64,000 nt of DNA from Candidatus Tectimicrobiota bacterium (lineage in GTDB: Bacteria > Tectomicrobia > Entotheonellia > Entotheonellales > Entotheonellaceae), in NCBI GenBank assembly GCA_026005175.1, contig BPKO01000011.1, positions 84,612-148,611 on the forward strand. Reading direction: 5' to 3'. The notes beneath the pieces are model-generated. The model made no database searches. It was given only the letters and a program-made list of their open reading frames with translations, and was not told the origin of the DNA. A program made the translations under genes and the position numbers. Every line of letters starts with the position of its first letter. Within the stretch, counting starts at the first letter, position 1. This document shows positions 1 through 64,000 of this stretch, one piece after another.

Positions 1-2607
1 CTCGCCGGTCAGCTGCGGCATCGTCTGGTCGGTAATCACCAAGTCGAAGTCCTGCGGGGCGGCACGAAACGCCGCGAGCGCCTCCCGGCTGCTGGTGTAA
101 GCCGTCACCTGGTAGCCCAGGTGGCTGAGCAGTTCTTGCCCTAGCTGCGCCAGCGCCGGCTCGTCGTCGACAAAGAGGATGCGCCCGCGGCCCTGCGGCA
201 AGGGCTCTGCTGCCGCCGCGGCCGCGGCGGGGGCCGGGTCGGCCGGCGGCAAGTAGACGTCGAACGTCGTGCCCTGGCCAGGAGCGCTCTCTACGGTGAT
301 GGCGCCGCCATGGCCGGTGACGATGCCATGCACCACCGCCAAGCCCATGCCGGTGCCTTCGCCAGGCGCTTTGGTGGTAAAAAAGGGGTCAAAAATACGG
401 GAGACGACCTCCGGCGGCATGCCGCAGCCGCTGTCGCGCACCCGCAGCCGCAGGTGCGCTCCCGGGCGCAGCGGCGGGTGGGCAGCGGCAAACTCGGGCG
501 TCACCGCAACAGTGTCAAGGCCGATCTCCAGCACCCCGCCGGCCGGGCGCATGGCGTGCTCGGCGTTGGTGCAGAGGTTCATCAGCACCTGCTGCAGCTG
601 CGTAGGGTCGGCGAGCACCGTGTCGGCCTCGGCCTCGAGCCGCAGGCGTAGCTCGACGGTGCTCGGCAGCGAGGCGCGCAGCAGCGTGAGCGCTTCCTGC
701 ACCAGCGGCCGCAGCCGCACCGGCTGGCGCTGCGGCGGGCGCTGGCGGCTGAAGGCCAGGATCTGCCGCACCAGGTCGCGGCCGCGCCGGCCAGCGGTGA
801 GGATTTCCTGCACGTTGCACCACAGCGGCGACCCTTCCGGCACGTCGAAAAGCGCCAGCTCGGCATAGCCCAGGATGGCAGCCAGGATGTTGTTGAAGTC
901 GTGGGCAATGCCGCCGGCCAGAGTGCCGATGGCCTCCATTTTCTGGGCTTGCAGCAGCTGCGCTTCGAGCCGCTTGCGCTCGCTGATGTCGAGCAGCGTC
1001 CCCAAAATGGCTGGCTGGCCCTCCCAGGTCACCACCGAGGCTACGGTTTCGAGCCAGATGGGGGTGCCGTCCTGCCGCACCCCTTGCCACTCAAAGCGCG
1101 AAGGGACAGGCTCGCCGCGCAGCCGGGCGTCCCGGTAGCCCTCGAGCCGGGGGCGCTCGTGCGGCGCCATGAAGCGCCTGACGTCCTGGCCCAGGAGCTG
1201 GCGGGGATCGTCGTAGCCGAAAATGCGCGCGGCCGCCGGGTTGGCAAAGCGAATCATGTAGTCGTGGTGAATGACGATCCCCTGGATAGAGGCCTCCACC
1301 AGGGTGCGGTAGCGGGCTTCGCTGTCGCGCAGCGCCGCGTTGAGCTGGCGCAGGTTGGCAAAGAGCTGCGCATTTTCCAGCGCCACCGCCGCCTGTGCCG
1401 CAAAGAGCTGCAGCAGCTCCACCTCTTCGGGGGCAAAGGGGCCGGCGGCATCGCGGTAAACCACCAGCGCCCCCAGGGCCTCCTCGCCCCGCAGCAGGGG
1501 CACGGAGAGCACGGCGCGGTAGCCCTCGGCGGCCACCATGGCCCGCGTGTGCGGGGTGAGCTCGAAGGCAGGGTCGTTGAGCAAGTCGGCCGACCACACC
1601 GGGCGCCGCTCGGCAATGGCCCGCGCCGTGGTGCCGTCGCGCCAGTGGCGCGGCCGCAGGCGGCGCCGGAAGTCTTCGCTCAGGCCGCGCACGGCGACAA
1701 AGCGCAGCACCCCTTCCCCGCCCTCGCACTCCACTACCGCCAGTCCGGCGCGCTCGCTGCGCAGCAGGCGGCGGGCGTGCTCGACCACCAGCTCGAGCAC
1801 CGCCTGTGGGTCGCGCGAGGCGGTGAGCGCCTGGCCCACTTCGGTGAGGGCGGCCAGCTCGGCCACGCGCTGGCGCAGCGCCTGCTCGATGCGCTGCTGC
1901 GCGTGCAGCTGCTGCTCGAGCTGTGCCCGCGCTTCTTGCAGGCGCGCCCGGTCTGCTGCCAGCTCGCGCACCATGGCGTCGAAGGTGCGGCCCAGGCGTG
2001 CCACTTCGTCGCTGCCGGGCAGGGCTGCCGCCACCTGCCAGTCCCCGGCGGCAAGGCGCGCGGCCGCCCGGGCAAGGCGGTGCAGGCGCCGGGTGAGGAC
2101 AAACCCCGTGGCCAGGCCGGCGGCGGCCAGGGCGGCCAGCCCTCCCAGGGCAAGGTGGATGCCGGCGTCGCGGGCCCGCTGCAGGGCTTGCTGCATGGGG
2201 GCGCGGGAGAAAGCCACGGCCACCGTGCCCAGGGAAGCGGCCGCGTTGCGCAGCTGTGCCCGGTGCCAGTCTCCGGAAACCCGCGCCAGCGGCGCTCCCA
2301 GCAGCGAGGCCTCCGTGCTTGCCACGATGCGCTGCCGGTGGTCGGCCACCACCGCGGCACGCACGTAGGGATTGCGCTGCACCTGCTCCAGGTAAAGCTG
2401 CAGCTCGGCGTAGTCGCCCGTCAGCAGCGCCGGGCGACTGGCCTCCTGCAGCAGCGAAAAGAGGGCCTGCTCGGTGGCGGTAAGCTGCTCAGTGGCAGCA
2501 CGCTCGAGCAGCGCCAGCGTCTGCCACAACGCCAGGCCCATTGCCCCTGCCGCCAGCAAAACAATCGTCACGGCAATGCGGTAGCGCAGGGGTATGCGGA
2601 GCCTCAT
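1..2607 (-). CDS. Hybrid sensor histidine kinase/response regulator (C-terminus beyond window)
   Basis: Membrane sensor kinase of a two-component system, open at the window edge. Translation from the ATG at 2607 gives a first membrane segment at about residues 8-30, a roughly 120-residue periplasmic part, a second segment at about 149-172, a HAMP linker, a coiled coil, a GAF domain, a PAS domain, and HisKA with the H-box GGIAHDFNN. An ATPase domain follows (G-box [13 protein letters not shown]). After an Ala/Pro linker a receiver domain begins (FVDDEP) and includes the phosphoacceptor Asp in [10 protein letters not shown] before the sequence ends. The start overlaps the 3' end of the PhnD-like gene by 119 bp. 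Such pairing suggests the binding protein feeds ligand information to the kinase, which is inference. The signal and target are unknown. Confidence 0.85.
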
Positions 2608-3430
2608 AGGTGCCTAGCTCCTCCCACAAGCGGCGGACAACCTCGTAGTCGGCGTCGGTGGCCGCCACAAACGCCTCAAAGCCCGCCTGCTGCAACAGCG
2701 CACGACCTTCCGGCGTACGGTGCCAGGAGAGGATGGCGGCGCGCAGCCGCTCTCGCTCGGCGGCAGGAAGACGGCGGTGGGCCACAAAGAGCGGGCTGGG
2801 CAGCGCCGGCAGGGCGGCCAGCACGCGCAGCTGCAGGCGGCGCTTGGCTTCAAACAGGCGCAGCGGCGGCGACGCCGTCACGCAGGCGCTGGCGCCGCCA
2901 AGCAGGAGCTGGTGCAGGCACGAGCTGTGCGAGCGGTAGTAAACCAGAGTGACATCGCGTCCGGGTACCAGGCCGACGCGCCAGAGGGCGTGCCTGAACA
3001 CCAGGCTCACCGCTGCCTGCGGCGGCGGCAGGGCGACGGGGTGGCCGCGCAGCTCGAGGAGATTGCGCAGCGGGCTGGCCGGCAAGACGACCACCAGGGG
3101 GACGAGGGGCTGCCGGCGGCGCGCCAGGGGCAAGTAGCCGGCCGCAGCGGCGATGCGGACGTAGTCAAAAGGCTGGACAAACGCCAGGTCATAGCGCTGC
3201 TCTTGCAGCGCCGCTCCAAAGGCTTCAAAGCTGGCGGCGGTGCGAAAGCGCACCTGGCGGCCCACCGCCTCCCCCAGCGCCGCTGCCAGCGGGGCAAAGA
3301 GCCGCTCCAGCTGCACCGGCGGCAGGTAAGGGAACACCCCCAGGGTGTACGCCGCAGGCGGCGGGGAAGCTTGCGGCCACGCCTGGCCGCTCAGCACCAG
3401 CAGGGCCAGGCCAAGGCACAAGGGTCGCAT
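2489..3430 (-). CDS. PhnD-like periplasmic substrate-binding protein
   Basis: Phosphate/phosphite/phosphonate-type solute-binding protein of 313 residues. A hydrophobic signal peptide (MRPLCLGLALLVLSG) is followed by family features: TLGVFPYLPP at the N-terminus, the YDLAFVQPFDYVR segment, and VFRHALWRVGLVPGRDV before the hinge. The ATG at 3430 is preferred over the longer frame from 3514 because it starts directly at the signal peptide. No permease or ATPase genes flank it; instead the sensor kinase overlaps its end. It is therefore probably a sensory binding protein rather than a transporter component. The last 35 or so residues, past [12 protein letters not shown], look non-homologous and overlap the kinase start. 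Confidence 0.8.
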   Translation of the reverse strand: MRPLCLGLALLVLSGQAWPQASPPPAAYTLGVFPYLPPVQLERLFAPLAAALGEAVGRQVRFRTAASFEAFGAALQEQRYDLAFVQPFDYVRIAAAAGYLPLARRRQPLVPLVVVLPASPLRNLLELRGHPVALPPPQAAVSLVFRHALWRVGLVPGRDVTLVYYRSHSSCLHQLLLGGASACVTASPPLRLFEAKRRLQLRVLAALPALPSPLFVAHRRLPAAERERLRAAILSWHRTPEGRALLQQAGFEAFVAATDADYEVVRRLWEELGTYEAPHTPALPHCRDDCFAGGRGNGPGVVADAGAARACCH

Positions 3431-3556
3431 GGCGAGAGTCCCAAAAAAGACAGCGCGCTGCCCAGGCGGCGAGCTCGGCAAGCCCGTCCCTTTCATTTTA
3501 CCCTTATCGGCCACGCCCGGCTTTTACCTTAATTCGCAAGCCGACCGGCAAAGAAA

Positions 3557-3572
3557 CGGCACGTATTTTGCA
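3557..3572 (+). promoter_or_regulatory. Sigma-54 promoter of the SQR gene
   Basis: CGGCACG-TATT-TTGCA matches the -24/-12 consensus TGGCACG-N4-TTGCW except for the first base. The invariant GG and GC are 10 bp apart, and the element lies 37 bp before the SQR start. No GACA-N3-TGTC dyad is seen upstream, so a different activator is likely. FisR-type sigma-54 activators of sqr/pdo genes are known in other bacteria. Confidence 0.65.
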
Positions 3573-3608
3573 AAACTCTGCTGTGCCTACATGGAGGAGG
3601 GAATTTCG

Positions 3609-4931
3609 ATGCTGCTGCCTGGAGCACGCCGGCGCCAAGCGCTGGCGCGGGCTGCCGAGCTGGCGCTGCAGGCCGGCTTTGCCCTTGCCGCGCGCCGGCG
3701 GACGGCGCCGGTGCGCACTGCGGCCCGTTTTGTCATTGTTGGCGGTGGCACCGCCGGCCTCACGGTGGCCGCCCGCCTGTGCCGGGCCCTGGAGGCGCCG
3801 CGCCTGACCCTCATTGAGCCCTCTTGCCGCCACCTTTACCAGCCGGGGCAGACCCTGGTGGCGGCTGGCCTCTTTGCCAAAGCGCACTTCGTGCGCCCGC
3901 AGCGGCACTACCTGCCGCGCGCCGTCACCTGGCTGCAAGACCGCGCCGTGCTCATCGACCCCGAGCGCCAGGTGGTGGTCACCGGCAACGGCACGCCGGT
4001 GCCATACGACTTCCTCGTGGTGGCCACCGGCGTCGAGCTGCACCCCGAGCAGCTGCCGGGCTTGGAGGGGCACCTGGGACGCGACGGCCTCTGTACCATT
4101 TATACCCCCGAGCAGGCCGAGCAGACCTGGCACATGCTGTCTAGCTTTCAGGGCGGCACCGCCCTTTTCACCCAGCCTGCCACCCCCATCAAATGCGGCG
4201 GGGCGCCGCAGAAAATCATGTACCTGGCGGCCGACCTCTTCCGCCGCCACGGCGTGCACCGCCGCACGCAAGTGATTTTTGCCACGCCGGGCGAGCGCCT
4301 CTTTGGCATCGACGCCTATGCTCGCACCCTGGCAGGGGTGGCCGCCCGCAAAGGCGTTGTCTGTGCCTTTCGCCACCGGCTGGTCGAAGTGCGGGCGGCG
4401 CAGCGGCAAGCAGTCTTTGCCGTGGCGGACGAGCACCACCCCACCAGCGAGCGCCACGAGGTGCTCTCTTACGACTTGCTGCACCTCGTGCCGCCCATGA
4501 GCCCGCCAGCGGCGGTGCAGCAAAGCCCCCTGGCCCACGCCAGCGGCCCGCAACAGGGCTGGCTTCAAGTCGACCGCCATACCCTGCAGCACCCGCGCTA
4601 CGCCAACGTCTTTGCCCTGGGCGACGTTATCGACGCGCCCGGCACCAAAACCGGCGCTGCGGTGCGCAAGCAGGCGCCGGTGTTGGTGCACAACCTGCTG
4701 GCCACCTTGCAAGGGCAGGATGCCAGCCGCTTCCGCCGCTACCACGGCTATACCTCCTGCCCCCTTATCACCGGTTATGGCCGTGTCATGCTGGCCGAGT
4801 TCGACTACGACTTGCGGCCGCTATCGACGTTTCCTTGGGATCCGGCGCGGCCGCGCCGCAGCATGTGGCTGCTCAAGCTCTACCTGCTGCCGGCCCTTTA
4901 CTGGCACGGCATGCTGCGCGGCCTGGCCTGA
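3609..4931 (+). CDS. sqr: Sulfide:quinone oxidoreductase, type II (SQOR-like)
   Basis: FAD-dependent membrane-associated enzyme that oxidises sulfide to sulfane sulfur and passes electrons to quinone. It has 440 residues. The dinucleotide-binding motif VIVGGGTAGLTVA is near residue 40. TPIKCGGAPQKIMY carries the first redox cysteine, and YTSCPLITGYGRVMLAEFDY carries the second; both segments closely resemble the mitochondrial SQOR type. The C-terminal RSMWLLKLYLLPALYWHGML is the amphipathic membrane anchor. The ATG at 3609 is chosen because GGAGGAGG lies 8 bp upstream; an in-frame ATG at 3591 overlaps that site. Its product would feed the persulfide dioxygenase encoded at 6668. Confidence 0.95.
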   Translation: MLLPGARRRQALARAAELALQAGFALAARRRTAPVRTAARFVIVGGGTAGLTVAARLCRALEAPRLTLIEPSCRHLYQPGQTLVAAGLFAKAHFVRPQRHYLPRAVTWLQDRAVLIDPERQVVVTGNGTPVPYDFLVVATGVELHPEQLPGLEGHLGRDGLCTIYTPEQAEQTWHMLSSFQGGTALFTQPATPIKCGGAPQKIMYLAADLFRRHGVHRRTQVIFATPGERLFGIDAYARTLAGVAARKGVVCAFRHRLVEVRAAQRQAVFAVADEHHPTSERHEVLSYDLLHLVPPMSPPAAVQQSPLAHASGPQQGWLQVDRHTLQHPRYANVFALGDVIDAPGTKTGAAVRKQAPVLVHNLLATLQGQDASRFRRYHGYTSCPLITGYGRVMLAEFDYDLRPLSTFPWDPARPRRSMWLLKLYLLPALYWHGMLRGLA

Positions 4932-4955
4932 GGGCCTGTCGTGTTGGCAGCCGCG

Positions 4956-4984
4956 TTGACAATGCCGGCTGCGTGCGCTATGAA
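4956..4984 (+). promoter_or_regulatory. Sigma-70 promoter of the encapsulin operon
   Basis: TTGACA, a 17-bp spacer and TATGAA lie 39 bp before the encapsulated-ferritin start. This is a near-consensus housekeeping promoter. Confidence 0.7.
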
Positions 4985-5022
4985 AAAACACCGTCGTGCC
5001 GACCCGTGCTGAGGAGGAGCCC

Positions 5023-5388
5023 ATGGCGACGAGCAGTGCCAGTTACCACGAGCCTCTGGATAAGCTCTCCCCTGCTACGATGGACTACCATCGGGCGCTG
5101 GTTTCCTTGCAGGAGGAGCTCGAAGCCGTCGATTGGTACCAGCAACGGGCCGATGCCTGTGGCGACGACGAGCTGCGTGCCATCTTGCTGCACAACATGC
5201 GCGAGGAGATCGAGCACGCCAGCATGCTCCTCGAGTGGCTGCGCCGCCACCATCCCGACTTTGACCGCTGCTTGCGCACGTATCTGTTTACCACGCAGCG
5301 CATCGTCGAGCTCGAGTCGAATGGCGAGGCCGCGGCCGTACCGCCCTCGCCGCGGGCTTTCACCATCGGGTCGCTGCGGGACGCCTGA
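5023..5388 (+). CDS. Encapsulated ferritin-like protein (EncFtn) with encapsulin targeting peptide
   Basis: Ferroxidase cargo protein of an encapsulin nanocompartment, 121 residues. Residues E31, E32, E34, W38, Y39, E62 and H65 occupy the positions of the ferroxidase and entry-site residues described for Rhodospirillum EncFtn. After a Pro-rich linker (VPPSP) the protein ends in FTIGSLRDA, a cargo-loading peptide of the (L/F)T(V/I)GSLR type. The ATG at 5023 follows GAGGAGG with good spacing. The encapsulin gene starts 3 bp after the stop codon. EncFtn oxidises Fe(II) for mineral storage inside the shell. Confidence 0.95.
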   Translation: MATSSASYHEPLDKLSPATMDYHRALVSLQEELEAVDWYQQRADACGDDELRAILLHNMREEIEHASMLLEWLRRHHPDFDRCLRTYLFTTQRIVELESNGEAAAVPPSPRAFTIGSLRDA

Positions 5389-5391
5389 GCC

Positions 5392-6205
5392 ATGGCTTAC
5401 CTCAACCGACACCTGGCGCCGTTTCCTGCCTCCGTCTGGCAGCGCCTGGACGAGGCGGCAGTGCGTGCGGGCCCGTGACCTGCTCACCGGGCGGCGTTTC
5501 CTGGACCTCGATGGCCCTTACGGGGTGGGGCTGACTGCCCTTGAAGTAGGCAACGACGAGTACTGCCGCCAGCCAGGACCGCAGGAAGCGGGCGCGGTGA
5601 TGGGGCGAACCATTTCCGTCCCCATGCTGCGCAAGGACTTTCGCCTCAGTATCCGCCGCCTGGCCGCCCACCTCGAGATGGGACAGCCCTTGCTGCTGAC
5701 GCCGGTGGAAGAAGCGGCCGAAGCAGTGGCTCGGCGAGAAGAGGAGTTCATTTACTACGGGCAGCCTGACTTTGGATTGCAGGGACTGCTCACCGCGCAA
5801 GGACGCCTGCACCACGAAGGCGGCGACTGGTCGGACCTGGATCGCGTCCTCGACGACGTGCTAGCGGCGGTAAACGCGCTCGACGCCCGTGGCTTCCGCG
5901 GCCCTTACGCTTTGGCGCTGGCGCCTTCCCTCTACAACGGGCTGTTCCGGCGCTACGCCGGCACCGACATGCTGCAGCTCGAGCACCTGCGGCGGCTGTG
6001 CCAGCGCGGTGTCTACAAGGCGCCCATCGAGGGTGGGGTGCTTGTCGACCCCCGCGTCGGCCGGTTGGTGGTAGGGCAAGACCTGATGGTAGGCTACGTG
6101 GGGCAGGATGGCATCCACTACCAGCTTTATGTCTGCGAGAGCATCGTGCTCATGCTCGAGACGCCGCAGGCCATTTGCACTATCCGGCCACGCACCGCTT
6201 CGTGA
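5392..6205 (+). pseudogene. Family 1 encapsulin shell protein, frameshifted near 5470
   Basis: HK97-fold shell protein that packages the upstream ferritin. The first 28 residues (MAYLNRHLAPFPASVWQRLD...) are typical encapsulin but stop at 5478. The rest (RARDLLTGRRFLDLDGPYGVG to the stop at 6205) is in the next frame. Removing one G from the run at 5469-5471 restores AVRAARDLLTGRRF and a protein of about 270 residues, the normal family length. E-loop and A-domain regions show no other damage. A sequencing error in the G/C run is more likely than a true null allele, but I cannot tell from one sequence. Confidence 0.9.
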
Positions 6206-6209
6206 GCCA

Positions 6210-6551
6210 TTACGCCTCCGCAAGCGGGCCGTCTGGCGCGCCAGCAGGCGCCGCCAGCGGCGCCTGCAAGCGGGCACAGACGAGGTCGCAGAGCTCAAAG
6301 ACGTGCTCGTCGGCAATGGCGTAGTAAACTGCCGACCCTACCTGCCGCCGCCGCACCAGCCCGGCGGCGTGGAGCACTTTGAGGTGCTTGCTGACGTTGG
6401 GTTGCGTCGTTCCTAGTCGTGCGGCGAGCGCCGACACGCTTTGCTCGCCCTCTTCCAGCGCCTGTAGCAGGCGCAGGCGCGTGGGCTCGCCCAACGCCTT
6501 AAAGCGCGCCGCCACCAGCGCCAGTGCCTCAGGCGAGAGCCGCCGCGGCAT
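6210..6551 (-). CDS. ArsR-family repressor with C-terminal cysteine pair
   Basis: Winged-helix regulator of 113 residues: FKALGEPTRLRLLQAL (helix 1-2), VSALAARLGTTQPNVSKHLKVL (recognition helix) and the wing GLVRRRQVGSAVYY. Two cysteines, C88 and C92, lie in the last helix (FELCDLVCARL). It is transcribed divergently from the persulfide dioxygenase gene with an inverted repeat between them. A role as repressor of that gene responding to reactive sulfur (as BigR/SqrR do) is inferred. Those proteins use a different cysteine spacing, so metal sensing remains possible. It converges with the encapsulin gene, ending 4 bp away. Confidence 0.85.
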   Translation of the reverse strand: MPRRLSPEALALVAARFKALGEPTRLRLLQALEEGEQSVSALAARLGTTQPNVSKHLKVLHAAGLVRRRQVGSAVYYAIADEHVFELCDLVCARLQAPLAAPAGAPDGPLAEA

Positions 6552-6575
6552 CGTGCCTCCCCTGCGTTGACGAAT

Positions 6576-6589
6576 TAACCATCTGGTTA
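6576..6589. promoter_or_regulatory. Putative ArsR operator
   Basis: Perfect inverted repeat TAACCA-TC-TGGTTA in the 116-bp gap between the divergent arsR and persulfide dioxygenase genes. It lies beside a TTGACG/TATACA-like promoter. It is placed to repress both genes. Confidence 0.5.
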
Positions 6590-6667
6590 TACATTCAACC
6601 CAAGGGCACTATACCAGAGGGCGGCGGCTCTGCCAAGCGGGGCTGCCAGGCAAAGAAGGAGCGGGCA

Positions 6668-8065
6668 ATGTTTTTCAAGCAATACTACCTGGGCTGTTTG
6701 GCGCATGCCTCGTACCTCATCGGCGATGAGGGCAGCCACACCGCCGTGGTGGTCGATCCGCAGCGCGACGTCGAACAGTACCTCGAAGACGCCGCGCACC
6801 ACGGGCTGGACATCCGCTACGTCTTCCTCACCCACTTCCACGCCGACTTCCTCGCTGGCCACCTGGAGCTGCGCGACCGCGTCGGCGCCACCATCTGCCT
6901 GGGCGCCCGCGCCCAGGCCGACTACGCCTTTCGCCCCTTTGGCGACGGCGACACCCTGGAGCTGGGCAGCGTGCGCCTGCAGGTGCTGGAAACCCCTGGC
7001 CACACGCCGGAGAGCATCTGCATTTTGGTCTACGACTTGGCCCGCGACGCCACCGCCCCTTACGCCGTGCTCACCGGCGACACCCTGTTCATCGGCGACG
7101 TGGGCCGCCCCGACCTGCTGGCTTCCATCGGCCTCAGCGCCGAGGAACTCGCCGGCATGCTCTACGACTCCCTGCACAGCAAGCTCCTTGCGCTGCCCGA
7201 CGCCACCCTGGTCTACCCGGCCCACGGCGCCGGCTCCATGTGCGGCAAGAACCTGAGCAGCGACACCGTCTCCACCCTTGGCCAGCAGCGGCGCTACAAC
7301 TATGCCCTGCAGCCCATGTCCCGGGAAGACTTCATCCGCCTGGTCACCGCCGATCAACCTGAAGCGCCGCCTTACTTTGCCTATGACGCCCTGCTCAACC
7401 GCCAGGAGCGGCAAACCCTGGAGCGCGCCCTGCAGCAAGAGCTCAAGCCCCTTTCCCTCGACGAGGTGCTGCGCCTGATGAACGCCGGCGCCCAGGTGCT
7501 CGACGTGCGCGAAGCCGCCGACTTCGAAGGCGCCCACCTGGCCGGCAGCCTCAATATTGGCCTAGGGGGCAGCTACGCCACCTGGGCAGGCACGCTCCTG
7601 GAACGCGACAAGCCGGTGGTCCTCATCGCCGCGCCCGGCCGCGAGTACGAGGCGGCGATGCGCTTGGGACGCATCGGCTTTGACATCGTCGCCGGCTACC
7701 TCGAGGGCGGCATGCAGGCCTTGGAGAAGCGCCCCGAGCTGCTGCGGCGTACCCTGCGCATCACCGCCCCGGCCCTGGCCGAGCTGCTGGCTTCCCCCGC
7801 ACCGCCCCTGGTGCTCGACGTGCGCACGCCGCGTGAGTGGCAAGAAAAGCACATCGAGGGCAGCCACAACCTTCCCCTCAACCGCCTGCGAGAGCGCCTC
7901 GCCGAGATTCCGCGCGACCGGCTGGTGGTGGTGCACTGCGCCAGCGGCTACCGCTCGGCCATCGCCGTCAGTCTGCTCGAGCGGCACGGGCTGACCCAGC
8001 TGGCTGACCTGGTGGGCGGCTTTGCCGCCTGGGAGGCCTCCCAGCTGGCCACCGTGCACGGTTAA
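6668..8065 (+). CDS. Persulfide dioxygenase fused to two rhodanese domains
   Basis: Non-heme iron enzyme of the ETHE1/PDO group joined to sulfurtransferase domains, 465 residues. Residues 1 to about 235 are a metallo-beta-lactamase fold with THFHADFLAGH, the metal ligands around TPGHTPES, LTGDTLFIGDVGRPDL and YPAHGAGSMCGK. The first rhodanese domain (about 275-365) has Ala in place of the catalytic Cys (IAAPGREYEA), so it should be inactive. The second (about 375-460) keeps it (VHCASGYRSA). This matches the CstB/PDO-rhodanese architecture, which oxidises persulfide to thiosulfate or sulfite. The start ATG is preceded by AAGGAG. With SQR it forms a sulfide oxidation route. Confidence 0.93.
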   Translation: MFFKQYYLGCLAHASYLIGDEGSHTAVVVDPQRDVEQYLEDAAHHGLDIRYVFLTHFHADFLAGHLELRDRVGATICLGARAQADYAFRPFGDGDTLELGSVRLQVLETPGHTPESICILVYDLARDATAPYAVLTGDTLFIGDVGRPDLLASIGLSAEELAGMLYDSLHSKLLALPDATLVYPAHGAGSMCGKNLSSDTVSTLGQQRRYNYALQPMSREDFIRLVTADQPEAPPYFAYDALLNRQERQTLERALQQELKPLSLDEVLRLMNAGAQVLDVREAADFEGAHLAGSLNIGLGGSYATWAGTLLERDKPVVLIAAPGREYEAAMRLGRIGFDIVAGYLEGGMQALEKRPELLRRTLRITAPALAELLASPAPPLVLDVRTPREWQEKHIEGSHNLPLNRLRERLAEIPRDRLVVVHCASGYRSAIAVSLLERHGLTQLADLVGGFAAWEASQLATVHG

Positions 8066-8283
8066 GGGCGTGCGTGCCGTACCGCCCGCACCCCCTCGCT
8101 GAGCATGGCCAGCGCCTGCTGCGCTTCGGCCACCAGCGCCAGCACGCCGTCAAGGCCAAGCAGGCCCACCACCTGCTGCGGCGCGTCGACCCCCACCGGG
8201 CGCCGCACGCGGACAAAGCGCATCTCGTCCAGAGCAGCGGCAAGAAGCCGGCTGCCACCCGCAAGATCCGTGCCGCAACCCAC
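8062..8283 (-). CDS. Possible STAS-domain fragment
   Basis: A minus-strand frame from GTG 8283 encodes about 73 residues. Its end (VGLLGLDGVLALVAEAQQAL) resembles the last helix of STAS/anti-sigma-antagonist domains. There is no clear ribosome binding site and the N-terminal half of the domain is missing. It may be a decayed gene or chance coding bias. It ends 4 bp inside the persulfide dioxygenase gene. Confidence 0.25.
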   Translation of the reverse strand: MGCGTDLAGGSRLLAAALDEMRFVRVRRPVGVDAPQQVVGLLGLDGVLALVAEAQQALAMLSEGVRAVRHARP

Positions 8284-8307
8284 CGCCTTGCGCCGGCGCC
8301 GCAAGGT

Positions 8308-8340
8308 GACAGCTTGTCCGCTGTCCCCTGACAGGATGTC
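8308..8340. promoter_or_regulatory. Tandem GACA-N3-TGTC activator sites
   Basis: GACAGCTTGTC (8308-8318) and GACAGGATGTC (8330-8340) are two perfect dyads with centres 22 bp apart (two helical turns). They sit 55-90 bp before the -24 element of the aldolase operon. The position suits a sigma-54 enhancer-binding protein. Confidence 0.7.
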
Positions 8341-8394
8341 ACCGGCAGCGCAGCGCGGGCGCGCTGGGTGCGGGGCCGGCCGTGCCGGCGGGGC

Positions 8395-8410
8395 TGGTAC
8401 GGGAGTTGCA
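8395..8410 (+). promoter_or_regulatory. Sigma-54 promoter of the fba-pfk-pps operon
   Basis: TGGTACG-GGAG-TTGCA has correct GG-N10-GC spacing. It lies 39 bp before the aldolase start and downstream of the tandem dyads. Confidence 0.75.
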
Positions 8411-8448
8411 CTTTGCGACAGACATGGGGCTGCAAGGGAGGAAAAGGC

Positions 8449-9363
8449 ATGACCCAGACACGCGTGCAGGAGATCCTGAGCTGGTACGCCAGCGAGACGC
8501 CAGGGACGCGGGCCAACCTGGCGCGCCTTCTCAACCACGGGCGGCTGCGGGGCACCGGCCGGCTGGTGATTTACCCCGTGGACCAGGGCTTCGAGCACGG
8601 CCCGGGGCGCTCCTTTGCGCCCAACCCGCCGGCCTACGACCCGCTGTACCACTACGACCTCGCCCTGGAGGCCGGCTGCAGCGCTTACGCCGCGCCGCTG
8701 GGCTTTATCGAAGCGGCAGCGCAGTATGACCCCGGCGCCCTGCCGCTCATCCTCAAGCTCAACAGCCACGACGTGCTGCGCCACGAAGCCGATCCCCTGC
8801 CGGCCCTCACCGCCAGCGTGCAAGACGCCCTGCGCCTGGGCTGCGCCGCCATTGGGTTTACCATTTATCCGGGCTCGGCACAGCGCACGGTGATGTACGA
8901 GCAGCTGCGCGCCCTGGCCGCCGAGGCCAAGGCATGTGGGCTGGTGGTGGTGGTGTGGTCTTACCCGCGCGGCGCCGACCTCACCCCTGAGCAGGAAACC
9001 GCCGTCGACGTGGTGGCCTATGCCGCCCACATCGCCGCCCAGCTCGGCGCCCACATCATCAAAGTGAAGCTGCCCAGCGACCTGGTGGCCCAGGAGGCGG
9101 CGCGCCGCGCCTACCAGCACATTCCCATCGCCACCCTTGCCGAACGCGTGCGCCACGTGGTGCAGAGCGCTTTCAACGGCCGCCGCATCGTGGTCTTTTC
9201 CGGCGGCGAAAGTAAGGACCTCGACACCCTGCTGCACGAGGTGCAGGCCATCCGGGCCGGCGGCGGCTTTGGCTCGATCATCGGCCGCAATACGTTCCAG
9301 CGCCCGCGCGCCGAAGCCCTGGACATGCTGGGCAAGATCATGGACATCTACGCCCAACCCTGA
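8449..9363 (+). CDS. fbaB: Fructose-bisphosphate aldolase, class I (FbaB/DhnA type)
   Basis: Schiff-base aldolase interconverting fructose 1,6-bisphosphate with two triose phosphates, 304 residues, archaeal-type DhnA family. Visible landmarks are VIYPVDQGFEHGPGRSF near residue 40, LKLNSHDVL, GCAAIGFTIYPGS and HIIKVKLP, with lysines 205 and 207 in the Schiff-base strand. VVFSGGESKD and GGGFGSIIGRNTFQRP form the phosphate site. GGGAGGAAAA precedes the ATG. It is the first gene of an operon with phosphofructokinase (10 bp) and PEP synthase (13 bp). Confidence 0.95.
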   Translation: MTQTRVQEILSWYASETPGTRANLARLLNHGRLRGTGRLVIYPVDQGFEHGPGRSFAPNPPAYDPLYHYDLALEAGCSAYAAPLGFIEAAAQYDPGALPLILKLNSHDVLRHEADPLPALTASVQDALRLGCAAIGFTIYPGSAQRTVMYEQLRALAAEAKACGLVVVVWSYPRGADLTPEQETAVDVVAYAAHIAAQLGAHIIKVKLPSDLVAQEAARRAYQHIPIATLAERVRHVVQSAFNGRRIVVFSGGESKDLDTLLHEVQAIRAGGGFGSIIGRNTFQRPRAEALDMLGKIMDIYAQP

Positions 9364-9373
9364 AGGAGGCCCT

Positions 9374-10687
9374 ATGTCGCTGCCCGCCCCCGAGGCCTTG
9401 CGCATCGAGACCCTCGGCCCTTGCCGCATTCCCTCTCCCCTGCAAGGGGAGCGCTTCGTCGACGAGGCGCGCCGCGTGCTGGTGTGTACGGACACGCAGC
9501 AGCTGGCGCCCTACCTGAAAGCAGGGGTGCAGCCCCCCGCCTTCGAGCTGGCCGGGCCGCGGGCGCAGATCTTCTTTCGCCCCGAGACCCTCACCTGCGG
9601 CATCGTCACCTGCGGCGGGCTGTGCCCGGGGCTCAACAACGTCATTCGGTCGCTCGTCCTGAGCCTGACGTACGCTTACGGCGTGCGGCGCATTCTCGGC
9701 TTTCGCTACGGCTATGCCGGCCTGGCCAGCAAAAGCGGCTATGCCCCGCTGGTGCTCACCCCCGAAGTGGTGGACACCATCCACGAGCAGGGCGGCACCT
9801 TGCTGGGCACCTCGCGCGGGCCGCAGGACGTGGCCGACATGGTCGACACCCTGGTGCGCTGGGACGTCGGCGTGCTGTTTGCCATTGGCGGCGATGGCAC
9901 CCTGCGCGGCGCCGCTGCCCTGAGCCAGGAAATCGCCCGCCGCGGTCTGAAAATCGGCGTCGTCGGCATTCCCAAGACCATTGACAACGACCTGGAGTGG
10001 ATCGAGCGCAGCTTTGGCTTTGCCACCGCCGTGGAAGAAGCGCGGCGGGTGATCGTCGGCGCCCACGCCGAGGCGCGCGGCGCCTGGAACGGCATTGGCC
10101 TGGTCAAGCTCATGGGGCGCCACTCGGGCTTCATCGCCGCCCACGCCAGCCTGGCCAACAGCGACGTCAACTTCTGCCTGGTGCCGGAAGTGCCCTTTAC
10201 GCTTGAGGGCGAAGGCGGCTTCCTGCAGGCCCTGGAGCGGCGCCTCGAGCGCAAGCACCACGCGGTGGTCGTCGTGGCCGAGGGCGCCGGCCAGGAGCTG
10301 CTGCAAGACCCGGCGCGGGTGGAGCGTGACCCCTCGGGCAACATCCGCCTCAAAGACATCGGTGCTTACCTGCGCGACGAAATCGTGCGCTACTTTGCCC
10401 GGCGCCAGCTGCCAGTGACCGTCAAGTACATCGACCCCAGCTATACCATTCGCAGCTTGCCCGCCAACTCGCTCGATGCGGAGTACTGCCTGCTGCTCGG
10501 GCAGCATGCCGTGCACGCCGGCTTGGCCGGCCGCACCAACCTGGTGGTGGGCTACTGGAACCAGCACTTCACCCACGTGCCCATCGCGCTGGCCGTGGCA
10601 CGGCGCAAGCAGCTCGACCCCCAGGGCGAAACCTGGCAGCGCGTCCTGGAGGCCACCGGCCAGCCGGCCAGCCTGGTGGGCCACTGA
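9374..10687 (+). CDS. pfkA: 6-phosphofructokinase
   Basis: Phosphorylates fructose 6-phosphate in glycolysis; 437 residues, the long form related to plant and protist enzymes. GGLCPGLNNVIR binds phosphate, and AIGGDGTLRGA has Gly where PPi-dependent enzymes have Asp. PKTIDNDL has Lys at the position where bacterial ATP enzymes have Gly. The Gly/Lys combination is known from ATP-using members of this clade, so ATP is the likelier donor, but the donor is not certain. GMGRHSGFIA-type and sugar-binding motifs are present (KLMGRHSGFIA). AAGGAGG precedes the start. Confidence 0.93.
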   Translation: MSLPAPEALRIETLGPCRIPSPLQGERFVDEARRVLVCTDTQQLAPYLKAGVQPPAFELAGPRAQIFFRPETLTCGIVTCGGLCPGLNNVIRSLVLSLTYAYGVRRILGFRYGYAGLASKSGYAPLVLTPEVVDTIHEQGGTLLGTSRGPQDVADMVDTLVRWDVGVLFAIGGDGTLRGAAALSQEIARRGLKIGVVGIPKTIDNDLEWIERSFGFATAVEEARRVIVGAHAEARGAWNGIGLVKLMGRHSGFIAAHASLANSDVNFCLVPEVPFTLEGEGGFLQALERRLERKHHAVVVVAEGAGQELLQDPARVERDPSGNIRLKDIGAYLRDEIVRYFARRQLPVTVKYIDPSYTIRSLPANSLDAEYCLLLGQHAVHAGLAGRTNLVVGYWNQHFTHVPIALAVARRKQLDPQGETWQRVLEATGQPASLVGH

Positions 10688-10700
10688 GGAGGAGGAGACG

Positions 10701-13115
10701 ATGCCACAGAAGGCGTATATCCGCTGGTTTGCCGAGCTCAGCCTCGACGAGGTGGCCGAGGTGGGAGGCAAAAACGCCTCCCTGGGAGAGCTGTACCGCG
10801 AGCTCACCCCCAAGGGAATCAAGGTGCCCAACGGCTTTGCCATTACCGCCACCGCGTACCGCCGCTTTCTTGAGGCTGCCGGGCTCGACACCCAGATCCG
10901 CGACTTGCTGCGCGACCTTGACACCCGCGACATCGCCGACTTACGCCAGCGCGGCCGCCGCGTGCGCCAGGCCATCCTGGCCGCGCCTTTACCCTCTGAC
11001 GTGGAAGCGGCCATTCTTGAGGCCTACGACAAGCTCGGCGAGGGCAGCCCCGAGCCCGTGGACGTGGCGGTGCGCAGCAGCGCCACTGCCGAAGACCTGC
11101 CCGACGCCAGCTTTGCGGGGCAGCAAGAGACTTACCTCAACGTGCAAGGGCACACGGCGCTGCTTAGCGCCTGCAAGCGCTGCTTTGCCTCGCTGTTTAC
11201 CGACCGTGCCATTTCCTACCGTGCCGACCGCGGCTTCGACCACTTCTCGATTGCCCTCTCGGTGGGCGTGCAGCGCATGGTGCGCTCGGACTTGGCCGCT
11301 GCCGGGGTGATGTTCACCCTCGACACGGAAACCGGCTTCCGCGATGTGGTGCTCATCAACGCTTCCTACGGCCTGGGCGAGACCGTGGTGCAGGGCAAAG
11401 TAACCCCCGATGAGTACTACGTCTTCAAGCCCACCTTGCGTCAGGGCTACCGGCCCATCCTGCGCAAGAAGCTGGGCAGCAAGGAATTCAAGCTCGTTTA
11501 CGACGTGGGTGGCGGGCGCATGGTGCGCGACGTGCCCGTGCCCCTGCACGAGCGCCAGCGCTACGCCCTGAGCGATGACGACATTCTTACCCTGGCGCGC
11601 TGGGGCTGCCTCATCGAAGACCACTACAGCGCGCGGCGCGGCCGCCCCACGCCCATGGACATCGAGTGGGCCAAGGACGGCCGCAGCGGCGAGCTCTTCG
11701 TGGTGCAGGCGCGGCCAGAGACGGTGCAGGCGCGCAAGTCCCTCGACACGCTAGAGCTCTACCGCCTGGAGCAGCGCGGCCCGGTGCTGCTGCAAGGCCA
11801 GAGCGTCGGCGACAAAATCGCCAGCGGCCCGGTGCGCATCGTCAAAGACGTCAGCCAGCTGCCGGACTTCCAGGAAGGGGAGGTGCTGGTCACCGACATG
11901 ACCGACCCCGACTGGGAGCCGGTGATGAAAAAAGCCGCCGCCATCGTCACCAACCGCGGCGGCCGCACCTGCCACGCCGCCATCGTCAGCCGCGAGCTGG
12001 GGCTGCCGGCGGTGGTGGGCACCGAGCGCGCCACCGAGGTGCTGCGCCCGGGCCAGGTGGTGACCGTCTCCTGCGCCGAGGGGAACACCGGCTACGTCTA
12101 CGACGGCAAGCTGCCGTTCCGCGTCGAGCGCGTCGACCTCAAGGGGCTGCCGCGGCCCAAGACGCAGGTGATGATGAACGTGGGCAACCCGGAAAATGCC
12201 TTTGCCTTATCCTTTTTGCCCAACGACGGCGTGGGCCTGGCGCGCGAGGAGTTCATCATCAGCACGTATATCGGCATCCACCCCCTGGCTCTGCTCGAGT
12301 ACGACCGCCTCGACGACGCGGCGCTTAAAGCCGAGATCGACCGCCGCACCGCCGGCTACCAGGACAAGCCGCAGTTTTTCGTCGACCGCCTGGCCGAAGG
12401 CGTGGCCATGATCGCCGCCGCCTTTTATCCCAAAGACGTCATCGTGCGCCTGAGCGACTTCAAGTCCAACGAGTACGCCAACCTCCTTGGCGGCCGGCGC
12501 TACGAGCCAGAAGAAGAAAACCCCATGCTGGGCTTTCGCGGCGCTTCGCGCTACTACGACCCGCGCTACCGCGAGGGCTTTGCCCTGGAGTGCCGCGCCA
12601 TGCGCAAGGTGCGCCAGGAAATGGGGCTGACCAACGTCAAGCTGATGATTCCCTTCTGCCGCACCGTGGAAGAGGCGCGGCGGGTGCAGGAAGAGATGGC
12701 CCGCCACGGCCTGCGCCGCGGCGAGGAGGGGCTGGAGCTCTACGTGATGTGCGAGATCCCGAGCAACGTCATCCTCGCCGACGCCTTTGCCGAGGTCTTC
12801 GACGGCTTCTCCATCGGCTCCAACGACCTGACGCAGCTGGTGCTGGGGGTGGACCGCGACTCGGGCCTGGTGGCCCACCTTTTTGACGAGCGCAATCCGG
12901 CAGTAAAGCGCATGATTGCCAGCGTCATCGGCACCGCCAAGGCCAAAGGCCGCAAAATCGGCATCTGCGGCCAGGCGCCCAGCGATTATCCCGACTTTGC
13001 GCAGTTTCTCGTCGAGCAAGGCATCGACAGCATCTCCCTCAACCCCGATGCCGTGCTCAAGACCACGCTGGCCATTCTGGAAATGGAAAAACGGCTGGCA
13101 GCCAAGAGCGCCTGA
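10701..13115 (+). CDS. ppsA: Phosphoenolpyruvate synthase
   Basis: Converts pyruvate and ATP to PEP, AMP and phosphate; 804 residues, full length. The N-terminal ATP-binding domain starts with EVGGKNASLGEL and has VAVRSSATAEDLPDASFAGQ. The swivelling domain carries the phosphohistidine H425 in GGRTCHAAIVSRELG. The C-terminal PEP/pyruvate barrel has MLGFRGASRYYDP and FSIGSNDLTQLVLGVDRDS. GAGGAGGAGA precedes the ATG. With aldolase and phosphofructokinase it lets the operon serve both gluconeogenic and glycolytic flux. It converges on the next gene with a 2-bp gap. Confidence 0.96.
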   Translation: MPQKAYIRWFAELSLDEVAEVGGKNASLGELYRELTPKGIKVPNGFAITATAYRRFLEAAGLDTQIRDLLRDLDTRDIADLRQRGRRVRQAILAAPLPSDVEAAILEAYDKLGEGSPEPVDVAVRSSATAEDLPDASFAGQQETYLNVQGHTALLSACKRCFASLFTDRAISYRADRGFDHFSIALSVGVQRMVRSDLAAAGVMFTLDTETGFRDVVLINASYGLGETVVQGKVTPDEYYVFKPTLRQGYRPILRKKLGSKEFKLVYDVGGGRMVRDVPVPLHERQRYALSDDDILTLARWGCLIEDHYSARRGRPTPMDIEWAKDGRSGELFVVQARPETVQARKSLDTLELYRLEQRGPVLLQGQSVGDKIASGPVRIVKDVSQLPDFQEGEVLVTDMTDPDWEPVMKKAAAIVTNRGGRTCHAAIVSRELGLPAVVGTERATEVLRPGQVVTVSCAEGNTGYVYDGKLPFRVERVDLKGLPRPKTQVMMNVGNPENAFALSFLPNDGVGLAREEFIISTYIGIHPLALLEYDRLDDAALKAEIDRRTAGYQDKPQFFVDRLAEGVAMIAAAFYPKDVIVRLSDFKSNEYANLLGGRRYEPEEENPMLGFRGASRYYDPRYREGFALECRAMRKVRQEMGLTNVKLMIPFCRTVEEARRVQEEMARHGLRRGEEGLELYVMCEIPSNVILADAFAEVFDGFSIGSNDLTQLVLGVDRDSGLVAHLFDERNPAVKRMIASVIGTAKAKGRKIGICGQAPSDYPDFAQFLVEQGIDSISLNPDAVLKTTLAILEMEKRLAAKSA

Positions 13116-13117
13116 GC

Positions 13118-14947
13118 TTACCGCAGCAGTTCCTGCGCCGCCGCAGCCGCCAGGCCCTGGCGCACCGCGGCGGCTTCTAGCCGCCGGTCGACCACCAGGG
13201 GGCGCAGGGGCAGGTGGCGGCGCTGCGTGGCTTCGATGTGCTGTGCCAGGGCCTCGAGGCCGTGCTCCCGCAAGGCGCGCAGCAGCGCCTCCAGGGTGTC
13301 GAGGCCACTGAGCACCGGCCACAAGTCGCGCAGCGCCGGCAGCAGGCGGCGCATCGGGGGGCTGGCCAGGAGCTGCGCGCTCAGCTCGCGGCGCAGGGCG
13401 TCGTAGTAGGCGTGCGGCGCCGGCAGCAGGGTCTCGGGCCAAGAGAGAAAGACCTCCACCGACCAGCCGCCGCGCTCGAGGGGAGAAAGCGGCGCGCCGA
13501 CCCAGCGCTGCCAGGGCAGTGCCTGCGGCGGCCGCGGGGCCGGGGCGGCGGGCATGACCGGCGCCACAGGCCGGAGGGCTGGCACCGTCGGGGTGAGGCG
13601 CTCCACGGTAAGCGCGCACAGGGCAGCGAGGGTGAGCCCGGCCAGCGCCGGGCGCAGCAGCGCCGCTGGCCGGCGCGGTGCCAGCGCCGCCCGCCCCCGC
13701 TGCAGCAGGCGCCGCCAGGCCGGCAAGGGGGCCGGCAAGGCCCGCAGCCGCACGAGCAAGGCTTCGGCGTCCCCGCGGCGCCGGGGCAGGCAGCACAGCT
13801 CGAGGACGTGTTGCGCCTGTCGGCCTAGGCAAAGCCGCAAGGGCTGATGCCTGGCGGCGGCCAGCGGCACCACCGCCAGGCGCAGCTCCCCTTCCTCGTC
13901 CTCGCCGATAATCTCCAGGTAGCCGGTGTCAGGGGGCAAGGGGTACCAGCCCACCGCTTCGGCTGCGGGATCAAAGGCACCCTGGGCCTGGCCGTCGGCA
14001 AAGAGCCGCAGCACGCCGGCGCTGAACGCCGCGCGGCGCCGGCGGTTGTGGGCCAGGGCATGCTGCATGGCCACCAGGGCGTCGGGGCTCAGCGGCGCCG
14101 GGGCAAAGCGGGCCCCTGGCGCGGCATCTTGCCCCTGCCCGCACGCTGGAAACACCGGCACTTCGAGTTGCTCGTCAGGATCGCGCAGCGACACAGCCTT
14201 TCCCTTTGTTGCGTGATTGTACGCGCGCACCAGCCGCGCCAGTCCGGCACAGTCGGTGTCGATGAGGGCGTGCAGGCGCTTCCACTCCAGCCGCGGGTCG
14301 GCATCGCTAAAGAGCGCCAGCACCGACTCCGTGGGCCGCAGGTGCGGCGTTTGCCACGGGGTGAAAAGGGCCAGGGCGGCCAGCACCAGCTCGTGTTCGG
14401 CGGCGGTGGGCGGCCGCGTGTGCACTTTTTTTTCGCCGTAGGGCGCCTTGCGCACCATTTCGAGCTGCGGAAAGCGCCGCGCAATCTCCTCGAGCCGGTA
14501 GCCGTTGATGCGCCGGATGTTGCCCCGATCAAAGAGGTCCGGCGCCAGGGCCCAGATCTGCTCGGGCCGGTACTGGTAGAGGTGGCAGCCCAGCCCCACC
14601 GCGGCGTGGCACGCCTTGCGGTCCATCGTCTTCCACACCAGCAGCTTGACGTACCGCACCAGCAGGTCTTCAGCGCCAGGCTCGTAGACATTGCCCGGAA
14701 TGGCCTTGGTCTGGCTCTCCTGGTCGCGCTCCCAGCGCTCCGAGACGCAAAACACGCTGGCCTGCAAGCACTGCCGGCGCGACAGGCGCAGCTTGTACGA
14801 ACTGGCCGCCCGCCGCCGCGCCTGCGTACCGTAAAGCACACTTAGCCAGTCACAGGCGTCGTAAGTGATGCGCTGGGCGGTCTGCCGCTCGGGGTGCAGG
14901 CAGTAGGCCAGGGCAAAGGCCCGCTGCATGTCGCCGGCGGTGAGCAT
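13118..14947 (-). CDS. Unrecognised 609-residue membrane-anchored protein
   Basis: I do not recognise this protein. The N-terminal 100 residues are helical and basic (MQRAFALAYCLHPERQTAQR), faintly like region 2 of sigma factors, which I would not rely on. Several Cys residues occur in the first 130 residues. A single hydrophobic stretch (LLRPALAGLTLAALCALTVE) lies at about 430-450, flanked by Arg/Pro-rich linkers. The last 130 residues form a separate soluble domain ending in repeated Leu/Ala helices. The start at 14947 has GAGGGAGG upstream. It is divergent from an equally unknown gene at 15170. Confidence 0.8.
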   Translation of the reverse strand: MLTAGDMQRAFALAYCLHPERQTAQRITYDACDWLSVLYGTQARRRAASSYKLRLSRRQCLQASVFCVSERWERDQESQTKAIPGNVYEPGAEDLLVRYVKLLVWKTMDRKACHAAVGLGCHLYQYRPEQIWALAPDLFDRGNIRRINGYRLEEIARRFPQLEMVRKAPYGEKKVHTRPPTAAEHELVLAALALFTPWQTPHLRPTESVLALFSDADPRLEWKRLHALIDTDCAGLARLVRAYNHATKGKAVSLRDPDEQLEVPVFPACGQGQDAAPGARFAPAPLSPDALVAMQHALAHNRRRRAAFSAGVLRLFADGQAQGAFDPAAEAVGWYPLPPDTGYLEIIGEDEEGELRLAVVPLAAARHQPLRLCLGRQAQHVLELCCLPRRRGDAEALLVRLRALPAPLPAWRRLLQRGRAALAPRRPAALLRPALAGLTLAALCALTVERLTPTVPALRPVAPVMPAAPAPRPPQALPWQRWVGAPLSPLERGGWSVEVFLSWPETLLPAPHAYYDALRRELSAQLLASPPMRRLLPALRDLWPVLSGLDTLEALLRALREHGLEALAQHIEATQRRHLPLRPLVVDRRLEAAAVRQGLAAAAAQELLR

Positions 14948-15169
14948 GGGCGCCCTCCCTCTTGCCCCTTAGACGCCATGAATGTAGCGCGCCAGGCAGC
15001 AGCCGCCAAGCCCGGCGCGTGTCATTTTGGTCACCAAACGGAGACAGACTGCCGTGCGGTCCTGGCGGCCATGCGTTAGATCTCTGCGGCGGTGGCACCG
15101 GCCGAAGGGGAGTGCACGGCCGGTGCAGGCCCTGTCCACCGCGACCAGCCCCGTGCAAAGGAGCCTGAC

Positions 15170-15694
15170 ATGCCGCGCATCGAGCTCAAAGTCGCTATCC
15201 TCATCGCCCAGGTCGTTCCCCACCCTCGCCCGAAGAGGCGCCGCCGCCGCGCGCTGCCGGGCCCGCGCGCCGCCCATCGGGGCCGCGCCCGCCGCCGGCG
15301 GGCAACCCGGCGGCAGCCTGAGGGCATTTTTGGCATGGCGGCGGAGGCCTACGCGGCGGCAGTGCGCGCCTGCGGCTGGGAAGCCACCCACCGCCAGGTG
15401 CTCCGCGAGCTCAAAGGGACCCTGGCGCAGCACCTCGGTCCCCTAGCCGACCCGGCAGAGCTGGCCGAGCAGGCTTACTGGCTGCAGTGGCTGGTACTCG
15501 CCGCTGCCTGGAGCGAGCTGCCGCCCGCTGCCCGCCCCACTCCTGAGCGCCTTGACGCCCTTTTCTGCGAGGTCTTTGGCGCCCTTGGCCACGCGGTGGT
15601 CAACCGCCGGCACCGCGAGAAAGCCACCCGGGTGCTTTACGAAGCGGAGACCATCGTGGCCCGCGCCCTCGACGCCGAAGGCGGGCGCGGCTGA
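15170..15694 (+). CDS. Conserved-looking protein of unknown function with Arg-rich N-terminus
   Basis: 174 residues. The ATG at 15170 has AAAGGAG upstream. Residues 20-58 are very rich in Arg and Pro (PKRRRRRALPG), as in nucleic-acid-binding tails. The remainder is an all-helical domain from MAAEAYAAAVRACGWEATH to the C-terminus with conserved-looking Trp residues (YWLQWLVLAAAWSELPP). It faces the 609-residue gene across a 222-bp gap, so shared regulation is possible. Another start at 15334 would drop the basic tail. Function unknown. Confidence 0.65.
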   Translation: MPRIELKVAILIAQVVPHPRPKRRRRRALPGPRAAHRGRARRRRATRRQPEGIFGMAAEAYAAAVRACGWEATHRQVLRELKGTLAQHLGPLADPAELAEQAYWLQWLVLAAAWSELPPAARPTPERLDALFCEVFGALGHAVVNRRHREKATRVLYEAETIVARALDAEGGRG

Positions 15695-15742
15695 GCGCCC
15701 CTTCCCTTGTCCCGCCCAGCGTGACGCCCTGCACGGGCAGCG

Positions 15743-15753
15743 GACAGGTTGTC
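15743..15753. promoter_or_regulatory. GACA-N3-TGTC activator site
   Basis: GACAGGTTGTC, embedded in a longer palindrome from GCGGACA to TGTCCGC, lies about 90 bp before the -24 element of the ATPase promoter. Confidence 0.65.
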
Positions 15754-15841
15754 CGCCCTGGGTTCTCTTACGGGCTCGCAAGGCAGCGGCGCATCGCCGT
15801 TTCTCTGTGCCGGAGAGACCTGCCGCCGGCGATGGCAGGGC

Positions 15842-15857
15842 TGGCACGGAAGTTGCT
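15842..15857 (+). promoter_or_regulatory. Sigma-54 promoter of the P-type ATPase operon
   Basis: TGGCACG-GAAG-TTGCT is a perfect match to the -24/-12 consensus. It lies 59 bp before the small membrane ORF and 178 bp before the ATPase. Confidence 0.85.
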
Positions 15858-15916
15858 CAATACCCGGCAAGAGTGACCGGGCTTTGCTCCCCGCGTCTTG
15901 GCACAAAAGGGACGGC

Positions 15917-16018
15917 ATGAGCGAAGGGCACCTGGGCGCCACTGCCGCGGCGGTGCTGGCCCTGGCGGCAGCCCCGGTGCTCATTGTGCCCCTGCACCGC
16001 CACGCCCCCACGGCCTGA
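15917..16018 (+). CDS. 33-residue single-span membrane peptide ORF
   Basis: A short frame directly after the sigma-54 promoter encodes MSEGHLGATAAAV followed by a hydrophobic span (LALAAAPVLIVPL) and a basic end (HRHAPTA). AAGGG lies 5 bp before the ATG. The stop codon is 17 bp before the ATPase start and abuts its AGGAGG. Small membrane subunits or regulators beside P-type ATPases are known (KdpF in bacteria, phospholamban-type peptides in animals). A similar role is inferred only from size and position. It could also be a non-translated leader. Confidence 0.45.
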   Translation: MSEGHLGATAAAVLALAAAPVLIVPLHRHAPTA

Positions 16019-16035
16019 AAAGGAGGAATACCCCG

Positions 16036-18759
16036 ATGGCCACCGCCACTGCGCCTCGCACTGCGGCGCCGCCCTGGCACGCCCTGGCTCCGACAGACGT
16101 CGTGGCGCAGCTGCACACCGACCCCGTGCGGGGCCTGGAGCGTGCCGAGGCGCGGCGCCGCCTAGTGCAGTACGGCCGCAACGTGCTGCAGACCAGCCGG
16201 GTGACGCCGTGGTACGGGGTGCTGGCCCGCCAGTTTGTCGATGTTCTTATTGTCATTTTGCTCCTCGCCGCCGCCATCTCCCTGCTGCTGGGCGAGGTGA
16301 CCGACGCCGTAACCATCCTGGCCATCGTAGGGCTCAACGGCCTGCTGGGCTTCGTGCAGGAGTGGAAAGCCGAGCAGGCCCTCGCGGCGCTGCAGCGCCT
16401 GCTGGCGCCACGCTGCCGCGTGGTGCGTGACGGCCGCGAGCAGGACTTAGAAGCCGCGCAGCTCGTCCCCGGCGACCTCGTCGTGCTCGACACCGGCGAC
16501 CGCGTGCCCGCCGACGTGCGGCTGCTTGCCGCCGTAAACCTGCGCGTTGACGAGTCGGCCCTCACCGGCGAGTCGGCGCCCGTAAGCAAGAGCCCGGAAG
16601 CCGTGCCGCCGGAGACGCCGCTGGCCGAGCGCCGCGGCATGGTCTGGATGGGCACCGCGGTGACCAACGGCCGTGCCCGCGGCGTGGTGGTGGCCACCGG
16701 CATGGCCACCGAGTTTGGCCGCATCGCGCAGCTGACGGCGGCGGTGGGAGAAGAGCGCACGCCCCTGCAGCGCAAGCTGGCCGTCCTGGGTATGCAGCTG
16801 GGCCTTTTTGCCGTTGGCATCTCGGTCCTGGTGGCCGCTGCCGGCTGGCTCGCCGGCAAGCCGCTGCTGGAGATGTTCCTCACCGGCGTCTCCCTGGCGG
16901 TGGCGGTGGTTCCCGAAGGCCTGCCGGCGGTGGTCACCATCACCCTGGCCTTGGGCGTCCGCGCCATGGTGCGGCGCCGCGCCCTGCTGCGGCGCCTGCA
17001 GGCGGCCGAAACCCTGGGCGCGGCCACCGTCATCTGCACCGACAAGACCGGCACCCTGACGCAAAACGAGATGACCGTACAGCGCCTCTGGCTGCCCAGC
17101 GGTGAGGTGGAGGTCACCGGCGTCGGCTACACCCCCAGCGGCCGCTTCCTGCGCCAGGGGAAGCCCCTTGAACCGCAGCAGCACCCCGAGCTGCTGGCCC
17201 TGCTGGAAGCCGGCTGGCGCTGCAACCATGCCCGCCTGGTGCAGGACGCCGAGGGGTGGCACCAGATCGGCGAGCCCACGGAAGCAGCACTGCTCGTCGC
17301 TGCGGCCAAGGCCGGCTTCCCCCTGGACAAACCGGAAGCGGCGGTGGCGGAGTTTTCCTTCAACTCGGCGCGCAAGCGCATGACAGTGATCGAGGCGCGT
17401 CCCGAAGGCCCCGTGGCGTTTGTCAAAGGCGCCCCGGAGGTCATCCTGCCGCGCTGCACCACCATCCAGGCAAGCAGCGGCACGCGCCCCCTGACGCCGC
17501 AGGAGCGCGCCGCCTGCGAGCAGGCCTACACCGCCATGGCCGAGGCGGGCCTGCGCACCCTGGCCCTGGCCCGCCGCCTCCTGCCCCCTGACCTCCCCTG
17601 GCACGAGGACGCCGTGGAGCAAGCGCTCACCTTGCTCGGGGTGGTGGGCCTCATCGACCCGCCGCGGCCCGAGGTGCCGGCGGCGGTGCAGCTGGCCCGC
17701 ACCGCCGGCATCCGCGTCCTCATGGTCACCGGCGATGCCCCGGGCACGGCGCTGGCCATTGCCCGCCGCATCGGGCTGCACGTCGCGCGCGCCCTCACCG
17801 GGCAGGAGCTCGAGGCCTTGGACGACGAGGCACTGCGCCAAATCCTGCAGCAAGACGTGCTCTTTGCCCGCACCACCCCGGAGCAAAAGCTGCGCCTTGT
17901 TACCCTGCTACAGGCCATGGGCCACGTGGTGGCCATGACCGGCGACGGCGTCAACGATGCCCCGGCCTTGAAAAAAGCCGACGTCGGCATTGCCATGGGC
18001 TTGCGCGGCACCGAGGTGGCCCGCGGTGCCGCGGACATGATCCTTACCGACGACAACTTTGCTTCCATCGTGGCCGCGGTGGAAGAAGGCCGGCGGCAGT
18101 ACGACAACATCCAGAAGTTCGTGCGCTACTTGCTGTCGGCCAACACGGGCGAAATCGCGGCCGTCTTTGCCAACGTCCTGCTGGGCGGCCCGCTCATCCT
18201 GCTGCCGGTGCAGATCCTGTGGATGAACCTGGTCACCGACGGCGTGTCGGCGGTGGCCCTGGGGGTGGAGCCGGCCGAGGCCGGCCTCATGCAGCGGCCG
18301 CCGCGGCGCCGCGAGGCGCCGGTGCTCGACCGCCAGGGTATTTTGACCATTCTGCTGCTGGGCGGCTACATGGGCGGCGTTGCCCTGGGGCTGTTCCAGT
18401 ACGCCCTCGACCACGCCCCGTCTCTGGCCTGGGCGCGCTCCTTGGCCTTTACCGGCCTGGTGGTCATGCAGCAAGTCAACGCGCTCAACTTCCGCACCCT
18501 GCGGGCTCCGCTGGCGGCCGTTGGCGCCTTCAGCAACCCGTGGCTGTTGCTGGCGGTGCTGAGCATGCTGGGCCTGCAGGCGGCCGCCATATACCTGCCC
18601 TTCTTGCAGCGTGCCTTTCACACCGCCCCTCTGGCTTGGACAGACTGGGCGCTGCTGGGGGCGGTGGCGGCACCGCTTTTTTTGGTCACAGAGGCGCTCA
18701 AAAGGTGGCGCTGGCGGCGGCGCAGGCCGGTGTTTGACAACCCGCCTGCGGTTGCTTAG
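16036..18759 (+). CDS. Cation-transporting P-type ATPase (P2, Ca2+/PMCA-like)
   Basis: ATP-driven cation pump of 907 residues. An N-terminal cation-ATPase domain (DVVAQLHTDPVRGLERAEA) leads into the membrane region. VVPEGLPAVVTITLALG is the M4 ion site typical of P2 pumps, followed by CTDKTGTLTQNEM with phosphorylated D336. KGAPE marks the nucleotide domain, and VAMTGDGVNDAPALKKADVG the hinge. The C-terminal helices carry VQILWMNLVTDGVSAVALG. There is no N-terminal metal-binding motif, so Ca2+, Mn2+ or a monovalent cation is likelier than heavy metals. AGGAGGAAT lies before the ATG. It is probably cotranscribed with the downstream reductase and dehydrogenase. Confidence 0.93.
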   Translation: MATATAPRTAAPPWHALAPTDVVAQLHTDPVRGLERAEARRRLVQYGRNVLQTSRVTPWYGVLARQFVDVLIVILLLAAAISLLLGEVTDAVTILAIVGLNGLLGFVQEWKAEQALAALQRLLAPRCRVVRDGREQDLEAAQLVPGDLVVLDTGDRVPADVRLLAAVNLRVDESALTGESAPVSKSPEAVPPETPLAERRGMVWMGTAVTNGRARGVVVATGMATEFGRIAQLTAAVGEERTPLQRKLAVLGMQLGLFAVGISVLVAAAGWLAGKPLLEMFLTGVSLAVAVVPEGLPAVVTITLALGVRAMVRRRALLRRLQAAETLGAATVICTDKTGTLTQNEMTVQRLWLPSGEVEVTGVGYTPSGRFLRQGKPLEPQQHPELLALLEAGWRCNHARLVQDAEGWHQIGEPTEAALLVAAAKAGFPLDKPEAAVAEFSFNSARKRMTVIEARPEGPVAFVKGAPEVILPRCTTIQASSGTRPLTPQERAACEQAYTAMAEAGLRTLALARRLLPPDLPWHEDAVEQALTLLGVVGLIDPPRPEVPAAVQLARTAGIRVLMVTGDAPGTALAIARRIGLHVARALTGQELEALDDEALRQILQQDVLFARTTPEQKLRLVTLLQAMGHVVAMTGDGVNDAPALKKADVGIAMGLRGTEVARGAADMILTDDNFASIVAAVEEGRRQYDNIQKFVRYLLSANTGEIAAVFANVLLGGPLILLPVQILWMNLVTDGVSAVALGVEPAEAGLMQRPPRRREAPVLDRQGILTILLLGGYMGGVALGLFQYALDHAPSLAWARSLAFTGLVVMQQVNALNFRTLRAPLAAVGAFSNPWLLLAVLSMLGLQAAAIYLPFLQRAFHTAPLAWTDWALLGAVAAPLFLVTEALKRWRWRRRRPVFDNPPAVA

Positions 18760-18793
18760 TGTTGTACAGAGGCTTGCGGCAAGGAGCGGTCTC

Positions 18794-20638
18794 ATGCCCC
18801 GCGCACGCTGGACGCTGGAGCAGGCTTACCGGCAGGCGCTTGACTTCTTCGGCGGCGACGACTTGCGCGCCGAGGTGTTCGTGCACCGCTATGCCCTGCG
18901 CGACCTGGAGGGGCGCTGGCTGGAGGCCACGCCGGAGATGCTGTGGCAGCGGCTGGCGCAGCACCTGGCGCGGCCGGAAAAGGACCGCGGGCGCTGGCAG
19001 CAGCGCTTCTTTGCCCTGCTGGCGGAGTTTCGCTTTGTGCCCGGCGGCCGCATCCTCTTTGCCACCGGCAATCCGCGGCGCGCCACCCTCTTTAACTGCT
19101 ACTTCATCCCCATTGCCTCGGACTCGGTCTACGGCATCACCCGCTGGATGTTCGAGGCCTCCAAGACCTACAGCGCCGGCGGCGGCGTGGGTACCAACAT
19201 CGACGTGCTGCGCCCCCGCGGCGCCAGAGTGCGCAACGCCGGCCTGGAGAGCTCGGGTTCGGTGAGCTTCATGGAGGTTTTCTCCACCCTCACCGGCGTC
19301 ATGGGCATCTCCGGAGGCCGCCGCGGCGCCTTGATGATCACCACGCGGGTGGACCACCCTGACATCCTGGAGTTTATTCGCTGCAAGAGCGATCCGGCCC
19401 GCAGCCGGGTGCGCAACGCCAACATCTCGGTGCGCGTCTCCGATGCCTTCATGCATGCCGTCGACGCCGATGCCCCCTGGCACCTGAGGTTTACCACCCC
19501 GCACGAGACCCTTGTCCGCCAGGTGCCGGCGCGGCAGGTGTGGGACGCCCTGGTGGAGGCGGCCTGGCTTTCTGCCGAGCCCGGCTTGCTCTTTTGGGAT
19601 ACCATCCAGCGCTTCTCCACCACCCAGTACCACGGCATGGAGGTGCAGGGGGTCAACGTTTGCGGCGAGGTGCCCATGGAGCCCTACGGTGCCTGTAACC
19701 TGGGCAGCCTCAACCTTGCCGCGTTTGTGCGCCAGCCTTTTACCCCGCAGGCAGACGTCGACTGGGAGGCGCTGGAAACCGCGGTCCACGACGCGGTGCG
19801 CTTTCTCGACAACGTCATCGACGTGGGCGCCCCGCGCCACCCCCTGCGCCTACAGCGCCTGGAATCCGAAAAAACCCGCCGCATCGGCCTGGGGGTGATG
19901 GGGCTGGCCGACGCCCTGGTCATGCTCGGGCACCGCTACGACGGCGAGGCGGCCCGGCGCTGGGTGGAGACGTGCTTTGCCTTTCTCAAACGCCACGCCT
20001 ATGCTGCCAGCATCGAGCTGGCGCGGGAAAAGGGCAGCTTTCCCGCCTTTGCCGCCGAAGCTCACCTGCGCCAGCCCTTCCTGCACACCCTGCCCGCCGA
20101 GCTGCAGCGGGCCATCCGCCGCTACGGGCTGCGCAACGCGGCCCTGCTCTCCGTGGCGCCTACTGGCTCGATTTCCATTCTGGCCGGGGTGTCAAGCGGC
20201 ATCGAGCCCATTTTTGCCTTGCAGTACCTGCGCCACGTCGCCGACAAGGCATACCGCGTCTGGCACCCCCTGGTGCAGCGCTACCGCGCCGTGCACGGCG
20301 AGGAAGCCCCGCTGCCCGAGACCTTTGTCACCGCCCATCAAGTCGACCCCCTGGCGCGCGTGGCGCTGCAGGCCTGTGCCCAGGCGCACGTCGACCAGAG
20401 CATCTCTTCCACCATCAACTTGCCAGAAGCCACCCCGGTAGCCACGGTGGCGCGCATTTTCCGCGCCGCCTGGCAGCAAGGCTGCAAGGGCATCACCGTC
20501 TTTCGCGAAGGAAGCCGCAGCGCCATCGTCGAGCCCCTCGACGCCGCCGCCACGGCGTTTGCCACCGAGAAGGCCTCTCCCGTTGGCGTCTGTACGTTTT
20601 GCGAGCTGCCGCCGGCAGCCCCCGGCAAAGGAGCCTGA
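18794..20638 (+). CDS. nrdJ: Adenosylcobalamin-dependent (class II) ribonucleotide reductase
   Basis: Makes deoxyribonucleotides with a B12-generated thiyl radical, so it works with or without oxygen; 614 residues. FVPGGRILFATGN and LFNCYFIP (first redox Cys) are at the N-terminus. KTYSAGGGVGTN and MISGGRRGA-type loops follow (GISGGRRGALMI). VNVCGEVPMEPYGACNLGSLNL holds the radical Cys and catalytic Glu; LSVAPTGSISILAGVSSGIEP and VDQSISSTINLP complete the site. The C-terminal CTFC pair is the likely thioredoxin-reduced tail. AAGGAG precedes the ATG, 34 bp after the ATPase stop. Confidence 0.93.
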   Translation: MPRARWTLEQAYRQALDFFGGDDLRAEVFVHRYALRDLEGRWLEATPEMLWQRLAQHLARPEKDRGRWQQRFFALLAEFRFVPGGRILFATGNPRRATLFNCYFIPIASDSVYGITRWMFEASKTYSAGGGVGTNIDVLRPRGARVRNAGLESSGSVSFMEVFSTLTGVMGISGGRRGALMITTRVDHPDILEFIRCKSDPARSRVRNANISVRVSDAFMHAVDADAPWHLRFTTPHETLVRQVPARQVWDALVEAAWLSAEPGLLFWDTIQRFSTTQYHGMEVQGVNVCGEVPMEPYGACNLGSLNLAAFVRQPFTPQADVDWEALETAVHDAVRFLDNVIDVGAPRHPLRLQRLESEKTRRIGLGVMGLADALVMLGHRYDGEAARRWVETCFAFLKRHAYAASIELAREKGSFPAFAAEAHLRQPFLHTLPAELQRAIRRYGLRNAALLSVAPTGSISILAGVSSGIEPIFALQYLRHVADKAYRVWHPLVQRYRAVHGEEAPLPETFVTAHQVDPLARVALQACAQAHVDQSISSTINLPEATPVATVARIFRAAWQQGCKGITVFREGSRSAIVEPLDAAATAFATEKASPVGVCTFCELPPAAPGKGA

Positions 20639-20639
20639 C

Positions 20640-21653
20640 GTGCAGGTGGCCGTGTTCAGCACCCGCTCTTACGACCGCACGTTTCTCGAGGCGGCCAACG
20701 CCCAGTTCGGCCATGCCCTGTCGTACTTTGCAGCGCGCCTCGACGCCACCACGGCAGAGCTGGCGCGCCCTTTTCCGGCCGTCTGCGTCTTTGTCCACGA
20801 CGACCTGGGGGCTGCCACCCTGGAGCGGCTGGCAGCGGGCCAGACGCGCTTCATTGCCCTGCGCTGCGCGGGCTTTAACCAAGTCGACCTGCGTGCTGCG
20901 GCACGGCTGGGGTTCACCGTCTGCAACGTGCCGGCCTACTCCCCGCACGCCATTGCCGAGCACACCGTAGGCCTCATGCTCACCCTCAACCGCAAGCTCC
21001 ACCGCGCCTACTTGCGCGTCCGTGACGGCAACTTTTCCCTTGAGAACCTGCTGGGCTTTGACATGCACGGCAAGACGGTGGGCATTGTCGGCACGGGCAA
21101 AATCGGGGCGGTGGTGGCCCGCATCCTGCTGGGCTTTGGCTGCCGGGTGCTGGCTTACGACCCTTACCCCGATGACGCGCTGCGCGCCTTGGGCGTGACC
21201 TACACGGCGCTCGAGGCGCTGCTGTCGCAAGCCGATATTGTTACCCTGCACTGCCCGCTCACGCCGCAGACCCACCATCTCATCGACGCCCAGGCCATTG
21301 CGCGCATGAAGGACGGCGTGATGCTGATCAATACCAGCCGCGGCGCGGTGATCGATACCGTGGCCGTCATCGAGGCGCTCAAGCGTCAGAAAATCGGGGC
21401 GCTGGGCCTTGACGTCTACGAGGAAGAAGAGCGCTACTTTTACGAGGACCTCTCGGCCCAGATCATCGAAGACGACGTGCTGGCCCGTCTTCTCACTTTC
21501 CCCAACGTGGTGATCACCGCGCACCAGGCCTTTTTCACCCGCGAAGCGATGCACGCCATTGCCCACACCACCCTGCGCAACCTCTGGCAGCTCGAGCGCG
21601 GCGAGCCCTGCCCGCACCTGGTGACCGCCGAGCGCTACCTGGCGGCAGGCTAA
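20640..21653 (+). CDS. ldhA: Fermentative D-lactate dehydrogenase (LdhA-like)
   Basis: NADH-dependent reduction of pyruvate to D-lactate, 337 residues. The sequence follows E. coli LdhA closely: NVPAYSPHAIAEHTVGLMLT, HRAYLRVRDGNFSLE, the NAD motif VGIVGTGKIG, LINTSRGAVIDT (catalytic Arg region), LDVYEEEERYFYEDLS and TAHQAFFTREA (catalytic His). The GTG at 20640, one base after the nrdJ stop, has AAAGGAG upstream and marks an operon. Its stop codon overlaps that of the convergent radical SAM gene. Its presence behind a sigma-54 promoter with nrdJ points to oxygen-limited growth. Confidence 0.93.
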   Translation: MQVAVFSTRSYDRTFLEAANAQFGHALSYFAARLDATTAELARPFPAVCVFVHDDLGAATLERLAAGQTRFIALRCAGFNQVDLRAAARLGFTVCNVPAYSPHAIAEHTVGLMLTLNRKLHRAYLRVRDGNFSLENLLGFDMHGKTVGIVGTGKIGAVVARILLGFGCRVLAYDPYPDDALRALGVTYTALEALLSQADIVTLHCPLTPQTHHLIDAQAIARMKDGVMLINTSRGAVIDTVAVIEALKRQKIGALGLDVYEEEERYFYEDLSAQIIEDDVLARLLTFPNVVITAHQAFFTREAMHAIAHTTLRNLWQLERGEPCPHLVTAERYLAAG

Positions 21654-22519
21654 TCCCAGTCGCTAGGCTCGGCGCGGTAGTCGCAGGTGGCGCACAAGGG
21701 CATGGCGCGGTTTTGGCGCGCCAGCTGGCGGCGGTAGGCCTCGTACTTGGCGTTGGTCCAGATCTCGCGCAGCGAGGCCTGGGCCGTGTCGCCCATCACC
21801 ACCTCGAAGCGCCAGTCGTTGCAGCACAGCACCGCCTGGCCCAGGTAGTTGATGTACATCTGCTCGAAAGGACGCGGGCAGCCCAGGGGCAGCGGGGCCG
21901 CCAGGCGGCGCGCCGCCGGCACGTTGCCGGAGCGGTTGGTCAGCCCCGGCGTGGCCCGCTTGGCGCGGAAGCGGCCCTCCCAGTCACTCATGTCCCGGCA
22001 GTGCAGGATCTGCAGGGAACGCGGCAGTCCCTCGCCGTTGAAAGTGGGATCGAGATAACCGCGGTGCACGCGCAGGCCAGGGCGCCGCTTTGCCACGCGG
22101 GCGGCCAGCGCCAGGTGGGCCGCGTGCTGTTGCGGGCTGTCGTACGCATTGACGTCAAGGCAGTTGAGGCCGGCTTCAAAGAGGCGGCAGGCAAGCGACT
22201 CCGAGAGGGCATCGCCGTTGGTGTTGATGGCGATCCAGCTCTGCGGGCAGCGCTGCCGCGCGTAGGCAATCAGCTCGGGCAGCCGCTTGTCAAGAAGCGG
22301 CTCGTTCATCAAGTAAGGGGAAAGGCGCCCGGCAAACTCGAGCTCGGCCAGCTGATCGATGACGCGGCGGTAGACCTCAAGCGGCATGAACGCCTTGGGC
22401 ACGGGAAACTTTCCCGAAGGACAAAAAGCGCAGCTGCGGTTGCACCACGACACCGTCTGGATCTGGATGCGCGTAAACAGCGCCACCGCGGGCGCGGTCG
22501 TCAAGGCGTTTTGCACCAT
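21650..22519 (-). CDS. Radical SAM/SPASM protein
   Basis: Iron-sulfur enzyme of 289 residues. CNRSCAFCPSG is the SAM-binding CxxxCxxC cluster motif; the strand after it (SPYLMNEPLLDKRL) and INTNGD fit the partial barrel. The C-terminal part has Cys residues (GCPRPFEQMYINYLGQAVLCCND, and CATCDY at the end) arranged as in SPASM or twitch auxiliary-cluster domains. The substrate is unknown; the closest generic role is peptide or small-molecule modification. No precursor peptide gene is seen beside it. It faces the DUF5752 gene divergently across 128 bp. Confidence 0.88.
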   Translation of the reverse strand: MVQNALTTAPAVALFTRIQIQTVSWCNRSCAFCPSGKFPVPKAFMPLEVYRRVIDQLAELEFAGRLSPYLMNEPLLDKRLPELIAYARQRCPQSWIAINTNGDALSESLACRLFEAGLNCLDVNAYDSPQQHAAHLALAARVAKRRPGLRVHRGYLDPTFNGEGLPRSLQILHCRDMSDWEGRFRAKRATPGLTNRSGNVPAARRLAAPLPLGCPRPFEQMYINYLGQAVLCCNDWRFEVVMGDTAQASLREIWTNAKYEAYRRQLARQNRAMPLCATCDYRAEPSDWD

Positions 22520-22594
22520 GGCCAGGCTCTCCCGACAAAAGGCACTGCTGGGTAAGTGTACCAGCCGTGCCGTGGCCGGTCAGCTTCTGCAGGC

Positions 22595-22623
22595 TTGCCT
22601 TGGCGCCGCTTCCGGCGTAAAGT
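22595..22623 (+). promoter_or_regulatory. Possible sigma-70 promoter of the DUF5752/treT set
   Basis: TTGCCT, a 17-bp spacer and TAAAGT lie 24 bp before the GTG at 22648. The -10 match is weak. Confidence 0.35.
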
Positions 22624-22647
22624 ACCTTCTGGAAAAGGAGAAAGCCC

Positions 22648-23325
22648 GTGGTCTCGCCGCCTTCGCCGTTTGTGTTCTGGAAAGCCGCTTTTTTGGTCGA
22701 GGTGCTGCCCCTGCGCGCCGCTTCCTTGAGCCAGCTGCTCACCGGGGTCACTCTGGCGCCGGAGCTGTCGATTTTTCACCACCTGCACCAGCGCTTTTTT
22801 TACGAGCCCGCGCGGCTGCCCGAGTACCCCAACGACTTTGCTGCCTGGGCCGACCGCGAGCTGGGCGACGCGGTGGTGGCGGAGCGCCTGGCCAACCTCA
22901 ACCTCTTCCGCAGCATTGACCTGGCGGTGGTGCGCCGCGAGCTCAGCGTCATCTTGGCCCAGCACCTGCAAGAGCATGGCGACGCGCGCCGCGTCGCTGC
23001 CGGGAGCGCCTTTCGCTTCTGCCAGCCGCGGCTGGTCGTTTTTCCCAGCGGCCAGCAGGCGCGCACCCCGGCCGAGTTCTTGGAGGTGCTGCGCCGCGTC
23101 GACAGCGACACCATCGGCTACCACCTCTTTGCCCCCAAGATCACCCCTGGACCGGTGGCCAACGACTTCGCCGTGTGGTTTGCCCAGTGGGGCTATCACG
23201 ACCTGGCGCGGCAGCTCGACGCGTTTGACCCTTACCTCAACAGCCTCGAGGACAACCGCGCTTACTTGCTCGAGCTCATCGAGCTGGGACTGCACCAGCC
23301 GCGCCCGGGAGAAATCCATGATTGA
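22648..23325 (+). CDS. DUF5752 family protein (copy 1)
   Basis: 225 residues, helical. LSIFHHLHQRFFYEPARLPEYPNDFAAWADRELGD and, in the second half, DTIGYHLFAPKITPGPVANDFAVWFAQWG look like an internal repeat, each with an aromatic/His pair and NDFA-W. The GTG at 22648 has AAGGAG upstream. The end overlaps the glycosyltransferase start by 8 bp, implying coupling. A paralogue at 55142 also precedes a TreT-like gene, so the function is tied to that enzyme, perhaps as partner or regulator (inference). Biochemical role unknown. Confidence 0.8.
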   Translation: MVSPPSPFVFWKAAFLVEVLPLRAASLSQLLTGVTLAPELSIFHHLHQRFFYEPARLPEYPNDFAAWADRELGDAVVAERLANLNLFRSIDLAVVRRELSVILAQHLQEHGDARRVAAGSAFRFCQPRLVVFPSGQQARTPAEFLEVLRRVDSDTIGYHLFAPKITPGPVANDFAVWFAQWGYHDLARQLDAFDPYLNSLEDNRAYLLELIELGLHQPRPGEIHD

Positions 23326-24577
23326 GCAGTACCGCGGCATTGCCCCGGACAGCGTGCTGCGCGAAATTGCCCTGCTGGCTGAGGCCTTGCAGGGCAGGAG
23401 CCTGCTCCACGTCAACGCCACCCGCAGCGGCGGCGGCGTGGCCGAGCTGCTGGCGCGCCTGGTGCCGTGGACCGAGGCCTTGGGCATCCGCACCACCTGG
23501 GAAGTGATCAGCGGCTCTCCTGCCTTTTTCGAAGTGACCAAGGCCATGCACAACGCCCTGCAAGGCGACGAGGTGGAGATCCCGCGTGCCGACCTCGAGG
23601 TCTACCTGCACGGCTTGCAAGACAACGCCAAGCGGCTGCGCCTGGAAGCCGACGTGGTGGTGGTGCACGACCCGCAGCCGGCCTACTTGATCCAGTTTGG
23701 CGCCCTGGACCGCCGCCGTGCCGTGTGGCGCTGCCATATCGACTTGTCGCAGCCCTACGAGCCGGTGTGGCGCTTTCTGCGCCAGGCGGTGAGCCGCTAC
23801 GCCATGGCCGTCTTTCACGTGGCGCCGTTTGCCCAGCCGCTGCCCATTCCCCAGCTGCTCATTGCGCCTTCTATCGACCCCTTGAGCGAGAAAAACCGCG
23901 AGCTGAGCGAAGCCGAAATCACCGCGGTCACCGAGCGCTTTGGCATCGACCGCCGCCGCCCACTGCTGGTGCAGATCTCGCGCTTTGACCGCTTCAAGGA
24001 TCCCCTGGGGGTGATCGCCGCTTACCGCCTGGTGCGGCAAAACTTCGACTGCCAGCTGGTCTTGGCCGGCGGACCGGCCAGCGACGACCCCGAAGGCGAG
24101 CGGGTGCTGGCCGAGGTGCAGGAGGCGGCAGCCGGGGATCCAGACATTTTCGTCCTCTCGCTGCCCCCTGGCAGCGACCACGAGATCAACGCCCTGCAGC
24201 GGGCGGCCACGGTGGTGATCCAGAAGTCGACGCGCGAAGGCTTTGGCCTCACGGTGACCGAAGCCATGTGGAAGGGCAAGCCGGTGATCGGCGGCGCCGC
24301 GGGAGGCATCCCGGCGCAGGTCATCCACGGCGTTACCGGCTTTCTGGTACACTCGCCCGAAGGCGCCGCCTTTCGCCTGCGCTACCTGCTCAGCCACCCG
24401 AGGGCGGCGCAGCGCATGGGCGCCCAAGGCCGCGAGCACGTGCGCCGCCACTTTCTCATCACCCGCCACGTGCGGGACTATCTGATGCTCATGCTTCTGA
24501 TGTTGCAAGAACGACCCAGCAATCCGCTGCGGCTGCCTGCCGCGGCGCCAAGCGGCGGGGAGTGCCCCGATGGCTGA
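23318..24577 (+). CDS. TreT-like trehalose synthase / GT4 glycosyltransferase (copy 1)
   Basis: Retaining glycosyltransferase of 419 residues resembling trehalose glycosyltransferring synthase, which joins NDP-glucose and glucose. [20 protein letters not shown] binds the donor phosphate in the N-lobe. [26 protein letters not shown] and [17 protein letters not shown] are typical. In the C-lobe [14 protein letters not shown] and [25 protein letters not shown] give the E-x7-E motif. It overlaps both neighbours (8 bp each), forming a tight set with DUF5752 and a glycogen-binding domain protein. Confidence 0.9.
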
Positions 24578-24884
24578 TGCGCCCCAGTCCGATCCCCGGC
24601 CTGTCAAGGCGCCCTGGCGCCTGATTTCTTTCCGCCTTGATGCCCCTGCCGCGCAGCGCGTGAGCGTGGTGGGCGACTTCAACGGCTGGGATCCCCACAA
24701 GCACCCCTTGCGCAAGAACCCTGACGGGGTCTGGGAGTGCCGCCTGTCGCTGCCGGCAGGGCGTTACGCTTACGGCTTTGTTGTCGACGGTGCCCTGCAG
24801 CCCGATCCCCACTGCCGCCAGCGGGTGCAGGCGCCGGACGGCACCGTACACTGCCTTCTGGAAGTGCTGCCGCCGCAGGAGTAA
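24570..24884 (+). CDS. Glycogen-binding CBM48/isoamylase early-set domain protein
   Basis: 104 residues forming one immunoglobulin-like carbohydrate-binding module: [23 protein letters not shown] then [22 protein letters not shown], with the Trp and Asn of the sugar-binding face. It has no catalytic part. It overlaps the glycosyltransferase gene by 8 bp. It probably tethers the neighbouring enzymes to alpha-glucan or senses it, as AMPK-beta modules do (inference). Confidence 0.9.
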
Positions 24885-24918
24885 GGAACGCGGACCGAAA
24901 ACACAGGGAGAAGAGGCC

Positions 24919-26502
24919 ATGCCTTCCTGGGAGAGGCAAGTTTCACGGCGCGCCTTGTTGGCCCGCAGCGGCAGTCTTCTGGCTGCCGCGGCGCTGCCCG
25001 CCGCAGCCGGCGCCGGGATGCCGCAGCCGGGCCGCGGCGGCACCCTGCGCTTTGCCACTCGCGGCGACGCCTCCGGCCTTGACCCCCACCGCCACGTCTT
25101 CTATCTCGTCTCCACGCCGCTGGCCGCCCTCTTGCAGGGGCTGCTCGACCTCAACCTGCAAGGCGAGCCCGTGCCCGGCGTGGCAGAGGAGTGGGAAGCT
25201 TCGGCCGACTTGCGCACTTACACGTTTCGGCTGCGCAAGGGGGTGCTGTTTCACAACGGCCGCGAGGTAGACGCCGCAGCCGTCAAGTGGAACCTGGATC
25301 GCCTGCGCGATCCCCGCGTGGCCCACCCCTTCATGCGCGCGGCTCTTGGCGACCTGGGTGGAGTCGAAGTGGTCGACCGCTACACCCTGCGCTGCCACCT
25401 CCACCAGGCCAGCGCTGCCTTTCCCGCCAACGTCGTCTACTATCCCTGCAGCCTCATCGCTCCAGACAGCGCCGAGCAGGCCCACCTGCACCCGGTGAGC
25501 TGCGGCCCCTTTCGCTTCGTGCGCTGGCGCCGCAACGAGGTGAGCGAGCTGGTGCGCTTCGAGCACTATTTCGAGACCGATGCCGCGGGCCGCCCCCTGC
25601 CTTACCTGGCCGAGCTCGTGGGCAAGCCCAAGAAAGAAGACCGCGTGCGGCTCACCGCCCTGCGCGCTGGCGAAGTGGAGCTCATCGACACCGTGGCTTA
25701 CGCCGACGCCGCCGCTTTCCCCCGGCGCTACGCCGGCCGCTTCCAGACCTGGGAAGTGCCTACGCTGGGGACGGCCTTTTTGCTTTTCAACCTCGATCGC
25801 GGGCCGTTTGCCGACAAGCGGCTGCGCCGCGCCGCGGCCCACGCCATCGACCGCGAGGCGATCAAGCAGGCGGTGTTTTACGGCCAGGGCGAAATCGCCC
25901 GTGGCTTCTATGCCCCGGCCAGCCCCTGGCACAGCCCTGACGTTCGCCCCTGGCCGGCTTACGATCCCGAGCAGGCGCGCGCTTTGTTGCGTCAGGCAGG
26001 CGCCGTGGGCACGACCGTGCTCCTTCAATCCCCGCTGGCCTACCCTTACCTGCGCCAGATCGGCGATTTGGTGCAGGCTATGTGGAGCGAGGTGGGCTTT
26101 CGGGTGCAGCACGTTGTCGACGAGGCCCCCGTGCTTGCCCAGCGCCGGCGCCAGCGTGCCTTCCACGCCGAAGCCTCCAGCGCCAGCTACCGCTTCGACC
26201 CGGATGGCTGGTTTGCGCGCAGCTTGCTCTCCACCTCGCCTTCCAACCAGGAGCGCGCCAACTTTCGCGACGAGCGGGTCGACCGCCTCATCCTCGAGGC
26301 GCGGCGCACCGCCAACCGCCGTCGGCGCCTGGCGCTCTACGCGGAAATCGATAGCCTGGTCAACGAAGAACTGCCCCTTCTCTACTTGCACCACCTCACC
26401 CTGCTTCAGGCCGGCACCGTGCGGCTGCAAGGCTACCAGCCCGGCATCTCCGGCGCCTTCAGCACCCAGGGGGCGGGAGTGCGCACCGCCTGGCTGGCCT
26501 AG
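24919..26502 (+). CDS. Family 5 extracellular solute-binding protein (dipeptide/oligopeptide type)
   Basis: 527-residue periplasmic binding protein. The N-terminus has SRRALLARSGSLLAAAALPAA, a Tat-like (S-R-R) signal peptide. GGTLRFATRGDASGLDPHRH, the SBP5 signature VPGVAEEWEASADLRTYTFRLRKGVLFHNG, LRRAAAHAIDREAI and PLAYPYLRQIGDLVQAMW are characteristic. No ABC permease or ATPase genes follow, so it depends on a transporter elsewhere or is sensory. GGGAGAAGAGG lies before the ATG. The ligand cannot be read from sequence. Confidence 0.9.
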   Translation: MPSWERQVSRRALLARSGSLLAAAALPAAAGAGMPQPGRGGTLRFATRGDASGLDPHRHVFYLVSTPLAALLQGLLDLNLQGEPVPGVAEEWEASADLRTYTFRLRKGVLFHNGREVDAAAVKWNLDRLRDPRVAHPFMRAALGDLGGVEVVDRYTLRCHLHQASAAFPANVVYYPCSLIAPDSAEQAHLHPVSCGPFRFVRWRRNEVSELVRFEHYFETDAAGRPLPYLAELVGKPKKEDRVRLTALRAGEVELIDTVAYADAAAFPRRYAGRFQTWEVPTLGTAFLLFNLDRGPFADKRLRRAAAHAIDREAIKQAVFYGQGEIARGFYAPASPWHSPDVRPWPAYDPEQARALLRQAGAVGTTVLLQSPLAYPYLRQIGDLVQAMWSEVGFRVQHVVDEAPVLAQRRRQRAFHAEASSASYRFDPDGWFARSLLSTSPSNQERANFRDERVDRLILEARRTANRRRRLALYAEIDSLVNEELPLLYLHHLTLLQAGTVRLQGYQPGISGAFSTQGAGVRTAWLA

Positions 26503-26510
26503 CCCACAGA

Positions 26511-26532
26511 AAATGTACTCTGACCCCATTTC
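26511..26532. repeat. Short dispersed-repeat-like motif
   Basis: AAATGTACTCTGACCCCATT in the 30-bp gap between two convergent genes. The reverse complement (AATGGGGTCAGAGTAC...) resembles a motif often seen beside REP-associated transposases in proteobacteria. Only one copy is present here. Confidence 0.3.
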
Positions 26533-27720
26533 CTAACGGTCCTCGAGGCAGGCCACCCCGGGCAGCGCCTTGCCTTCGAGGAACTCCAGGGCAGCCCCGC
26601 CGCCGGTGGAGACGTGGGTGATGGCCTCGCGGCAGCCGCTCAGCTCGAGCGCCGCCACCGTGTCGCCGCCGCCCACCACCGTGGTGCCCTGGCAGGCAGC
26701 CATCGCCTGCGCCACCGCCAGGGTGCCCTGCCGGAAAGGCGCGACTTCGAAGAGGCCCATGGGGCCGTTCCAGAACACCGTGCGCGCCGGCACGATGACC
26801 TCACGGAACTGCTGCGCCGTCTGCGGGCCGATGTCCAGGCCGCGCCAGCCGGCCGGAATGCCGGCATTGGCCACCACGCGGGTCTCGGTGTCTTCTGCCA
26901 CCTGCTGTGCGATCACGTGGTCGCGAGGCAGCACGAGCTGCACGTGGTAGCGCGCGGCCTGCGCCAGCACCTGACGCGCCGTCTCCAGGTACGGCGGCTC
27001 CACCAGCGAGTCGCCCACCGCGTAGCCTTGGGCCAGCAAGAGCGTGTAGGCCATGGCTCCGCCAATGAGCAGCGAAGAGACCTTGGGAAGGAGGTTGGAA
27101 ATGAGCGGGATCTTGTCCGAGACCTTGGCCCCGCCCAGCACCACGACAAAAGGCGGCTCGGGGTGGTCGCGCACTTTGCCGAGGTAAGTCAGCTCCTTCT
27201 CCATGAGCAAGCCGGCCACCGCCGGTCGCAGGTAGGCAGCAATGCCGGCAGTAGAAGCGTGCGCCCGGTGGGCAGCGCCAAAGGCATCGTTGACGTACAC
27301 CTCGCCCAGGCGGGCCAGAGCCTGGGCAAACGCCGCGTCGTTGGCTTCCTCTTCGGGGTGAAAGCGCAGGTTTTCCAGCAGCAGCACTTCTCCCGGGCGC
27401 AGCCCCTGCGCCAGCCGCTCCACTTGCGGGCCCACGCAGTCCGGCGCCAGGGGAACCGGCACCCCCAGCAGGCGCTCGAGCCGCGCGGCCACCGGGCGCA
27501 GGCTCAGGGAGGGCTCCGGCTTGCCTTTGGGGCGGCCAAGGTGCGAGGCCAGGACGAGGCTGGCGCCCTGCTCGCGGGCGTACGTCAGGGTGGGCAGTGT
27601 GGCCCGCAGGCGCGTGTCGTCGGCCACCTCGCCCTCAGGGGTCAGGGGCACATTGAAGTCCACGCGCACAAAGAGGCGCTTGCCCTGCACCGCCACGTCA
27701 CGAAGGGTCTTTTTGGGCAT
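26533..27720 (-). CDS. pgk: Phosphoglycerate kinase
   Basis: Transfers phosphate between 1,3-bisphosphoglycerate and ADP; 395 residues, complete. RVDFNVPLTPEGEVADDTRLRA is the N-terminal signature. LASHLGRPKG, LLLENLRFHPEEEAND and NDAFGAAHRAHAS bind the substrate. VLGGAKVSDKIPLI, NGPMGLFEVAPF and the GGGDTVAA loop near the C-terminus bind nucleotide. It follows the VIT1-like gene by 19 bp on the same strand. The usual gap neighbour is absent. With GpmA, aldolase and phosphofructokinase nearby, lower glycolysis is concentrated in this window. Confidence 0.97.
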   Translation of the reverse strand: MPKKTLRDVAVQGKRLFVRVDFNVPLTPEGEVADDTRLRATLPTLTYAREQGASLVLASHLGRPKGKPEPSLSLRPVAARLERLLGVPVPLAPDCVGPQVERLAQGLRPGEVLLLENLRFHPEEEANDAAFAQALARLGEVYVNDAFGAAHRAHASTAGIAAYLRPAVAGLLMEKELTYLGKVRDHPEPPFVVVLGGAKVSDKIPLISNLLPKVSSLLIGGAMAYTLLLAQGYAVGDSLVEPPYLETARQVLAQAARYHVQLVLPRDHVIAQQVAEDTETRVVANAGIPAGWRGLDIGPQTAQQFREVIVPARTVFWNGPMGLFEVAPFRQGTLAVAQAMAACQGTTVVGGGDTVAALELSGCREAITHVSTGGGAALEFLEGKALPGVACLEDR

Positions 27721-27739
27721 CGCAGGTCTCCTCGTTGCG

Positions 27740-28870
27740 TCAGCCGGCCAGCGTTACGCCGATGAGGCGGCCAACCCCGTAAGTGACGCCGGCCGCCGCC
27801 AGGCCGATGAGCAGCTGGCGCAGGCCGGAAAAGAGGGCGCTGCGGCCGGTGAGTACGGTAATCAGGGCACCGATGCCAAAGAGGGCCGCGGCGCTAAGCA
27901 GCAGGCTGGCCACCACCGCCGCCGTCCCGCTGAGCACGACAAACGGCACCACCGGAATGACGGCGCCCAGGGCAAAGAGGGCAAACGACGCGCCGGCAGC
28001 TTCCCACGCCGAGCCACCCAGCTCTTCGGGATCGATGCCCAGTTCTTCGCGCGCCAGGGTATGGAGGGCCTGCTGCGTGTCGGCCATCACCTCTTCGGCC
28101 ACGCGCTTGGCCTCGGCTTCGGAGAGGCCTTTGGCCTGGTAAATGAGCGCCAGCTCCTCTTTTTCTTCCTCGGGCACGGCGGCAATCTCCTCCGCCTCGA
28201 TGGCCAGCTGGCGCTGCGCCAGCTCGCGGGCGCTCTGCACCGAGAGCCACTCGCCCATGGCCATGGAGCAGGCCCCGGCCAGCAGCCCGGCCAGCCCGGT
28301 AATGAGAATTGCCTGCCCTGGCAGCTCGGCCCCGGCCACGCCCATCACCAGGCTGAGGTTGGACACCAGCCCGTCGTTGGCGCCCAGCACCGCGGCGCGC
28401 AGCAGGTTGCCGCCAATGGCCCGGTGCCGCCCTTCGAGGCGCGCCACGGCACTGCCCTCGATGCCGCCGCGCGCCGTGCGCGCCAGGATGCCCAGCACCC
28501 GGGCGTGCGAGCGCTCGTCCACCGGCAGGGTGGTGGCGCGCGCCTCGGGCTGCTTGTCGTACATGTGGCGGTCCGCCGCCTCCTTGCTGGCCAGGGTGGG
28601 CAGCACGAAGCGGGCACCAAAACGCCGCGCCAGCCAGATGAGCAAGCGGGCTCGCCACCCCGGCCGCCAGGGCGGTGTTGGCTGGCCGGCTTCGCGCAGC
28701 TTCTGCTCCCAGAAGCGCGCGTGGCGCTCTTCCACTGCCGCCAGGCGGCGGTAGACTTCGGCCAGCTGGGGATGGGACTCGACTTCGGCCAGGGCACGGT
28801 AAAGGGCTGCGCTGTCAATTTCGTCCTGCAAGTTGGCCCGATAACGGGCAAGGTCAGAAGGCTGCACCAT
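27740..28870 (-). CDS. Ferritin-like/VIT1 iron transporter (MbfA type)
   Basis: 376 residues. The N-terminal 150 residues are a rubrerythrin/ferritin-like four-helix domain with metal ligands (LQDEIDSAALYRALAEVE, VEERHARFWEQKL and DERSHARVL). The C-terminal 220 are a VIT1/CCC1 membrane domain with GANDGLVSNLSLVMGVAGA, AGACSMAMGEWLSVQS and five hydrophobic spans. MbfA-type fusions export iron or manganese. The ATG at 28870 is chosen for GGAGG 6 bp upstream; the frame extends to 28897. With encapsulin and EncFtn at 5 kb the cell has two distinct iron-handling systems encoded here. Confidence 0.92.
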   Translation of the reverse strand: MVQPSDLARYRANLQDEIDSAALYRALAEVESHPQLAEVYRRLAAVEERHARFWEQKLREAGQPTPPWRPGWRARLLIWLARRFGARFVLPTLASKEAADRHMYDKQPEARATTLPVDERSHARVLGILARTARGGIEGSAVARLEGRHRAIGGNLLRAAVLGANDGLVSNLSLVMGVAGAELPGQAILITGLAGLLAGACSMAMGEWLSVQSARELAQRQLAIEAEEIAAVPEEEKEELALIYQAKGLSEAEAKRVAEEVMADTQQALHTLAREELGIDPEELGGSAWEAAGASFALFALGAVIPVVPFVVLSGTAAVVASLLLSAAALFGIGALITVLTGRSALFSGLRQLLIGLAAAGVTYGVGRLIGVTLAG

Positions 28871-28950
28871 GCCACGCCTCCTCCGCTCCTCAGGCAACCG
28901 GATCGCTCACCCCCAGGAGTATACGTGATCCCGGCGCTGGCGGCGAGTGG

Positions 28951-29304
28951 CTACGGGGTGGCGGTGCGCAGCTGCTCCAGCGCCCGCAGCGCCTCGACGC
29001 CGTACATGGCTGCGGGGCCGCCGCCCATGAGAACCGCCACGCCGATGGTTTCGGTAATCTCCTCGGCCGAGGCCCCGGCGCGCAGGGCATCGTGCACGTG
29101 GAAGGCAATACACCCCGAACAACGGGCGGCAATGGCGATGCCCAGCGCGATCAGCTCTTTGGTCTTGGCGCTCAGCACCCCGTCGCGGGTGGCTTGGCGG
29201 TGGAGTTGCGCAAAAGCGCCCATCGTCTCGGGAAGCGCGCGGTGCAGCTGGCGCAGCCCTGCCCGGTAGTGCTCGTAAACGGCTCGATAGTCTTGTTCGC
29301 TCAT
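28951..29304 (-). CDS. AhpD-like carboxymuconolactone decarboxylase-family protein
   Basis: 117 residues. [33 protein letters not shown] contains the CxxC pair and downstream His of AhpD-type disulfide reductases, and [23 protein letters not shown] completes the domain. It likely acts as a small thiol peroxidase partner. The ATG at 29304 has AGGAGCAGGGGG upstream. It reads towards the iron transporter gene 80 bp away, and is divergent from gpmA. Confidence 0.9.
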
Positions 29305-29434
29305 ACCCCCTGCTCCTCTTGCCTCGTACGCACCCACGAAAGCAAAAACCATACCAGGCACCAGCCGGTGGCCTTGGCGCCGGGGGCTTGCTAAGCTTGT
29401 AGGAAAGATCAACCCCAAGCAAGGAGGAGCGAGC

Positions 29435-30184
29435 ATGCCGACGCTGGTGTTGCTGCGCCACGGGGAGAGCGTCTGGAACAAGGAAAACCGCTTCACCGGC
29501 TGGACCGACGTCGACCTGAGCGAGCGCGGCGTCGAAGAAGCCCTTGCCGCCGGCCGCCTCCTGCGCGAGGAAGGCTACACTTTTGACGTGGCTTTTACTT
29601 CGGTGCTCAAGCGCGCCATCCGGACGCTGTGGCTGGCCCTGGACGCCATGGACCTGATGTGGATTCCCGAGTACAAGAGCTGGCGCCTCAACGAGCGCCA
29701 CTATGGCGCCCTGCAAGGGCTCAACAAAGCGGAAACGGCGGCCCGCCACGGCCTGGAGCTCACCCACCTGTGGCGGCGCAGCTACGACGTGCGGCCGCCG
29801 GCCCTCACCCCCGACGACCCGCGCTATCCGGGCAACGACCCGCGCTATGCCCACCTGCGGCCCGAGGAGCTGCCCCTTACCGAGTGCCTCAAAGACACCG
29901 TGGCACGCTTCTTGCCCTACTGGCACGAGGCGATTGCCCCGGCGCTGCGCGCCGGGCAGCGGGTGCTCGTCTGCGCCCACGGCAACAGCCTGCGCGCCCT
30001 AGTAAAGTACTTAGACCACATCTCCGACGAGGCCATCGTTGACCTCAACATTCCCACCGGTATCCCGCTGGTCTACGAGCTGGCCGACGACCTTACTCCC
30101 GTGCGCCACTTTTACCTTGGCGATCCCGAAGCGGTGGCGCGCGCCACCCAGGAAGTGGCAGCGCAGCTGCAGCGGCAAGCCTGA
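29435..30184 (+). CDS. gpmA: 2,3-bisphosphoglycerate-dependent phosphoglycerate mutase
   Basis: Interconverts 3- and 2-phosphoglycerate; 249 residues, full length. [19 protein letters not shown] has the phosphorylated His in [43 protein letters not shown] and [16 protein letters not shown] (second catalytic His) are all intact. AAGGAGGAG precedes the ATG. The HAD phosphatase gene starts 10 bp after its stop, so the two are likely one transcript. Confidence 0.97.
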
Positions 30185-30194
30185 GGGAATCCGT

Positions 30195-30962
30195 ATGCCC
30201 AAGGCTTACCTCATCGACATGGACGGCGTGCTGGTGCGGGGCAATCGCCCTATTCCCGGCGCCCCGGACTTCATCGCCCGCCTGCAGGCGGCCGGGATCC
30301 CGTTTCTGGTGCTCACCAACAACTCCTTCTTCACCCCGCGCGACCACCAGGCGCGGCTGCAGGCCATGGGCTTTGACATCCCGGCGGCGGCGATCTTCAC
30401 TTCGGCCCTGGCCACCGCCGCCTTTCTCCACCGCCAGCGCCCCCACGGCACCGCCTACGTGGTGGGCGAAGCCGGGCTCACCACGGCGCTGCACGACATC
30501 GGCTACACCCTCACCGAGCACGCGCCAGAATACGTCGTCCTTGGCGAAACGGTCTCTTTTAGCTTCGAGCGTCTCTCCACCGCACTGCGGCTCATTGCCG
30601 CCGGGGCGCGCTTTATCGCTACCAATCCCGACGTCGTTGGCCCCTCCGAGCACGGCGTGGTCTTGGCCTGCGGGGCGGTGGCGGCGATGATCGCCGCCGC
30701 CACCGGCGTCAAGCCCTACTTTGTCGGCAAGCCCAACCCGCTGATGATGCGCGCGGCGCTGCGACAGCTGGGCGTGCACTCCGAAGACGCGGTGATGATC
30801 GGTGACCGCATGGACACCGACATCGTCGCCGGCACCGAAAGCGGTATGGAAACGGTGCTGGTGCTCACCGGCGTGACGCGGCGCGAGGAAGTGGACCGCT
30901 TTCCCTACCGCCCCAGCCGCATCGTCGACTCGGTGGCCGACCTCGCCCCTGAGGCCGGCTGA
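30195..30962 (+). CDS. HAD-IIA family phosphatase (NagD-like)
   Basis: 255 residues. The nucleophile motif [19 protein letters not shown], motif II VLTNNS, the C2 cap, [12 protein letters not shown] (Lys) and [18 protein letters not shown] (acidic motif) are complete. Members hydrolyse small sugar or nucleotide phosphates. Its place after gpmA suggests glycolytic metabolite repair such as phosphoglycolate removal, which is inference. GAGGGAAT lies before the ATG. Confidence 0.92.
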
Positions 30963-31015
30963 GACGCCGCTTCCTGGTGGCTTACATTCGCCGCCTGGCC
31001 GCCGCGGTGCCATAG

Positions 31016-33469
31016 TTAGGAAGCGCTGCCCGTCTCTGAGGCCTCGGCCGGCTTGGCGCCGTCGACGCTGCGCTCGCCAAAGGCCACGATGTCGCGCGCC
31101 AGCTGCTGCAAGCGGGCGTTGACCAGGTAGTGCACGGTGCCCGGGGTGTGCACGTCGCCGGCTGGCACGCCGGTGAGCAGCTCCAGGCCCTGGTCGACAT
31201 GGGTGATAGGGTAGATGTGAAAGCGCCCGGCGCGGATGGCCTCCACCACGTCGGGGCGCAGCATGAGGTGGCGCACGTTGGCCTGGGGAATGATCACCCC
31301 CTGGGTGCCGGTGAGGCCGCGCTCGGTGCAGACGTCGTAAAAGCCTTCGATTTTCTCGTTGACGCCGCCAATGGCCTGGATGTCGCCCCACTGGTTCACC
31401 GAGCCGGTCACCGCCAGGTCCTGGCGCACCGGCAGGTTGGCCAGGCGCGACAGCAGGGCGTAGAGCTCGGTCGAGGAGGCGCTGTCGCCTTCCACGCCGC
31501 TGTAAGACTGCTCGAAGCACAGGCTCGCCGACAGGGTGAGCGGCTTGTCCTGAGCGTACATCTGGCGCAGGTAGCCGGCGAGAATGAGCACGCCCTTGTC
31601 GTGGGTGCTGCCGCTCAGCCGGGCTTCGCGCTCGATGTTGATGATGCCGCTGCGCCCCATGGCCGCCGTGGCCGTGACGCGCGAGGGGCGGCCGAAGGTG
31701 TGGTCGCCCAGCTGGATCACCGACAGCCCGTTGACTTGCCCCACGCGGCGGCCCTCGGTGTCGATGAGCACCGTGCCCTGGAGGATAAGCTCGCGCACTT
31801 TTTCCTCCAGGCGGTTGGCGCGAAACGTGCGGGCCTGCAAGGCCTGCTCCACGTGGCGGCGGCCGACCACCGCTGCCCCTTCCTGGGCGGCCAAGAAGCT
31901 CGCCTCGCGCACCACGTCGGCCAGCACCGTGAACTGGCTGGCCAGCTTTTCCTGATCCTCGACGCGGCGCATGCCGTACTCGATCACCGCCGCCACGCCG
32001 CTGCGGTCGAAGTGCTTGAGGTTTTCATCGCGGCACAGGCGGGCGATGAAGTGGGCGTAGCTGGCCTCGTGCGCCGCGGTGCGCGCCATGTCAAAGCCAA
32101 AGTCGGCCTTGATCTTGAAGAGGTGCTGGAAGTCCGGGTCGAGGAAGTAAAGCAAGTAGTAGAGCCAGGGGTGGCCGGTAACCACGATTTTGGTCTGGAT
32201 GGGAATGGGCTCGGGCTGCAGCGCCGAGATGGTAAACAGGGCAAAGGGGTCGTAGGCTTCGATTTTGAGCTGGCGGCTCTGCATGGTGCGCTTGAGCGTC
32301 TTCCACACCAAGGGCTCGGTGAGGGCGTCTTCGAGGTTGAAGAGGATAAAGCCGCCGCTGGCGCGCAGCAGCGACCCCGCCTTGATGCGCGTGAAGTTGG
32401 TCACCAGGCGGCCGTGGGGATCGACAACGCGGTCGATGGTGCCAAAGAGGCTCTTGTACGTAGGGGTATCCTCGACGATCACCGGCGCGCCCTGGGTGTC
32501 GCTGTTGTCGACGAGGACGTTGATCCGGTACTCGAGGAAGGGCTCTTCGCCGGGCGGCAAGGGGAGGGGCAGCTGCGGCGGTGGCTGGGGGGCCCGCTCC
32601 TTGAAGCGGTCGAGGTGCGACAGCATGTGCTCCTGCACCGCGTCGAGGTAGCGCTGCACGTGCGCCTGCGGATGGCGCCGCTTGAGCTCGCCGATCATGG
32701 GGGCAATAATCATGGCGCTGAAGCTGCGCTCGATCTGGCGCACCTCCTCGGCCAGCTGCTGCATGAGCAGCCGCTGTCGCACCATGACGTTGCGAAACTC
32801 CCGCAGCACTTCCGCCTCGCGCTGCCCCAGCTCGCGCCGCTGCTCCTCGCTGAGCTGCTGCACCTCTTCGGGGGTCATGGGGCGGTCGCCCCGCAAGGGA
32901 ATGAAAAGCACGTTGCCCATGGGGTCGACTTGCAGGGCAAAGCCTCGCTCGCGGGCAAAGCGGGCAAAGGCTTCCTGCAGCTGGCGCACTTCGCGCTCGT
33001 ACTTCTCGCTCAGCTCGCGCTGCTCGCGCTCGAAGGCTTCTTCGCGAAAGGCCTTGGGCAGGGCCTCGCGCAGGTGAGCCACCAGGCGCTCCATGTCGTG
33101 CTGCAGCCGCCGCCCCTGGCCGGGCTCCAGGGCCAGCGCCTGGGGCTGGTCGGGGTTGCGGAAGTTGTGCACGTAGACCCAGTCCCCCGGCGTGGGCAGG
33201 GAAGCGGCGCGCTGGCGCAGCAGGGCCACGATTTGCGCCTGCGCCTCCGTGCCTTCCAGGCCGCAGACAAAGATGTGGTACCCTGCCTGGTCCATGCCCA
33301 GCCCGGTGTGCAGCGCCTGCACGGCGCGCTCTTGCCCCACCAGGTCGGTCAGGGGCGGCAGCTCGGCGGTGGTGGCAAACGGCAAGGTGCTGAGGTCCAC
33401 GGTGCGGCGCGCCTCTTCGGCGGTGAGCTCGCGCACCGCGGCAGCAGCCGCAGGGTTCTTTTCTGCCAT
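31016..33469 (-). CDS. Lon-like (AAA_32/LonC-type) protease with degenerate Walker A
   Basis: 817 residues. The C-terminal 200 residues are a Lon proteolytic domain with the catalytic Ser in EGDSASSTELYALLSRLA and Lys in GGVNEKIEGFYDVC. The N-terminal AAA_32-like region starts with LVGQERAVQALHTGLGMDQAGYHIFVCG. The P-loop reads GLEGTEAQA, lacking the Lys and Ser/Thr of GxxGxGK(S/T), and the Walker B area reads LLRASGGFILFNLEDAL. A long coiled coil (about 150-270) interrupts the domain. ATP-independent proteolysis as in LonC is plausible. The small heat-shock gene lies 3 bp upstream, so both form an operon. Confidence 0.92.
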   Translation of the reverse strand: MAEKNPAAAAAVRELTAEEARRTVDLSTLPFATTAELPPLTDLVGQERAVQALHTGLGMDQAGYHIFVCGLEGTEAQAQIVALLRQRAASLPTPGDWVYVHNFRNPDQPQALALEPGQGRRLQHDMERLVAHLREALPKAFREEAFEREQRELSEKYEREVRQLQEAFARFARERGFALQVDPMGNVLFIPLRGDRPMTPEEVQQLSEEQRRELGQREAEVLREFRNVMVRQRLLMQQLAEEVRQIERSFSAMIIAPMIGELKRRHPQAHVQRYLDAVQEHMLSHLDRFKERAPQPPPQLPLPLPPGEEPFLEYRINVLVDNSDTQGAPVIVEDTPTYKSLFGTIDRVVDPHGRLVTNFTRIKAGSLLRASGGFILFNLEDALTEPLVWKTLKRTMQSRQLKIEAYDPFALFTISALQPEPIPIQTKIVVTGHPWLYYLLYFLDPDFQHLFKIKADFGFDMARTAAHEASYAHFIARLCRDENLKHFDRSGVAAVIEYGMRRVEDQEKLASQFTVLADVVREASFLAAQEGAAVVGRRHVEQALQARTFRANRLEEKVRELILQGTVLIDTEGRRVGQVNGLSVIQLGDHTFGRPSRVTATAAMGRSGIINIEREARLSGSTHDKGVLILAGYLRQMYAQDKPLTLSASLCFEQSYSGVEGDSASSTELYALLSRLANLPVRQDLAVTGSVNQWGDIQAIGGVNEKIEGFYDVCTERGLTGTQGVIIPQANVRHLMLRPDVVEAIRAGRFHIYPITHVDQGLELLTGVPAGDVHTPGTVHYLVNARLQQLARDIVAFGERSVDGAKPAEASETGSAS

Positions 33470-33472
33470 GCT

Positions 33473-33905
33473 TCACCTCCCCGAAGGAGACGGGCGGCGC
33501 TTTTTGGGCAAGGTGACGGTGAGGATGCCGGACTGAAAGCGCGCCCGGATCCCTTCCTGATCCACCGTCTCGGGCAAGCGCAGCTGGCGCTCGAAGCGGC
33601 CGTAGCTCAGCTCCCGGTGCAGGAAGTGGCAGCCGCGCTGCTCCACCAGCGAGCGGCGCTCGCCTCGGATGCGCAAGGTGTCGCCTTCCACTTCCACAGC
33701 CACGTCCTTGCGCGTCACGCCGGGAAGCTCGACTTCGATGACGTAAGCGTCCTCCGTCTCTCCGATGTTAACGCGTGGCTGCCACTGCTCGACCCTGGAC
33801 TCGCCGCCGCCCCAGGCCCTGGTGGATGAGCTCGTGGAAGAGCCGGCGCACTTCCTCCTGCACCTGCACGCGCATCGGCCATCCCTGCCACCTCTCTTCT
33901 GCCAT
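33473..33905 (-). pseudogene. Small heat-shock protein (Hsp20), one frameshift
   Basis: Alpha-crystallin chaperone. The ATG at 33905 gives MAEERWQGWPMRVQVQEEV and FHELIHQGLG; the frame then moves. From VEQWQPRVNIGETEDAYVIE the next frame runs through ELPGVTRKDVAVEVEGD, the IRGERRSL strand and the C-terminal GILTVTLPKK to 33473. One surplus base in the GGGGCGGCGGCG run near 33815-33825 accounts for the break. The repaired protein would be about 143 residues, the normal size. It precedes the Lon-like protease, a sensible chaperone/protease pair. Confidence 0.88.
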
Positions 33906-33966
33906 CGACTGCCTCCTTGTACCGGTACTCCTTAGCAGTGCGCCAGCAACGGCGCCTTCTCATCGC

Positions 33967-34230
33967 TCAGGGCGCCTCATCGGCCGCAAGCGGATGATCC
34001 TCGCGGAAGCTGGCGGCATCCATTTTCCCGGTGAGCATGGCCCGCAAGGCGTGCGGGTGCACCAGCACCGAGAGGTAAACATGGGCCACTACGGCGGCAC
34101 TGAGCAGCACCGCCAGGGCGGTGTGCACGATGTAGACGACCACGTCCCAGCGCGCGCCCAGCTTTCCGGGATAGTAAAGCAAGAGCCCCGAAAGGGCAAC
34201 CGCCCCACTTCCCACCGCAGGCGCATCTCT
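33967..34230 (-). pseudogene. Remnant of formate-dehydrogenase-type cytochrome b (gamma subunit)
   Basis: About 85 residues resemble the last two membrane helices of FdoI/FdnI-like cytochrome b: SGLLLYYPG, VVVYIVHTALAVLLSAAVVAHVYL, then SVLVHPHALRAMLTGKMDAASFREDH. The first two helices and their haem ligands are absent; upstream sequence in the same frame is unrelated. No formate dehydrogenase alpha or beta gene is nearby. It is a 3' gene fragment left by deletion or rearrangement. Confidence 0.7.
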
Positions 34231-34322
34231 CCCTTTATAGTGAAGGCCACAGGCAAGCGGCGTGCCAGAAGGCAGAGCGCCGTGCCGCGCTTCACCGTCT
34301 GGCAAGTGCGGATCCCTGGGGC

Positions 34323-34353
34323 GACAACCTGTCACCAGAGGCGACAGAGGGTC
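34323..34353. promoter_or_regulatory. Tandem GACA-N3-TGTC activator sites
   Basis: GACAACCTGTC (34323-34333, perfect) and GACAGAGGGTC (34343-34353, one mismatch) have centres 20 bp apart. They end about 70 bp before the -24 element of fmdB. Confidence 0.6.
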
Positions 34354-34421
34354 GGACACGTTGGCAGGCGACGGGAAAGCCGGGCGTGCTGGCCGCTCCT
34401 GCGGCCACGGGGTAAATTATA

Positions 34422-34437
34422 TGGCAAGGAAGTGGCT
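34422..34437 (+). promoter_or_regulatory. Sigma-54 promoter of the fmdB-type gene
   Basis: TGGCAAG-GAAG-TGGCT keeps the GG-N10-GC core with two consensus mismatches. It lies 32 bp before the start codon and downstream of the tandem dyads. Confidence 0.55.
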
Positions 34438-34468
34438 TGTCAGGGGCTCGTGTGGAGGAGGAGAGACC

Positions 34469-34640
34469 ATGCCAAGCTACGAGTACTACTGCCGCAAGTG
34501 CGACCAGAGTTTTGAAGTGCGCGATGAGCATCAGCGAGCACGAATCGAAAAGCAAGCAGGTTGAGTGCCCGCACTGCCACGGCACTGAGGTAGAGCAAGT
34601 ACCTGCCCGCTTTACGGCGATGACCTCGAAAAAGAGCTGA
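34469..34640 (+). pseudogene. FmdB-family zinc ribbon protein, one frameshift
   Basis: Putative regulatory zinc ribbon. MPSYEYYCRKCDQSFEV supplies the first CxxC; the second half (MSISEHE, then VECPHCHGTEVEQVPARF) supplies the other CxxC and the usual TSKKS end, but in the next frame. The break is around GTGCGCGATGAGC (34515-34525). One base removed gives FEVRMSISEHE and a protein of about 57 residues, as in the family. GGAGGAGGAG precedes the ATG. It is the only gene behind its sigma-54 promoter. Confidence 0.85.
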
Positions 34641-34649
34641 GCCTGTCTG

Positions 34650-34685
34650 GCGGGGGGCAACTGCCAGTTGCCCCCGCTTCCTTCC
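34650..34685 (+). terminator. Rho-independent terminator after fmdB
   Basis: A strong inverted repeat (GCGGGGGGCAACTG pairing with AGTTGCCCCCGC) is followed by the pyrimidine run TTCCTTCCCT, starting 10 bp after the stop codon. Confidence 0.7.
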
Positions 34686-34698
34686 CTCTGGAAACGCG

Positions 34699-34763
34699 CA
34701 GCTCAAAGCGTGCAAAAGGCTTGACACCCCCCAGGCCGGTGCCTATGATGCCGCCGTGGCCAT
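34699..34763. repeat. 65-bp direct repeat, left copy
   Basis: This segment matches 45588-45652 at 60 of 65 positions. Read as codons (QLKACKRLDTPQAGAYDAAV), three of the five differences are synonymous, so it is probably a relic of coding DNA. The two copies bound the defence island. Confidence 0.85.
34721..34749 (+). promoter_or_regulatory. Consensus-like sigma-70 promoter within the repeat
   Basis: TTGACA, 17 bp and TATGAT give a near-perfect promoter in front of the helicase fragment and hsdM. It lies inside the 65-bp repeat, whose other copy has TATGAG. It may be fortuitous in former coding sequence but could drive the hsd genes. Confidence 0.5.
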
Positions 34764-34811
34764 GAAGAGAGGGAGGGGCACCAGGCGTTGCCAGTGCCGG
34801 TCGGGGGCCCC

Positions 34812-35229
34812 ATGATCCGGCTCGAAGCGATCCAGCCTCATATCCTCCTGGGCGGAGTTCTGCCCGGCACCGCCGTCACCGTGGTCAGCGTCCAGTGGTT
34901 CGGCTCGGAGGTGCTCGCGCTCACCTACCGGGACCCTAGCGGCCAAGTGGGGCAGGTGCTGCTTTACCGCGATGACGAGCCGCGCCTAGAGATCGTCGAG
35001 GGCCGGCCGGCCCTGGCGTTTCGACGGCGACGGGGCGCTGTTTCGCCTGGTCTCCGAGGCGCACCGCCTCCGCCTGGCGTACCTCTTCGATCCGCTTCTG
35101 GCCGTGCACACCTCGTTCGTGGATCGGACCCGCCGCGCGCCTCCTTTCAGGGTGAACTTGCGGCTCTTTGCTGGGGTGGTGGAAAGGCGTCGTGCGAGGT
35201 GCATATTTTTGGTGGAGGCGATCCGATGA
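34812..35229 (+). pseudogene. N-terminal fragment of a SNF2-type defence helicase
   Basis: MIRLEAIQPHILLGGVLPG, then VTVVSVQWFGSEVLALTYRD and LLYRDDEPRLEIVEG match the start of large helicases found with DUF1156 methylases in defence islands. After a one-base shift near 35022 the next frame continues with DGDGALFRLVSEAHRLRL, then AYLFDPLLAVHTSFVD. The helicase motifs that should follow are absent; an unrelated tail runs into hsdM, sharing the bases ATGA with its start. It is a truncated remnant. Confidence 0.7.
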
Positions 35230-37396
35230 ACCACAGTGAAATCGTCAACTTCCTCTGGGGCGTCGCGGACCTGATCCGCGACACCTTTAAGCGCGGCAAG
35301 TACCAGGACGTGATCCTGCCGCTCACGGTTCTGCGCCGGCTCGACTGTGTGTTGGCGCCCACCAAAGAAAAGGTCCTTGAGACTCAGGCCCGTTTCAAAG
35401 ACAAACTCGAAAATCTCGATCCGCAACTGCGCGCGGCCTCCGGCTTTGCGTTTTACAACACCTCCCGCTACGACTTCGAAAAGCTCCTGGCCGACGCGCC
35501 GCACCTCGCGGCGAACCTGCGCAACTACATCTCGGGCTTCAGCCCCAACATGCGCGAGGTCTTGGAGCGCTTCGACTTCGAAAACACCATCTCCAAGCTC
35601 GACGAGGCTGGGCTTCTGTACAAGGTGCTCGAGCGCTTCAAGAACGTCGACCTGCACCCCGACCGGGTGGACAACCCCACCATGGGGATGATCTTCGAGG
35701 AGCTGATCCGCCGCTTCAACGAGGCGCTCAACGAAAACCCGGGCGAGCACTTTACTCCGCGCGACGTGGTGCACCTGATGGTGGACCTCATGCTGGCGGG
35801 CGATGAAGACCGCATTCGCCGCAAGGGTGTCGTTTGCACCGTGTACGATCCTTGCTGTGGCTCGGGCGGCATGCTCATGATCACCAAGGAGCACATCACG
35901 ATCGGCTGGCGCCGCAACGGCGAGATCATCCGTGGGCCCGATCAACCCCGAGGCGGAGATCCACCTCTTCGGCCAGGAGGTCAACCCCGAGACCTGGGCG
36001 GTGTCCAAATCCGATCTTTTCATCAAGGATCCCACCGGACGCGATGCCGACAACATCGCCTTCGGCAGCGTGCTCTCCAACGACAAGCACGCCGGGCGCA
36101 CGTTCGATTATCTGATCGCCAATCCACCCTACGGCAAGGACTGGAAGCGCGACGAAGAGGCGGTTCGCGCCGAACACGAACGGGGCGCAAGCGGTCGGTT
36201 CGGCCCGGGGCTGCCGCGCATCAGCGACGGGCAGCTTCTCTTCCTCCTCCACATGATCGCGCACATGAAACCGCCGCAGGAAGGCGGCTCGCGCCTGGCC
36301 ATCATCATGAATGGCTCGCCGCTTTTTACCGGCGATGCCGGAAGTGGCGAAAGCGAAATCCGCCGCTACGTGCTCGAGAGGGATCTCGTCGAGGCGATCA
36401 TCGCCCTGCCCGAGCAGCTCTTCTACAACACCGGCATCGCGACTTACGTGTGGGTTCTCACCAACCGCAAGGCCGAGGCACGGCGTGGCAAGGTGCAGCT
36501 CATCGACGCCTCGTCCTTCTGGGTGCCGATGAGGAAGAGCCTGGGTGACAAGCGGCGCGAAATTCCCCCTGAGAAGGCTTGGGACATCGTGAAAATCCTT
36601 AAGGACTTCAGAGACGGGGACACCCGGATCGTGGAGAAGGACGGCAAGCGCGAAGACGTCGTGGTCAGCAAGATCTTCCCCACCACCCACTTTGGCTACC
36701 GAAAGATAACCGTGGAGCGCCCGCTGCGCCTCAACTTCCAGGCTTCTCCTGAGCGCATTGCCAGGCTCGAGGAAGAGCGGGGGTTTCGTGCACTTGCAGA
36801 GTCGAAGAAGAAAGGCCCCCGCAGGCGAGAAGGAACGAAGCGTGGGGCGCGCGCTGCAGGAGGCGATCAGGAAGATGCTGCAGAGGCTGCCCGATACGCT
36901 GGTCAAGAACCGCAATGAGTTCGAACGTCTGCTCAACAGCGCCGCGAAGAAGGCCGGTGTGAAGCTGCCCGCGCCGGCGCGCAAGGCCATCCTCTCGGCG
37001 CTGTCCGAGCGCGACGAGACGGCCGACATCTGCCGGGACAAGGACGGCAGCCCGGAGCCGGACCCTGAGTTGCGCGACACCGAGAAGGTTCCGCTGCCCC
37101 CAGGGAGCGATCCCGCCGACGCCGAGGGGGTGCCGGCCAGCGTGCATGCCTTCTTCGAGCGGGAGGTCAAGCCCCACGTCCCGGACGCCTGGATCGACAC
37201 CGCCCGGCGCGACCCGAAGGACGGCAAAGTGGGCATCGTTGGTTACGAAATCAACTTCAACCGCTACTTCTACCGGTACACCCCGCCGAGGCCGCTTGAG
37301 GAGATCGAAGCCGATATCCGCGCGCTGGAGCAAGAAATTGTGCGGATGCTGGCCGAGGTAACCGGCGGCGGGGAGACAAATGCGGCGAAGGGATAG
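35226..37396 (+). pseudogene. hsdM: Type I restriction-modification methyltransferase HsdM, two frameshifts
   Basis: N6-adenine methylase subunit. The N-terminal helical domain (SEIVNFLWGVADLIRDTFKR, then YQDVILPLTVLRRLDCVL), GEHFTPRDVVHLMVDLM and motif I (VYDPCCGSGGML) are in the first frame. IANPPYGKDWK (motif IV) through FPTTHFGYRKITVERPL is in the second, and the C-terminal RALQEAIRKMLQRLPDTLV to the stop at 37396 in the third. The shifts fall in TGGGCCCGA (about 35930) and AAGGCCCCCGC (about 36822), both G/C runs. Removing one base at each gives about 720 residues. Loss may be real or due to sequence error. Confidence 0.88.
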
Positions 37397-37438
37397 GCGG
37401 TGGAACCTGGATCGGCACGGTTGCGCCATTCGCGTGAA

Positions 37439-37477
37439 TGTCGGCTCTTGCATGTACAAGCCGACTTTTGGTATAAA
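37439..37477 (+). promoter_or_regulatory. Promoter and operator of the AbiEi-like gene
   Basis: TTGCAT, 18 bp and TATAAA end 6 bp before the ATG at 37484, so the transcript would begin at the start codon. An inverted repeat with half-sites GTCGGCT...TTG and CAA...GCCGAC around CATGTA spans the -35 region and could bind the AbiEi-like protein itself, as autoregulation is known for AbiE antitoxins. Confidence 0.5.
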
Positions 37478-37483
37478 ATCGAC

Positions 37484-38096
37484 ATGGCTGCCACACGACT
37501 GATGACCGCCCGGCTACGCCGCGAAGGTCTTGGCGCGTTTTTTCCGCTTTCGGGACGCCGTCAGGCTCGGACTCTCTCCCTACGCCCTTCAGCGCCTGGT
37601 GGCGGCCGGAGAAGTGGAGAAGATCCGTCCTGGTCTCTATCGGCTGACCGACGCGGAGCCCAGCGAAATGGAAACGATCGCCCTGGTTGCCGCGGTCGTA
37701 CCCGCGGGGATCGTCTGCCTCCTCTCCGCCCTCAGCCTCCACGGCATCGGCACGCAGCTCCCGCACGAGGTCTGGCTGGGCCTTGACCGCAAGGCCCGCA
37801 AGCCCTCGCGCCTGCCAGCTCGAGTTCGCATCGTCCGTTTCTCCGGCCCCATGCTGACTTACGGCGTCAAGACGCAGCGCATCCTCGGCGTGCCCGTGCG
37901 GGTCACGTCGCCTGCACGCACCGTGGTCGATTGCTTCCGCTATCGCAACAAGATCGGCCTCGACGTGGCCACCGAGGCGCTGCGGGAGGCGCTTCGCACG
38001 CGGAAGACCACAGTGGACGAGATTCTGCGCACCGCCGAGGTCTGCCGCGCACGCACGGTGATCCGCCCGTACCTGGAGGCGATGGCGAGCCGATGA
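37484..38096 (+). CDS. AbiEi-like antitoxin/transcriptional regulator (probable N-terminal frameshift)
   Basis: The main frame begins at a TTG at 37530 (ARFFRFRDAVRLGLSPYAL). It has a winged helix (LQRLVAAGEVEKIRPGLYRL) and the AbiEi C-terminal fold (PAGIVCLLSALSLHGIGTQLP, TSPARTVVDCFRYRNKIGLD and EILRTAEVCRA), about 188 residues. The preceding ATG at 37484 gives MAATRLMTARLRREGL, which would complete the first helix if one base in GTCTTGGCG (near 37527) were removed. AbiEi normally pairs with the nucleotidyltransferase toxin AbiEii; here the next gene, overlapping by ATGA, is something else. It lies between hsdM and hsdS. Confidence 0.8.
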
Positions 38097-38659
38097 GTCA
38101 ACCGCGGATCGGGGGCATGGCCCAAGAGCATGAATATCTTGTGAGTCAGCTTCTCTCCGGCCAAACCATCCCGGACGCGCTCAACGCGGTCAATAGGTTA
38201 CTCGTAGCCTTTCGGGACACCTTCAACCAAGATTACTCTCCCAGATACCTCTTAAAGCTGACTACGGAGGTCGTTCCCACGCATCCGCGCGACGTCGCGG
38301 TGGTCCGGGCGCGCATGGGAACGTTGATCGAATTCGCGTTGGCGGTCAGTTGGAACGAGGCCGCTAAGTCGAGTCGGAATGCTGGCTGGCGCGTCTCAAT
38401 GAACTATGTCACGGAATACCCTAACCTGTATCTCCGGGATGACAGGGGCACCATCCGTCTTCGCCTGGAAACCAAGTGCCTGCACGACGAGGCGGATGAA
38501 GGAGCGGCCCGATTCGATGTGCTTACGCCTCTGATCGATCGCTCAATGGACGTTCTAGTCGTTGTCGGCTGGAAGTGGGTCTCTTCTGGGAGCATCGTCT
38601 ATCCGTCAATCATCATAGCAGAGGCATTTAGTGCCTACGAATTGGCAGTTAGAGCGTGA
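38093..38659 (+). CDS. Putative PD-(D/E)XK nuclease-like partner of the AbiEi-like protein
   Basis: 188 residues, family not recognised. Its start overlaps the AbiEi-like stop (ATGA). The middle has GTLIEFALAVSWNEAAKSSR, then YPNLYLRDDRGTIRLRLETK, an arrangement of E, D and E-x-K like a PD-(D/E)XK core; DVLVVVGWKW is a plausible later strand. The region is visibly less G+C-rich than its surroundings, a sign of transfer. A nuclease toxin held by the AbiEi-like protein, or an accessory restriction subunit, is inferred. A simple hypothetical protein cannot be excluded. Confidence 0.6.
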   Translation: MSQPRIGGMAQEHEYLVSQLLSGQTIPDALNAVNRLLVAFRDTFNQDYSPRYLLKLTTEVVPTHPRDVAVVRARMGTLIEFALAVSWNEAAKSSRNAGWRVSMNYVTEYPNLYLRDDRGTIRLRLETKCLHDEADEGAARFDVLTPLIDRSMDVLVVVGWKWVSSGSIVYPSIIIAEAFSAYELAVRA

Positions 38660-38984
38660 CAAGCGGTTCCGCATTTTGGGGGGTCGTTTCCGGACAGGTG
38701 GTAGGGCCCCTACGTCAAAAAGAGAACCGGGGGTTTTGCCCCAGATCCAGGAAACTATGGGAAACTCAACAGGATAATCCACCGGTCGCGAAGGGGTGAG
38801 CGTCTGTCTCCCGAGATAGAGAGGTTTCAACGTCTCCTTGAGACTGTGTACCCACGCAGGGGGCGTGGTCGCTAGACTTCTTTGGGGTGCCTCCGCGCCC
38901 GAGACAAAAGGTCGCGCTTCCCGGGGGCATTGTGGCGGAACGTGACAAGAACACTCGTTCGCGGGAAGAAGGGAGGCAACACCA
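38660..38984. other. Low-GC intergenic gap before hsdS
   Basis: 325 bp with no convincing gene. Short pieces such as GTTTCAAC and a C-rich stretch are single copy. A ribosome binding site (GGGAGG) at 38971 belongs to hsdS. Confidence 0.5.
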
Positions 38985-40266
38985 GTGGCACAAAAGTCGT
39001 TGAAGGACTCCGGCGTGGAGTGGTTGCGGGAGATTCCAGCGCATTGGGATGTCAAGCGGCTGAAGGCCGTGGCGTCAATGCGGGCGCAGAAGTCGACGAA
39101 GCCCGATGATGCGATCTATGTCGGCCTCGAGCACGTAGAATCGTGGACGGGGCCGGCTGTTGCTGGACGCTCAGCCCGAGGATGTAGACAGTATCGTGAC
39201 GGCATTCAGGGCGGGAGATGTTCTGTTCGGGAAGCTGCGGCCATATTTGGCGAAAGTGGCGCGACCTGATTTCGATGGTGTCTGCACGAGCGAGTTGCTG
39301 GTCTTGCGCCCGAACGGCCAATCCATTCAGAGCTTCCTGATGTACTCCCTGCTTAACCCGTCCTACATCGGCTGGGTCCACTCGCTGACGTACGGAACCA
39401 AGATGCCACGCGTAAGCCCTGAACAGGTTGCCTCTAGTGCTGTTGCGCTCCCGCCCCTCGCCGAGCAGCGCGCCATCGCTGCCTTCCTCGACCGCGAGAC
39501 GGCGAAGATCGATGCGCTGGTGGCGAAGAAGGAGCGGCTGATCGAGCTGCTCCAAGAGAAGCGCACCGCCCTCATCACCCGCGCCGTCACCAAGGGTCTC
39601 GACCCGACCGTCCCCATGAAGGACTCCGGCGTCGAGTGGCTGGGGGAGATTCCGGTATATTGGGAGGTGAAGCGGCTGAAGTACGTTGCGCCCGCTCGTA
39701 TGAGCAAGCTGGAGGTCAAGCCGGATGACGCCGTCTACGTTGGACTCGAACACGTTGAGTCGTGGACCGGACGTTTGCTGCTCGACAACCAGCCCGAGAC
39801 CGTGGAGAGCGTCGTCGGCGCATTCAAGGCAGGGGACGTGCTGTTCGGCAAGCTGCGTCCCTACCTCGCGAAGGTGGCGCGTCCTGACTTCGACGGCGTT
39901 TGCACGAGCGAGATCCTACCACTCCGGCCAGGCGCCGAGTGTTCTCAAAGTTTCTTGATGTATGCGCTGCTAAACAAGCCGTTCATCGACTGGCTCGATT
40001 CGCTCACGTGCGGGACCAAGATGCCTCGCGTAAGCCCGGGCCAAGTCCTCGATAGCTTTGTGGCTCTGCCACCCCTACCCGAGCAGCGCGCCATCGCTGC
40101 CTTCCTCGACCGCGAGACGGCGAAGATCGACGCCCTCATCGCCAAGGTTCGAGAGGCCATCGAGCGCCTGAAGGAATACCGCACCGCCCTCATCTCCGCC
40201 GCGGTGACGGGTAAAATCGATGTCCGAGAAGGGCGCGAGGAACATATCGAGGCGGTGTCGCCATGA
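38985..40266 (+). pseudogene. hsdS: Type I restriction specificity subunit HsdS, one frameshift, two near-identical TRDs
   Basis: DNA-recognition subunit. Starting from GTG 38985, each half has the same order: KDSGVEWL(R/G)EIP, VKRLK, YVGLEHVESWTG, LRPYLAKVARPDFDGVCTSE, GTKMPRVSP and EQRAIAAFLDRETAKIDAL. The helical spacer then follows. The first half breaks at ACGGGGCCGG (near 39152) and continues in the next frame from RLLLDAQPEDVDSIV. Repaired length is about 427 residues. Because the two target-recognition domains are nearly the same, the recognised site should be a palindromic split sequence. Confidence 0.9.
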
Positions 40267-40469
40267 GACAAATGGTTTTGTACGCCGGAGAAGACGGCTG
40301 CCGGGTGGCGGAGTGCCCCAGCCTGCCCGGCTGCGTGAGCCAGGGAAAGACGAAAGAAGAGGCCATCGCCAACATCAAGGAGGCGATCGCGGCGTATGTC
40401 GCCGCGCTGGAGGAAGACCACCTGCCGGTGCCGCCGGAGCGGTTCGAGAGCGTCGTGATGGCGGTGTGA
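40263..40469 (+). CDS. hicB: HicB-family antitoxin
   Basis: 68 residues: YAGEDGCRVAECPSLPGCVSQGKTKEEAIANIKEAIAAYV is the HicB partial RNase-H-like fold, with no separate DNA-binding domain. The start overlaps the hsdS stop (ATGA), and the end overlaps hicA. The antitoxin-first order is less common for HicAB. It probably neutralises the HicA mRNA interferase; its place inside the hsd operon may stabilise it. Confidence 0.9.
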   Translation: MRQMVLYAGEDGCRVAECPSLPGCVSQGKTKEEAIANIKEAIAAYVAALEEDHLPVPPERFESVVMAV

Positions 40470-40657
40470 CCAAGCTGCCGCGCATCGCCGGCCAGGAGTG
40501 TATTCGGGCGCTGGAGCGCGCGGGTTTCTACCGCAAGCGGCAGGCCGGCAGCCACGTCGTGATGCAGCGCGACGAACCGTTCGCCCAGGTGGTCGTTCCT
40601 GATCATGACGAGTTGGATCGCGGCACCTTGCGCGCGATCATCGCCAGGCCGGAATGA
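40466..40657 (+). CDS. hicA: HicA-family mRNA interferase toxin
   Basis: 63 residues from the GTG at 40466, overlapping hicB by 4 bp. LPRIAGQECIRALERAGFYRKRQAGSHVVM has the double-stranded-RNA-binding-like fold and the catalytic His in GSHVVM. VVVPDHDELDRGTLRAIIA completes it. There is no separate ribosome binding site, so translation is coupled to hicB. Confidence 0.9.
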   Translation: MTKLPRIAGQECIRALERAGFYRKRQAGSHVVMQRDEPFAQVVVPDHDELDRGTLRAIIARPE

Positions 40658-40697
40658 GCATCGAGGAGTTTCTCCGCTTCCTGTGAAAGGCAACAGT

Positions 40698-43600
40698 ATG
40701 GTGGAGATTTCCGAGCGCAGCTTCGAAGAGGCTATCGAACGCGCGCTGCTGGCCTACGGGCCGGACGCCCAGCCACGCGGCGGCAACATCGCTGCCGAGC
40801 CCGAGCCCCCTCCGTACGGGGACTACCCCCCCGGCGGGTACCACAAGCGCCGCCCGGAGGACTATAACCGCGCGCTTTGCCTCCTCCCCCGCGACGTTCT
40901 CGACTTCATCCTCGCCACCCAGCCTAAGCAGTGGCAGAAACTCAAAGCGCATTACGGCACGGAAGTCGAGGCGCGCTTCCTCAAGCGTTTGGCGTCCGAG
41001 ATCGAAGCGCGCGGTACGCTCGAGGTGCTGCGGCAGGGCATCAAGGACGTGGGTTGCAAGTTTCAGCTTGCCTACTTTCGTCCCGCCAGCGGCCTGAACG
41101 AGGAGATGCAGCGCCTTTACCAGGCGAACCTCTTTTCCGTGGTGCGCCAACTCCGCTACAGTACGAAGAACGAAAATAGCCTCGACCTCGTACTGTTTCT
41201 GAATGGCATTCCGATCTTCACCGCCGAACTGAAGAACCCGCTCACCGGTCAGACCGTCGAGGATGCCATCGATCAGTACAAGACGAGCCGAGACCCGCGG
41301 GAACCCCTCTTTCGGTACGGCCGCTGCCTGGCCCACTTTGCAGTGGACCCGGACCTCGTGTACGTCACCACACACCTTCAAGGTCCCAAGACGCGGTTTT
41401 TGCCGTTTAACAAGGGCCGCTTCGGCGGCGCAGGAAATCCGCCGGTGCCTCCCACCCGGCAGGGTTATGCCACCTCGTACCTCTGGGAGGAGGTCTGGGC
41501 GCGCGACAGCGTCCTGGACCTGATCCGCCAGTTCATCCACGAGATTGAAGAAGTAGACGAGAAGGGGCGCAAGAAGGGCCGGCGGCACCTCATCTTCCCG
41601 CGGTACCATCAGCTTGAAAGCGTACGTAAACTCGTGGCCGACGCCCGCAGACGAGGCCCCGGCCAGCGCTACCTGATCCAGCACTCGGCCGGCAGCGGCA
41701 AGAGCTTCACCATCGCCTGGCTGGCCCACCAGCTCGCCACCCTTCACGATGCTGCGGATCGGCGCGTGTTCGATTCCATCGTCGTGGTCACCGACCGGAG
41801 GGTGCTGGATCGGCAGCTTCAGCGCACCATGAAGCAGTTCGAACAGGTGCTCGGCGTGGTGGAGAACATCGACACCACCTCGCGCCAGCTCAAGGAGGCG
41901 CTGGAGTCCGGCAAGACGATCATCGTCACCACCTTGCAAAAGTTCCCGGTCATCGTGAACGAGATCCGCGCGCTTGCGGGCCAGCGCTTTGCCGTGATCG
42001 TGGACGAGGCCCATTCCTCCCAGTCCGGGGAGCAACCCAAGAGCCTCAAGGCAGTGCTGGCGGCCAAGAGCCTCGAAGAAGCCGAGGGCGAGGAATCGGG
42101 GGCCAAGACGGTGGACGAAGAGATCGAGGAGCGGATCCTCGCGGAAATGGAGGCCCGCGGGTGGCCGCCCAACGTATCGTTCTTCGCCTTTACCGCCACG
42201 CCCAAGGCGCGCACGCTGGAACTCTTCGGCAAACAGCGCCCGGACGGGAAGTTCGAACCCTTCCACCTCTACAGCATGCGCCAGGCCATTGAGGAGGGCT
42301 TCATCCTCGACGTGCTGGCCAACTACACCACGTACAAGACCTATTGGCGGCTGCTCAAGAAGATCGAAGACGACCCCCGCTACGACAAGCGCAAGGCCGA
42401 GTACCTGCTCAAGTCCTTCGTGGACCTCCATCCCCACGCGATCCACGAGAAAGTGCGGATCATGGTCGAGCACTTCGCCACCCAGGTCCAACACGAGATC
42501 GGCGGCAAGGCGAAGGCGATGATCGTGACCCGCTCCCGGCTCCACGCCGTGCGCTACAAACTGGCGATCGACAAGTACCTCGCCGAGCGCGGCTATCCCT
42601 TCAAGGCGCTGGTGGCGTTTTCCGGCTCTGTGCAGGATGGCGGCCAGACGTATACCGAGCCCGGAATGAACGGATTCCCCGAAGCGCAGACGGCGCGCAT
42701 GTTCGAGCGTCCGGAGTACCGGTTTTTGATCGTGGCCAACAAGTTCCAGACCGGCTTCGACCAGCCACTGCTGCACACGATGTACGTGGACAAGAAGCTC
42801 GGCGGCGTGAACGCCGTGCAGACACTTTCGCGCCTCAACCGCACCCACCCGGAGAAGAAAGGCACGATGGTGCTCGATTTTGCCAACGAGGCCGAGGAGA
42901 TCCAGGCGGCGTTCGAGCCCTACTACGAAACGACGCTTCTTTCCGAAGGAACCGACCCGAACTTGTTGTACGAGAAGCAGACTTGCCTCGCCGCCTTCCC
43001 GGTGTACACCGAGGGCCGACGTCCAAGCTTTTGCGAAGGTGTATTTCGATCCTAAGGCCACGCAGGACCGGATCCATGCCGTGCTCGCGCCAGTGGTAGG
43101 GCGTTATCGTGAGCTTACCGAGGAAGAGCGGCACGACTTCCGAAGCCAGCTCGGGGATTACGTGCGCCTGTACGCGTTTTTGAGTCAGGTGCTGACGTTT
43201 GCCGACCCGGAACTCGAGAAGCTCTACCAGTTCGCGCGGTATCTGCGGCGCTTGCTTCCGGCTGACCGCGACGACCTGCCTCGGGAGATCCAGCAGAACA
43301 TCGACATGGAGTCGTTCCGGATTCAGCAAACCTACCGCGGGAAGATCGGCCTCGATCGCAAGACCGGAATCCTGGATCCTCAGGGAACCAGGCGAGAATA
43401 CGCGATCCCTCCCGAAGAACTGGAGCCGTTATCCCGCATTATTGCCGAACTGAACGAGCGCTTCGGGTTGAATCTGGGACCTGAGCATCGGCTCACGGTT
43501 AACCAAATGATGGAGAAGCTCCACAGCGACCCGGCCCCTGGACGCCGCTGCCCGCGTGAACACACGGGAGAACATCCGCCTTACCTTCGACCACAAAGTG

Positions 43601-43726
43601 GAGCGGGTCATCCAGGAGATCGTCGAGACCAACTTCGAGCTGTACAAGCGGATCACCGACGATCCCTCTTTCGGTGAGGCATTCAAGGACCTCCTGTTCG
43701 ATCTGTATCTCCGCAAGCACCGCTAG
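40698..43726 (+). pseudogene. hsdR: Type I restriction endonuclease HsdR, two frameshifts near the 3' end
   Basis: ATP-dependent translocase/nuclease subunit. The N-terminal nuclease domain has SLDLVLFLNGIPIFTAELKNPLTGQTV (the D...E-x-K core). Helicase motifs are IQHSAGSGKSFTIAWL (I), VIVDEAHSSQ (II), FTATPK (III) and TGFDQPLLHTMYVDKKL with QTLSRLNR (VI). The frame breaks near 43013 (GAGGGCCGACG), continuing with VQAFAKVYFDPKATQ. It breaks again near 43535 (CCGGCCCCTGG), ending with FGEAFKDLLFDLYLRKHR at 43726. Repaired length is about 1,008 residues. Motor and nuclease motifs are all before the breaks. Confidence 0.9.
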
Positions 43727-43728
43727 CT

Positions 43729-44080
43729 GAAGAACTGATCCGCCAGCGAGAATCGAAGACGCTCGAGTTCAAAGCAGCTTTGCGGTTCAGCTTGAAGGAG
43801 AACCGCATCGACGACAGGGGCGTCACCCATGCCGTGCTCAAGACCATTGCCGCGTTTCTCAACACGGAGGGCAGCGATCTCATAATCGGGGTGGCCGGCG
43901 ATCGAGCCAGCACCTGCATCGACCCGCGGACTCAGGTCCTGGAGGGCAAAACGGTCTGCTTGGTCACCTGCCAGCGCAGCCCGGAGCCGGTGTTCCTAAA
44001 GGGGAAGGGCATGGCGCAGAGCCCGGAGGAGGACTTCTGCGTCCGTAGCGGCCCGAGCAGCGTACGCCTTTCTCCGGAGA
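43729..44080 (+). pseudogene. AlbA_2/Schlafen-type ATP-binding protein remnant
   Basis: EELIRQRESKTLEFKAALRF, then NRIDDRGVTHAVLKTIAAFLNTEG and DLIIGVAGD match the AlbA_2 domain start. The sequence then jumps to GKTVCLVTCQRSPEPVFLKGKG, which belongs to the end of the same domain, and DFCVRSGPSSVRLSPE. About 40 middle residues are missing and there is no start codon in a good context. It is an internally deleted gene fragment directly after hsdR. Confidence 0.6.
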
Positions 44081-44081
44081 C

Positions 44082-44391
44082 CCGAGGAGCTTCCGCGGGA
44101 CTGGGACCCATCCAGGGACGGTCGGCTCACCGTCTGGGAGGCCACGCACCACCTGCTGCGGGTCTACTACCACGAGAAGCGAGGCGACCAGGCCACGGCC
44201 GACCTGCTGCACCGCTGGGTTCCCGGGGAGAGCTGGCCCGCGACCTGGCCTACCGCCTGTTCGCCCTCGCCGAGAAGAAAGGCCGCTCGCAGGACGCCCA
44301 GGGCGACAACGCGCTGGTGCTGGGCTGGCCGGAGATAGCGCGGGAGGCAAGACCGGAGCAGCAGGGGTTGTTCGACGCGCGCCCACCTTGA
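44082..44391 (+). pseudogene. C-terminal fragment of a DUF1156-type DNA methylase
   Basis: PEELPRDWDPSRDGRLTVWEATHHLLRVYY and, after another frame change near 44216, ELARDLAYRLFALAEKKGR with ALVLGWPEIAREA resemble the end of DUF1156 methylases from defence islands. The stop at 44389-44391 overlaps the -35 of the vapB promoter. Together with the 45.2-kb fragment it is a relic of a former DUF1156 system. Confidence 0.5.
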
Positions 44392-44416
44392 CAGCCAGGC
44401 GGATTCGCATCAATAT
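44388..44416 (+). promoter_or_regulatory. Sigma-70 promoter of vapBC, apparently leaderless
   Basis: TTGACA, 17 bp and CAATAT are followed by 6 bp and then the ATG at 44423. Transcription would start at the start codon, and no Shine-Dalgarno sequence exists. Confidence 0.6.
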
Positions 44417-44422
44417 ATAAAT

Positions 44423-44701
44423 ATGCGCACCACCATCGACCTTCCCGACGAGTTGTACCGGGCACTCAAGGCCCGCGCCGCGTTGAGCGGCACTACGCTG
44501 CGCGAGCTCGTCCGGCGCTTTGTCGAGCAGGGGCTTCGGCAACCGAGCGCGCCGCTTAAGCCAGGGACTGGCCGCCGCCAGCCGCCCCCGGTGATCATCC
44601 CACCCAGGGGGAAACCCATCGCGGCCGTTTCTCCGGCGCAAGTCCGGCGCCTCGAAGAAGAAGAAGACGAAGCCAAGCATGCCCGATCTGCTCGACGCTA
44701 G
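44423..44701 (+). CDS. vapB: VapB-like ribbon-helix-helix antitoxin
   Basis: 92 residues. MRTTIDLPDELYRALKARAALSGTTLRELVRRFVEQGL is a ribbon-helix-helix DNA-binding domain. The Pro-rich C-terminal half (PPPVIIPPRGKPIAAVSPAQV) would wrap the toxin. It overlaps vapC by 23 bp. Autorepression at its own promoter is expected from the family. Confidence 0.9.
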   Translation: MRTTIDLPDELYRALKARAALSGTTLRELVRRFVEQGLRQPSAPLKPGTGRRQPPPVIIPPRGKPIAAVSPAQVRRLEEEEDEAKHARSARR

Positions 44702-45107
44702 CGTCTGGTTGCCCCTCAGCGCCCCCGATCACGTCCATCACCGGCGGGCTCGGCAATACTGGGACCACGAGGCCGCCGAAGAACTCGTCTTCTGCCGGGT
44801 AACGGCGCTCGCCTTGCTGCGCCACCTCACCAATCCGCGCATCCTCGGCGAGGCGGCCCTGGATGGCGCGGCGGCGTGGCAGGCGCTCGCCACCTGGCTC
44901 GCCACGCCGGGCGTCCGCTTTCTCGGCGAACCCCCGGGGCTCGACGAGTGGCTGGCGCGCTGGAGCGGCGAACTCGACCTGCGCGGAGGCCACTGGACCG
45001 ATGCCTACCTTGCCGCCTTCGCGGCGGCGAGCGGCTGCCGGCTGGTGGCCTTCGACGGGGACTTCCAGCGCTATCCCGGGGTAGCGTTCCTCCATCTCCA
45101 GGCCTGA
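44679..45107 (+). CDS. vapC: VapC-like PIN-domain ribonuclease toxin
   Basis: 142 residues. LLDASVWLPLSAPDHVHHRRA has the first metal-binding Asp. CRVTALALLRHLTNPRIL sits where the conserved Glu/Gln-containing helix lies. GGHWTDAYLAAFAAASGCRLVAFDGDF carries the later acidic residues. The position usually taken by Glu in helix 2 appears changed. It probably cleaves RNA and is held by the upstream antitoxin. Confidence 0.88.
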   Translation: MPDLLDASVWLPLSAPDHVHHRRARQYWDHEAAEELVFCRVTALALLRHLTNPRILGEAALDGAAAWQALATWLATPGVRFLGEPPGLDEWLARWSGELDLRGGHWTDAYLAAFAAASGCRLVAFDGDFQRYPGVAFLHLQA

Positions 45108-45587
45108 TTGCGAGGTCGACCGGATGGCTATCACAAAGGCCAGATCCAGGACCCCGAGTTCCTCCGCTTCCTGGAAGAGCTCGGTCGCGAGCGCCTGGCC
45201 GCCTTCGCCACCGGTGGACGACCCGTCCAGCGACCCGGACGACCGCCGCGCCTTCGTGGCCAAGCTCAAGCGGGTGCTTCCGGCGGCGCTGCGACGTCGC
45301 CCAGGCGGCCATCGGCCCTGGCACGGCCATCTACTCTCGCTACAGCCGGGTGTTCGAGGCGAGCGGGCGGCCCATGAGCGTGCGCACGGCGCTTGCCCTC
45401 ATCAACCCCGAGGTCCTGTCCGAGCAGGAGGACGAGTTCGACGCCGACACCCGCTGGGCCATCGCCTGGTACGAGCAACACGGCTTCGAGGAAGGCGATT
45501 TCGGGGACGCCGAGCGCCTCTCCAAGGCCAAGGGAACCACGCTGAGCGCCTGGCCTACCGCCCGTTGCCCTCGCCTCCTTCTGCACC
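45108..45587 (+). pseudogene. Debris of a DUF1156-type methylase cluster
   Basis: GYHKGQIQDPEFLRFLEELGRERLAAFA begins just after vapC in one frame, followed by RRAFVAKLKRVLPAALR in a second. A third frame then gives DVAQAAIGPGTAIYSRYSRVFEASGRPMSVRTALALIN and EQEDEFDADTRWAIAWYEQHG. The last two resemble the middle of DUF1156 methylases; the first I do not place with certainty. No frame is open throughout, so this is non-functional. Confidence 0.5.
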
Positions 45588-45652
45588 CAGCTCAAAGCGT
45601 GCAAAAGCCTTGACACCCCCCAAGCCGGCGCCTATGAGGCTGCCGTGGCCAT
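45588..45652. repeat. 65-bp direct repeat, right copy
   Basis: This segment has 92 percent identity to 34699-34763, with TTGACA at 45610 and TATGAG at 45633. As codons it reads QLKACKSLDTPQAGAYEAAV. It marks the right side of the defence island. Confidence 0.85.
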
Positions 45653-45911
45653 TCCCTGGAAGCCCGCGGCCGGACCAGCGAGCTGGCCGTGCGGCTGCGC
45701 GCATGCAGCAGCTTAAGGCGCAGCTCTCGCCCCTGCCGGTGGTGCCGGCCGGTCTGATCGCCAAGATGTAAGGCTCCCCTCAGACAGTTCTGCCGGGCTC
45801 GGTGGTGGGCTTGGGCGCGGCGGAGAGGGGTCGGGGGCAAGGGAAAGGGGCCAGTGGCAGAGTCGAGGGCCCATTGCGCCTGAGAAGGCGTTTTGCCTGG
45901 AAGCAAGGCGA

Positions 45912-46088
45912 ATGGTAGAGTTGGAAGTAAGGAGGCAATGCAACAAGGTTCGGTTCAAGTTGTTCACCCTGGACCACCGGCTCGTTCGCGGCCAGCTGGG
46001 CCGGCTCAGTGTCGCCGACGAGGCAAGCGTCCTCGACGGGCTGGAGAGGCTTCTCGGACTGGCCCGCAGAGCCCAAAGCACAGGGTGA
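45912..46088 (+). pseudogene. Short ORF resembling the C-terminus of a MazF/PemK toxin
   Basis: 58 residues from ATG 45912. VRFKLFTLDHRLVRGQLGRLS then DEASVLDGLERLLGL resembles the end of MazF/PemK-type toxins (final strand and helix). The N-terminal barrel is missing and the ribosome binding site is weak. It is probably a toxin gene fragment. The flanks 45653-45911 and 46089-46244 hold nothing I can support. Confidence 0.4.
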
Positions 46089-46244
46089 GCCTGGTGATAA
46101 AAGAGCCACCCGCGCCGTTCAAATACCGCGTCGGCGTCGGAGGAATCCGCGCCGGGCAGGCCGGGATGGCCACGACGGTGGCGCGCCACCAGGCGCCTGG
46201 CCGCAGCGCTCGGGCCGGCGCCAAGAGCCCCGGGCTGCCCTAAG

Positions 46245-47519
<1,275 letters not shown>

Positions 47520-47641
47520 TCAGTGGCACCGGTGGCTTGGCATTCTTATCGGCCACGGCGCGCGCTTCTTGACCTCTACGGCGCCGGCGTTGTCAAACGA
47601 TAGCCAAAAGTGCCCGCACGCCGCAAGGCGGTTTCTGAGCG

Positions 47642-47680
47642 GACAGGTGACAAAACGCCTGCTGCGGCGGACGAGCTGTC
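47642..47680. promoter_or_regulatory. Variant GACA-N3-TGTC activator sites
   Basis: GACGAGCTGTC (47670-47680) has one mismatch to the dyad, and GACAGGTGACA (47642-47652) is a direct rather than inverted pair. They lie 75-115 bp before the -24 element of the GYD/ftsH promoter. Confidence 0.5.
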
Positions 47681-47755
47681 GCTCCCGCGGCAGCGGCTCG
47701 GCACTCGCCGTGCCCGCAGGCGCCCTTGCCGCCAGCGCTTTACGCTTGTCACCTG

Positions 47756-47771
47756 TGGCACGGAGTTTGCT
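47756..47771 (+). promoter_or_regulatory. Sigma-54 promoter of the GYD/ftsH operon
   Basis: TGGCACG-GAGT-TTGCT is a perfect -24/-12 match, 88 bp before the GYD gene. Confidence 0.85.
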
Positions 47772-47858
47772 TGATGCAGAGGGTACCGGTAAGAAGGCAG
47801 GTGGCCTGCCCCGCGGGGTCCTGGGCAGGCCCCGGCCATCGTCATAGGAGGAAGCACC

Positions 47859-48161
47859 ATGCCCGTTTACGTCATGCTCACCCGGCTGTCTCCCGAAGCG
47901 CTGAACCGGCCGCAGGCGGTGTCGGAGCTCAACCAGCAGGTGGAAGCGCGCCTCAAGCGCGAGTGCCCGCAGGTGAAGTGGCTGGCCAACTACGCCATCC
48001 TTGGCCCCTGCGACTACCTGGACATCTTCGAAGCGCCCGACGCGGAGACGGCCACCAAAGTGGCGCTGCTGGTCCGCAGCTTTGGCCACGCCACCACCGA
48101 AACCTGGCTGGCCACGCCGTGGGAGCGCTTCGAGGCGCTGGCCAAGGCCCTGTCGGGATAG
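47859..48161 (+). CDS. GYD-domain protein
   Basis: 100 residues: MPVYVMLTRLSPEALNRPQA, then VKWLANYAILGPCDYLDIFEAPDAETATKVALLVRSFG fit the GYD family (a ferredoxin-like dimeric barrel), here with GPCDYLD in place of the name-giving GxYD. Function is unknown in general. GGAGGAAG precedes the ATG. It is the first gene after a sigma-54 promoter and precedes a small gene and ftsH with gaps of 20 and 21 bp. Confidence 0.88.
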   Translation: MPVYVMLTRLSPEALNRPQAVSELNQQVEARLKRECPQVKWLANYAILGPCDYLDIFEAPDAETATKVALLVRSFGHATTETWLATPWERFEALAKALSG

Positions 48162-48181
48162 ACCGCAGAGGAGGTCCCCCC

Positions 48182-48382
48182 ATGGCCTGGCGTCTTTACG
48201 ACTTGCTCAACTGCCGCTGGTACAATGATGACATCTACACCAGCCGCAAGGCCTGCGTGGCCGCGGCAGCGCGGCTGATGCGCCAGGCGCGCGCCGAAGG
48301 CGAGGTGCTGGAGCTGGTGGCCGAGCCGTTTGACCCGAGCGAGCTGCCCATCGAGGAAGAAGTGGAAGAAGAAGGGGCCTAG
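48182..48382 (+). CDS. Small acidic protein of unknown function
   Basis: 66 residues. MAWRLYDLLNCRWYNDDIYTSRKACVAAAARLMRQARAEG is helical and the tail is very acidic (EEEVEEEGA). GAGGAGG precedes the ATG. It lies between the GYD gene and ftsH on one transcript, so an adaptor or substrate role with FtsH is possible but only positional. I recognise no family. Confidence 0.7.
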   Translation: MAWRLYDLLNCRWYNDDIYTSRKACVAAAARLMRQARAEGEVLELVAEPFDPSELPIEEEVEEEGA

Positions 48383-48403
48383 CCGGCACGGGAAGCACGC
48401 GGC

Positions 48404-50230
48404 ATGCAGACGCCCCATAAGTTCTCCATCGGCTACTTCCTGGCTGCCCTGGCTGCCCTGCTGGCCCTGCAGGTGCTGCTGGCCCCCACGCCGCCGCGCC
48501 TCAGTTACCTGGAGTTCAAACGCGCCCTTCAGGCAGGCAAAATCGAGCGGGTGGTGATTTCCGACGAGCTGATCCACGGCTGGTTCAAGCCCGAGGCGGT
48601 GGCGGCAGGGCAGCCGCGCGCCTTTGTTACCGTGCGCGTGCCCGATCCGGAGCTGGTGAAAGAACTCGAAGCGCGCGGCGTCGACTTCAGCGGCCACTAC
48701 GAAAGCCCCCTACTCAAAACGCTGCTGACGTGGGTCATCCCGGCCCTCTTCGTGGTAGGCCTGTGGGCTTTCCTCTACCGCCGCCTGACGGTGGGCAGCG
48801 GGGTGATGGCCTTTGGCAAGAGCCGGGCTCGCATCTACGCCGAGAAGTCGACCGGCGTCACTTTTGATGACGTGGCCGGGCAGGAGGAGGCCAAAGAAGA
48901 GCTGCGCGAAATCGTCGAGTTTCTCAAGAACCCGAAAAAATTCCGCCTCCTGGGCGGCCGCCTGCCGCGCGGCGTGCTGCTCGTGGGCCCTCCGGGCACG
49001 GGCAAGACGCTGTTGGCCAAGGCGGTGGCCGGAGAGGCCAACGTGCCTTTTTTCTCCATCAGCGGCACGGAGTTCGTGGAGCTCTTCGTGGGGGTGGGTG
49101 CGGCGCGCGTGCGCGACCTCTTTGCCCAGGCGCAGGCCAAAGCGCCCTGCATCGTCTTTATCGACGAGCTCGATGCCCTGGGCAAGGCGCGCGGCATCGG
49201 CGGCGTCGCCGGCGGCCACGACGAGCGCGAGCACACCCTCAACCAGCTGCTGGTGGAGATGGACGGCTTTGACACCAGCAAAGGGGTGATCATCCTGGCC
49301 GCCACCAACCGGCCGGAGTTGCTCGACCCGGCGCTGCTGCGGCCAGGGCGCTTCGACCGCCAGATCCTGGTGGACCGCCCCGACGTGCGCGGGCGCGAGG
49401 CCATCCTGCGCGTGCACGCCAAGCACGTCAAACTGGCCCCCGACGTCGACCTCAAGGTCCTGGCGCAGCGCACCCCGGGCTTTGTGGGCGCCGACCTGGC
49501 CAACGTGGTCAACGAGGCGGCGCTGCTGGCGGCACGCAAGAACAAGAACCAGGTAGAAATGGCCGACTTCGAGGAAGCCATCGACCGCATCGTCGCCGGG
49601 CTGGAGAAAAAGAACCGGGTGATCAACCCGCGCGAGCGGCAAATCGTCGCCGTGCACGAGACCGGCCACGCCCTGGTGGCCGCCTTTACTCCGGGTGCCG
49701 ACCGCGTGCACAAGATCTCGATCATCCCGCGGGGCATTGGGGCCCTGGGGCACACGCAGCAGCTGCCCACCGAAGATCGCTACCTCATGACCCGCCAGGA
49801 GCTGCTGGCCAAAATCGACGTGCTCTTTGGCGGCCGGGCCGCCGAGCTGCTGGTCTTTGGCGAAGTCTCCACCGGCGCGCAGGACGACTTGCGGCGGGCC
49901 ACCGAGATCGCCCGTGCCATGGTGCTCGAGTACGGCATGGGCGAAACCCTCGGCCCGGCGGCTTTCCCGCGCGTGCGCCCGCGCTTTCTCCCCGAGCCCT
50001 GGGGCTACACCCCCGACGGCACGCGCGAATACAGCGAGGCCACGGCGCGGGCTCTGGACCTGGAGACCAAGAAGATCCTCGACGAGCGCATGGCGCACGT
50101 GCTGCAGCTGCTGCGCGACAAGCGCCCTTTGCTCGAGCGCATCGCCGCCTTGCTGCTGGAAAAAGAAGTGCTGGAAGGAGAGGAATTCTGGCGCCTGGTG
50201 CGGGAAGCCACCCCGGCGCCGGCGTCCTGA
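48404..50230 (+). CDS. ftsH: ATP-dependent zinc metalloprotease FtsH
   Basis: Membrane-anchored AAA+ protease, 608 residues. Two membrane segments (about 8-28 and 105-125) flank a short periplasmic domain. The AAA module has [18 protein letters not shown], Walker [17 protein letters not shown], the pore loop [17 protein letters not shown], Walker [13 protein letters not shown] and the second-region [15 protein letters not shown]. The zinc site is HETGH (H418, E419, H422). Being in a sigma-54 operon is unusual for FtsH, so this may be a second, stress-induced copy (inference). Confidence 0.96.
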
Positions 50231-50397
50231 GGCGGCTTGCCGCTCGACCCCCAGCGGCGTATATTCCAGGGTGGGAGGCAACCCCGTTGGCTTGCCGACC
50301 GCTGATCGCAGCGTAGGACGTCACCCCGTGATCGAAGACGGCCCTCGTGGCCGTCAGGGGCGAGCGGGAGGGCTTTCGATCTGCCCGTGATCATGTC

Positions 50398-50428
50398 GGC
50401 ACCCGGCGGGGCGCCTCCTTTTTCTTTC
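50398..50428 (+). terminator. Terminator or attenuator between ftsH and polX
   Basis: Imperfect hairpin GGCACCC-GGC-GGGGCGCC followed by TCCTTTTTCTTT, 20 bp before the polX start. A separate hairpin (GACGGCC/GGCCGTC) lies at about 50337-50356. The rest of the 217-bp gap shows no gene. Confidence 0.45.
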
Positions 50429-50447
50429 GGAGCAGGAGACGGCGCGC

Positions 50448-52199
50448 ATGACGACCGCCCAGCGTGAGCTGAGCAACCGCGACATCGCCCAGGTGCTGCT
50501 GGAAATGGCAGCCCTCTACGAGATGGAGGAGGTGCCTTTCAAGCCACGGGCTTATGAGCGCGCGGCCATGGCCATTGCCGCCCTCGACGAGCCGCTGGCG
50601 CAGCGCTACGCCCAGGGGGGCCTGGCCGCCCTCACTGCCCTTCCCGGGGTGGGCAAGAGCATCGCCGAGCACCTCAAGGAGCTGCTCGAAACCGGCACCT
50701 TTCGCGAGTACGAGCGGCTCAAGCGCAAGGTGCCGGTCAACCTCGGCGAGCTGCTGGCCATCGAGGGCGTGGGACCCAAGATGGTCAAGGCGTTGTGGCA
50801 GCAGCTGGGCATCCGCGACCTGGCCGACCTGGAGCGCGCCGCCCGCGCCGGCCAGATCCGCCACCTGCCCCACTTTGGCGTCAAGACCGAGGAAAAGATC
50901 CTGCGCGGCATCGAGCTGCTGCGCAGCGCCCAGGGCCGGCGCCTGCTGGGAGAGGTGCTGCCCGAGGCGCGCCAGCTGGAAGCCACCTTGCGCGCTTTCC
51001 CAGAAGTCGAGGTGGCGATGGTGGCTGGCTCGGTGCGCCGCATGCGCGAAACCGTCGGCGACCTCGACTTCCTGGTCATCTCGAGCCAGCCGCAGGCGGT
51101 CATGGAGCGCTTCGTGCGCTTGCCGGTGGTGCAACACGTCTACAGCAAGGGAGAAACGCGCACCAGCGTGCGGCTGCACAGCGGCCTCGACGCCGACCTG
51201 CGCGTGGTGCCAGCGGCGTCTTTTGGCGCTGCGCTTAGCTACTTCACCGGCTCCAAGGCCCACAACATCGCCCTGCGCGAGCTGGCCATCAAGCAGGGCT
51301 ACAAGCTCAACGAGTACGGGCTCTTCAAAGGGGAGCGGCGGGTGGCCGGAGCGAGCGAGGAAGAGCTCTACGCCGCCCTGGGGCTGGCCTTCATTCCCCC
51401 GGAGCTGCGCGAGGACAGCGGCGAAATCGAAGCGGCGCAGCGCCACGCCCTGCCCCAGCTCATCGATTACCACGACCTGCGCGGCGACCTGCAAGTGCAG
51501 ACCAACTGGACCGACGGCGCCCATTCTATCGAGGAGATGGTCGAAGCGGCGATGGCAGCAGGCCTGGAGTACATCGCCATCACCGACCACACCAAGTCGC
51601 TGGCCATGACCCGCGGGGCAGACGAGGACAAGCTGCGGCGCCAGATGGAGGCCATTGCCGCGCTCAACGCCAAGCTGCGGCAAGCCGGCAAGCGCTTTAC
51701 CGTGCTCAGCGGCGCCGAAGTGAACATCAATCGCGACGGCAGCCTGGACATCGACGACGCGGTGCTGGCCGAGCTCGACGTGGTGGGGGCGGCGGTGCAC
51801 AGCCACTTCAACCTGCCACGCGCCGAGCAGACGCGCCGCGTGCTGCGGGCCATGGAAAACCCGCACGTGGACATCCTCTTCCACCCCACTGGCCGCCTCA
51901 TCCACCGCCGTCCTCCCATCGACCTCGACATCGAGGCGGTGATCGAGGCGGCGCAGCGCACAGGCACGGTGCTGGAAATCAACGCCATGCCCGACCGGCT
52001 CGACCTCCGCGACGAGTACATCCGCAAGTGCGTGGCGGCCGGGGTGCGCATGGCCATCGACTCGGACGCCCACGCCGTGGAGCACTTCCGCTACCTGGCG
52101 CTGGGCATCGGCCAGGCCCGGCGCGGCTGGGCGGAGCGGCGCCACATCGTCAACGCCTGGCCGCTGGCCCAGATGCGCAAAATGCTCAAGTCGGCTTAA
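50448..52199 (+). CDS. polX: DNA polymerase X with PHP domain (PolX)
   Basis: Repair polymerase/exonuclease, 583 residues. The N-terminal helix-hairpin-helix domain has LTALPGVGKSIAEHL and LLAIEGVGPKMVKALW. The palm has the nucleotidyltransferase motif VAGSVRRMRETVGDLDFLV with its Asp pair and a third acidic strand near LDADLRVV. Residues from about 335 form a PHP phosphoesterase (DLQVQTNWTDGAHSIEEM, AITDHTKSLAMTRG, VVGAAVHSHFN, LFHPTGRLI and AIDSDAHAVEHFRYL). GGAGCAGGAG precedes the ATG. Confidence 0.95.
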   Translation: MTTAQRELSNRDIAQVLLEMAALYEMEEVPFKPRAYERAAMAIAALDEPLAQRYAQGGLAALTALPGVGKSIAEHLKELLETGTFREYERLKRKVPVNLGELLAIEGVGPKMVKALWQQLGIRDLADLERAARAGQIRHLPHFGVKTEEKILRGIELLRSAQGRRLLGEVLPEARQLEATLRAFPEVEVAMVAGSVRRMRETVGDLDFLVISSQPQAVMERFVRLPVVQHVYSKGETRTSVRLHSGLDADLRVVPAASFGAALSYFTGSKAHNIALRELAIKQGYKLNEYGLFKGERRVAGASEEELYAALGLAFIPPELREDSGEIEAAQRHALPQLIDYHDLRGDLQVQTNWTDGAHSIEEMVEAAMAAGLEYIAITDHTKSLAMTRGADEDKLRRQMEAIAALNAKLRQAGKRFTVLSGAEVNINRDGSLDIDDAVLAELDVVGAAVHSHFNLPRAEQTRRVLRAMENPHVDILFHPTGRLIHRRPPIDLDIEAVIEAAQRTGTVLEINAMPDRLDLRDEYIRKCVAAGVRMAIDSDAHAVEHFRYLALGIGQARRGWAERRHIVNAWPLAQMRKMLKSA

Positions 52200-52207
52200 A
52201 GTGCGGC

Positions 52208-52450
52208 TTACTTGTTCAGGCGCAGCACGGTCTTGAGAAAGTAATACAGTCCTGAACCCACGCCGAGCACGGCCCCCAGGAGCATGAGCCAGGGCTCGGT
52301 GCCGAGCTTGGCGTCGGCCCAGCGCCCGCCCAGGATCCCCAGCACGATGGAAGCGGCCAGCGTCCACCCCAGGTGCAGGTACGGGGCCACGGTGCGCATC
52401 GTCTGCAGCCAGTCGCGCTTGGGTGGAGGCTTGAACGCGCCGCCGGGCAT
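52208..52450 (-). CDS. AtpZ/AtpI-family small membrane protein
   Basis: 80 residues, with two predicted membrane helices: YLHLGWTLAASIVLGILGGRWAD and LMLLGAVLGVGSGLYYFLKTV. This is the pattern of AtpI/AtpZ ATP-synthase accessory proteins. The G/A-rich helices and the D/K pair between them fit. The ATP synthase genes are not in the window. It lies downstream of rsmH with an 18-bp gap and is probably cotranscribed. Confidence 0.85.
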   Translation of the reverse strand: MPGGAFKPPPKRDWLQTMRTVAPYLHLGWTLAASIVLGILGGRWADAKLGTEPWLMLLGAVLGVGSGLYYFLKTVLRLNK

Positions 52451-52468
52451 GGTCTTTCCCTCCCCTTT

Positions 52469-53410
52469 TCAGCCCTCCCCCTGCAGTGTGCGCCGCGGCG
52501 GGGGAGATTTCAACAGCAGGCGCAGCTTGGCGCTGCGCGCCCGCGGGTTGCGCTGCCGCTCCTGGGCGCTGGGGGTAATGGGCTTGGGGGTCAGCACGGT
52601 GGCCTCTCCCTGGGCCTGCCACTGGCGAAACGCCTGCTTGACGAGGCGGTCCTCGAGGCTGTGAAAGGCGATCACTGCCAGGCGGCCGCCGGGGGCAAGG
52701 CGGGCAAAGGCCTTGGCCAGCCCTTCGCGCAGGGCACCCAGCTCGTCGTTGACGGCAATACGCAGCGCCTGAAAGGTGCGGGTGGCGGGGTGGAGGCGCC
52801 GGTGGCGGGCAGCAGGCGGCACGGCGCGCGCCACCAGCTCGGCCAGCTCGCGGCTGGTGCGCAGGGGCTGCCGCTGGCGCGCCCGCACGATGGCGCGGGC
52901 AATGCGCCGCGCCCAGCGCTCTTCTCCGTAAGTGCGCAGCAGCTCGGCCAGCGCCTGCTCGCTCCAGGTGTTGACGATTTTCTCGGCAGTAAGGTCTGCC
53001 TCGCCCCCCGCCTCCTGGAAGGTCATGAGCAGCGGCTCGGAGCGCTGGAAGCTAAAGCCGCGGCCCGAGCAAGCCAGCTGCTCTGTGCTCAGGCCAAGAT
53101 CAAAGAGGATTTTGCTCACCGTGGCCAGGCCCAGGGCATCGAGCACGCGGTCGAGGTGGCGAAAGTCGGCCTGCACCAGCGTGTACGCGCAGCCGCCGCC
53201 GCGCAGCCGCGCTTCGGCCCGCCGCAAGGCGGCGGCGTCCTTGTCCAGGCCCACCAGGCGCCCCTGCGGCCCCAGGCGCTGGCAGAGGGCCAGGCTGTGG
53301 CCGCCACTGCCCACCGTGCAGTCAAGGATGCGGTCGTCGGCTTCTACAGCCAGCCCTGCGACCACTTCCTCAACCAGGACGGGAAGGTGAAGGACCTGGG
53401 CACCACCCAT
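52469..53410 (-). CDS. rsmH: 16S rRNA m4C1402 methyltransferase RsmH (MraW)
   Basis: 313 residues. HLPVLVEEVVAGLAV starts the family, DCTVGSGGHSLALCQRLG is the SAM motif, and LVGLDKDAAAL with QADFRHLDRVLD follows. ILFDLGLSTEQLACSGRGFSF and the substrate loop TWSEQALAELLRTYGEERWARRIA are present. AFHSLEDRLVKQAF is near the end. The usual partners mraZ and ftsL are missing; instead it follows a HEPN/MNT pair. The ATG at 53410 begins 2 bp beyond the MNT stop. Confidence 0.94.
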   Translation of the reverse strand: MGGAQVLHLPVLVEEVVAGLAVEADDRILDCTVGSGGHSLALCQRLGPQGRLVGLDKDAAALRRAEARLRGGGCAYTLVQADFRHLDRVLDALGLATVSKILFDLGLSTEQLACSGRGFSFQRSEPLLMTFQEAGGEADLTAEKIVNTWSEQALAELLRTYGEERWARRIARAIVRARQRQPLRTSRELAELVARAVPPAARHRRLHPATRTFQALRIAVNDELGALREGLAKAFARLAPGGRLAVIAFHSLEDRLVKQAFRQWQAQGEATVLTPKPITPSAQERQRNPRARSAKLRLLLKSPPPRRTLQGEG

Positions 53411-53411
53411 G

Positions 53412-53771
53412 TCACCCTGCTGCGTGGCGCCGGGCCAGAACGCGGCCTTCGGCCAGCGCCGTTTTGACCAGGCCCTGGTGCCGCATGGCCTCGATTTCGG
53501 CCGCGGTATAAGGGAAAACGTCCACGGCAAGGCCCAAGCCGCCAAAATGGGCGAGAAACTCCGGGATGCGGTCTATAAAGCGGCGCGGGTCGTCTTCCAG
53601 AACGATGAGGAGATCGGCGTCACTTCCCGGGCAGAAATTCCCCCGCACCAGCGAGCCAAAGAGCACCACCTTGCGCACCCGAGGGTTGGCCACCAGCAGC
53701 TGCTGTGCCCGCTCGCGCAGCCGGGCCAGCAGGGGTTCGAGCTCAAGGAAGGTAACGCTGACACCACGCAA
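53412..53771 (-). CDS. MNT-type nucleotidyltransferase antitoxin
   Basis: About 119 residues from a TTG at 53771. VRKVVLFGSLVRGNFCPGSDADLLIVLED is the minimal nucleotidyltransferase motif (GS-x-xRG-x-SD-x-DL), followed by the third acidic residue in LAVDVFPYT. Such proteins neutralise HEPN ribonucleases, in some cases by AMPylation. The HEPN gene upstream overlaps this start. An in-frame ATG at 53828 would lengthen it within the HEPN gene, so the exact start is uncertain. Confidence 0.85.
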   Translation of the reverse strand: MRGVSVTFLELEPLLARLRERAQQLLVANPRVRKVVLFGSLVRGNFCPGSDADLLIVLEDDPRRFIDRIPEFLAHFGGLGLAVDVFPYTAAEIEAMRHQGLVKTALAEGRVLARRHAAG

Positions 53772-54126
53772 GAATGGCCTCCGCTGCGGCAATGGCCTGA
53801 TCGGCCTCGTTAGCGGTGAAGTAGTCATGCGGGGTTCCGGCGGGCAAGCCGTTGGGATAGCGCGTAGGAATATAAAAGCGATCAAGAGAGGCAGCCAGCG
53901 CCAGCAGCCTTTCCTCGTATGGGAGCCCCAAGGCGACGATCAACTCGCGCACGCCGTGTCCTCGCGCTTCTCCATGGCGGGCGTAGTATACCGCTTTCAC
54001 GGCTTTTTCGGCAGCCTGCTGCGCCGTAAAGCACGCCCACTCATAGTAACCCCACTGGCGATCCAAGCGCGCCTTTTCCAGATCCAGCTCTGCCTGACGA
54101 AACCAATCCGCGCTGCGCTCTGCCAC
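53743..54126 (-). CDS. HEPN-domain toxin
   Basis: 127 residues from the GTG at 54126, with AGGAGATAGG upstream. [42 protein letters not shown] is the HEPN helical core, and RHGEARGH before GVRELI fits the R-x4-6-H ribonuclease motif. Together with the downstream MNT gene it makes a HEPN/MNT toxin-antitoxin pair. It is 172 bp from, and divergent to, tlyA. Confidence 0.88.
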
Positions 54127-54208
54127 ACCCTATCTCCTGCGCGTGCGGCGCCGCACGCGTCATCCTTACTGTAACAACCGCCGCGGGAGCGGTCAACGAC
54201 CGCCGCCT

Positions 54209-54237
54209 TTGGCCAGCCGGCAAGGGCACGGTACAAT
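54209..54237 (+). promoter_or_regulatory. Sigma-70 promoter of tlyA
   Basis: TTGGCC, 17 bp and TACAAT lie about 60 bp before the tlyA start. Confidence 0.5.
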
Positions 54238-54298
54238 CTCTTCGCAAGCTGACCCTGGCCGGCGCAAAAGCCGGCATGCGATGGTGCGGCGAAGTGGC

Positions 54299-55093
54299 AT
54301 GAGCACAACCGAACGCCTCGACCTCCTTTTGGTAAAACGCGGCCTGGTGCGCAGCCGCGAGCAGGCGCGGCGCCTGATCCTGGCCGGCAAGGTGACGGTG
54401 GCCGGCCAGCCGGCAAGCAAAGCAGGCACGCGGGTGCCTGTTGACGCCGCGCTGGCGGTGCAGGAGGCCTGCCCTTACGTCAGCCGCGGCGGCCTCAAGC
54501 TGGCGGCTGCCCTCGACCACTTCCAGCTCGAGGTGCGGGGATGGGTGGCCGCCGATATTGGGGCCGGGACCGGCGGCTTTACCGACTGCTTGCTGCAGCG
54601 CGGGGTGCGCCGCGTCTACGCCATCGACGTCGGCTACGGCCAGCTGGCCTGGTCCCTGCGCCAGGACCCGCGGGTGGTGGTCATGGAGCGGGTCAACGCC
54701 CGCTACTTGACGGCGGCGGCGCTGCCCGAGCCGGTAGACTTGGTCACCATCGACGTGTCGTTCATTTCCCTCCTGCAGGTGCTGCCCGCCGCCCTTACCC
54801 TTCTTAAACCTGCCGGCCAGGTGGTGGCCCTGGTCAAGCCGCAGTTCGAAGCCCGCCGCGGCCAGGTGGGCAAAGGCGGCATCGTGCGCGACCCGGCGGT
54901 GCACGCCGAGGTGCTGCGGCGTGTGACCGCCTGGGCGGTGGCACGCGGGCTGGTGGTGCGCGGCCTTATGCCTTCCCCTCTGCGCGGCGCCGAGGGCAAC
55001 GTGGAGTTTTTCCTCCACCTTGCCCCCGGCGGCCGGCAAGAAGAGGAGATAGAGGCGCTGGTGGCACAGTGCCTGGCCGCCGCGGCGCCCTAA
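54299..55093 (+). CDS. tlyA: TlyA-family rRNA 2'-O-methyltransferase
   Basis: 264 residues. The N-terminal S4 RNA-binding domain has [31 protein letters not shown]. The FtsJ-like methylase has [16 protein letters not shown], the SAM motif [18 protein letters not shown] and [26 protein letters not shown] and [10 protein letters not shown] supply the K-D-K-type catalytic residues. Family members methylate 16S and 23S rRNA, and some are annotated as haemolysins. An in-frame ATG at 54281 is an alternative start; neither has a strong ribosome binding site. Confidence 0.92.
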
Positions 55094-55105
55094 ACGGCGC
55101 CGGCA

Positions 55106-55134
55106 TTGACGAAGCCAGGCAGGTGCAGTACAAA
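55106..55134 (+). promoter_or_regulatory. Sigma-70 promoter of the second DUF5752/treT cassette, leaderless
   Basis: TTGACG, 17 bp and TACAAA are followed by TCTAAAT and the ATG at 55142, so the 5' leader would be about one base long. No Shine-Dalgarno sequence is present. Confidence 0.6.
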
Positions 55135-55141
55135 TCTAAAT

Positions 55142-55798
55142 ATGCCACTCGAGGGTCTGAGTCCTGCCGAGCCCTTTCACTTTGTCGCCCAGTCGGGGGT
55201 GGTGCGCTGGACCGGGTACATCGCCGAGGACTTGCCCTCGCTGCTCGACAACCTGCGTCAGGTGCCCCCGGCGTCGATTTACTACCACGTCTACTACGCC
55301 GCCTTCTGGCAGCGGCGCGCCACGTCGGCGGAGTACCTCAACGACTTTGCCCGCTGGGTGGCCACCGCTCTCGGGCAAAAAGGGCTGGCCGAGCGCCTGG
55401 CCAGCGTCGATCCCATAGAGTGTACCGGCCCGCGCGAGTGCGCCGAGCGCCTGGCAGCGCACGTGCAGGACTACGTCGGCGTTGGCGAAACCTTCTACCG
55501 CGTCCCCAGCGGCAAGGAGTTTTACTTCCTAGAAGTGCGCAGCTTCCTCTACCCCACCGGAGTCACCGCCGACAGCCCGGCGGCGCTCGCCGAAGCCATC
55601 CGCCGCCTGGGCAGCGGCTGCATCCTGAACCACTTTATCGACGCCCGCTTTCGCTATCGCGGCGCCACCAACGACTTCTCCCAGTGGCTGCGCCTGCGCG
55701 GCGAAGAAGCCAAAGCCGCAGCCCTTGAACGCCTCAACCCCTTTTTCTACGACTTGGCCAAGCTGCAAGAGCAGATCGTGGCGATTCTGAGGGCATAG
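55142..55798 (+). CDS. DUF5752 family protein (copy 2)
   Basis: 218 residues, paralogous to the gene at 22648: SIYYHVYYAAFWQRRATSAEYLNDFARWVATALG, and in the second half GCILNHFIDARFRYRGATNDFSQWLRLRG repeat the aromatic/His and NDF-x-W pattern. The start lacks a ribosome binding site and lies at a predicted transcription start. The TreT-like gene begins 1 bp past its stop. Function unknown; coupling to TreT-like enzymes in two places suggests partnership. Confidence 0.8.
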   Translation: MPLEGLSPAEPFHFVAQSGVVRWTGYIAEDLPSLLDNLRQVPPASIYYHVYYAAFWQRRATSAEYLNDFARWVATALGQKGLAERLASVDPIECTGPRECAERLAAHVQDYVGVGETFYRVPSGKEFYFLEVRSFLYPTGVTADSPAALAEAIRRLGSGCILNHFIDARFRYRGATNDFSQWLRLRGEEAKAAALERLNPFFYDLAKLQEQIVAILRA

Positions 55799-55799
55799 C

Positions 55800-57035
55800 A
55801 TGGACGACCCGCTTCGCCTCGATGATTACGCGCCGTTTGTGGGTGAGGCCACGGTCGAGGAGATCCGCCTTCTGGCCCGCCAGGTGGCCGGCGCCCGCAT
55901 CCAGCACCTCAACTCGACGCGCGTAGGCGGCGGGGTGGCCGAGCTGCTGGGGCGCCTTGTCCCCTTGATGAACGACGTGGGGCTGGAAGCCGAGTGGACG
56001 GTCATTGAAGCGCCAGAGGCGTTTTTTGCCGTCACCAAGCGCTTCCACAACGCCCTGCACGGCGCCCCCGTGGCGCTGGAGCCCGAGATGCTCTCGCTTT
56101 ACCGGCAGGTGATGGCAGAAAACGCCGCCAAGCTGCGCCCCGATGCCGACTTCATCGTCATCCACGACCCCCAGCCCCTGGGGCTGGTGGAGTGGCGGCA
56201 CCAGACGGCAGCGCGCTGGATCTGGCGCTGCCACATCGACATTGCGGCGGCCGACTTGCGGGTGTGGGGCTTTCTCAAGCCGCTCATCGACCGCTTCGAT
56301 GCCATGATCGTGCACATTCCCCAGTTTTTGCGCCGCGACGTCTTCGTGCCCCAGTACATCGTGCCGCCCTTTATCGACCCGCTCAGCGCCAAAAACCGCG
56401 AGCTGCCTGCCGCCACCGTGCAGCAGGTGCTCAAGGACTACCAGATCCCCGACGACCAGCCCTTCATCTTGCAAGTGAGCCGCTTCGACCGCCTCAAAGA
56501 CCCGCTGGGAGCGCTGCGCGCCTATGAGATGGTCAAACGCTCCATCGACGTGGGCTTTGTTATGGCCGGCAACTTCGCCACCGATGACCCCGAAGGGCGC
56601 GAGGTGTTCGAGGAGGTGTCGCAGAAGGCCAGGCTGCTGGCCGACACCAAGCTCATCGTCAACGCCGACGATACGGCGATCAACGCCCTGCAGCGGGCAG
56701 CGGCGGTGGTGATTCAGAAGTCCCTGCGCGAGGGCTTTGGCCTGGCGGTGACCGAGGCGATGTGGAAAGGCAAGCCGGTGGTAGGGGGCGACACGGGCGG
56801 CATTGCCTACCAGATCCTCGACGGCGTCACCGGCTTCCTGGTGAAAACCGTGGAAGGGGCGGCCTACCGGCTGCGGCAGCTGCTTTCCAACCCGCTTCTC
56901 GCCGAGCGCATCGGCCAGGAAGCCCACTTGTGGGTGCAGAGCACTTTCCTGGTGCCCCACTACCTGCGCAACTGGCTGTGCGTGCTGCTGGCCTGCCGGC
57001 ATCCCGAAAGCGGCCTCACGGCGCTGGCCACCTGA
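55800..57035 (+). CDS. TreT-like trehalose synthase / GT4 glycosyltransferase (copy 2)
   Basis: 411 residues, clearly homologous to the enzyme at 23318. [23 protein letters not shown] is the N-lobe loop, with FIVIHDPQPLGLVEWRHQ, WIWRCHIDIAAAD and YIVPPFIDPLSAKNREL. The C-lobe has LQVSRFDRLKDPLGALRAYE and [29 protein letters not shown]. It lies between its DUF5752 gene and another glycosyltransferase. The donor is probably an NDP-glucose; the two paralogues may differ in acceptor or regulation. Confidence 0.9.
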   Translation: MDDPLRLDDYAPFVGEATVEEIRLLARQVAGARIQHLNSTRVGGGVAELLGRLVPLMNDVGLEAEWTVIEAPEAFFAVTKRFHNALHGAPVALEPEMLSLYRQVMAENAAKLRPDADFIVIHDPQPLGLVEWRHQTAARWIWRCHIDIAAADLRVWGFLKPLIDRFDAMIVHIPQFLRRDVFVPQYIVPPFIDPLSAKNRELPAATVQQVLKDYQIPDDQPFILQVSRFDRLKDPLGALRAYEMVKRSIDVGFVMAGNFATDDPEGREVFEEVSQKARLLADTKLIVNADDTAINALQRAAAVVIQKSLREGFGLAVTEAMWKGKPVVGGDTGGIAYQILDGVTGFLVKTVEGAAYRLRQLLSNPLLAERIGQEAHLWVQSTFLVPHYLRNWLCVLLACRHPESGLTALAT

Positions 57036-57046
57036 GGTGTCCGGGC

Positions 57047-58075
57047 ATGCGCATCGCCCAGGTCTCTCCGCTTTACGAGCGCGTGCCGCCCCTTTACTAC
57101 GGCGGCACCGAGCGCATCGTGGCCTTTCTTACCGAAGAGCTGGTGCGCCAGGGGCACGAGGTGACCCTCTTTGCCAGCGGCGACTCGCTTACCCGCGCGC
57201 GCCTGCGCCCGATCATCCCGCGGGCCCTGCGCCTTGATGGGTCGTACGCCGACCCCATTGCCCCCCACGTGGTGCTCGTCGAGCGCGTCTTTCAGGAGCT
57301 GGCGCACTTCGACGTGGTCCACTTCCACATCGACTACCTGCACTACCCGCTCTTGCGGCGGCAGAAGACGCCCGCCTTGACCACCCTGCACGGGCGCCTC
57401 GACTTGCCCGAGCTGCGGCTCCTGTACGCCGAGTTTCGCGAGGTGGGCGTGGTCTCGATTTCCAATGCCCAGCGGCGGCCCCTGCCCTGGCTGAACTGGC
57501 TAGGGACCGTCTACCACGGCCTGCCGCCCGAGCAGCACGCCTTTCGCGACACGCCCGGCCAGTACCTGGCCTTTGTGAGCCGCTTGTCGCCGGAAAAAGG
57601 GGCCGAGCGGGCCATTGCCATCGCCCGCCGCGCCGGCCTGCCGCTGAAGCTGGCCGGCAAAGTGGACGCCGTTGACCGCGCCTACTTCGAGGCGGTGGTC
57701 AAGCCCTTGCTGCGCGAGCCGGGCGTCGAGTACCTGGGCGAGATCAGCGAAGCCGAAAAAGACGCCCTGCTGGGGCAGGCCGCCGCCTTGCTCTTTCCCA
57801 TCACCTGGCCCGAGCCCTTTGGCCTGGTGATGATCGAGGCCATGGCCTGCGGCACGCCGGTGATCGCCTTTCCCTATGGCTCGGTGCCGGAAGTGATCGA
57901 CGACGGCGTCACCGGCTTTGTGGTGCCCGACGTCGATGCGGCGGTGCAGGCGGTGGCCCGGCTGGACACCCTGAGCCGGCAGCGTTGCCGCGAGACCTTC
58001 CTGGCGCGCTTTACCGCCGCGCGCATGGCCCAGGACTACCTGCGCCTCTACGCCCGCCTGCTGGCCGGACCCTAA
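57047..58075 (+). CDS. Glycosyltransferase family 4 protein
   Basis: 342 residues. MRIAQVSPLYERVPPLYYGGTERIVAFLTEELVRQGHEVTLFAS is the N-lobe, and VVHFHIDYLHYPLL and TLHGRLDLPEL follow. The C-lobe has AFVSRLSPEKGAERAI and LFPITWPEPFGLVMIEAMACGTPVIAF (E-x7-E). It resembles short GT4 enzymes of unknown acceptor seen in stress or polysaccharide clusters. It starts 11 bp after the TreT-like gene, probably in one operon. Confidence 0.9.
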   Translation: MRIAQVSPLYERVPPLYYGGTERIVAFLTEELVRQGHEVTLFASGDSLTRARLRPIIPRALRLDGSYADPIAPHVVLVERVFQELAHFDVVHFHIDYLHYPLLRRQKTPALTTLHGRLDLPELRLLYAEFREVGVVSISNAQRRPLPWLNWLGTVYHGLPPEQHAFRDTPGQYLAFVSRLSPEKGAERAIAIARRAGLPLKLAGKVDAVDRAYFEAVVKPLLREPGVEYLGEISEAEKDALLGQAAALLFPITWPEPFGLVMIEAMACGTPVIAFPYGSVPEVIDDGVTGFVVPDVDAAVQAVARLDTLSRQRCRETFLARFTAARMAQDYLRLYARLLAGP

Positions 58076-58116
58076 GCCGGATGCTATATTTCTCCCAGCA
58101 GCAAGAGGAGCACGGC

Positions 58117-58725
58117 ATGCCAGAATCCCTGCGGCGCGTGGCGGCCGGCCAGTTCAGCTTGGGAACGGCGGAAGAGGTGCGCGCTTGCCTCGAAGTGGAA
58201 GACGGCCGCCCTTACATTGCCCTGGAAGTCTGCCGCCGCACCGCCGAGGGAGAGGTGGCGCCCAGCGGCCGCGGCCTGCGCTTTCCCGCCACCTTGCTGC
58301 CCGAGCTCAAGCGCCTGGTGCAGCACGTGGAGGAATGCCTGATTCGCGAGGGCTTTTCGGACGACTTCCAGGATCTGGCACAGCTGCGGGCCGAGCGGGA
58401 AGTGGCCTTCGCCCACCCCAGCGAGCGTGAATTTGCCCGTCTTCTTGACTTCTACCGCATCCCCTGGGAGTATGAGCCCCGCACCTTCCCCATTCAGTGG
58501 GACGCGCAAGGCAACGTGGTGGAGAGCTTTACCCCAGATTTCTACTTGCCAGAACAGGACCTCTACATCGAGCTGACCACGCGCAAGCAAAGCCTGGTGA
58601 CCAAGAAGAACCGCAAGCTGCGGCTTTTCCGGCAGCACTATCCGGAAGTGAAGCTCAAGGTGTTTTACGGCAAGGACTACCGGCGGCTGCTGCAGAAGTA
58701 CGGGGTACAGGTAGACACAAAATGA
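58117..58725 (+). CDS. PD-(D/E)XK-like nuclease-fold protein
   Basis: 202 residues. The N-terminal 90 have strands and helices I do not recognise (LKRLVQHVEECLIREGFSDDF). The C-terminal half reads EREFARLLDFYRIPWEYEPRTF, then ESFTPDFYLPEQDLYIELTTRKQ and KLKVFYGKDYRRLLQKYG. This is the E...PD...E-x-K layout of Vsr/TnsA-like nucleases, but the catalytic E-x-K reads E-L-T. The ATG at 58117 has AGAGGAG upstream; the frame opens at 58081. It ends exactly at the start of a structured-RNA candidate before hpt. Confidence 0.7.
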   Translation: MPESLRRVAAGQFSLGTAEEVRACLEVEDGRPYIALEVCRRTAEGEVAPSGRGLRFPATLLPELKRLVQHVEECLIREGFSDDFQDLAQLRAEREVAFAHPSEREFARLLDFYRIPWEYEPRTFPIQWDAQGNVVESFTPDFYLPEQDLYIELTTRKQSLVTKKNRKLRLFRQHYPEVKLKVFYGKDYRRLLQKYGVQVDTK

Positions 58726-58869
58726 CCCTGGGAACTTACGGCTTCTCGCTCCACCGGAGCCACCGTCTCTGCCGCCGGCTAACTTCTGCGCGGGACAACG
58801 CCCGGCAGCCTGCTAACCTTCGGGAAACGGCGCTCAGGATACGGGCTGAGAAGCTTTCGTTTCCCAGGG
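58726..58869 (+). ncRNA. Candidate structured RNA between the nuclease-like gene and hpt
   Basis: The 199-bp gap has nested pairing. CCCTGGGAA (58726) pairs with TTCCCAGGG (58861-58869), and the adjacent C and G can extend it past a bulge. GCTTCTC (58741) pairs with GAGAAGC (58848). Inside are the hairpin GCTCC-ACC-GGAGC and a CTGCCG/CGGCAG stem. CTCAG/CTGAG (58833/58846) could form an alternative that breaks the second stem. A T-rich CCTTTTAATTT follows. It matches no riboswitch, 6S or SRP consensus I know. It may be a cis-regulator of hpt, an sRNA or a terminator. Confidence 0.4.
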
Positions 58870-58924
58870 CCACCTTTTAATTTACACCCTGTTTGCCAGC
58901 TGTCAAGGGCCAGGGGGAAGCAGG

Positions 58925-59464
58925 ATGCCCTGTCGCGACATCGCCGAGGTGCTGTTTTCTGCGGCCGAGCTGCGCGCCCGGGTCGAAGCGCTGGGGCAGG
59001 AAATCAGCGCCGCCTATGCCGGCAAGGACCTGGTGCTGGTGGGCATCCTCAAAGGGGCGGTGGTCTTCCTGGCCGACCTCATGCGCGCCATCAGCGTGCC
59101 GCTGGCGGTGGACTTTCTGGCCATTGCCAGCTACGGCAGCAAGCGGGCTTCCGGAGTGGTGCGCCTGACCAAAGACCTCGACGAGGACATCGGGGGCCGC
59201 CACGTTTTGGTGGTGGAAGACATCGTGGACACCGGGCTCACCCTCAGCTACTTGCTGCGCACCCTGGAGGCGCGGCGGCCGGCCAGCCTGCAAGTGTGCA
59301 CGCTGCTCGACCGCACGGTGCGCCGCATCGTGCCGCTGCCCATTGCCTTTCGGGGCTTTGAGCTTCCCGACCGCTTTGTGGTGGGCTATGGGCTCGACTA
59401 CCGCCAGCGCTACCGCAACCTGCCCTTTATCGGGGTGCTTACGCCAGAGGCCCTAGAGCGCTAA
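58925..59464 (+). CDS. hpt: Hypoxanthine phosphoribosyltransferase
   Basis: Purine salvage: joins hypoxanthine or guanine to PRPP; 179 residues. LVLVGILKGAVVFLADLMRAI binds pyrophosphate, and DFLAIASYGSKRASGVVRLTKDLDEDI is the mobile loop. VLVVEDIVDTGLTLSYLL is the PRPP motif. Then come TLLDRTVRRIVPLPIAFRGFELPDRFVVGYGLDY and YRNLPFIGVL. GGGGGAAGCAGG precedes the ATG. The unusual leader described above may control it. Confidence 0.95.
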   Translation: MPCRDIAEVLFSAAELRARVEALGQEISAAYAGKDLVLVGILKGAVVFLADLMRAISVPLAVDFLAIASYGSKRASGVVRLTKDLDEDIGGRHVLVVEDIVDTGLTLSYLLRTLEARRPASLQVCTLLDRTVRRIVPLPIAFRGFELPDRFVVGYGLDYRQRYRNLPFIGVLTPEALER

Positions 59465-59487
59465 CCGCCGCGCATGGAGAGAGGCTC

Positions 59488-59881
59488 ATGCACTACGACG
59501 AGTTCGTTATCCGCGTCCAGCACGAAGCCGGGCTGGACACGCCCGAGGAGGCCGTGCAGGCCATCCGGGCCACCCTGGAGACCCTGGGGGAGCGCCTGGA
59601 CAATCCGGAAAAAGCGCAGCTGGCTTCCGAGCTGCCCAAAGAGCTGCGTGCTTTCTTAGAGCAGCACCCCCAACACGCAGGTCTTTGGCCTTGAGGAGTT
59701 TTACCACCGCGTCAGCGCCCGCGCCGGGGTGCGCCGCGGCCGCGCCGAAGCGCTGGCGCAGGCGGTGATGCGCGTGCTGGCGGAAGCGGTTTCGGCAGGG
59801 GAGCTGGCCGACGTGCGGCTGCGCCTGGCTCCGGAGTTTGACCCTCTCTTTTCGCCAGCTCAGGGAGCGCCAGGAGGGTGA
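59488..59881 (+). pseudogene. DUF2267 protein, one frameshift
   Basis: MHYDEFVIRVQHEAGLDTPEEAVQAIRATLETLGERLD then ELPKELRAFLEQHP is the first helical repeat. VFGLEEFYHRVSARAGVRRGRAEALAQAVMRVLAEAV and LRLAPEFDPLF form the second, in the next frame. The break is at CACCCCCAACACG (near 59670); dropping one C gives QHPNTQVFGLEEF and about 130 residues, the normal length. DUF2267 proteins often accompany Hsp20 and other stress genes. GAGAGGC precedes the ATG, 23 bp after hpt. Confidence 0.88.
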
Positions 59882-60264
59882 CGGCGCGCTTTGGCCAGCG
59901 CGTCCTCGATGGCCCGCAGGAGCTGGTCTTGCTCGCTGCCAGGGGGGCGCGGCAGGCCAAGGTCGGTGGTCTGCTGCGCCAGCACTGCCCGCACGAGCTG
60001 CTCCTGTACCGCGGGCGCCTTCCAGGCCGGATGCCGGCGCAGGCGCAAAGCAACGATACGCCCCCCGGCAATGCTCACTTCGACCACCACCAGCTGCGGG
60101 GTCGGCAAGTCCGAAAACCCCGTGTAGACGCCGTCCTCCCAGGGGCCTATGGCCGGCGAGGGCACGGCGCCGAGAAAAAGCGGCGCCGTGCAGCCACCCA
60201 GCACGAGGATGGCAAGACACGGCGCCAGGTGCGACCAGGCGCTGGGCTTAGGCGACATCGGCAA
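59860..60264 (-). CDS. Lipoprotein with FMN-binding-like domain
   Basis: 134 residues. The signal peptide ends in the lipobox [44 protein letters not shown] resembles the start of FMN_bind domains (DG-x-Y-x-G, V-x-V-x-x-G-x-I). The flavinylation motif S-G-A-T is not seen. It overlaps the 3' ends of both neighbours: 17 bp with the upstream sigma factor and 22 bp with the convergent DUF2267 gene. Its role is unclear. Confidence 0.7.
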
Positions 60265-61738
60265 AGTCGGCTAGCAGCTGCCGCTGCGGCGCCTGCCGCA
60301 GCTTCTCGAGCGCCTGCCGCTCCAGCTGGCGCACCCGCTCGCGGCTGATACCGAGCAGGTTGCCGATTTCCTGCAGGCTGTAAGGCTGCGGCGTGTCCAG
60401 CCCGTAGCGCAGGCGCAGGATCAGTGCCTCCCGCTCGGGCAATTCGGCCAGGCAGGCAGCCAGCCGGTGCCGCAGCTCTTCCTCGGCCGCCGCCTCTTCC
60501 GGCAGCGGCGCCTGCGCGTCTTCCAGGATGTCGCCCAGCTCGCCGCCATCCTCGGTCACCGGCTTGTCGAGGCGGGTGATGGGTTGGATGGCGGTGATCA
60601 GGTCCTCCACTTCCTTAGGCGTCCAGCCCAGCTCGGCGCTCAGCTCCTGCACGCTGGGCGTGCGGCCAAGGGCGTCGCGCAGCCGGTCGGTGGCGGCACG
60701 CAGCTTGTTCTTGCGCTCCACCACGTGGCCCGGCAGGCGCACGGTACGGTGCTGCTCGGTAATCGCCCGGCTGATGGCCTGGCGGATCCACCAGTGGGCG
60801 TAAGTGACGAACTTCAGCCCGCGCTGCGGCTCGAACTTCTCCAGGGCCCGCATGAGGCCGATGTTGCCTTCCTGGATGAGGTCGAGAAACGGCACCCCGC
60901 GGCCCCGGTAGCGATTGGCCACGTGGATCACCAGGCGCAGGTTGGCTTGCACCATCTGCGCTTTGGCGTCCTCGAGGGCCTGCTGCGCGCGCTGCCAGCC
61001 GCGGTAAGCGGCCCGCAGGGCCGGCGCCTGCGGCTGCGCCTGCAGCTCGGCCGCCAGCGCTGCGGCCATCGCCTCGTGCACCGTGCTGGGTAAGGCCAGG
61101 CTGTCGCAAATGGCAAGCCACTGCTGCCACAGCTGGCGGCGCTCCTGCCGCACGGCACGCCGCCGCCTTGCCGGGGCGGCGGCGAGGCGCTCGAGGCGGG
61201 CGGCAATTTCTTGCAGGCCCCGTACCGCTTCGCGCAGCCGCACCAGGGCCACCGCCTGGGACGCCGGCGTGGTGCCGGCCTCCGGGCACACCTGTGCCAG
61301 GGGGAGTTCGTCGCGCTCCACCTGGGCCAGCAGGCGCATCAGGGTGGGCAGAGCCACCGGTGAGGTGTACAAAGCACGCCGCACCCGCGCCTTGTAGTGC
61401 TCGATGCGCGCCCACAGCGCCCGCTCTTCTGCCCGGCTGAGCAGGGCATGGCGGCGGACGTCGCCAAAGTACTGGGCCACGAGCGATTCGATCTCTCCGG
61501 CTTCCCGCTCTTCGGCCTCGCTTTCGGCTTCCAGGGGCACCTCGACCTCCTCCGCCAGGGGTTCGTCGGCTGCCAGCCCCTCCTCGGCGTCTTCGGCCAA
61601 GACCGCCACGTCGTCCAGGCGCTGCCGGGCCAAGACGTCCCGCGGCTGGAGGGCGAGCTGCACCTCTTCCTGCTCGTAGGCCAAAGCCGGCTCGTCTTCA
61701 GTGAAGGTTAAGAAAGCCTGCTTCATGGTCATCGACAT
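60248..61738 (-). CDS. RNA polymerase sigma-70 factor (RpoD-like)
   Basis: 496 residues. An acidic N-terminus (about 1-75) leads to region 1.2 ([23 protein letters not shown]), a non-conserved insert of about 130 residues rich in Arg/Ala, then region 2 ([40 protein letters not shown], then [20 protein letters not shown]). Region 3 and region 4 ([28 protein letters not shown]) follow. The insert is placed as in primary sigma factors, but the N-terminal region 1.1 is atypical, so it may be the housekeeping factor or a close relative. Three ATGs (61738, 61732, 61726) are possible starts. Confidence 0.92.
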
Positions 61739-61860
61739 CGGTGCTTAAACACCTCTTTTTTCGTTATCCCCGCGTGGCGCTGCCGACACGGCGAGCCATC
61801 ACGTGACGTTTCGGGAAGCGCTGGCGGGGAGAGCAACACGCCGGCAAGGGCGCCGCGCCA

Positions 61861-62478
61861 TTACGCCGCAGGGGGATAAGGCCACACAGCCCCCTGCATG
61901 AGGCGCAGGGCGCCGGGCGCCAGTTGCCGCACCACGGCCGGATCGTTCTGCGTTTTGGCGAGCAACATCACCCCTTCGAAGTAAGCGACAATGGTGCGTG
62001 CCGTCATCGACACGTCGGCCGCGGCAAGCGGGCCTTCGCCCGCCGCTTCGCGGAGCATGCGCTCGACCACGCGCGTCCAGCCGTCGAAGGTTTCCTGAAG
62101 CTTCTGACGGATGACGTCGTCTTGCGGGCTCAGTTCCAAGGCCAAGTTTCCCAGGGGGCAGCCGTGCAGGTGGCCGTAGGTTTCTCTGGCCGCCTGCAGG
62201 GCGTCGGCCGCCAGCTCAAAGGCCCGTGCCAGCCGCTCGCCCACCGAGCCCCCGCCCGCCAGGGCAGCTTCCCACATCGCCTGCACGCGGGCAGCATAGG
62301 CCTCGATGACCGCCAGCACCAAGTCACGCTTGGAAGGGAAGAAGTGGTAAAAACTCCCCTTCTTGACCCCGGCCCGGGCGCAGATGTCCTGCACGCTCAC
62401 CGCCGTGGCCCCGCGCACGGAGAAGAGCTCCGTGGCCGTCTGCACCAGCCGGCTGCGCGCATCGCTGACGCGCCCCAT
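61861..62478 (-). CDS. TetR/AcrR-family regulator
   Basis: 205 residues. RSRLVQTATELFSVRGATAVSVQDICARAGVKKGSFYHFFPSKRDLVLAVIEAY is the TetR helix-turn-helix with the typical GSFYHFF motif. The ligand-binding half contains HLHGCPLGNLALELS, characteristic of AcrR-like sensors that respond to electrophiles or small organics. The operator is probably the imperfect repeat at 62503. It is divergent from the sigma-54-driven sigma factor. No efflux genes are next to it. Confidence 0.92.
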   Translation of the reverse strand: MGRVSDARSRLVQTATELFSVRGATAVSVQDICARAGVKKGSFYHFFPSKRDLVLAVIEAYAARVQAMWEAALAGGGSVGERLARAFELAADALQAARETYGHLHGCPLGNLALELSPQDDVIRQKLQETFDGWTRVVERMLREAAGEGPLAAADVSMTARTIVAYFEGVMLLAKTQNDPAVVRQLAPGALRLMQGAVWPYPPAA

Positions 62479-62502
62479 GCCCCCTTCTCCGGCAAATAGT
62501 TG

Positions 62503-62518
62503 ACCAGTCAGCCAATTA
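62503..62518. promoter_or_regulatory. Possible TetR operator
   Basis: TTGACCAGTCAGCCAA is an imperfect inverted repeat 25 bp upstream of the TetR gene start, beside AT-rich ATTAATATA. Confidence 0.4.
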
Positions 62519-62580
62519 ATATACCCCCTGGGGTCGCATTCGTCAACCGGCGCCCGGGGGCGGCAGGCTGTCCGCTGCGG

Positions 62581-62605
62581 GACAATCTGTCAGCGACAGC
62601 CTGTC
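62581..62605. promoter_or_regulatory. Tandem GACA-N3-TGTC activator sites
   Basis: GACAATCTGTC (62581-62591) and GACAGCCTGTC (62595-62605) are two perfect dyads with centres 14 bp apart. They end about 42 bp before the -24 element of the sigma-factor promoter. Confidence 0.7.
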
Positions 62606-62646
62606 GTGAGGGGCGAGCAACCGGGGAAGGCGTAGGGGTTCGGCCC

Positions 62647-62662
62647 TGGCACGCCTTTTGCC
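62647..62662 (+). promoter_or_regulatory. Sigma-54 promoter of the second sigma factor and hsp20
   Basis: TGGCACG-CCTT-TTGCC matches the -24/-12 consensus except the last base, 30 bp before the start codon. Confidence 0.8.
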
Positions 62663-62691
62663 AATTTTTTGTCCGGCAGAGGAGCAAGGGA

Positions 62692-63540
62692 ATGCCACGC
62701 CGTTTGGTGCGCGAGGTCACGCCAGAGTCTCTCGCGACCTACTTGGCCGAAGTGCGCCGCTTGCCGCTGCTTACGCCGGAAGAAGAGGCAGAGCTGGGGC
62801 GGCGGATCCGGCGCGGCGACGAAGAGGCGCTGCGCAAGCTGGTGGCGCACAACCTGCGCTTCGTGGTGCAGATTGCCGCCAGGTACCAGGGCCACGGGTT
62901 GCCCCTGGCCGACCTCATCAACGAGGGCAACCTGGGGCTGCTGCACGCCGCCCGCAAGTTTGATCCCGAGCGCGGCACGCGCTTTATCACCTACGCCGTG
63001 TGGTGGATCCGCCAGGCCATTCTCCACGCCCTGGCCCGCGGCGGCGGCCTGGCCAGCCTGCCGCGCCGCCAGGCCGAGGCCCTGCCTCGCCTCTGGCAGA
63101 CCTTTGAAGCGCTGACGCACCAGAAAGGGCGCGAGCCCACTGCCGAGGAAGTGGCCCAGGCCCTGCACCTGCCGCCCGAGGAGGTGCGGGACCTGCTGCG
63201 CGTCGTCGGCCGCCCCCTCTCCCTGCAGGCGGCGGTCAACGAGGAAGGGGAAATCGCCTACCTCGACGTGCTGCCCGCCTGCCGTGTGCCCTCAAGCGAG
63301 GAGGTGCTCCTGCGGGCAGCACTGGGGCACGAGGTAGAGCAGCTGCTGCAGCGCCTCGAGCCGCGCGAGGCCAAGATCCTGCGCGCCCGCTTTGGCTTCG
63401 AGGGCAAACCCAAAAGCCTGGCGGCCCTTGGCCGCGAGCTGGGGCTGTCGCGCGAGCGCGTGCGCCAGCTCGAAGCACGGGCGCGGCGCAAGCTGCGTGC
63501 TCTGGCCAAGGAAAAGGCGCTGGACGACTACTTAAACTAG
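62692..63540 (+). CDS. Alternative sigma-70 family factor (group 2/3)
   Basis: 282 residues, much shorter than the RpoD-like protein at 60248. Region 1.2 (YLAEVRRLPLLTPEEEAELGRRIRRGDEEALRKLV), region 2 (HNLRFVVQIAARYQGHGLPLADLINEGNLGLLHAARKF, then RFITYAVWWIRQAILHAL), region 3 (GREPTAEEVAQALHLPPEEVRDLL) and region 4 ([29 protein letters not shown]) are complete with no insert. AGAGGAGC precedes the ATG. Sigma-54 control makes a sigma cascade. The hsp20 gene follows after 36 bp. Confidence 0.93.
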   Translation: MPRRLVREVTPESLATYLAEVRRLPLLTPEEEAELGRRIRRGDEEALRKLVAHNLRFVVQIAARYQGHGLPLADLINEGNLGLLHAARKFDPERGTRFITYAVWWIRQAILHALARGGGLASLPRRQAEALPRLWQTFEALTHQKGREPTAEEVAQALHLPPEEVRDLLRVVGRPLSLQAAVNEEGEIAYLDVLPACRVPSSEEVLLRAALGHEVEQLLQRLEPREAKILRARFGFEGKPKSLAALGRELGLSRERVRQLEARARRKLRALAKEKALDDYLN

Positions 63541-63576
63541 GTGGCACGCCCTTAACCCCAAGAGGAGGAGAGCGCG

Positions 63577-64000
63577 ATGGCACTGCGACGGTGGGAACCC
63601 TGGCGCGGGCTGCCCTCCCTGCGGCGAGAAATCGACCGCCTGCTCGAGGACTTCGAAGACCTCCTGGAGCGCGGGCCGCTGGCCGCTTGGGAAGGGGCAC
63701 GCCTGCCGCAAGTGGAAGTGGCCGACACCAAGGACGCGGTGATCGTCAAAGCCCTGGTGCCGGGGGTGAGCAAGGACGACTTGCAAATTGAGATCAGCGA
63801 GAACGCCCTCACCCTTAAAGGCGAACGCAAAGAGGAGGAGAAGCAGGAGGGGAAGAACTACTACCAGCGCGAGATCCGCTACGGGGGCCCCCTTTAGCCG
63901 CACCATTCCGCTACCCACCGCCGTCAAGAGCGAGGCGGCCAAAGCGCAGCTCAAAGACGGGGTGCTCGAGATTACGATTCCCAAAGTAGAAGCGGCAAAA
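63577..64000 (+). pseudogene. Small heat-shock protein (Hsp20), frameshifted and cut by window end
   Basis: MALRRWEPWRGLPSLRREIDRLLEDF is a typical Hsp20 N-terminus. LPQVEVADTKDAVIVKALVPGVSKDDLQIEI, LTLKGERKEE and YYQREIRYG form the alpha-crystallin domain. At GGGGGCCCCC (63884-63893) the frame shifts; SRTIPLPTAVKSEAAKAQLKDGVLEITIPK then continues in another frame to the window end. The repaired text would read REIRYGAFSRTI. It lies in the sigma-54-driven operon of the alternative sigma factor. AGAGGAGGAG precedes the ATG. Confidence 0.9.

Follow-up and report, generated by a model that had tools for sequence, protein, structure and literature searches.

The oxygen-utilization regulon of Myxococcus xanthus is controlled by NmpR, part of the NmpRSTU system, for which a low-oxygen signal has been proposed (PMC11841059). 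The DosR (DevR) regulon is the dormancy regulon of Mycobacterium tuberculosis (PMC4090907). The sigma-54 regulons of Desulfovibrio vulgaris (PMC4641369) and those across bacteria (PMC12316311) have been catalogued, and in this pair of surveys UspA-domain genes are reported to be enriched among the sigma-54 targets of Planctomycetia. The main texts of these two papers contain neither the GACA and TGTC strings nor Hsp20 targets. Literature searches with GACANNNTGTC as the search string, and for work joining Entotheonella with sigma-54, found no paper.

In the genome of an Entotheonella-family bacterium, the dyad GACA-N3-TGTC marks a dispersed sigma-54 regulon. This had been proposed by the first-pass annotation, and tests across the genome and against other genomes strongly support it. 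As in the published catalogues, there are many NtrC-type activators, with their own sites upstream of -24/-12 (PMC4641369, PMC12316311). The resemblance to NmpR extends to an NtrC-type response regulator, sigma-54 promoters, paired dyads upstream of -24, CBS and universal stress protein targets, and autoregulation of the signalling genes (PMC11841059). The site differs, being GCGCA-N5-TGCGC with preferred gaps of 14–15 bp for NmpR (PMC11841059), whereas the ten dyad pairs of the present genome have starts mostly 19–22 bp apart. NmpR-type sites were not encountered among the aligned sites, which read GACA-RNY-TGTC. The regulator here is encoded with GAPDH (with DnaJ and a kinase in the sister genus), and the regulon takes in glycolysis, ribonucleotide reductase, NosZ and proteases, both of which are further differences from NmpR.

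The window, which is the whole 64-kb stretch of DNA analysed, contains six perfect dyads, all of them 41–88 bp upstream of -24/-12 promoters (Table 1). Shuffled sequences gave 0.45 +/- 0.70 perfect copies, and 0 of 100 shuffles reached six. These dyads are exactly where the first-pass annotation had placed them, as are its five promoters with GG-N10-GC spacing, and a search of the full window bore out its suspicion that there were no perfect copies beyond the six. One-mismatch dyads number 26 against 15 expected, and such copies are weak evidence when taken alone. The first unit, which had been called glycolysis/gluconeogenesis, is more precisely one of class I fructose-bisphosphate aldolase, phosphofructokinase and PEP synthase; its two dyads start 22 bp apart. 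A sigma-54-like site on the minus strand at 8275 was rejected as spurious, having a lower score, a CGG start and no suitable gene behind it.

Table 1. Dyads, promoters and genes of the regulon within the window. Gaps are measured from the end of the dyad to the T of TGG in the promoter.
Feature	Position	Strand	Sequence	Gap (bp)	Basis
Perfect dyad, distal of pair	8308..8318	+	GACAGCTTGTC		
Perfect dyad, proximal of pair	8330..8340	+	GACAGGATGTC		
-24/-12 promoter	8395..8410	+	TGGTACGGGAGTTGCA	76 and 54	
Unit 1	8449..13115	+			Pfam, NCBIfam
Class I fructose-bisphosphate aldolase (unit 1)	8449-9363	+			Pfam, NCBIfam
6-phosphofructokinase (unit 1)	9374-10687	+			Pfam, NCBIfam
PEP synthase (unit 1)	10692-13115	+			Pfam, NCBIfam
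Perfect dyad	15743..15753	+	GACAGGTTGTC		
-24/-12 promoter	15842..15857	+	TGGCACGGAAGTTGCT	88	
Unit 2	16036..21653	+			Pfam, NCBIfam
Cation P-type ATPase (unit 2)	16036-18759	+			Pfam, NCBIfam
Adenosylcobalamin-dependent ribonucleotide reductase (unit 2)	18794-20638	+			Pfam, NCBIfam
D-isomer 2-hydroxyacid (lactate-type) dehydrogenase (unit 2)	20640-21653	+			Pfam, NCBIfam
Minus-strand unit, Hsp20 and protease	31016..33800	-			Pfam
LonB/LonC-like AAA protease	31016-33469	-			Pfam
Hsp20, frameshifted	about 33476-33800	-			Pfam
-24/-12 promoter, strong	34252..34267	-	TGGCACGCCGCTTGCC	55	
Perfect dyad, flanked by divergent promoters	34323..34333	+	GACAACCTGTC		
One-mismatch dyads after dyad 34323	34343 and 34355				
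-24/-12 promoter, weak, upstream of FmdB-type zinc ribbon	34422..34437	+	TGGCAAGGAAGTGGCT	88	
One-mismatch dyad	47670..47680	+	GACGAGCTGTC		
-24/-12 promoter	47756..47771	+	TGGCACGGAGTTTGCT	75 (one-mismatch dyad)	
Unit 4	47859..50230	+			Pfam, NCBIfam
GYD-domain protein (unit 4)	47859-48161	+			Pfam, NCBIfam
FtsH protease (unit 4)	48404-50230	+			Pfam, NCBIfam
Triple dyad row upstream of unit 5	62562..62605	+			
One-mismatch dyad	62562	+	GGCAGGCTGTC		
Perfect dyad	62581	+	GACAATCTGTC		
Perfect dyad	62595	+	GACAGCCTGTC		
-24/-12 promoter	62647..62662	+	TGGCACGCCTTTTGCC	55 and 41 (perfect dyads)	
Unit 5	62692..63897	+			Pfam, NCBIfam
Sigma-70-type sigma factor, regions 1.2-4 (unit 5)	62692-63540	+			Pfam, NCBIfam
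Hsp20 (unit 5)	63577-63897	+			Pfam, NCBIfam

The dyad at 34323 does lie before the FmdB promoter to which it had been assigned, but it also serves a strong minus-strand promoter, directed towards Hsp20 and a LonB/LonC-like protease, which had been overlooked. The FmdB promoter (TGGCAAG-N4-GTGGC) is the weakest of the set, and the reading frame of the zinc ribbon, at 34469, is broken in the assembly.

Genome-wide, 53 perfect dyads were found, compared with 22 for a reversed-pattern control, and 24 composites of a dyad with a sigma-54 promoter, compared with 0 in the control. Of the 47 dyads outside the window, 17 have a sigma-54 score of 18 or more at 30–120 bp, where 0.5 would be expected; the count includes paired dyads not independent of each other, which makes the P value computed for it too small. 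The genome has about 20 dyad-bearing sigma-54 promoters, before which no shared element other than the dyad was found. A survey of 386 bacterial genomes returned more than two matches only in this genome (15) and in one genome of the same family (6). Dyad promoters were searched for in the relatives G002 and G003 and none were found, and three tandem-dyad promoters are present in G004. In other phyla, single dyad-sigma-54 promoters are located upstream of groESL and hsp20; none of the activators examined in these distant genomes is a clear orthologue of any activator of the present genome.

The first-pass annotation had held that absence of rpoN would refute the regulon. The gene is absent from the assembly, to which this condition formally applies, but the assembly is 77% complete and the neighbouring lptB is missing too; both are likewise absent from the assembly of the sister genus (G001). 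A divergent or split rpoN was considered and rejected, as a profile search built from six relatives gave no match up to E = 10. Neither lptB nor other rpoN neighbours occur at the contig ends examined, and these ends did not place the gap. The assembly encodes nine sigma-54 activators with uninterrupted frames, plus a further one that carries a frameshift, and rpoN is present in G002, G003 and G004, which are two relatives of the same family and one of the same class.

A search for an NtrC-type regulator with the dyad at its own promoter, which had been suggested at first pass, led to a receiver-AAA+-Fis protein (G000:C2:293236-294641) directly after GAPDH in a dyad-carrying operon. This is the one activator found in a dyad-sigma-54 operon of the genome. 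Its receiver, sigma-54 AAA+ and Fis-type HTH domains were assigned by Pfam on the intact sister-genus orthologue (L107:5711-7099), and GAFTGA was read in both sequences. The orthologue has 67–68% identity and an identical recognition helix, GVHPRTLTRMLRRYGL, and sits in another dyad-sigma-54 operon, with DnaJ and a kinase. In G002 and G003, which lack dyad promoters, the orthologue was sought and is absent. No regulator with this helix is among the activators examined in G004, despite its three dyad promoters. Across 84,980 species scanned, the helix type occurred only in the sister-genus record set, besides two weak unrelated matches. Haem-copper oxidase gene sets flank the regulator operon on both sides. 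By operon position and distribution, the GAPDH-linked response regulator is the most likely reader of the dyad, and on balance the regulon, with its roughly 20 promoters, is probably under one NtrC-family regulator, most likely this one. GACA-RNY-TGTC would then be its enhancer site. A histidine kinase would phosphorylate the regulator, which may assemble on a single dyad or on two, frequently arranged in tandem at a distance of two helical turns. Bound about 40–90 bp upstream of -24, it would remodel sigma-54 RNA polymerase.

One-mismatch copies barely exceed expectation and G003 is rich in dyads yet has no dyad-sigma-54 composites, as might be seen if dyads and promoters were unrelated matches picked by eye. 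The counts of composites, the 386-genome survey, the tandem spacing and the recurrence in the sister genus effectively refute such a chance origin. It is also highly improbable that a factor other than a sigma-54 activator (e.g. LuxR- or FNR-type) recognises the dyad, which would then lie only by coincidence upstream of promoters that other activators drive. The targets do include a PAS-LuxR regulator, but sigma-54 activators, NmpR among them, usually have tandem sites placed 40–90 bp before -24, and the dyad is the sole shared element found. The regulon could instead be real and read by a different sigma-54 activator, for example that at C2:9.6-10.7 kb, that at C12:70-71 kb or one outside the assembly, the GAPDH-linked regulator being a mere target. 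Several activators do have orthologues in the sister genus and none in G002 or G003, with L065 and L067 sharing the distribution of the candidate. The distribution of the L063 activator (C2:129 kb) also fits, including an orthologue in G004, where dyad promoters occur. This activator was nevertheless rejected as the reader; genomes that lack dyad promoters also have its helix type, and it reads as a flagellar regulator because it is closely followed by a gene that, from reading the sequence, we take to be fliF. A dyad-controlled operon was found for none of the other activators, and a different reader is rather unlikely.

The targets of the regulon include universal stress proteins, CBS, Hsp20, Lon/FtsH, B12 ribonucleotide reductase, P-type ATPase, aldolase-PFK-PEP synthase, GAPDH, NAD salvage, NosZ and the PAS-LuxR regulator, with DnaJ in the sister genus. 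These genes, among them an oxygen-independent ribonucleotide reductase and nitrous oxide reduction, are consistent with survival when oxygen or respiratory energy is limiting, and low oxygen or energy is the putative signal. Protein-folding stress (heat, or misfolded envelope or cytosolic proteins) acting on the same regulon is a serious alternative, if a less probable one. It would account for the two Hsp20 genes, the Lon-like protease, FtsH, the sigma factor and the sister-genus DnaJ, and, in other phyla, for the promoters that precede groESL and hsp20. However, typical heat-shock genes do not include those for universal stress and CBS proteins, class II ribonucleotide reductase, NosZ, NAD salvage, GAPDH and PEP synthase, and the genes flanking the regulator operon encode terminal oxidases.

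The content of the regulon resembles that of DosR in the kinds of genes it holds. Universal stress proteins, Hsp20, CBS, class II ribonucleotide reductase, a cation P-type ATPase and PFK are found together in one regulon here. The DosR regulon has several universal stress proteins, hspX (Hsp20), nrdZ (class II ribonucleotide reductase), ctpF (cation P-type ATPase), hrp1 (CBS), pfkB (phosphofructokinase), respiratory nitrogen-oxide genes and an in-regulon response regulator (PMC4090907). The CBS protein is a partial match to Rv2626c. DosR itself belongs to the NarL/LuxR type, has a different site and works without sigma-54. It is possible, and suggested here tentatively, that an Entotheonella-family bacterium independently assembled a DosR-like dormancy programme that is controlled by sigma-54 and by an NtrC-type regulator, itself autoregulated, through a previously undescribed enhancer site, with content following physiology rather than regulator ancestry. 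This would be a second, unrelated wiring of the hypoxia and dormancy gene set known from mycobacteria. The site, promoters, regulator and targets together provide a complete, testable hypothesis of how an uncultured lineage may control stress genes globally. That the same dyad precedes groESL and hsp20 in other phyla hints that core stress genes may be under sigma-54 control more widely than is recorded.

Six perfect copies of the GACA-N3-TGTC dyad are present in the window, each at precisely the position reported in the first-pass annotation, where 0.45 would be expected. As had also been proposed, each of them precedes a -24/-12 promoter that has GG-N10-GC spacing, and 41 to 88 bp separate the dyad end from the TGG. 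One-mismatch copies are uninformative by themselves. A minus-strand promoter at 34267, previously overlooked, shares the dyad at 34323 with the forward promoter and points into genes for Hsp20 and a LonB/LonC-like protease.

The 3.99-Mb assembly of the genome itself (G000; 14 contigs, 77% complete) contains 53 perfect dyads; the control, the dyad pattern read backwards, occurs 22 times. The genome-wide search for dyads near promoters that had been suggested, using a composite of the dyad, N40-70 or N71-100, and TGGYA-N7-TGC, found 24 matches and none for the control. Under simple sigma-54 scoring, in which weights were set ad hoc and the background came from the same DNA, 17 of the 47 out-of-window dyads show a strong promoter at a distance of 30–120 bp, where 0.5 would be expected; tandem dyads are not independent, therefore the real significance is below the binomial value. 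Even allowing for tandem sites, the association outside the window is decisive. There are ten dyad pairs with starts 14–24 bp apart, eight of them at 19–22 bp, about two helical turns. The 32 promoter-aligned sites give the consensus GACA-RNY-TGTC, in which a preceding A and a following T are rare, and gaps from dyad end to promoter gather at 54–55, 67–68, 73–76 and 85–89 bp.

Genes downstream of dyad promoters, some named through family searches and others from reading the sequence alone
Genes	Location
aldolase, PFK, PEP synthase	window
P-type ATPase, B12 ribonucleotide reductase, D-2-hydroxyacid dehydrogenase	window
FmdB	window
Hsp20, Lon-like	window
GYD, FtsH	window
sigma-70 factor, Hsp20	window
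universal stress protein (USP) operon with kinase-like AAA_33 protein	C2:289003
USP operon	C3:62615
USP operon	C5:144468
DUF5335, tandem USP	C11:81371
CBS protein	C6:109935
single receiver, CBS	C6:111115
GAPDH, regulator	C2:292150
nicotinate phosphoribosyltransferase, divergent from glycosyltransferase	C2:303.5 kb
Sec-type NosZ, frameshifted	C6:121904
molybdopterin oxidoreductase	C2:264831
methionine-rich protein, DUF302 unit	C2:272454
PAS-LuxR regulator	C11:22840
CBS-USP	G001
receiver-USP	G001
ribosome-hibernation/cold-shock-domain protein	G001
GNAT-type protein	G001
operon ending in regulator	G001

In the sister-genus genome G001, DUF5335 likewise has paired dyads, approximately 0.4 kb upstream. 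Immediately after the FmdB unit, a region resembling a type I restriction-modification island (34788–43055) was recognized by reading, with an HsdM-like start near 35.2 kb. Frameshifts interrupt the conserved genes for FmdB, Hsp20, GAPDH and the regulator (window, about 34469–34660 and 33470–33800; excised stretch L060, about 7600–8920), some at G runs. This suggests errors in the assembly or the reads; the completeness estimate may be depressed by them as well.

The advised check for an NtrC-type regulator under a dyad promoter yielded one candidate. Among the activators of G000, a single one is found within a dyad-sigma-54 operon, a receiver-AAA+-Fis protein encoded immediately after GAPDH, its gene broken in two by an assembly frameshift. 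The orthologue in G001 is intact (67–68% identity), has an unchanged recognition helix and closes a different dyad-sigma-54 operon. A scan for this helix type across 84,980 species returned three loci in SXND01, the record set of G001: one holds the intact regulator and two hold fragments. Beyond these it gave two weak matches in Myxococcota, both unrelated. Published work treats SXND01 as a genus within Entotheonellaceae (PMC9426513; PMC12925049), and G000 is assigned to that family through its kinship to G001. Two G001 fragments beyond the intact gene bear nothing of the regulator but its Fis-type helix (HPRTLTR-), with no AAA+ domain (L108/L154, 7338–7703; L155, 9797–10483), and are possibly remnants of duplicated regulators. 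No orthologue was found in G002 or G003, of the same family. Counting against the assignment, G004, from another family of the class, has dyad promoters, but no regulator of that helix type was found among the activators examined in its 990-contig assembly. On either side of the regulator operon in G000 lies a set of haem-copper oxidase genes. In both G000 and G001, histidine kinases of GAF/PAS type are encoded divergently from dyad promoters (L167:916–4623; L170:8645–10690) and are, by position, candidate sensors for the regulator.

Absence of rpoN had been named beforehand as evidence against the regulon. The gene was not found in the 77%-complete G000 assembly (two Pfam domains and a six-sequence profile) or in G001 (one Pfam domain and the profile), and this gap in both assemblies is uncomfortable. 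It is present in G002, G003 and G004, adjoining lptB in G002 and G004; no convincing lptB was found in the G000 or G001 assemblies either (best matches 37–40%), nor were rpoN neighbours found at the contig ends examined. Intact activators and conserved promoters argue for sigma-54 being present but unsequenced.

A survey of 386 genomes gives 15 occurrences of the shorter-range composite in G000 and 6 in G001; no other genome exceeds two. Three dyad-sigma-54 promoters are found in G004, each with two dyads, one imperfect in two of the three; one precedes a sigma-factor gene. The composite search found none in G002 or G003. G003 has 92 perfect dyads against 36 for the reversed control, yet no composites, and the dyad there seems to have a different use or cause. 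In family f95 (G235, G364, G097; L213, L214, L215) the dyad again accompanies a strong sigma-54 promoter, in two cases preceding a GspG-type pseudopilin gene. Outside the phylum, dyad and promoter lie ahead of groESL in two genomes from different families, and of two hsp20 genes in one genome, with three consecutive dyads (L262–L264; G043, G320, G084). These possibly reflect a broader sigma-54 chaperone circuit.

NmpR of Myxococcus is similar in being an NtrC-type regulator acting with sigma-54 at paired sites, with CBS and USP targets and a proposed low-oxygen signal; its own binding site differs. The targets of the present regulon resemble the DosR table in the kinds of gene included (USP, hspX, nrdZ, ctpF, hrp1, pfkB), and the CBS protein partially matches Rv2626c in sequence. 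Mechanism and gene content are of known kinds; no description of the dyad site or of this combination was found in the literature searched. The dyad marks a real, lineage-specific sigma-54 regulon, whose probable reader is the GAPDH-linked NtrC-type protein, which would then be autoregulated.
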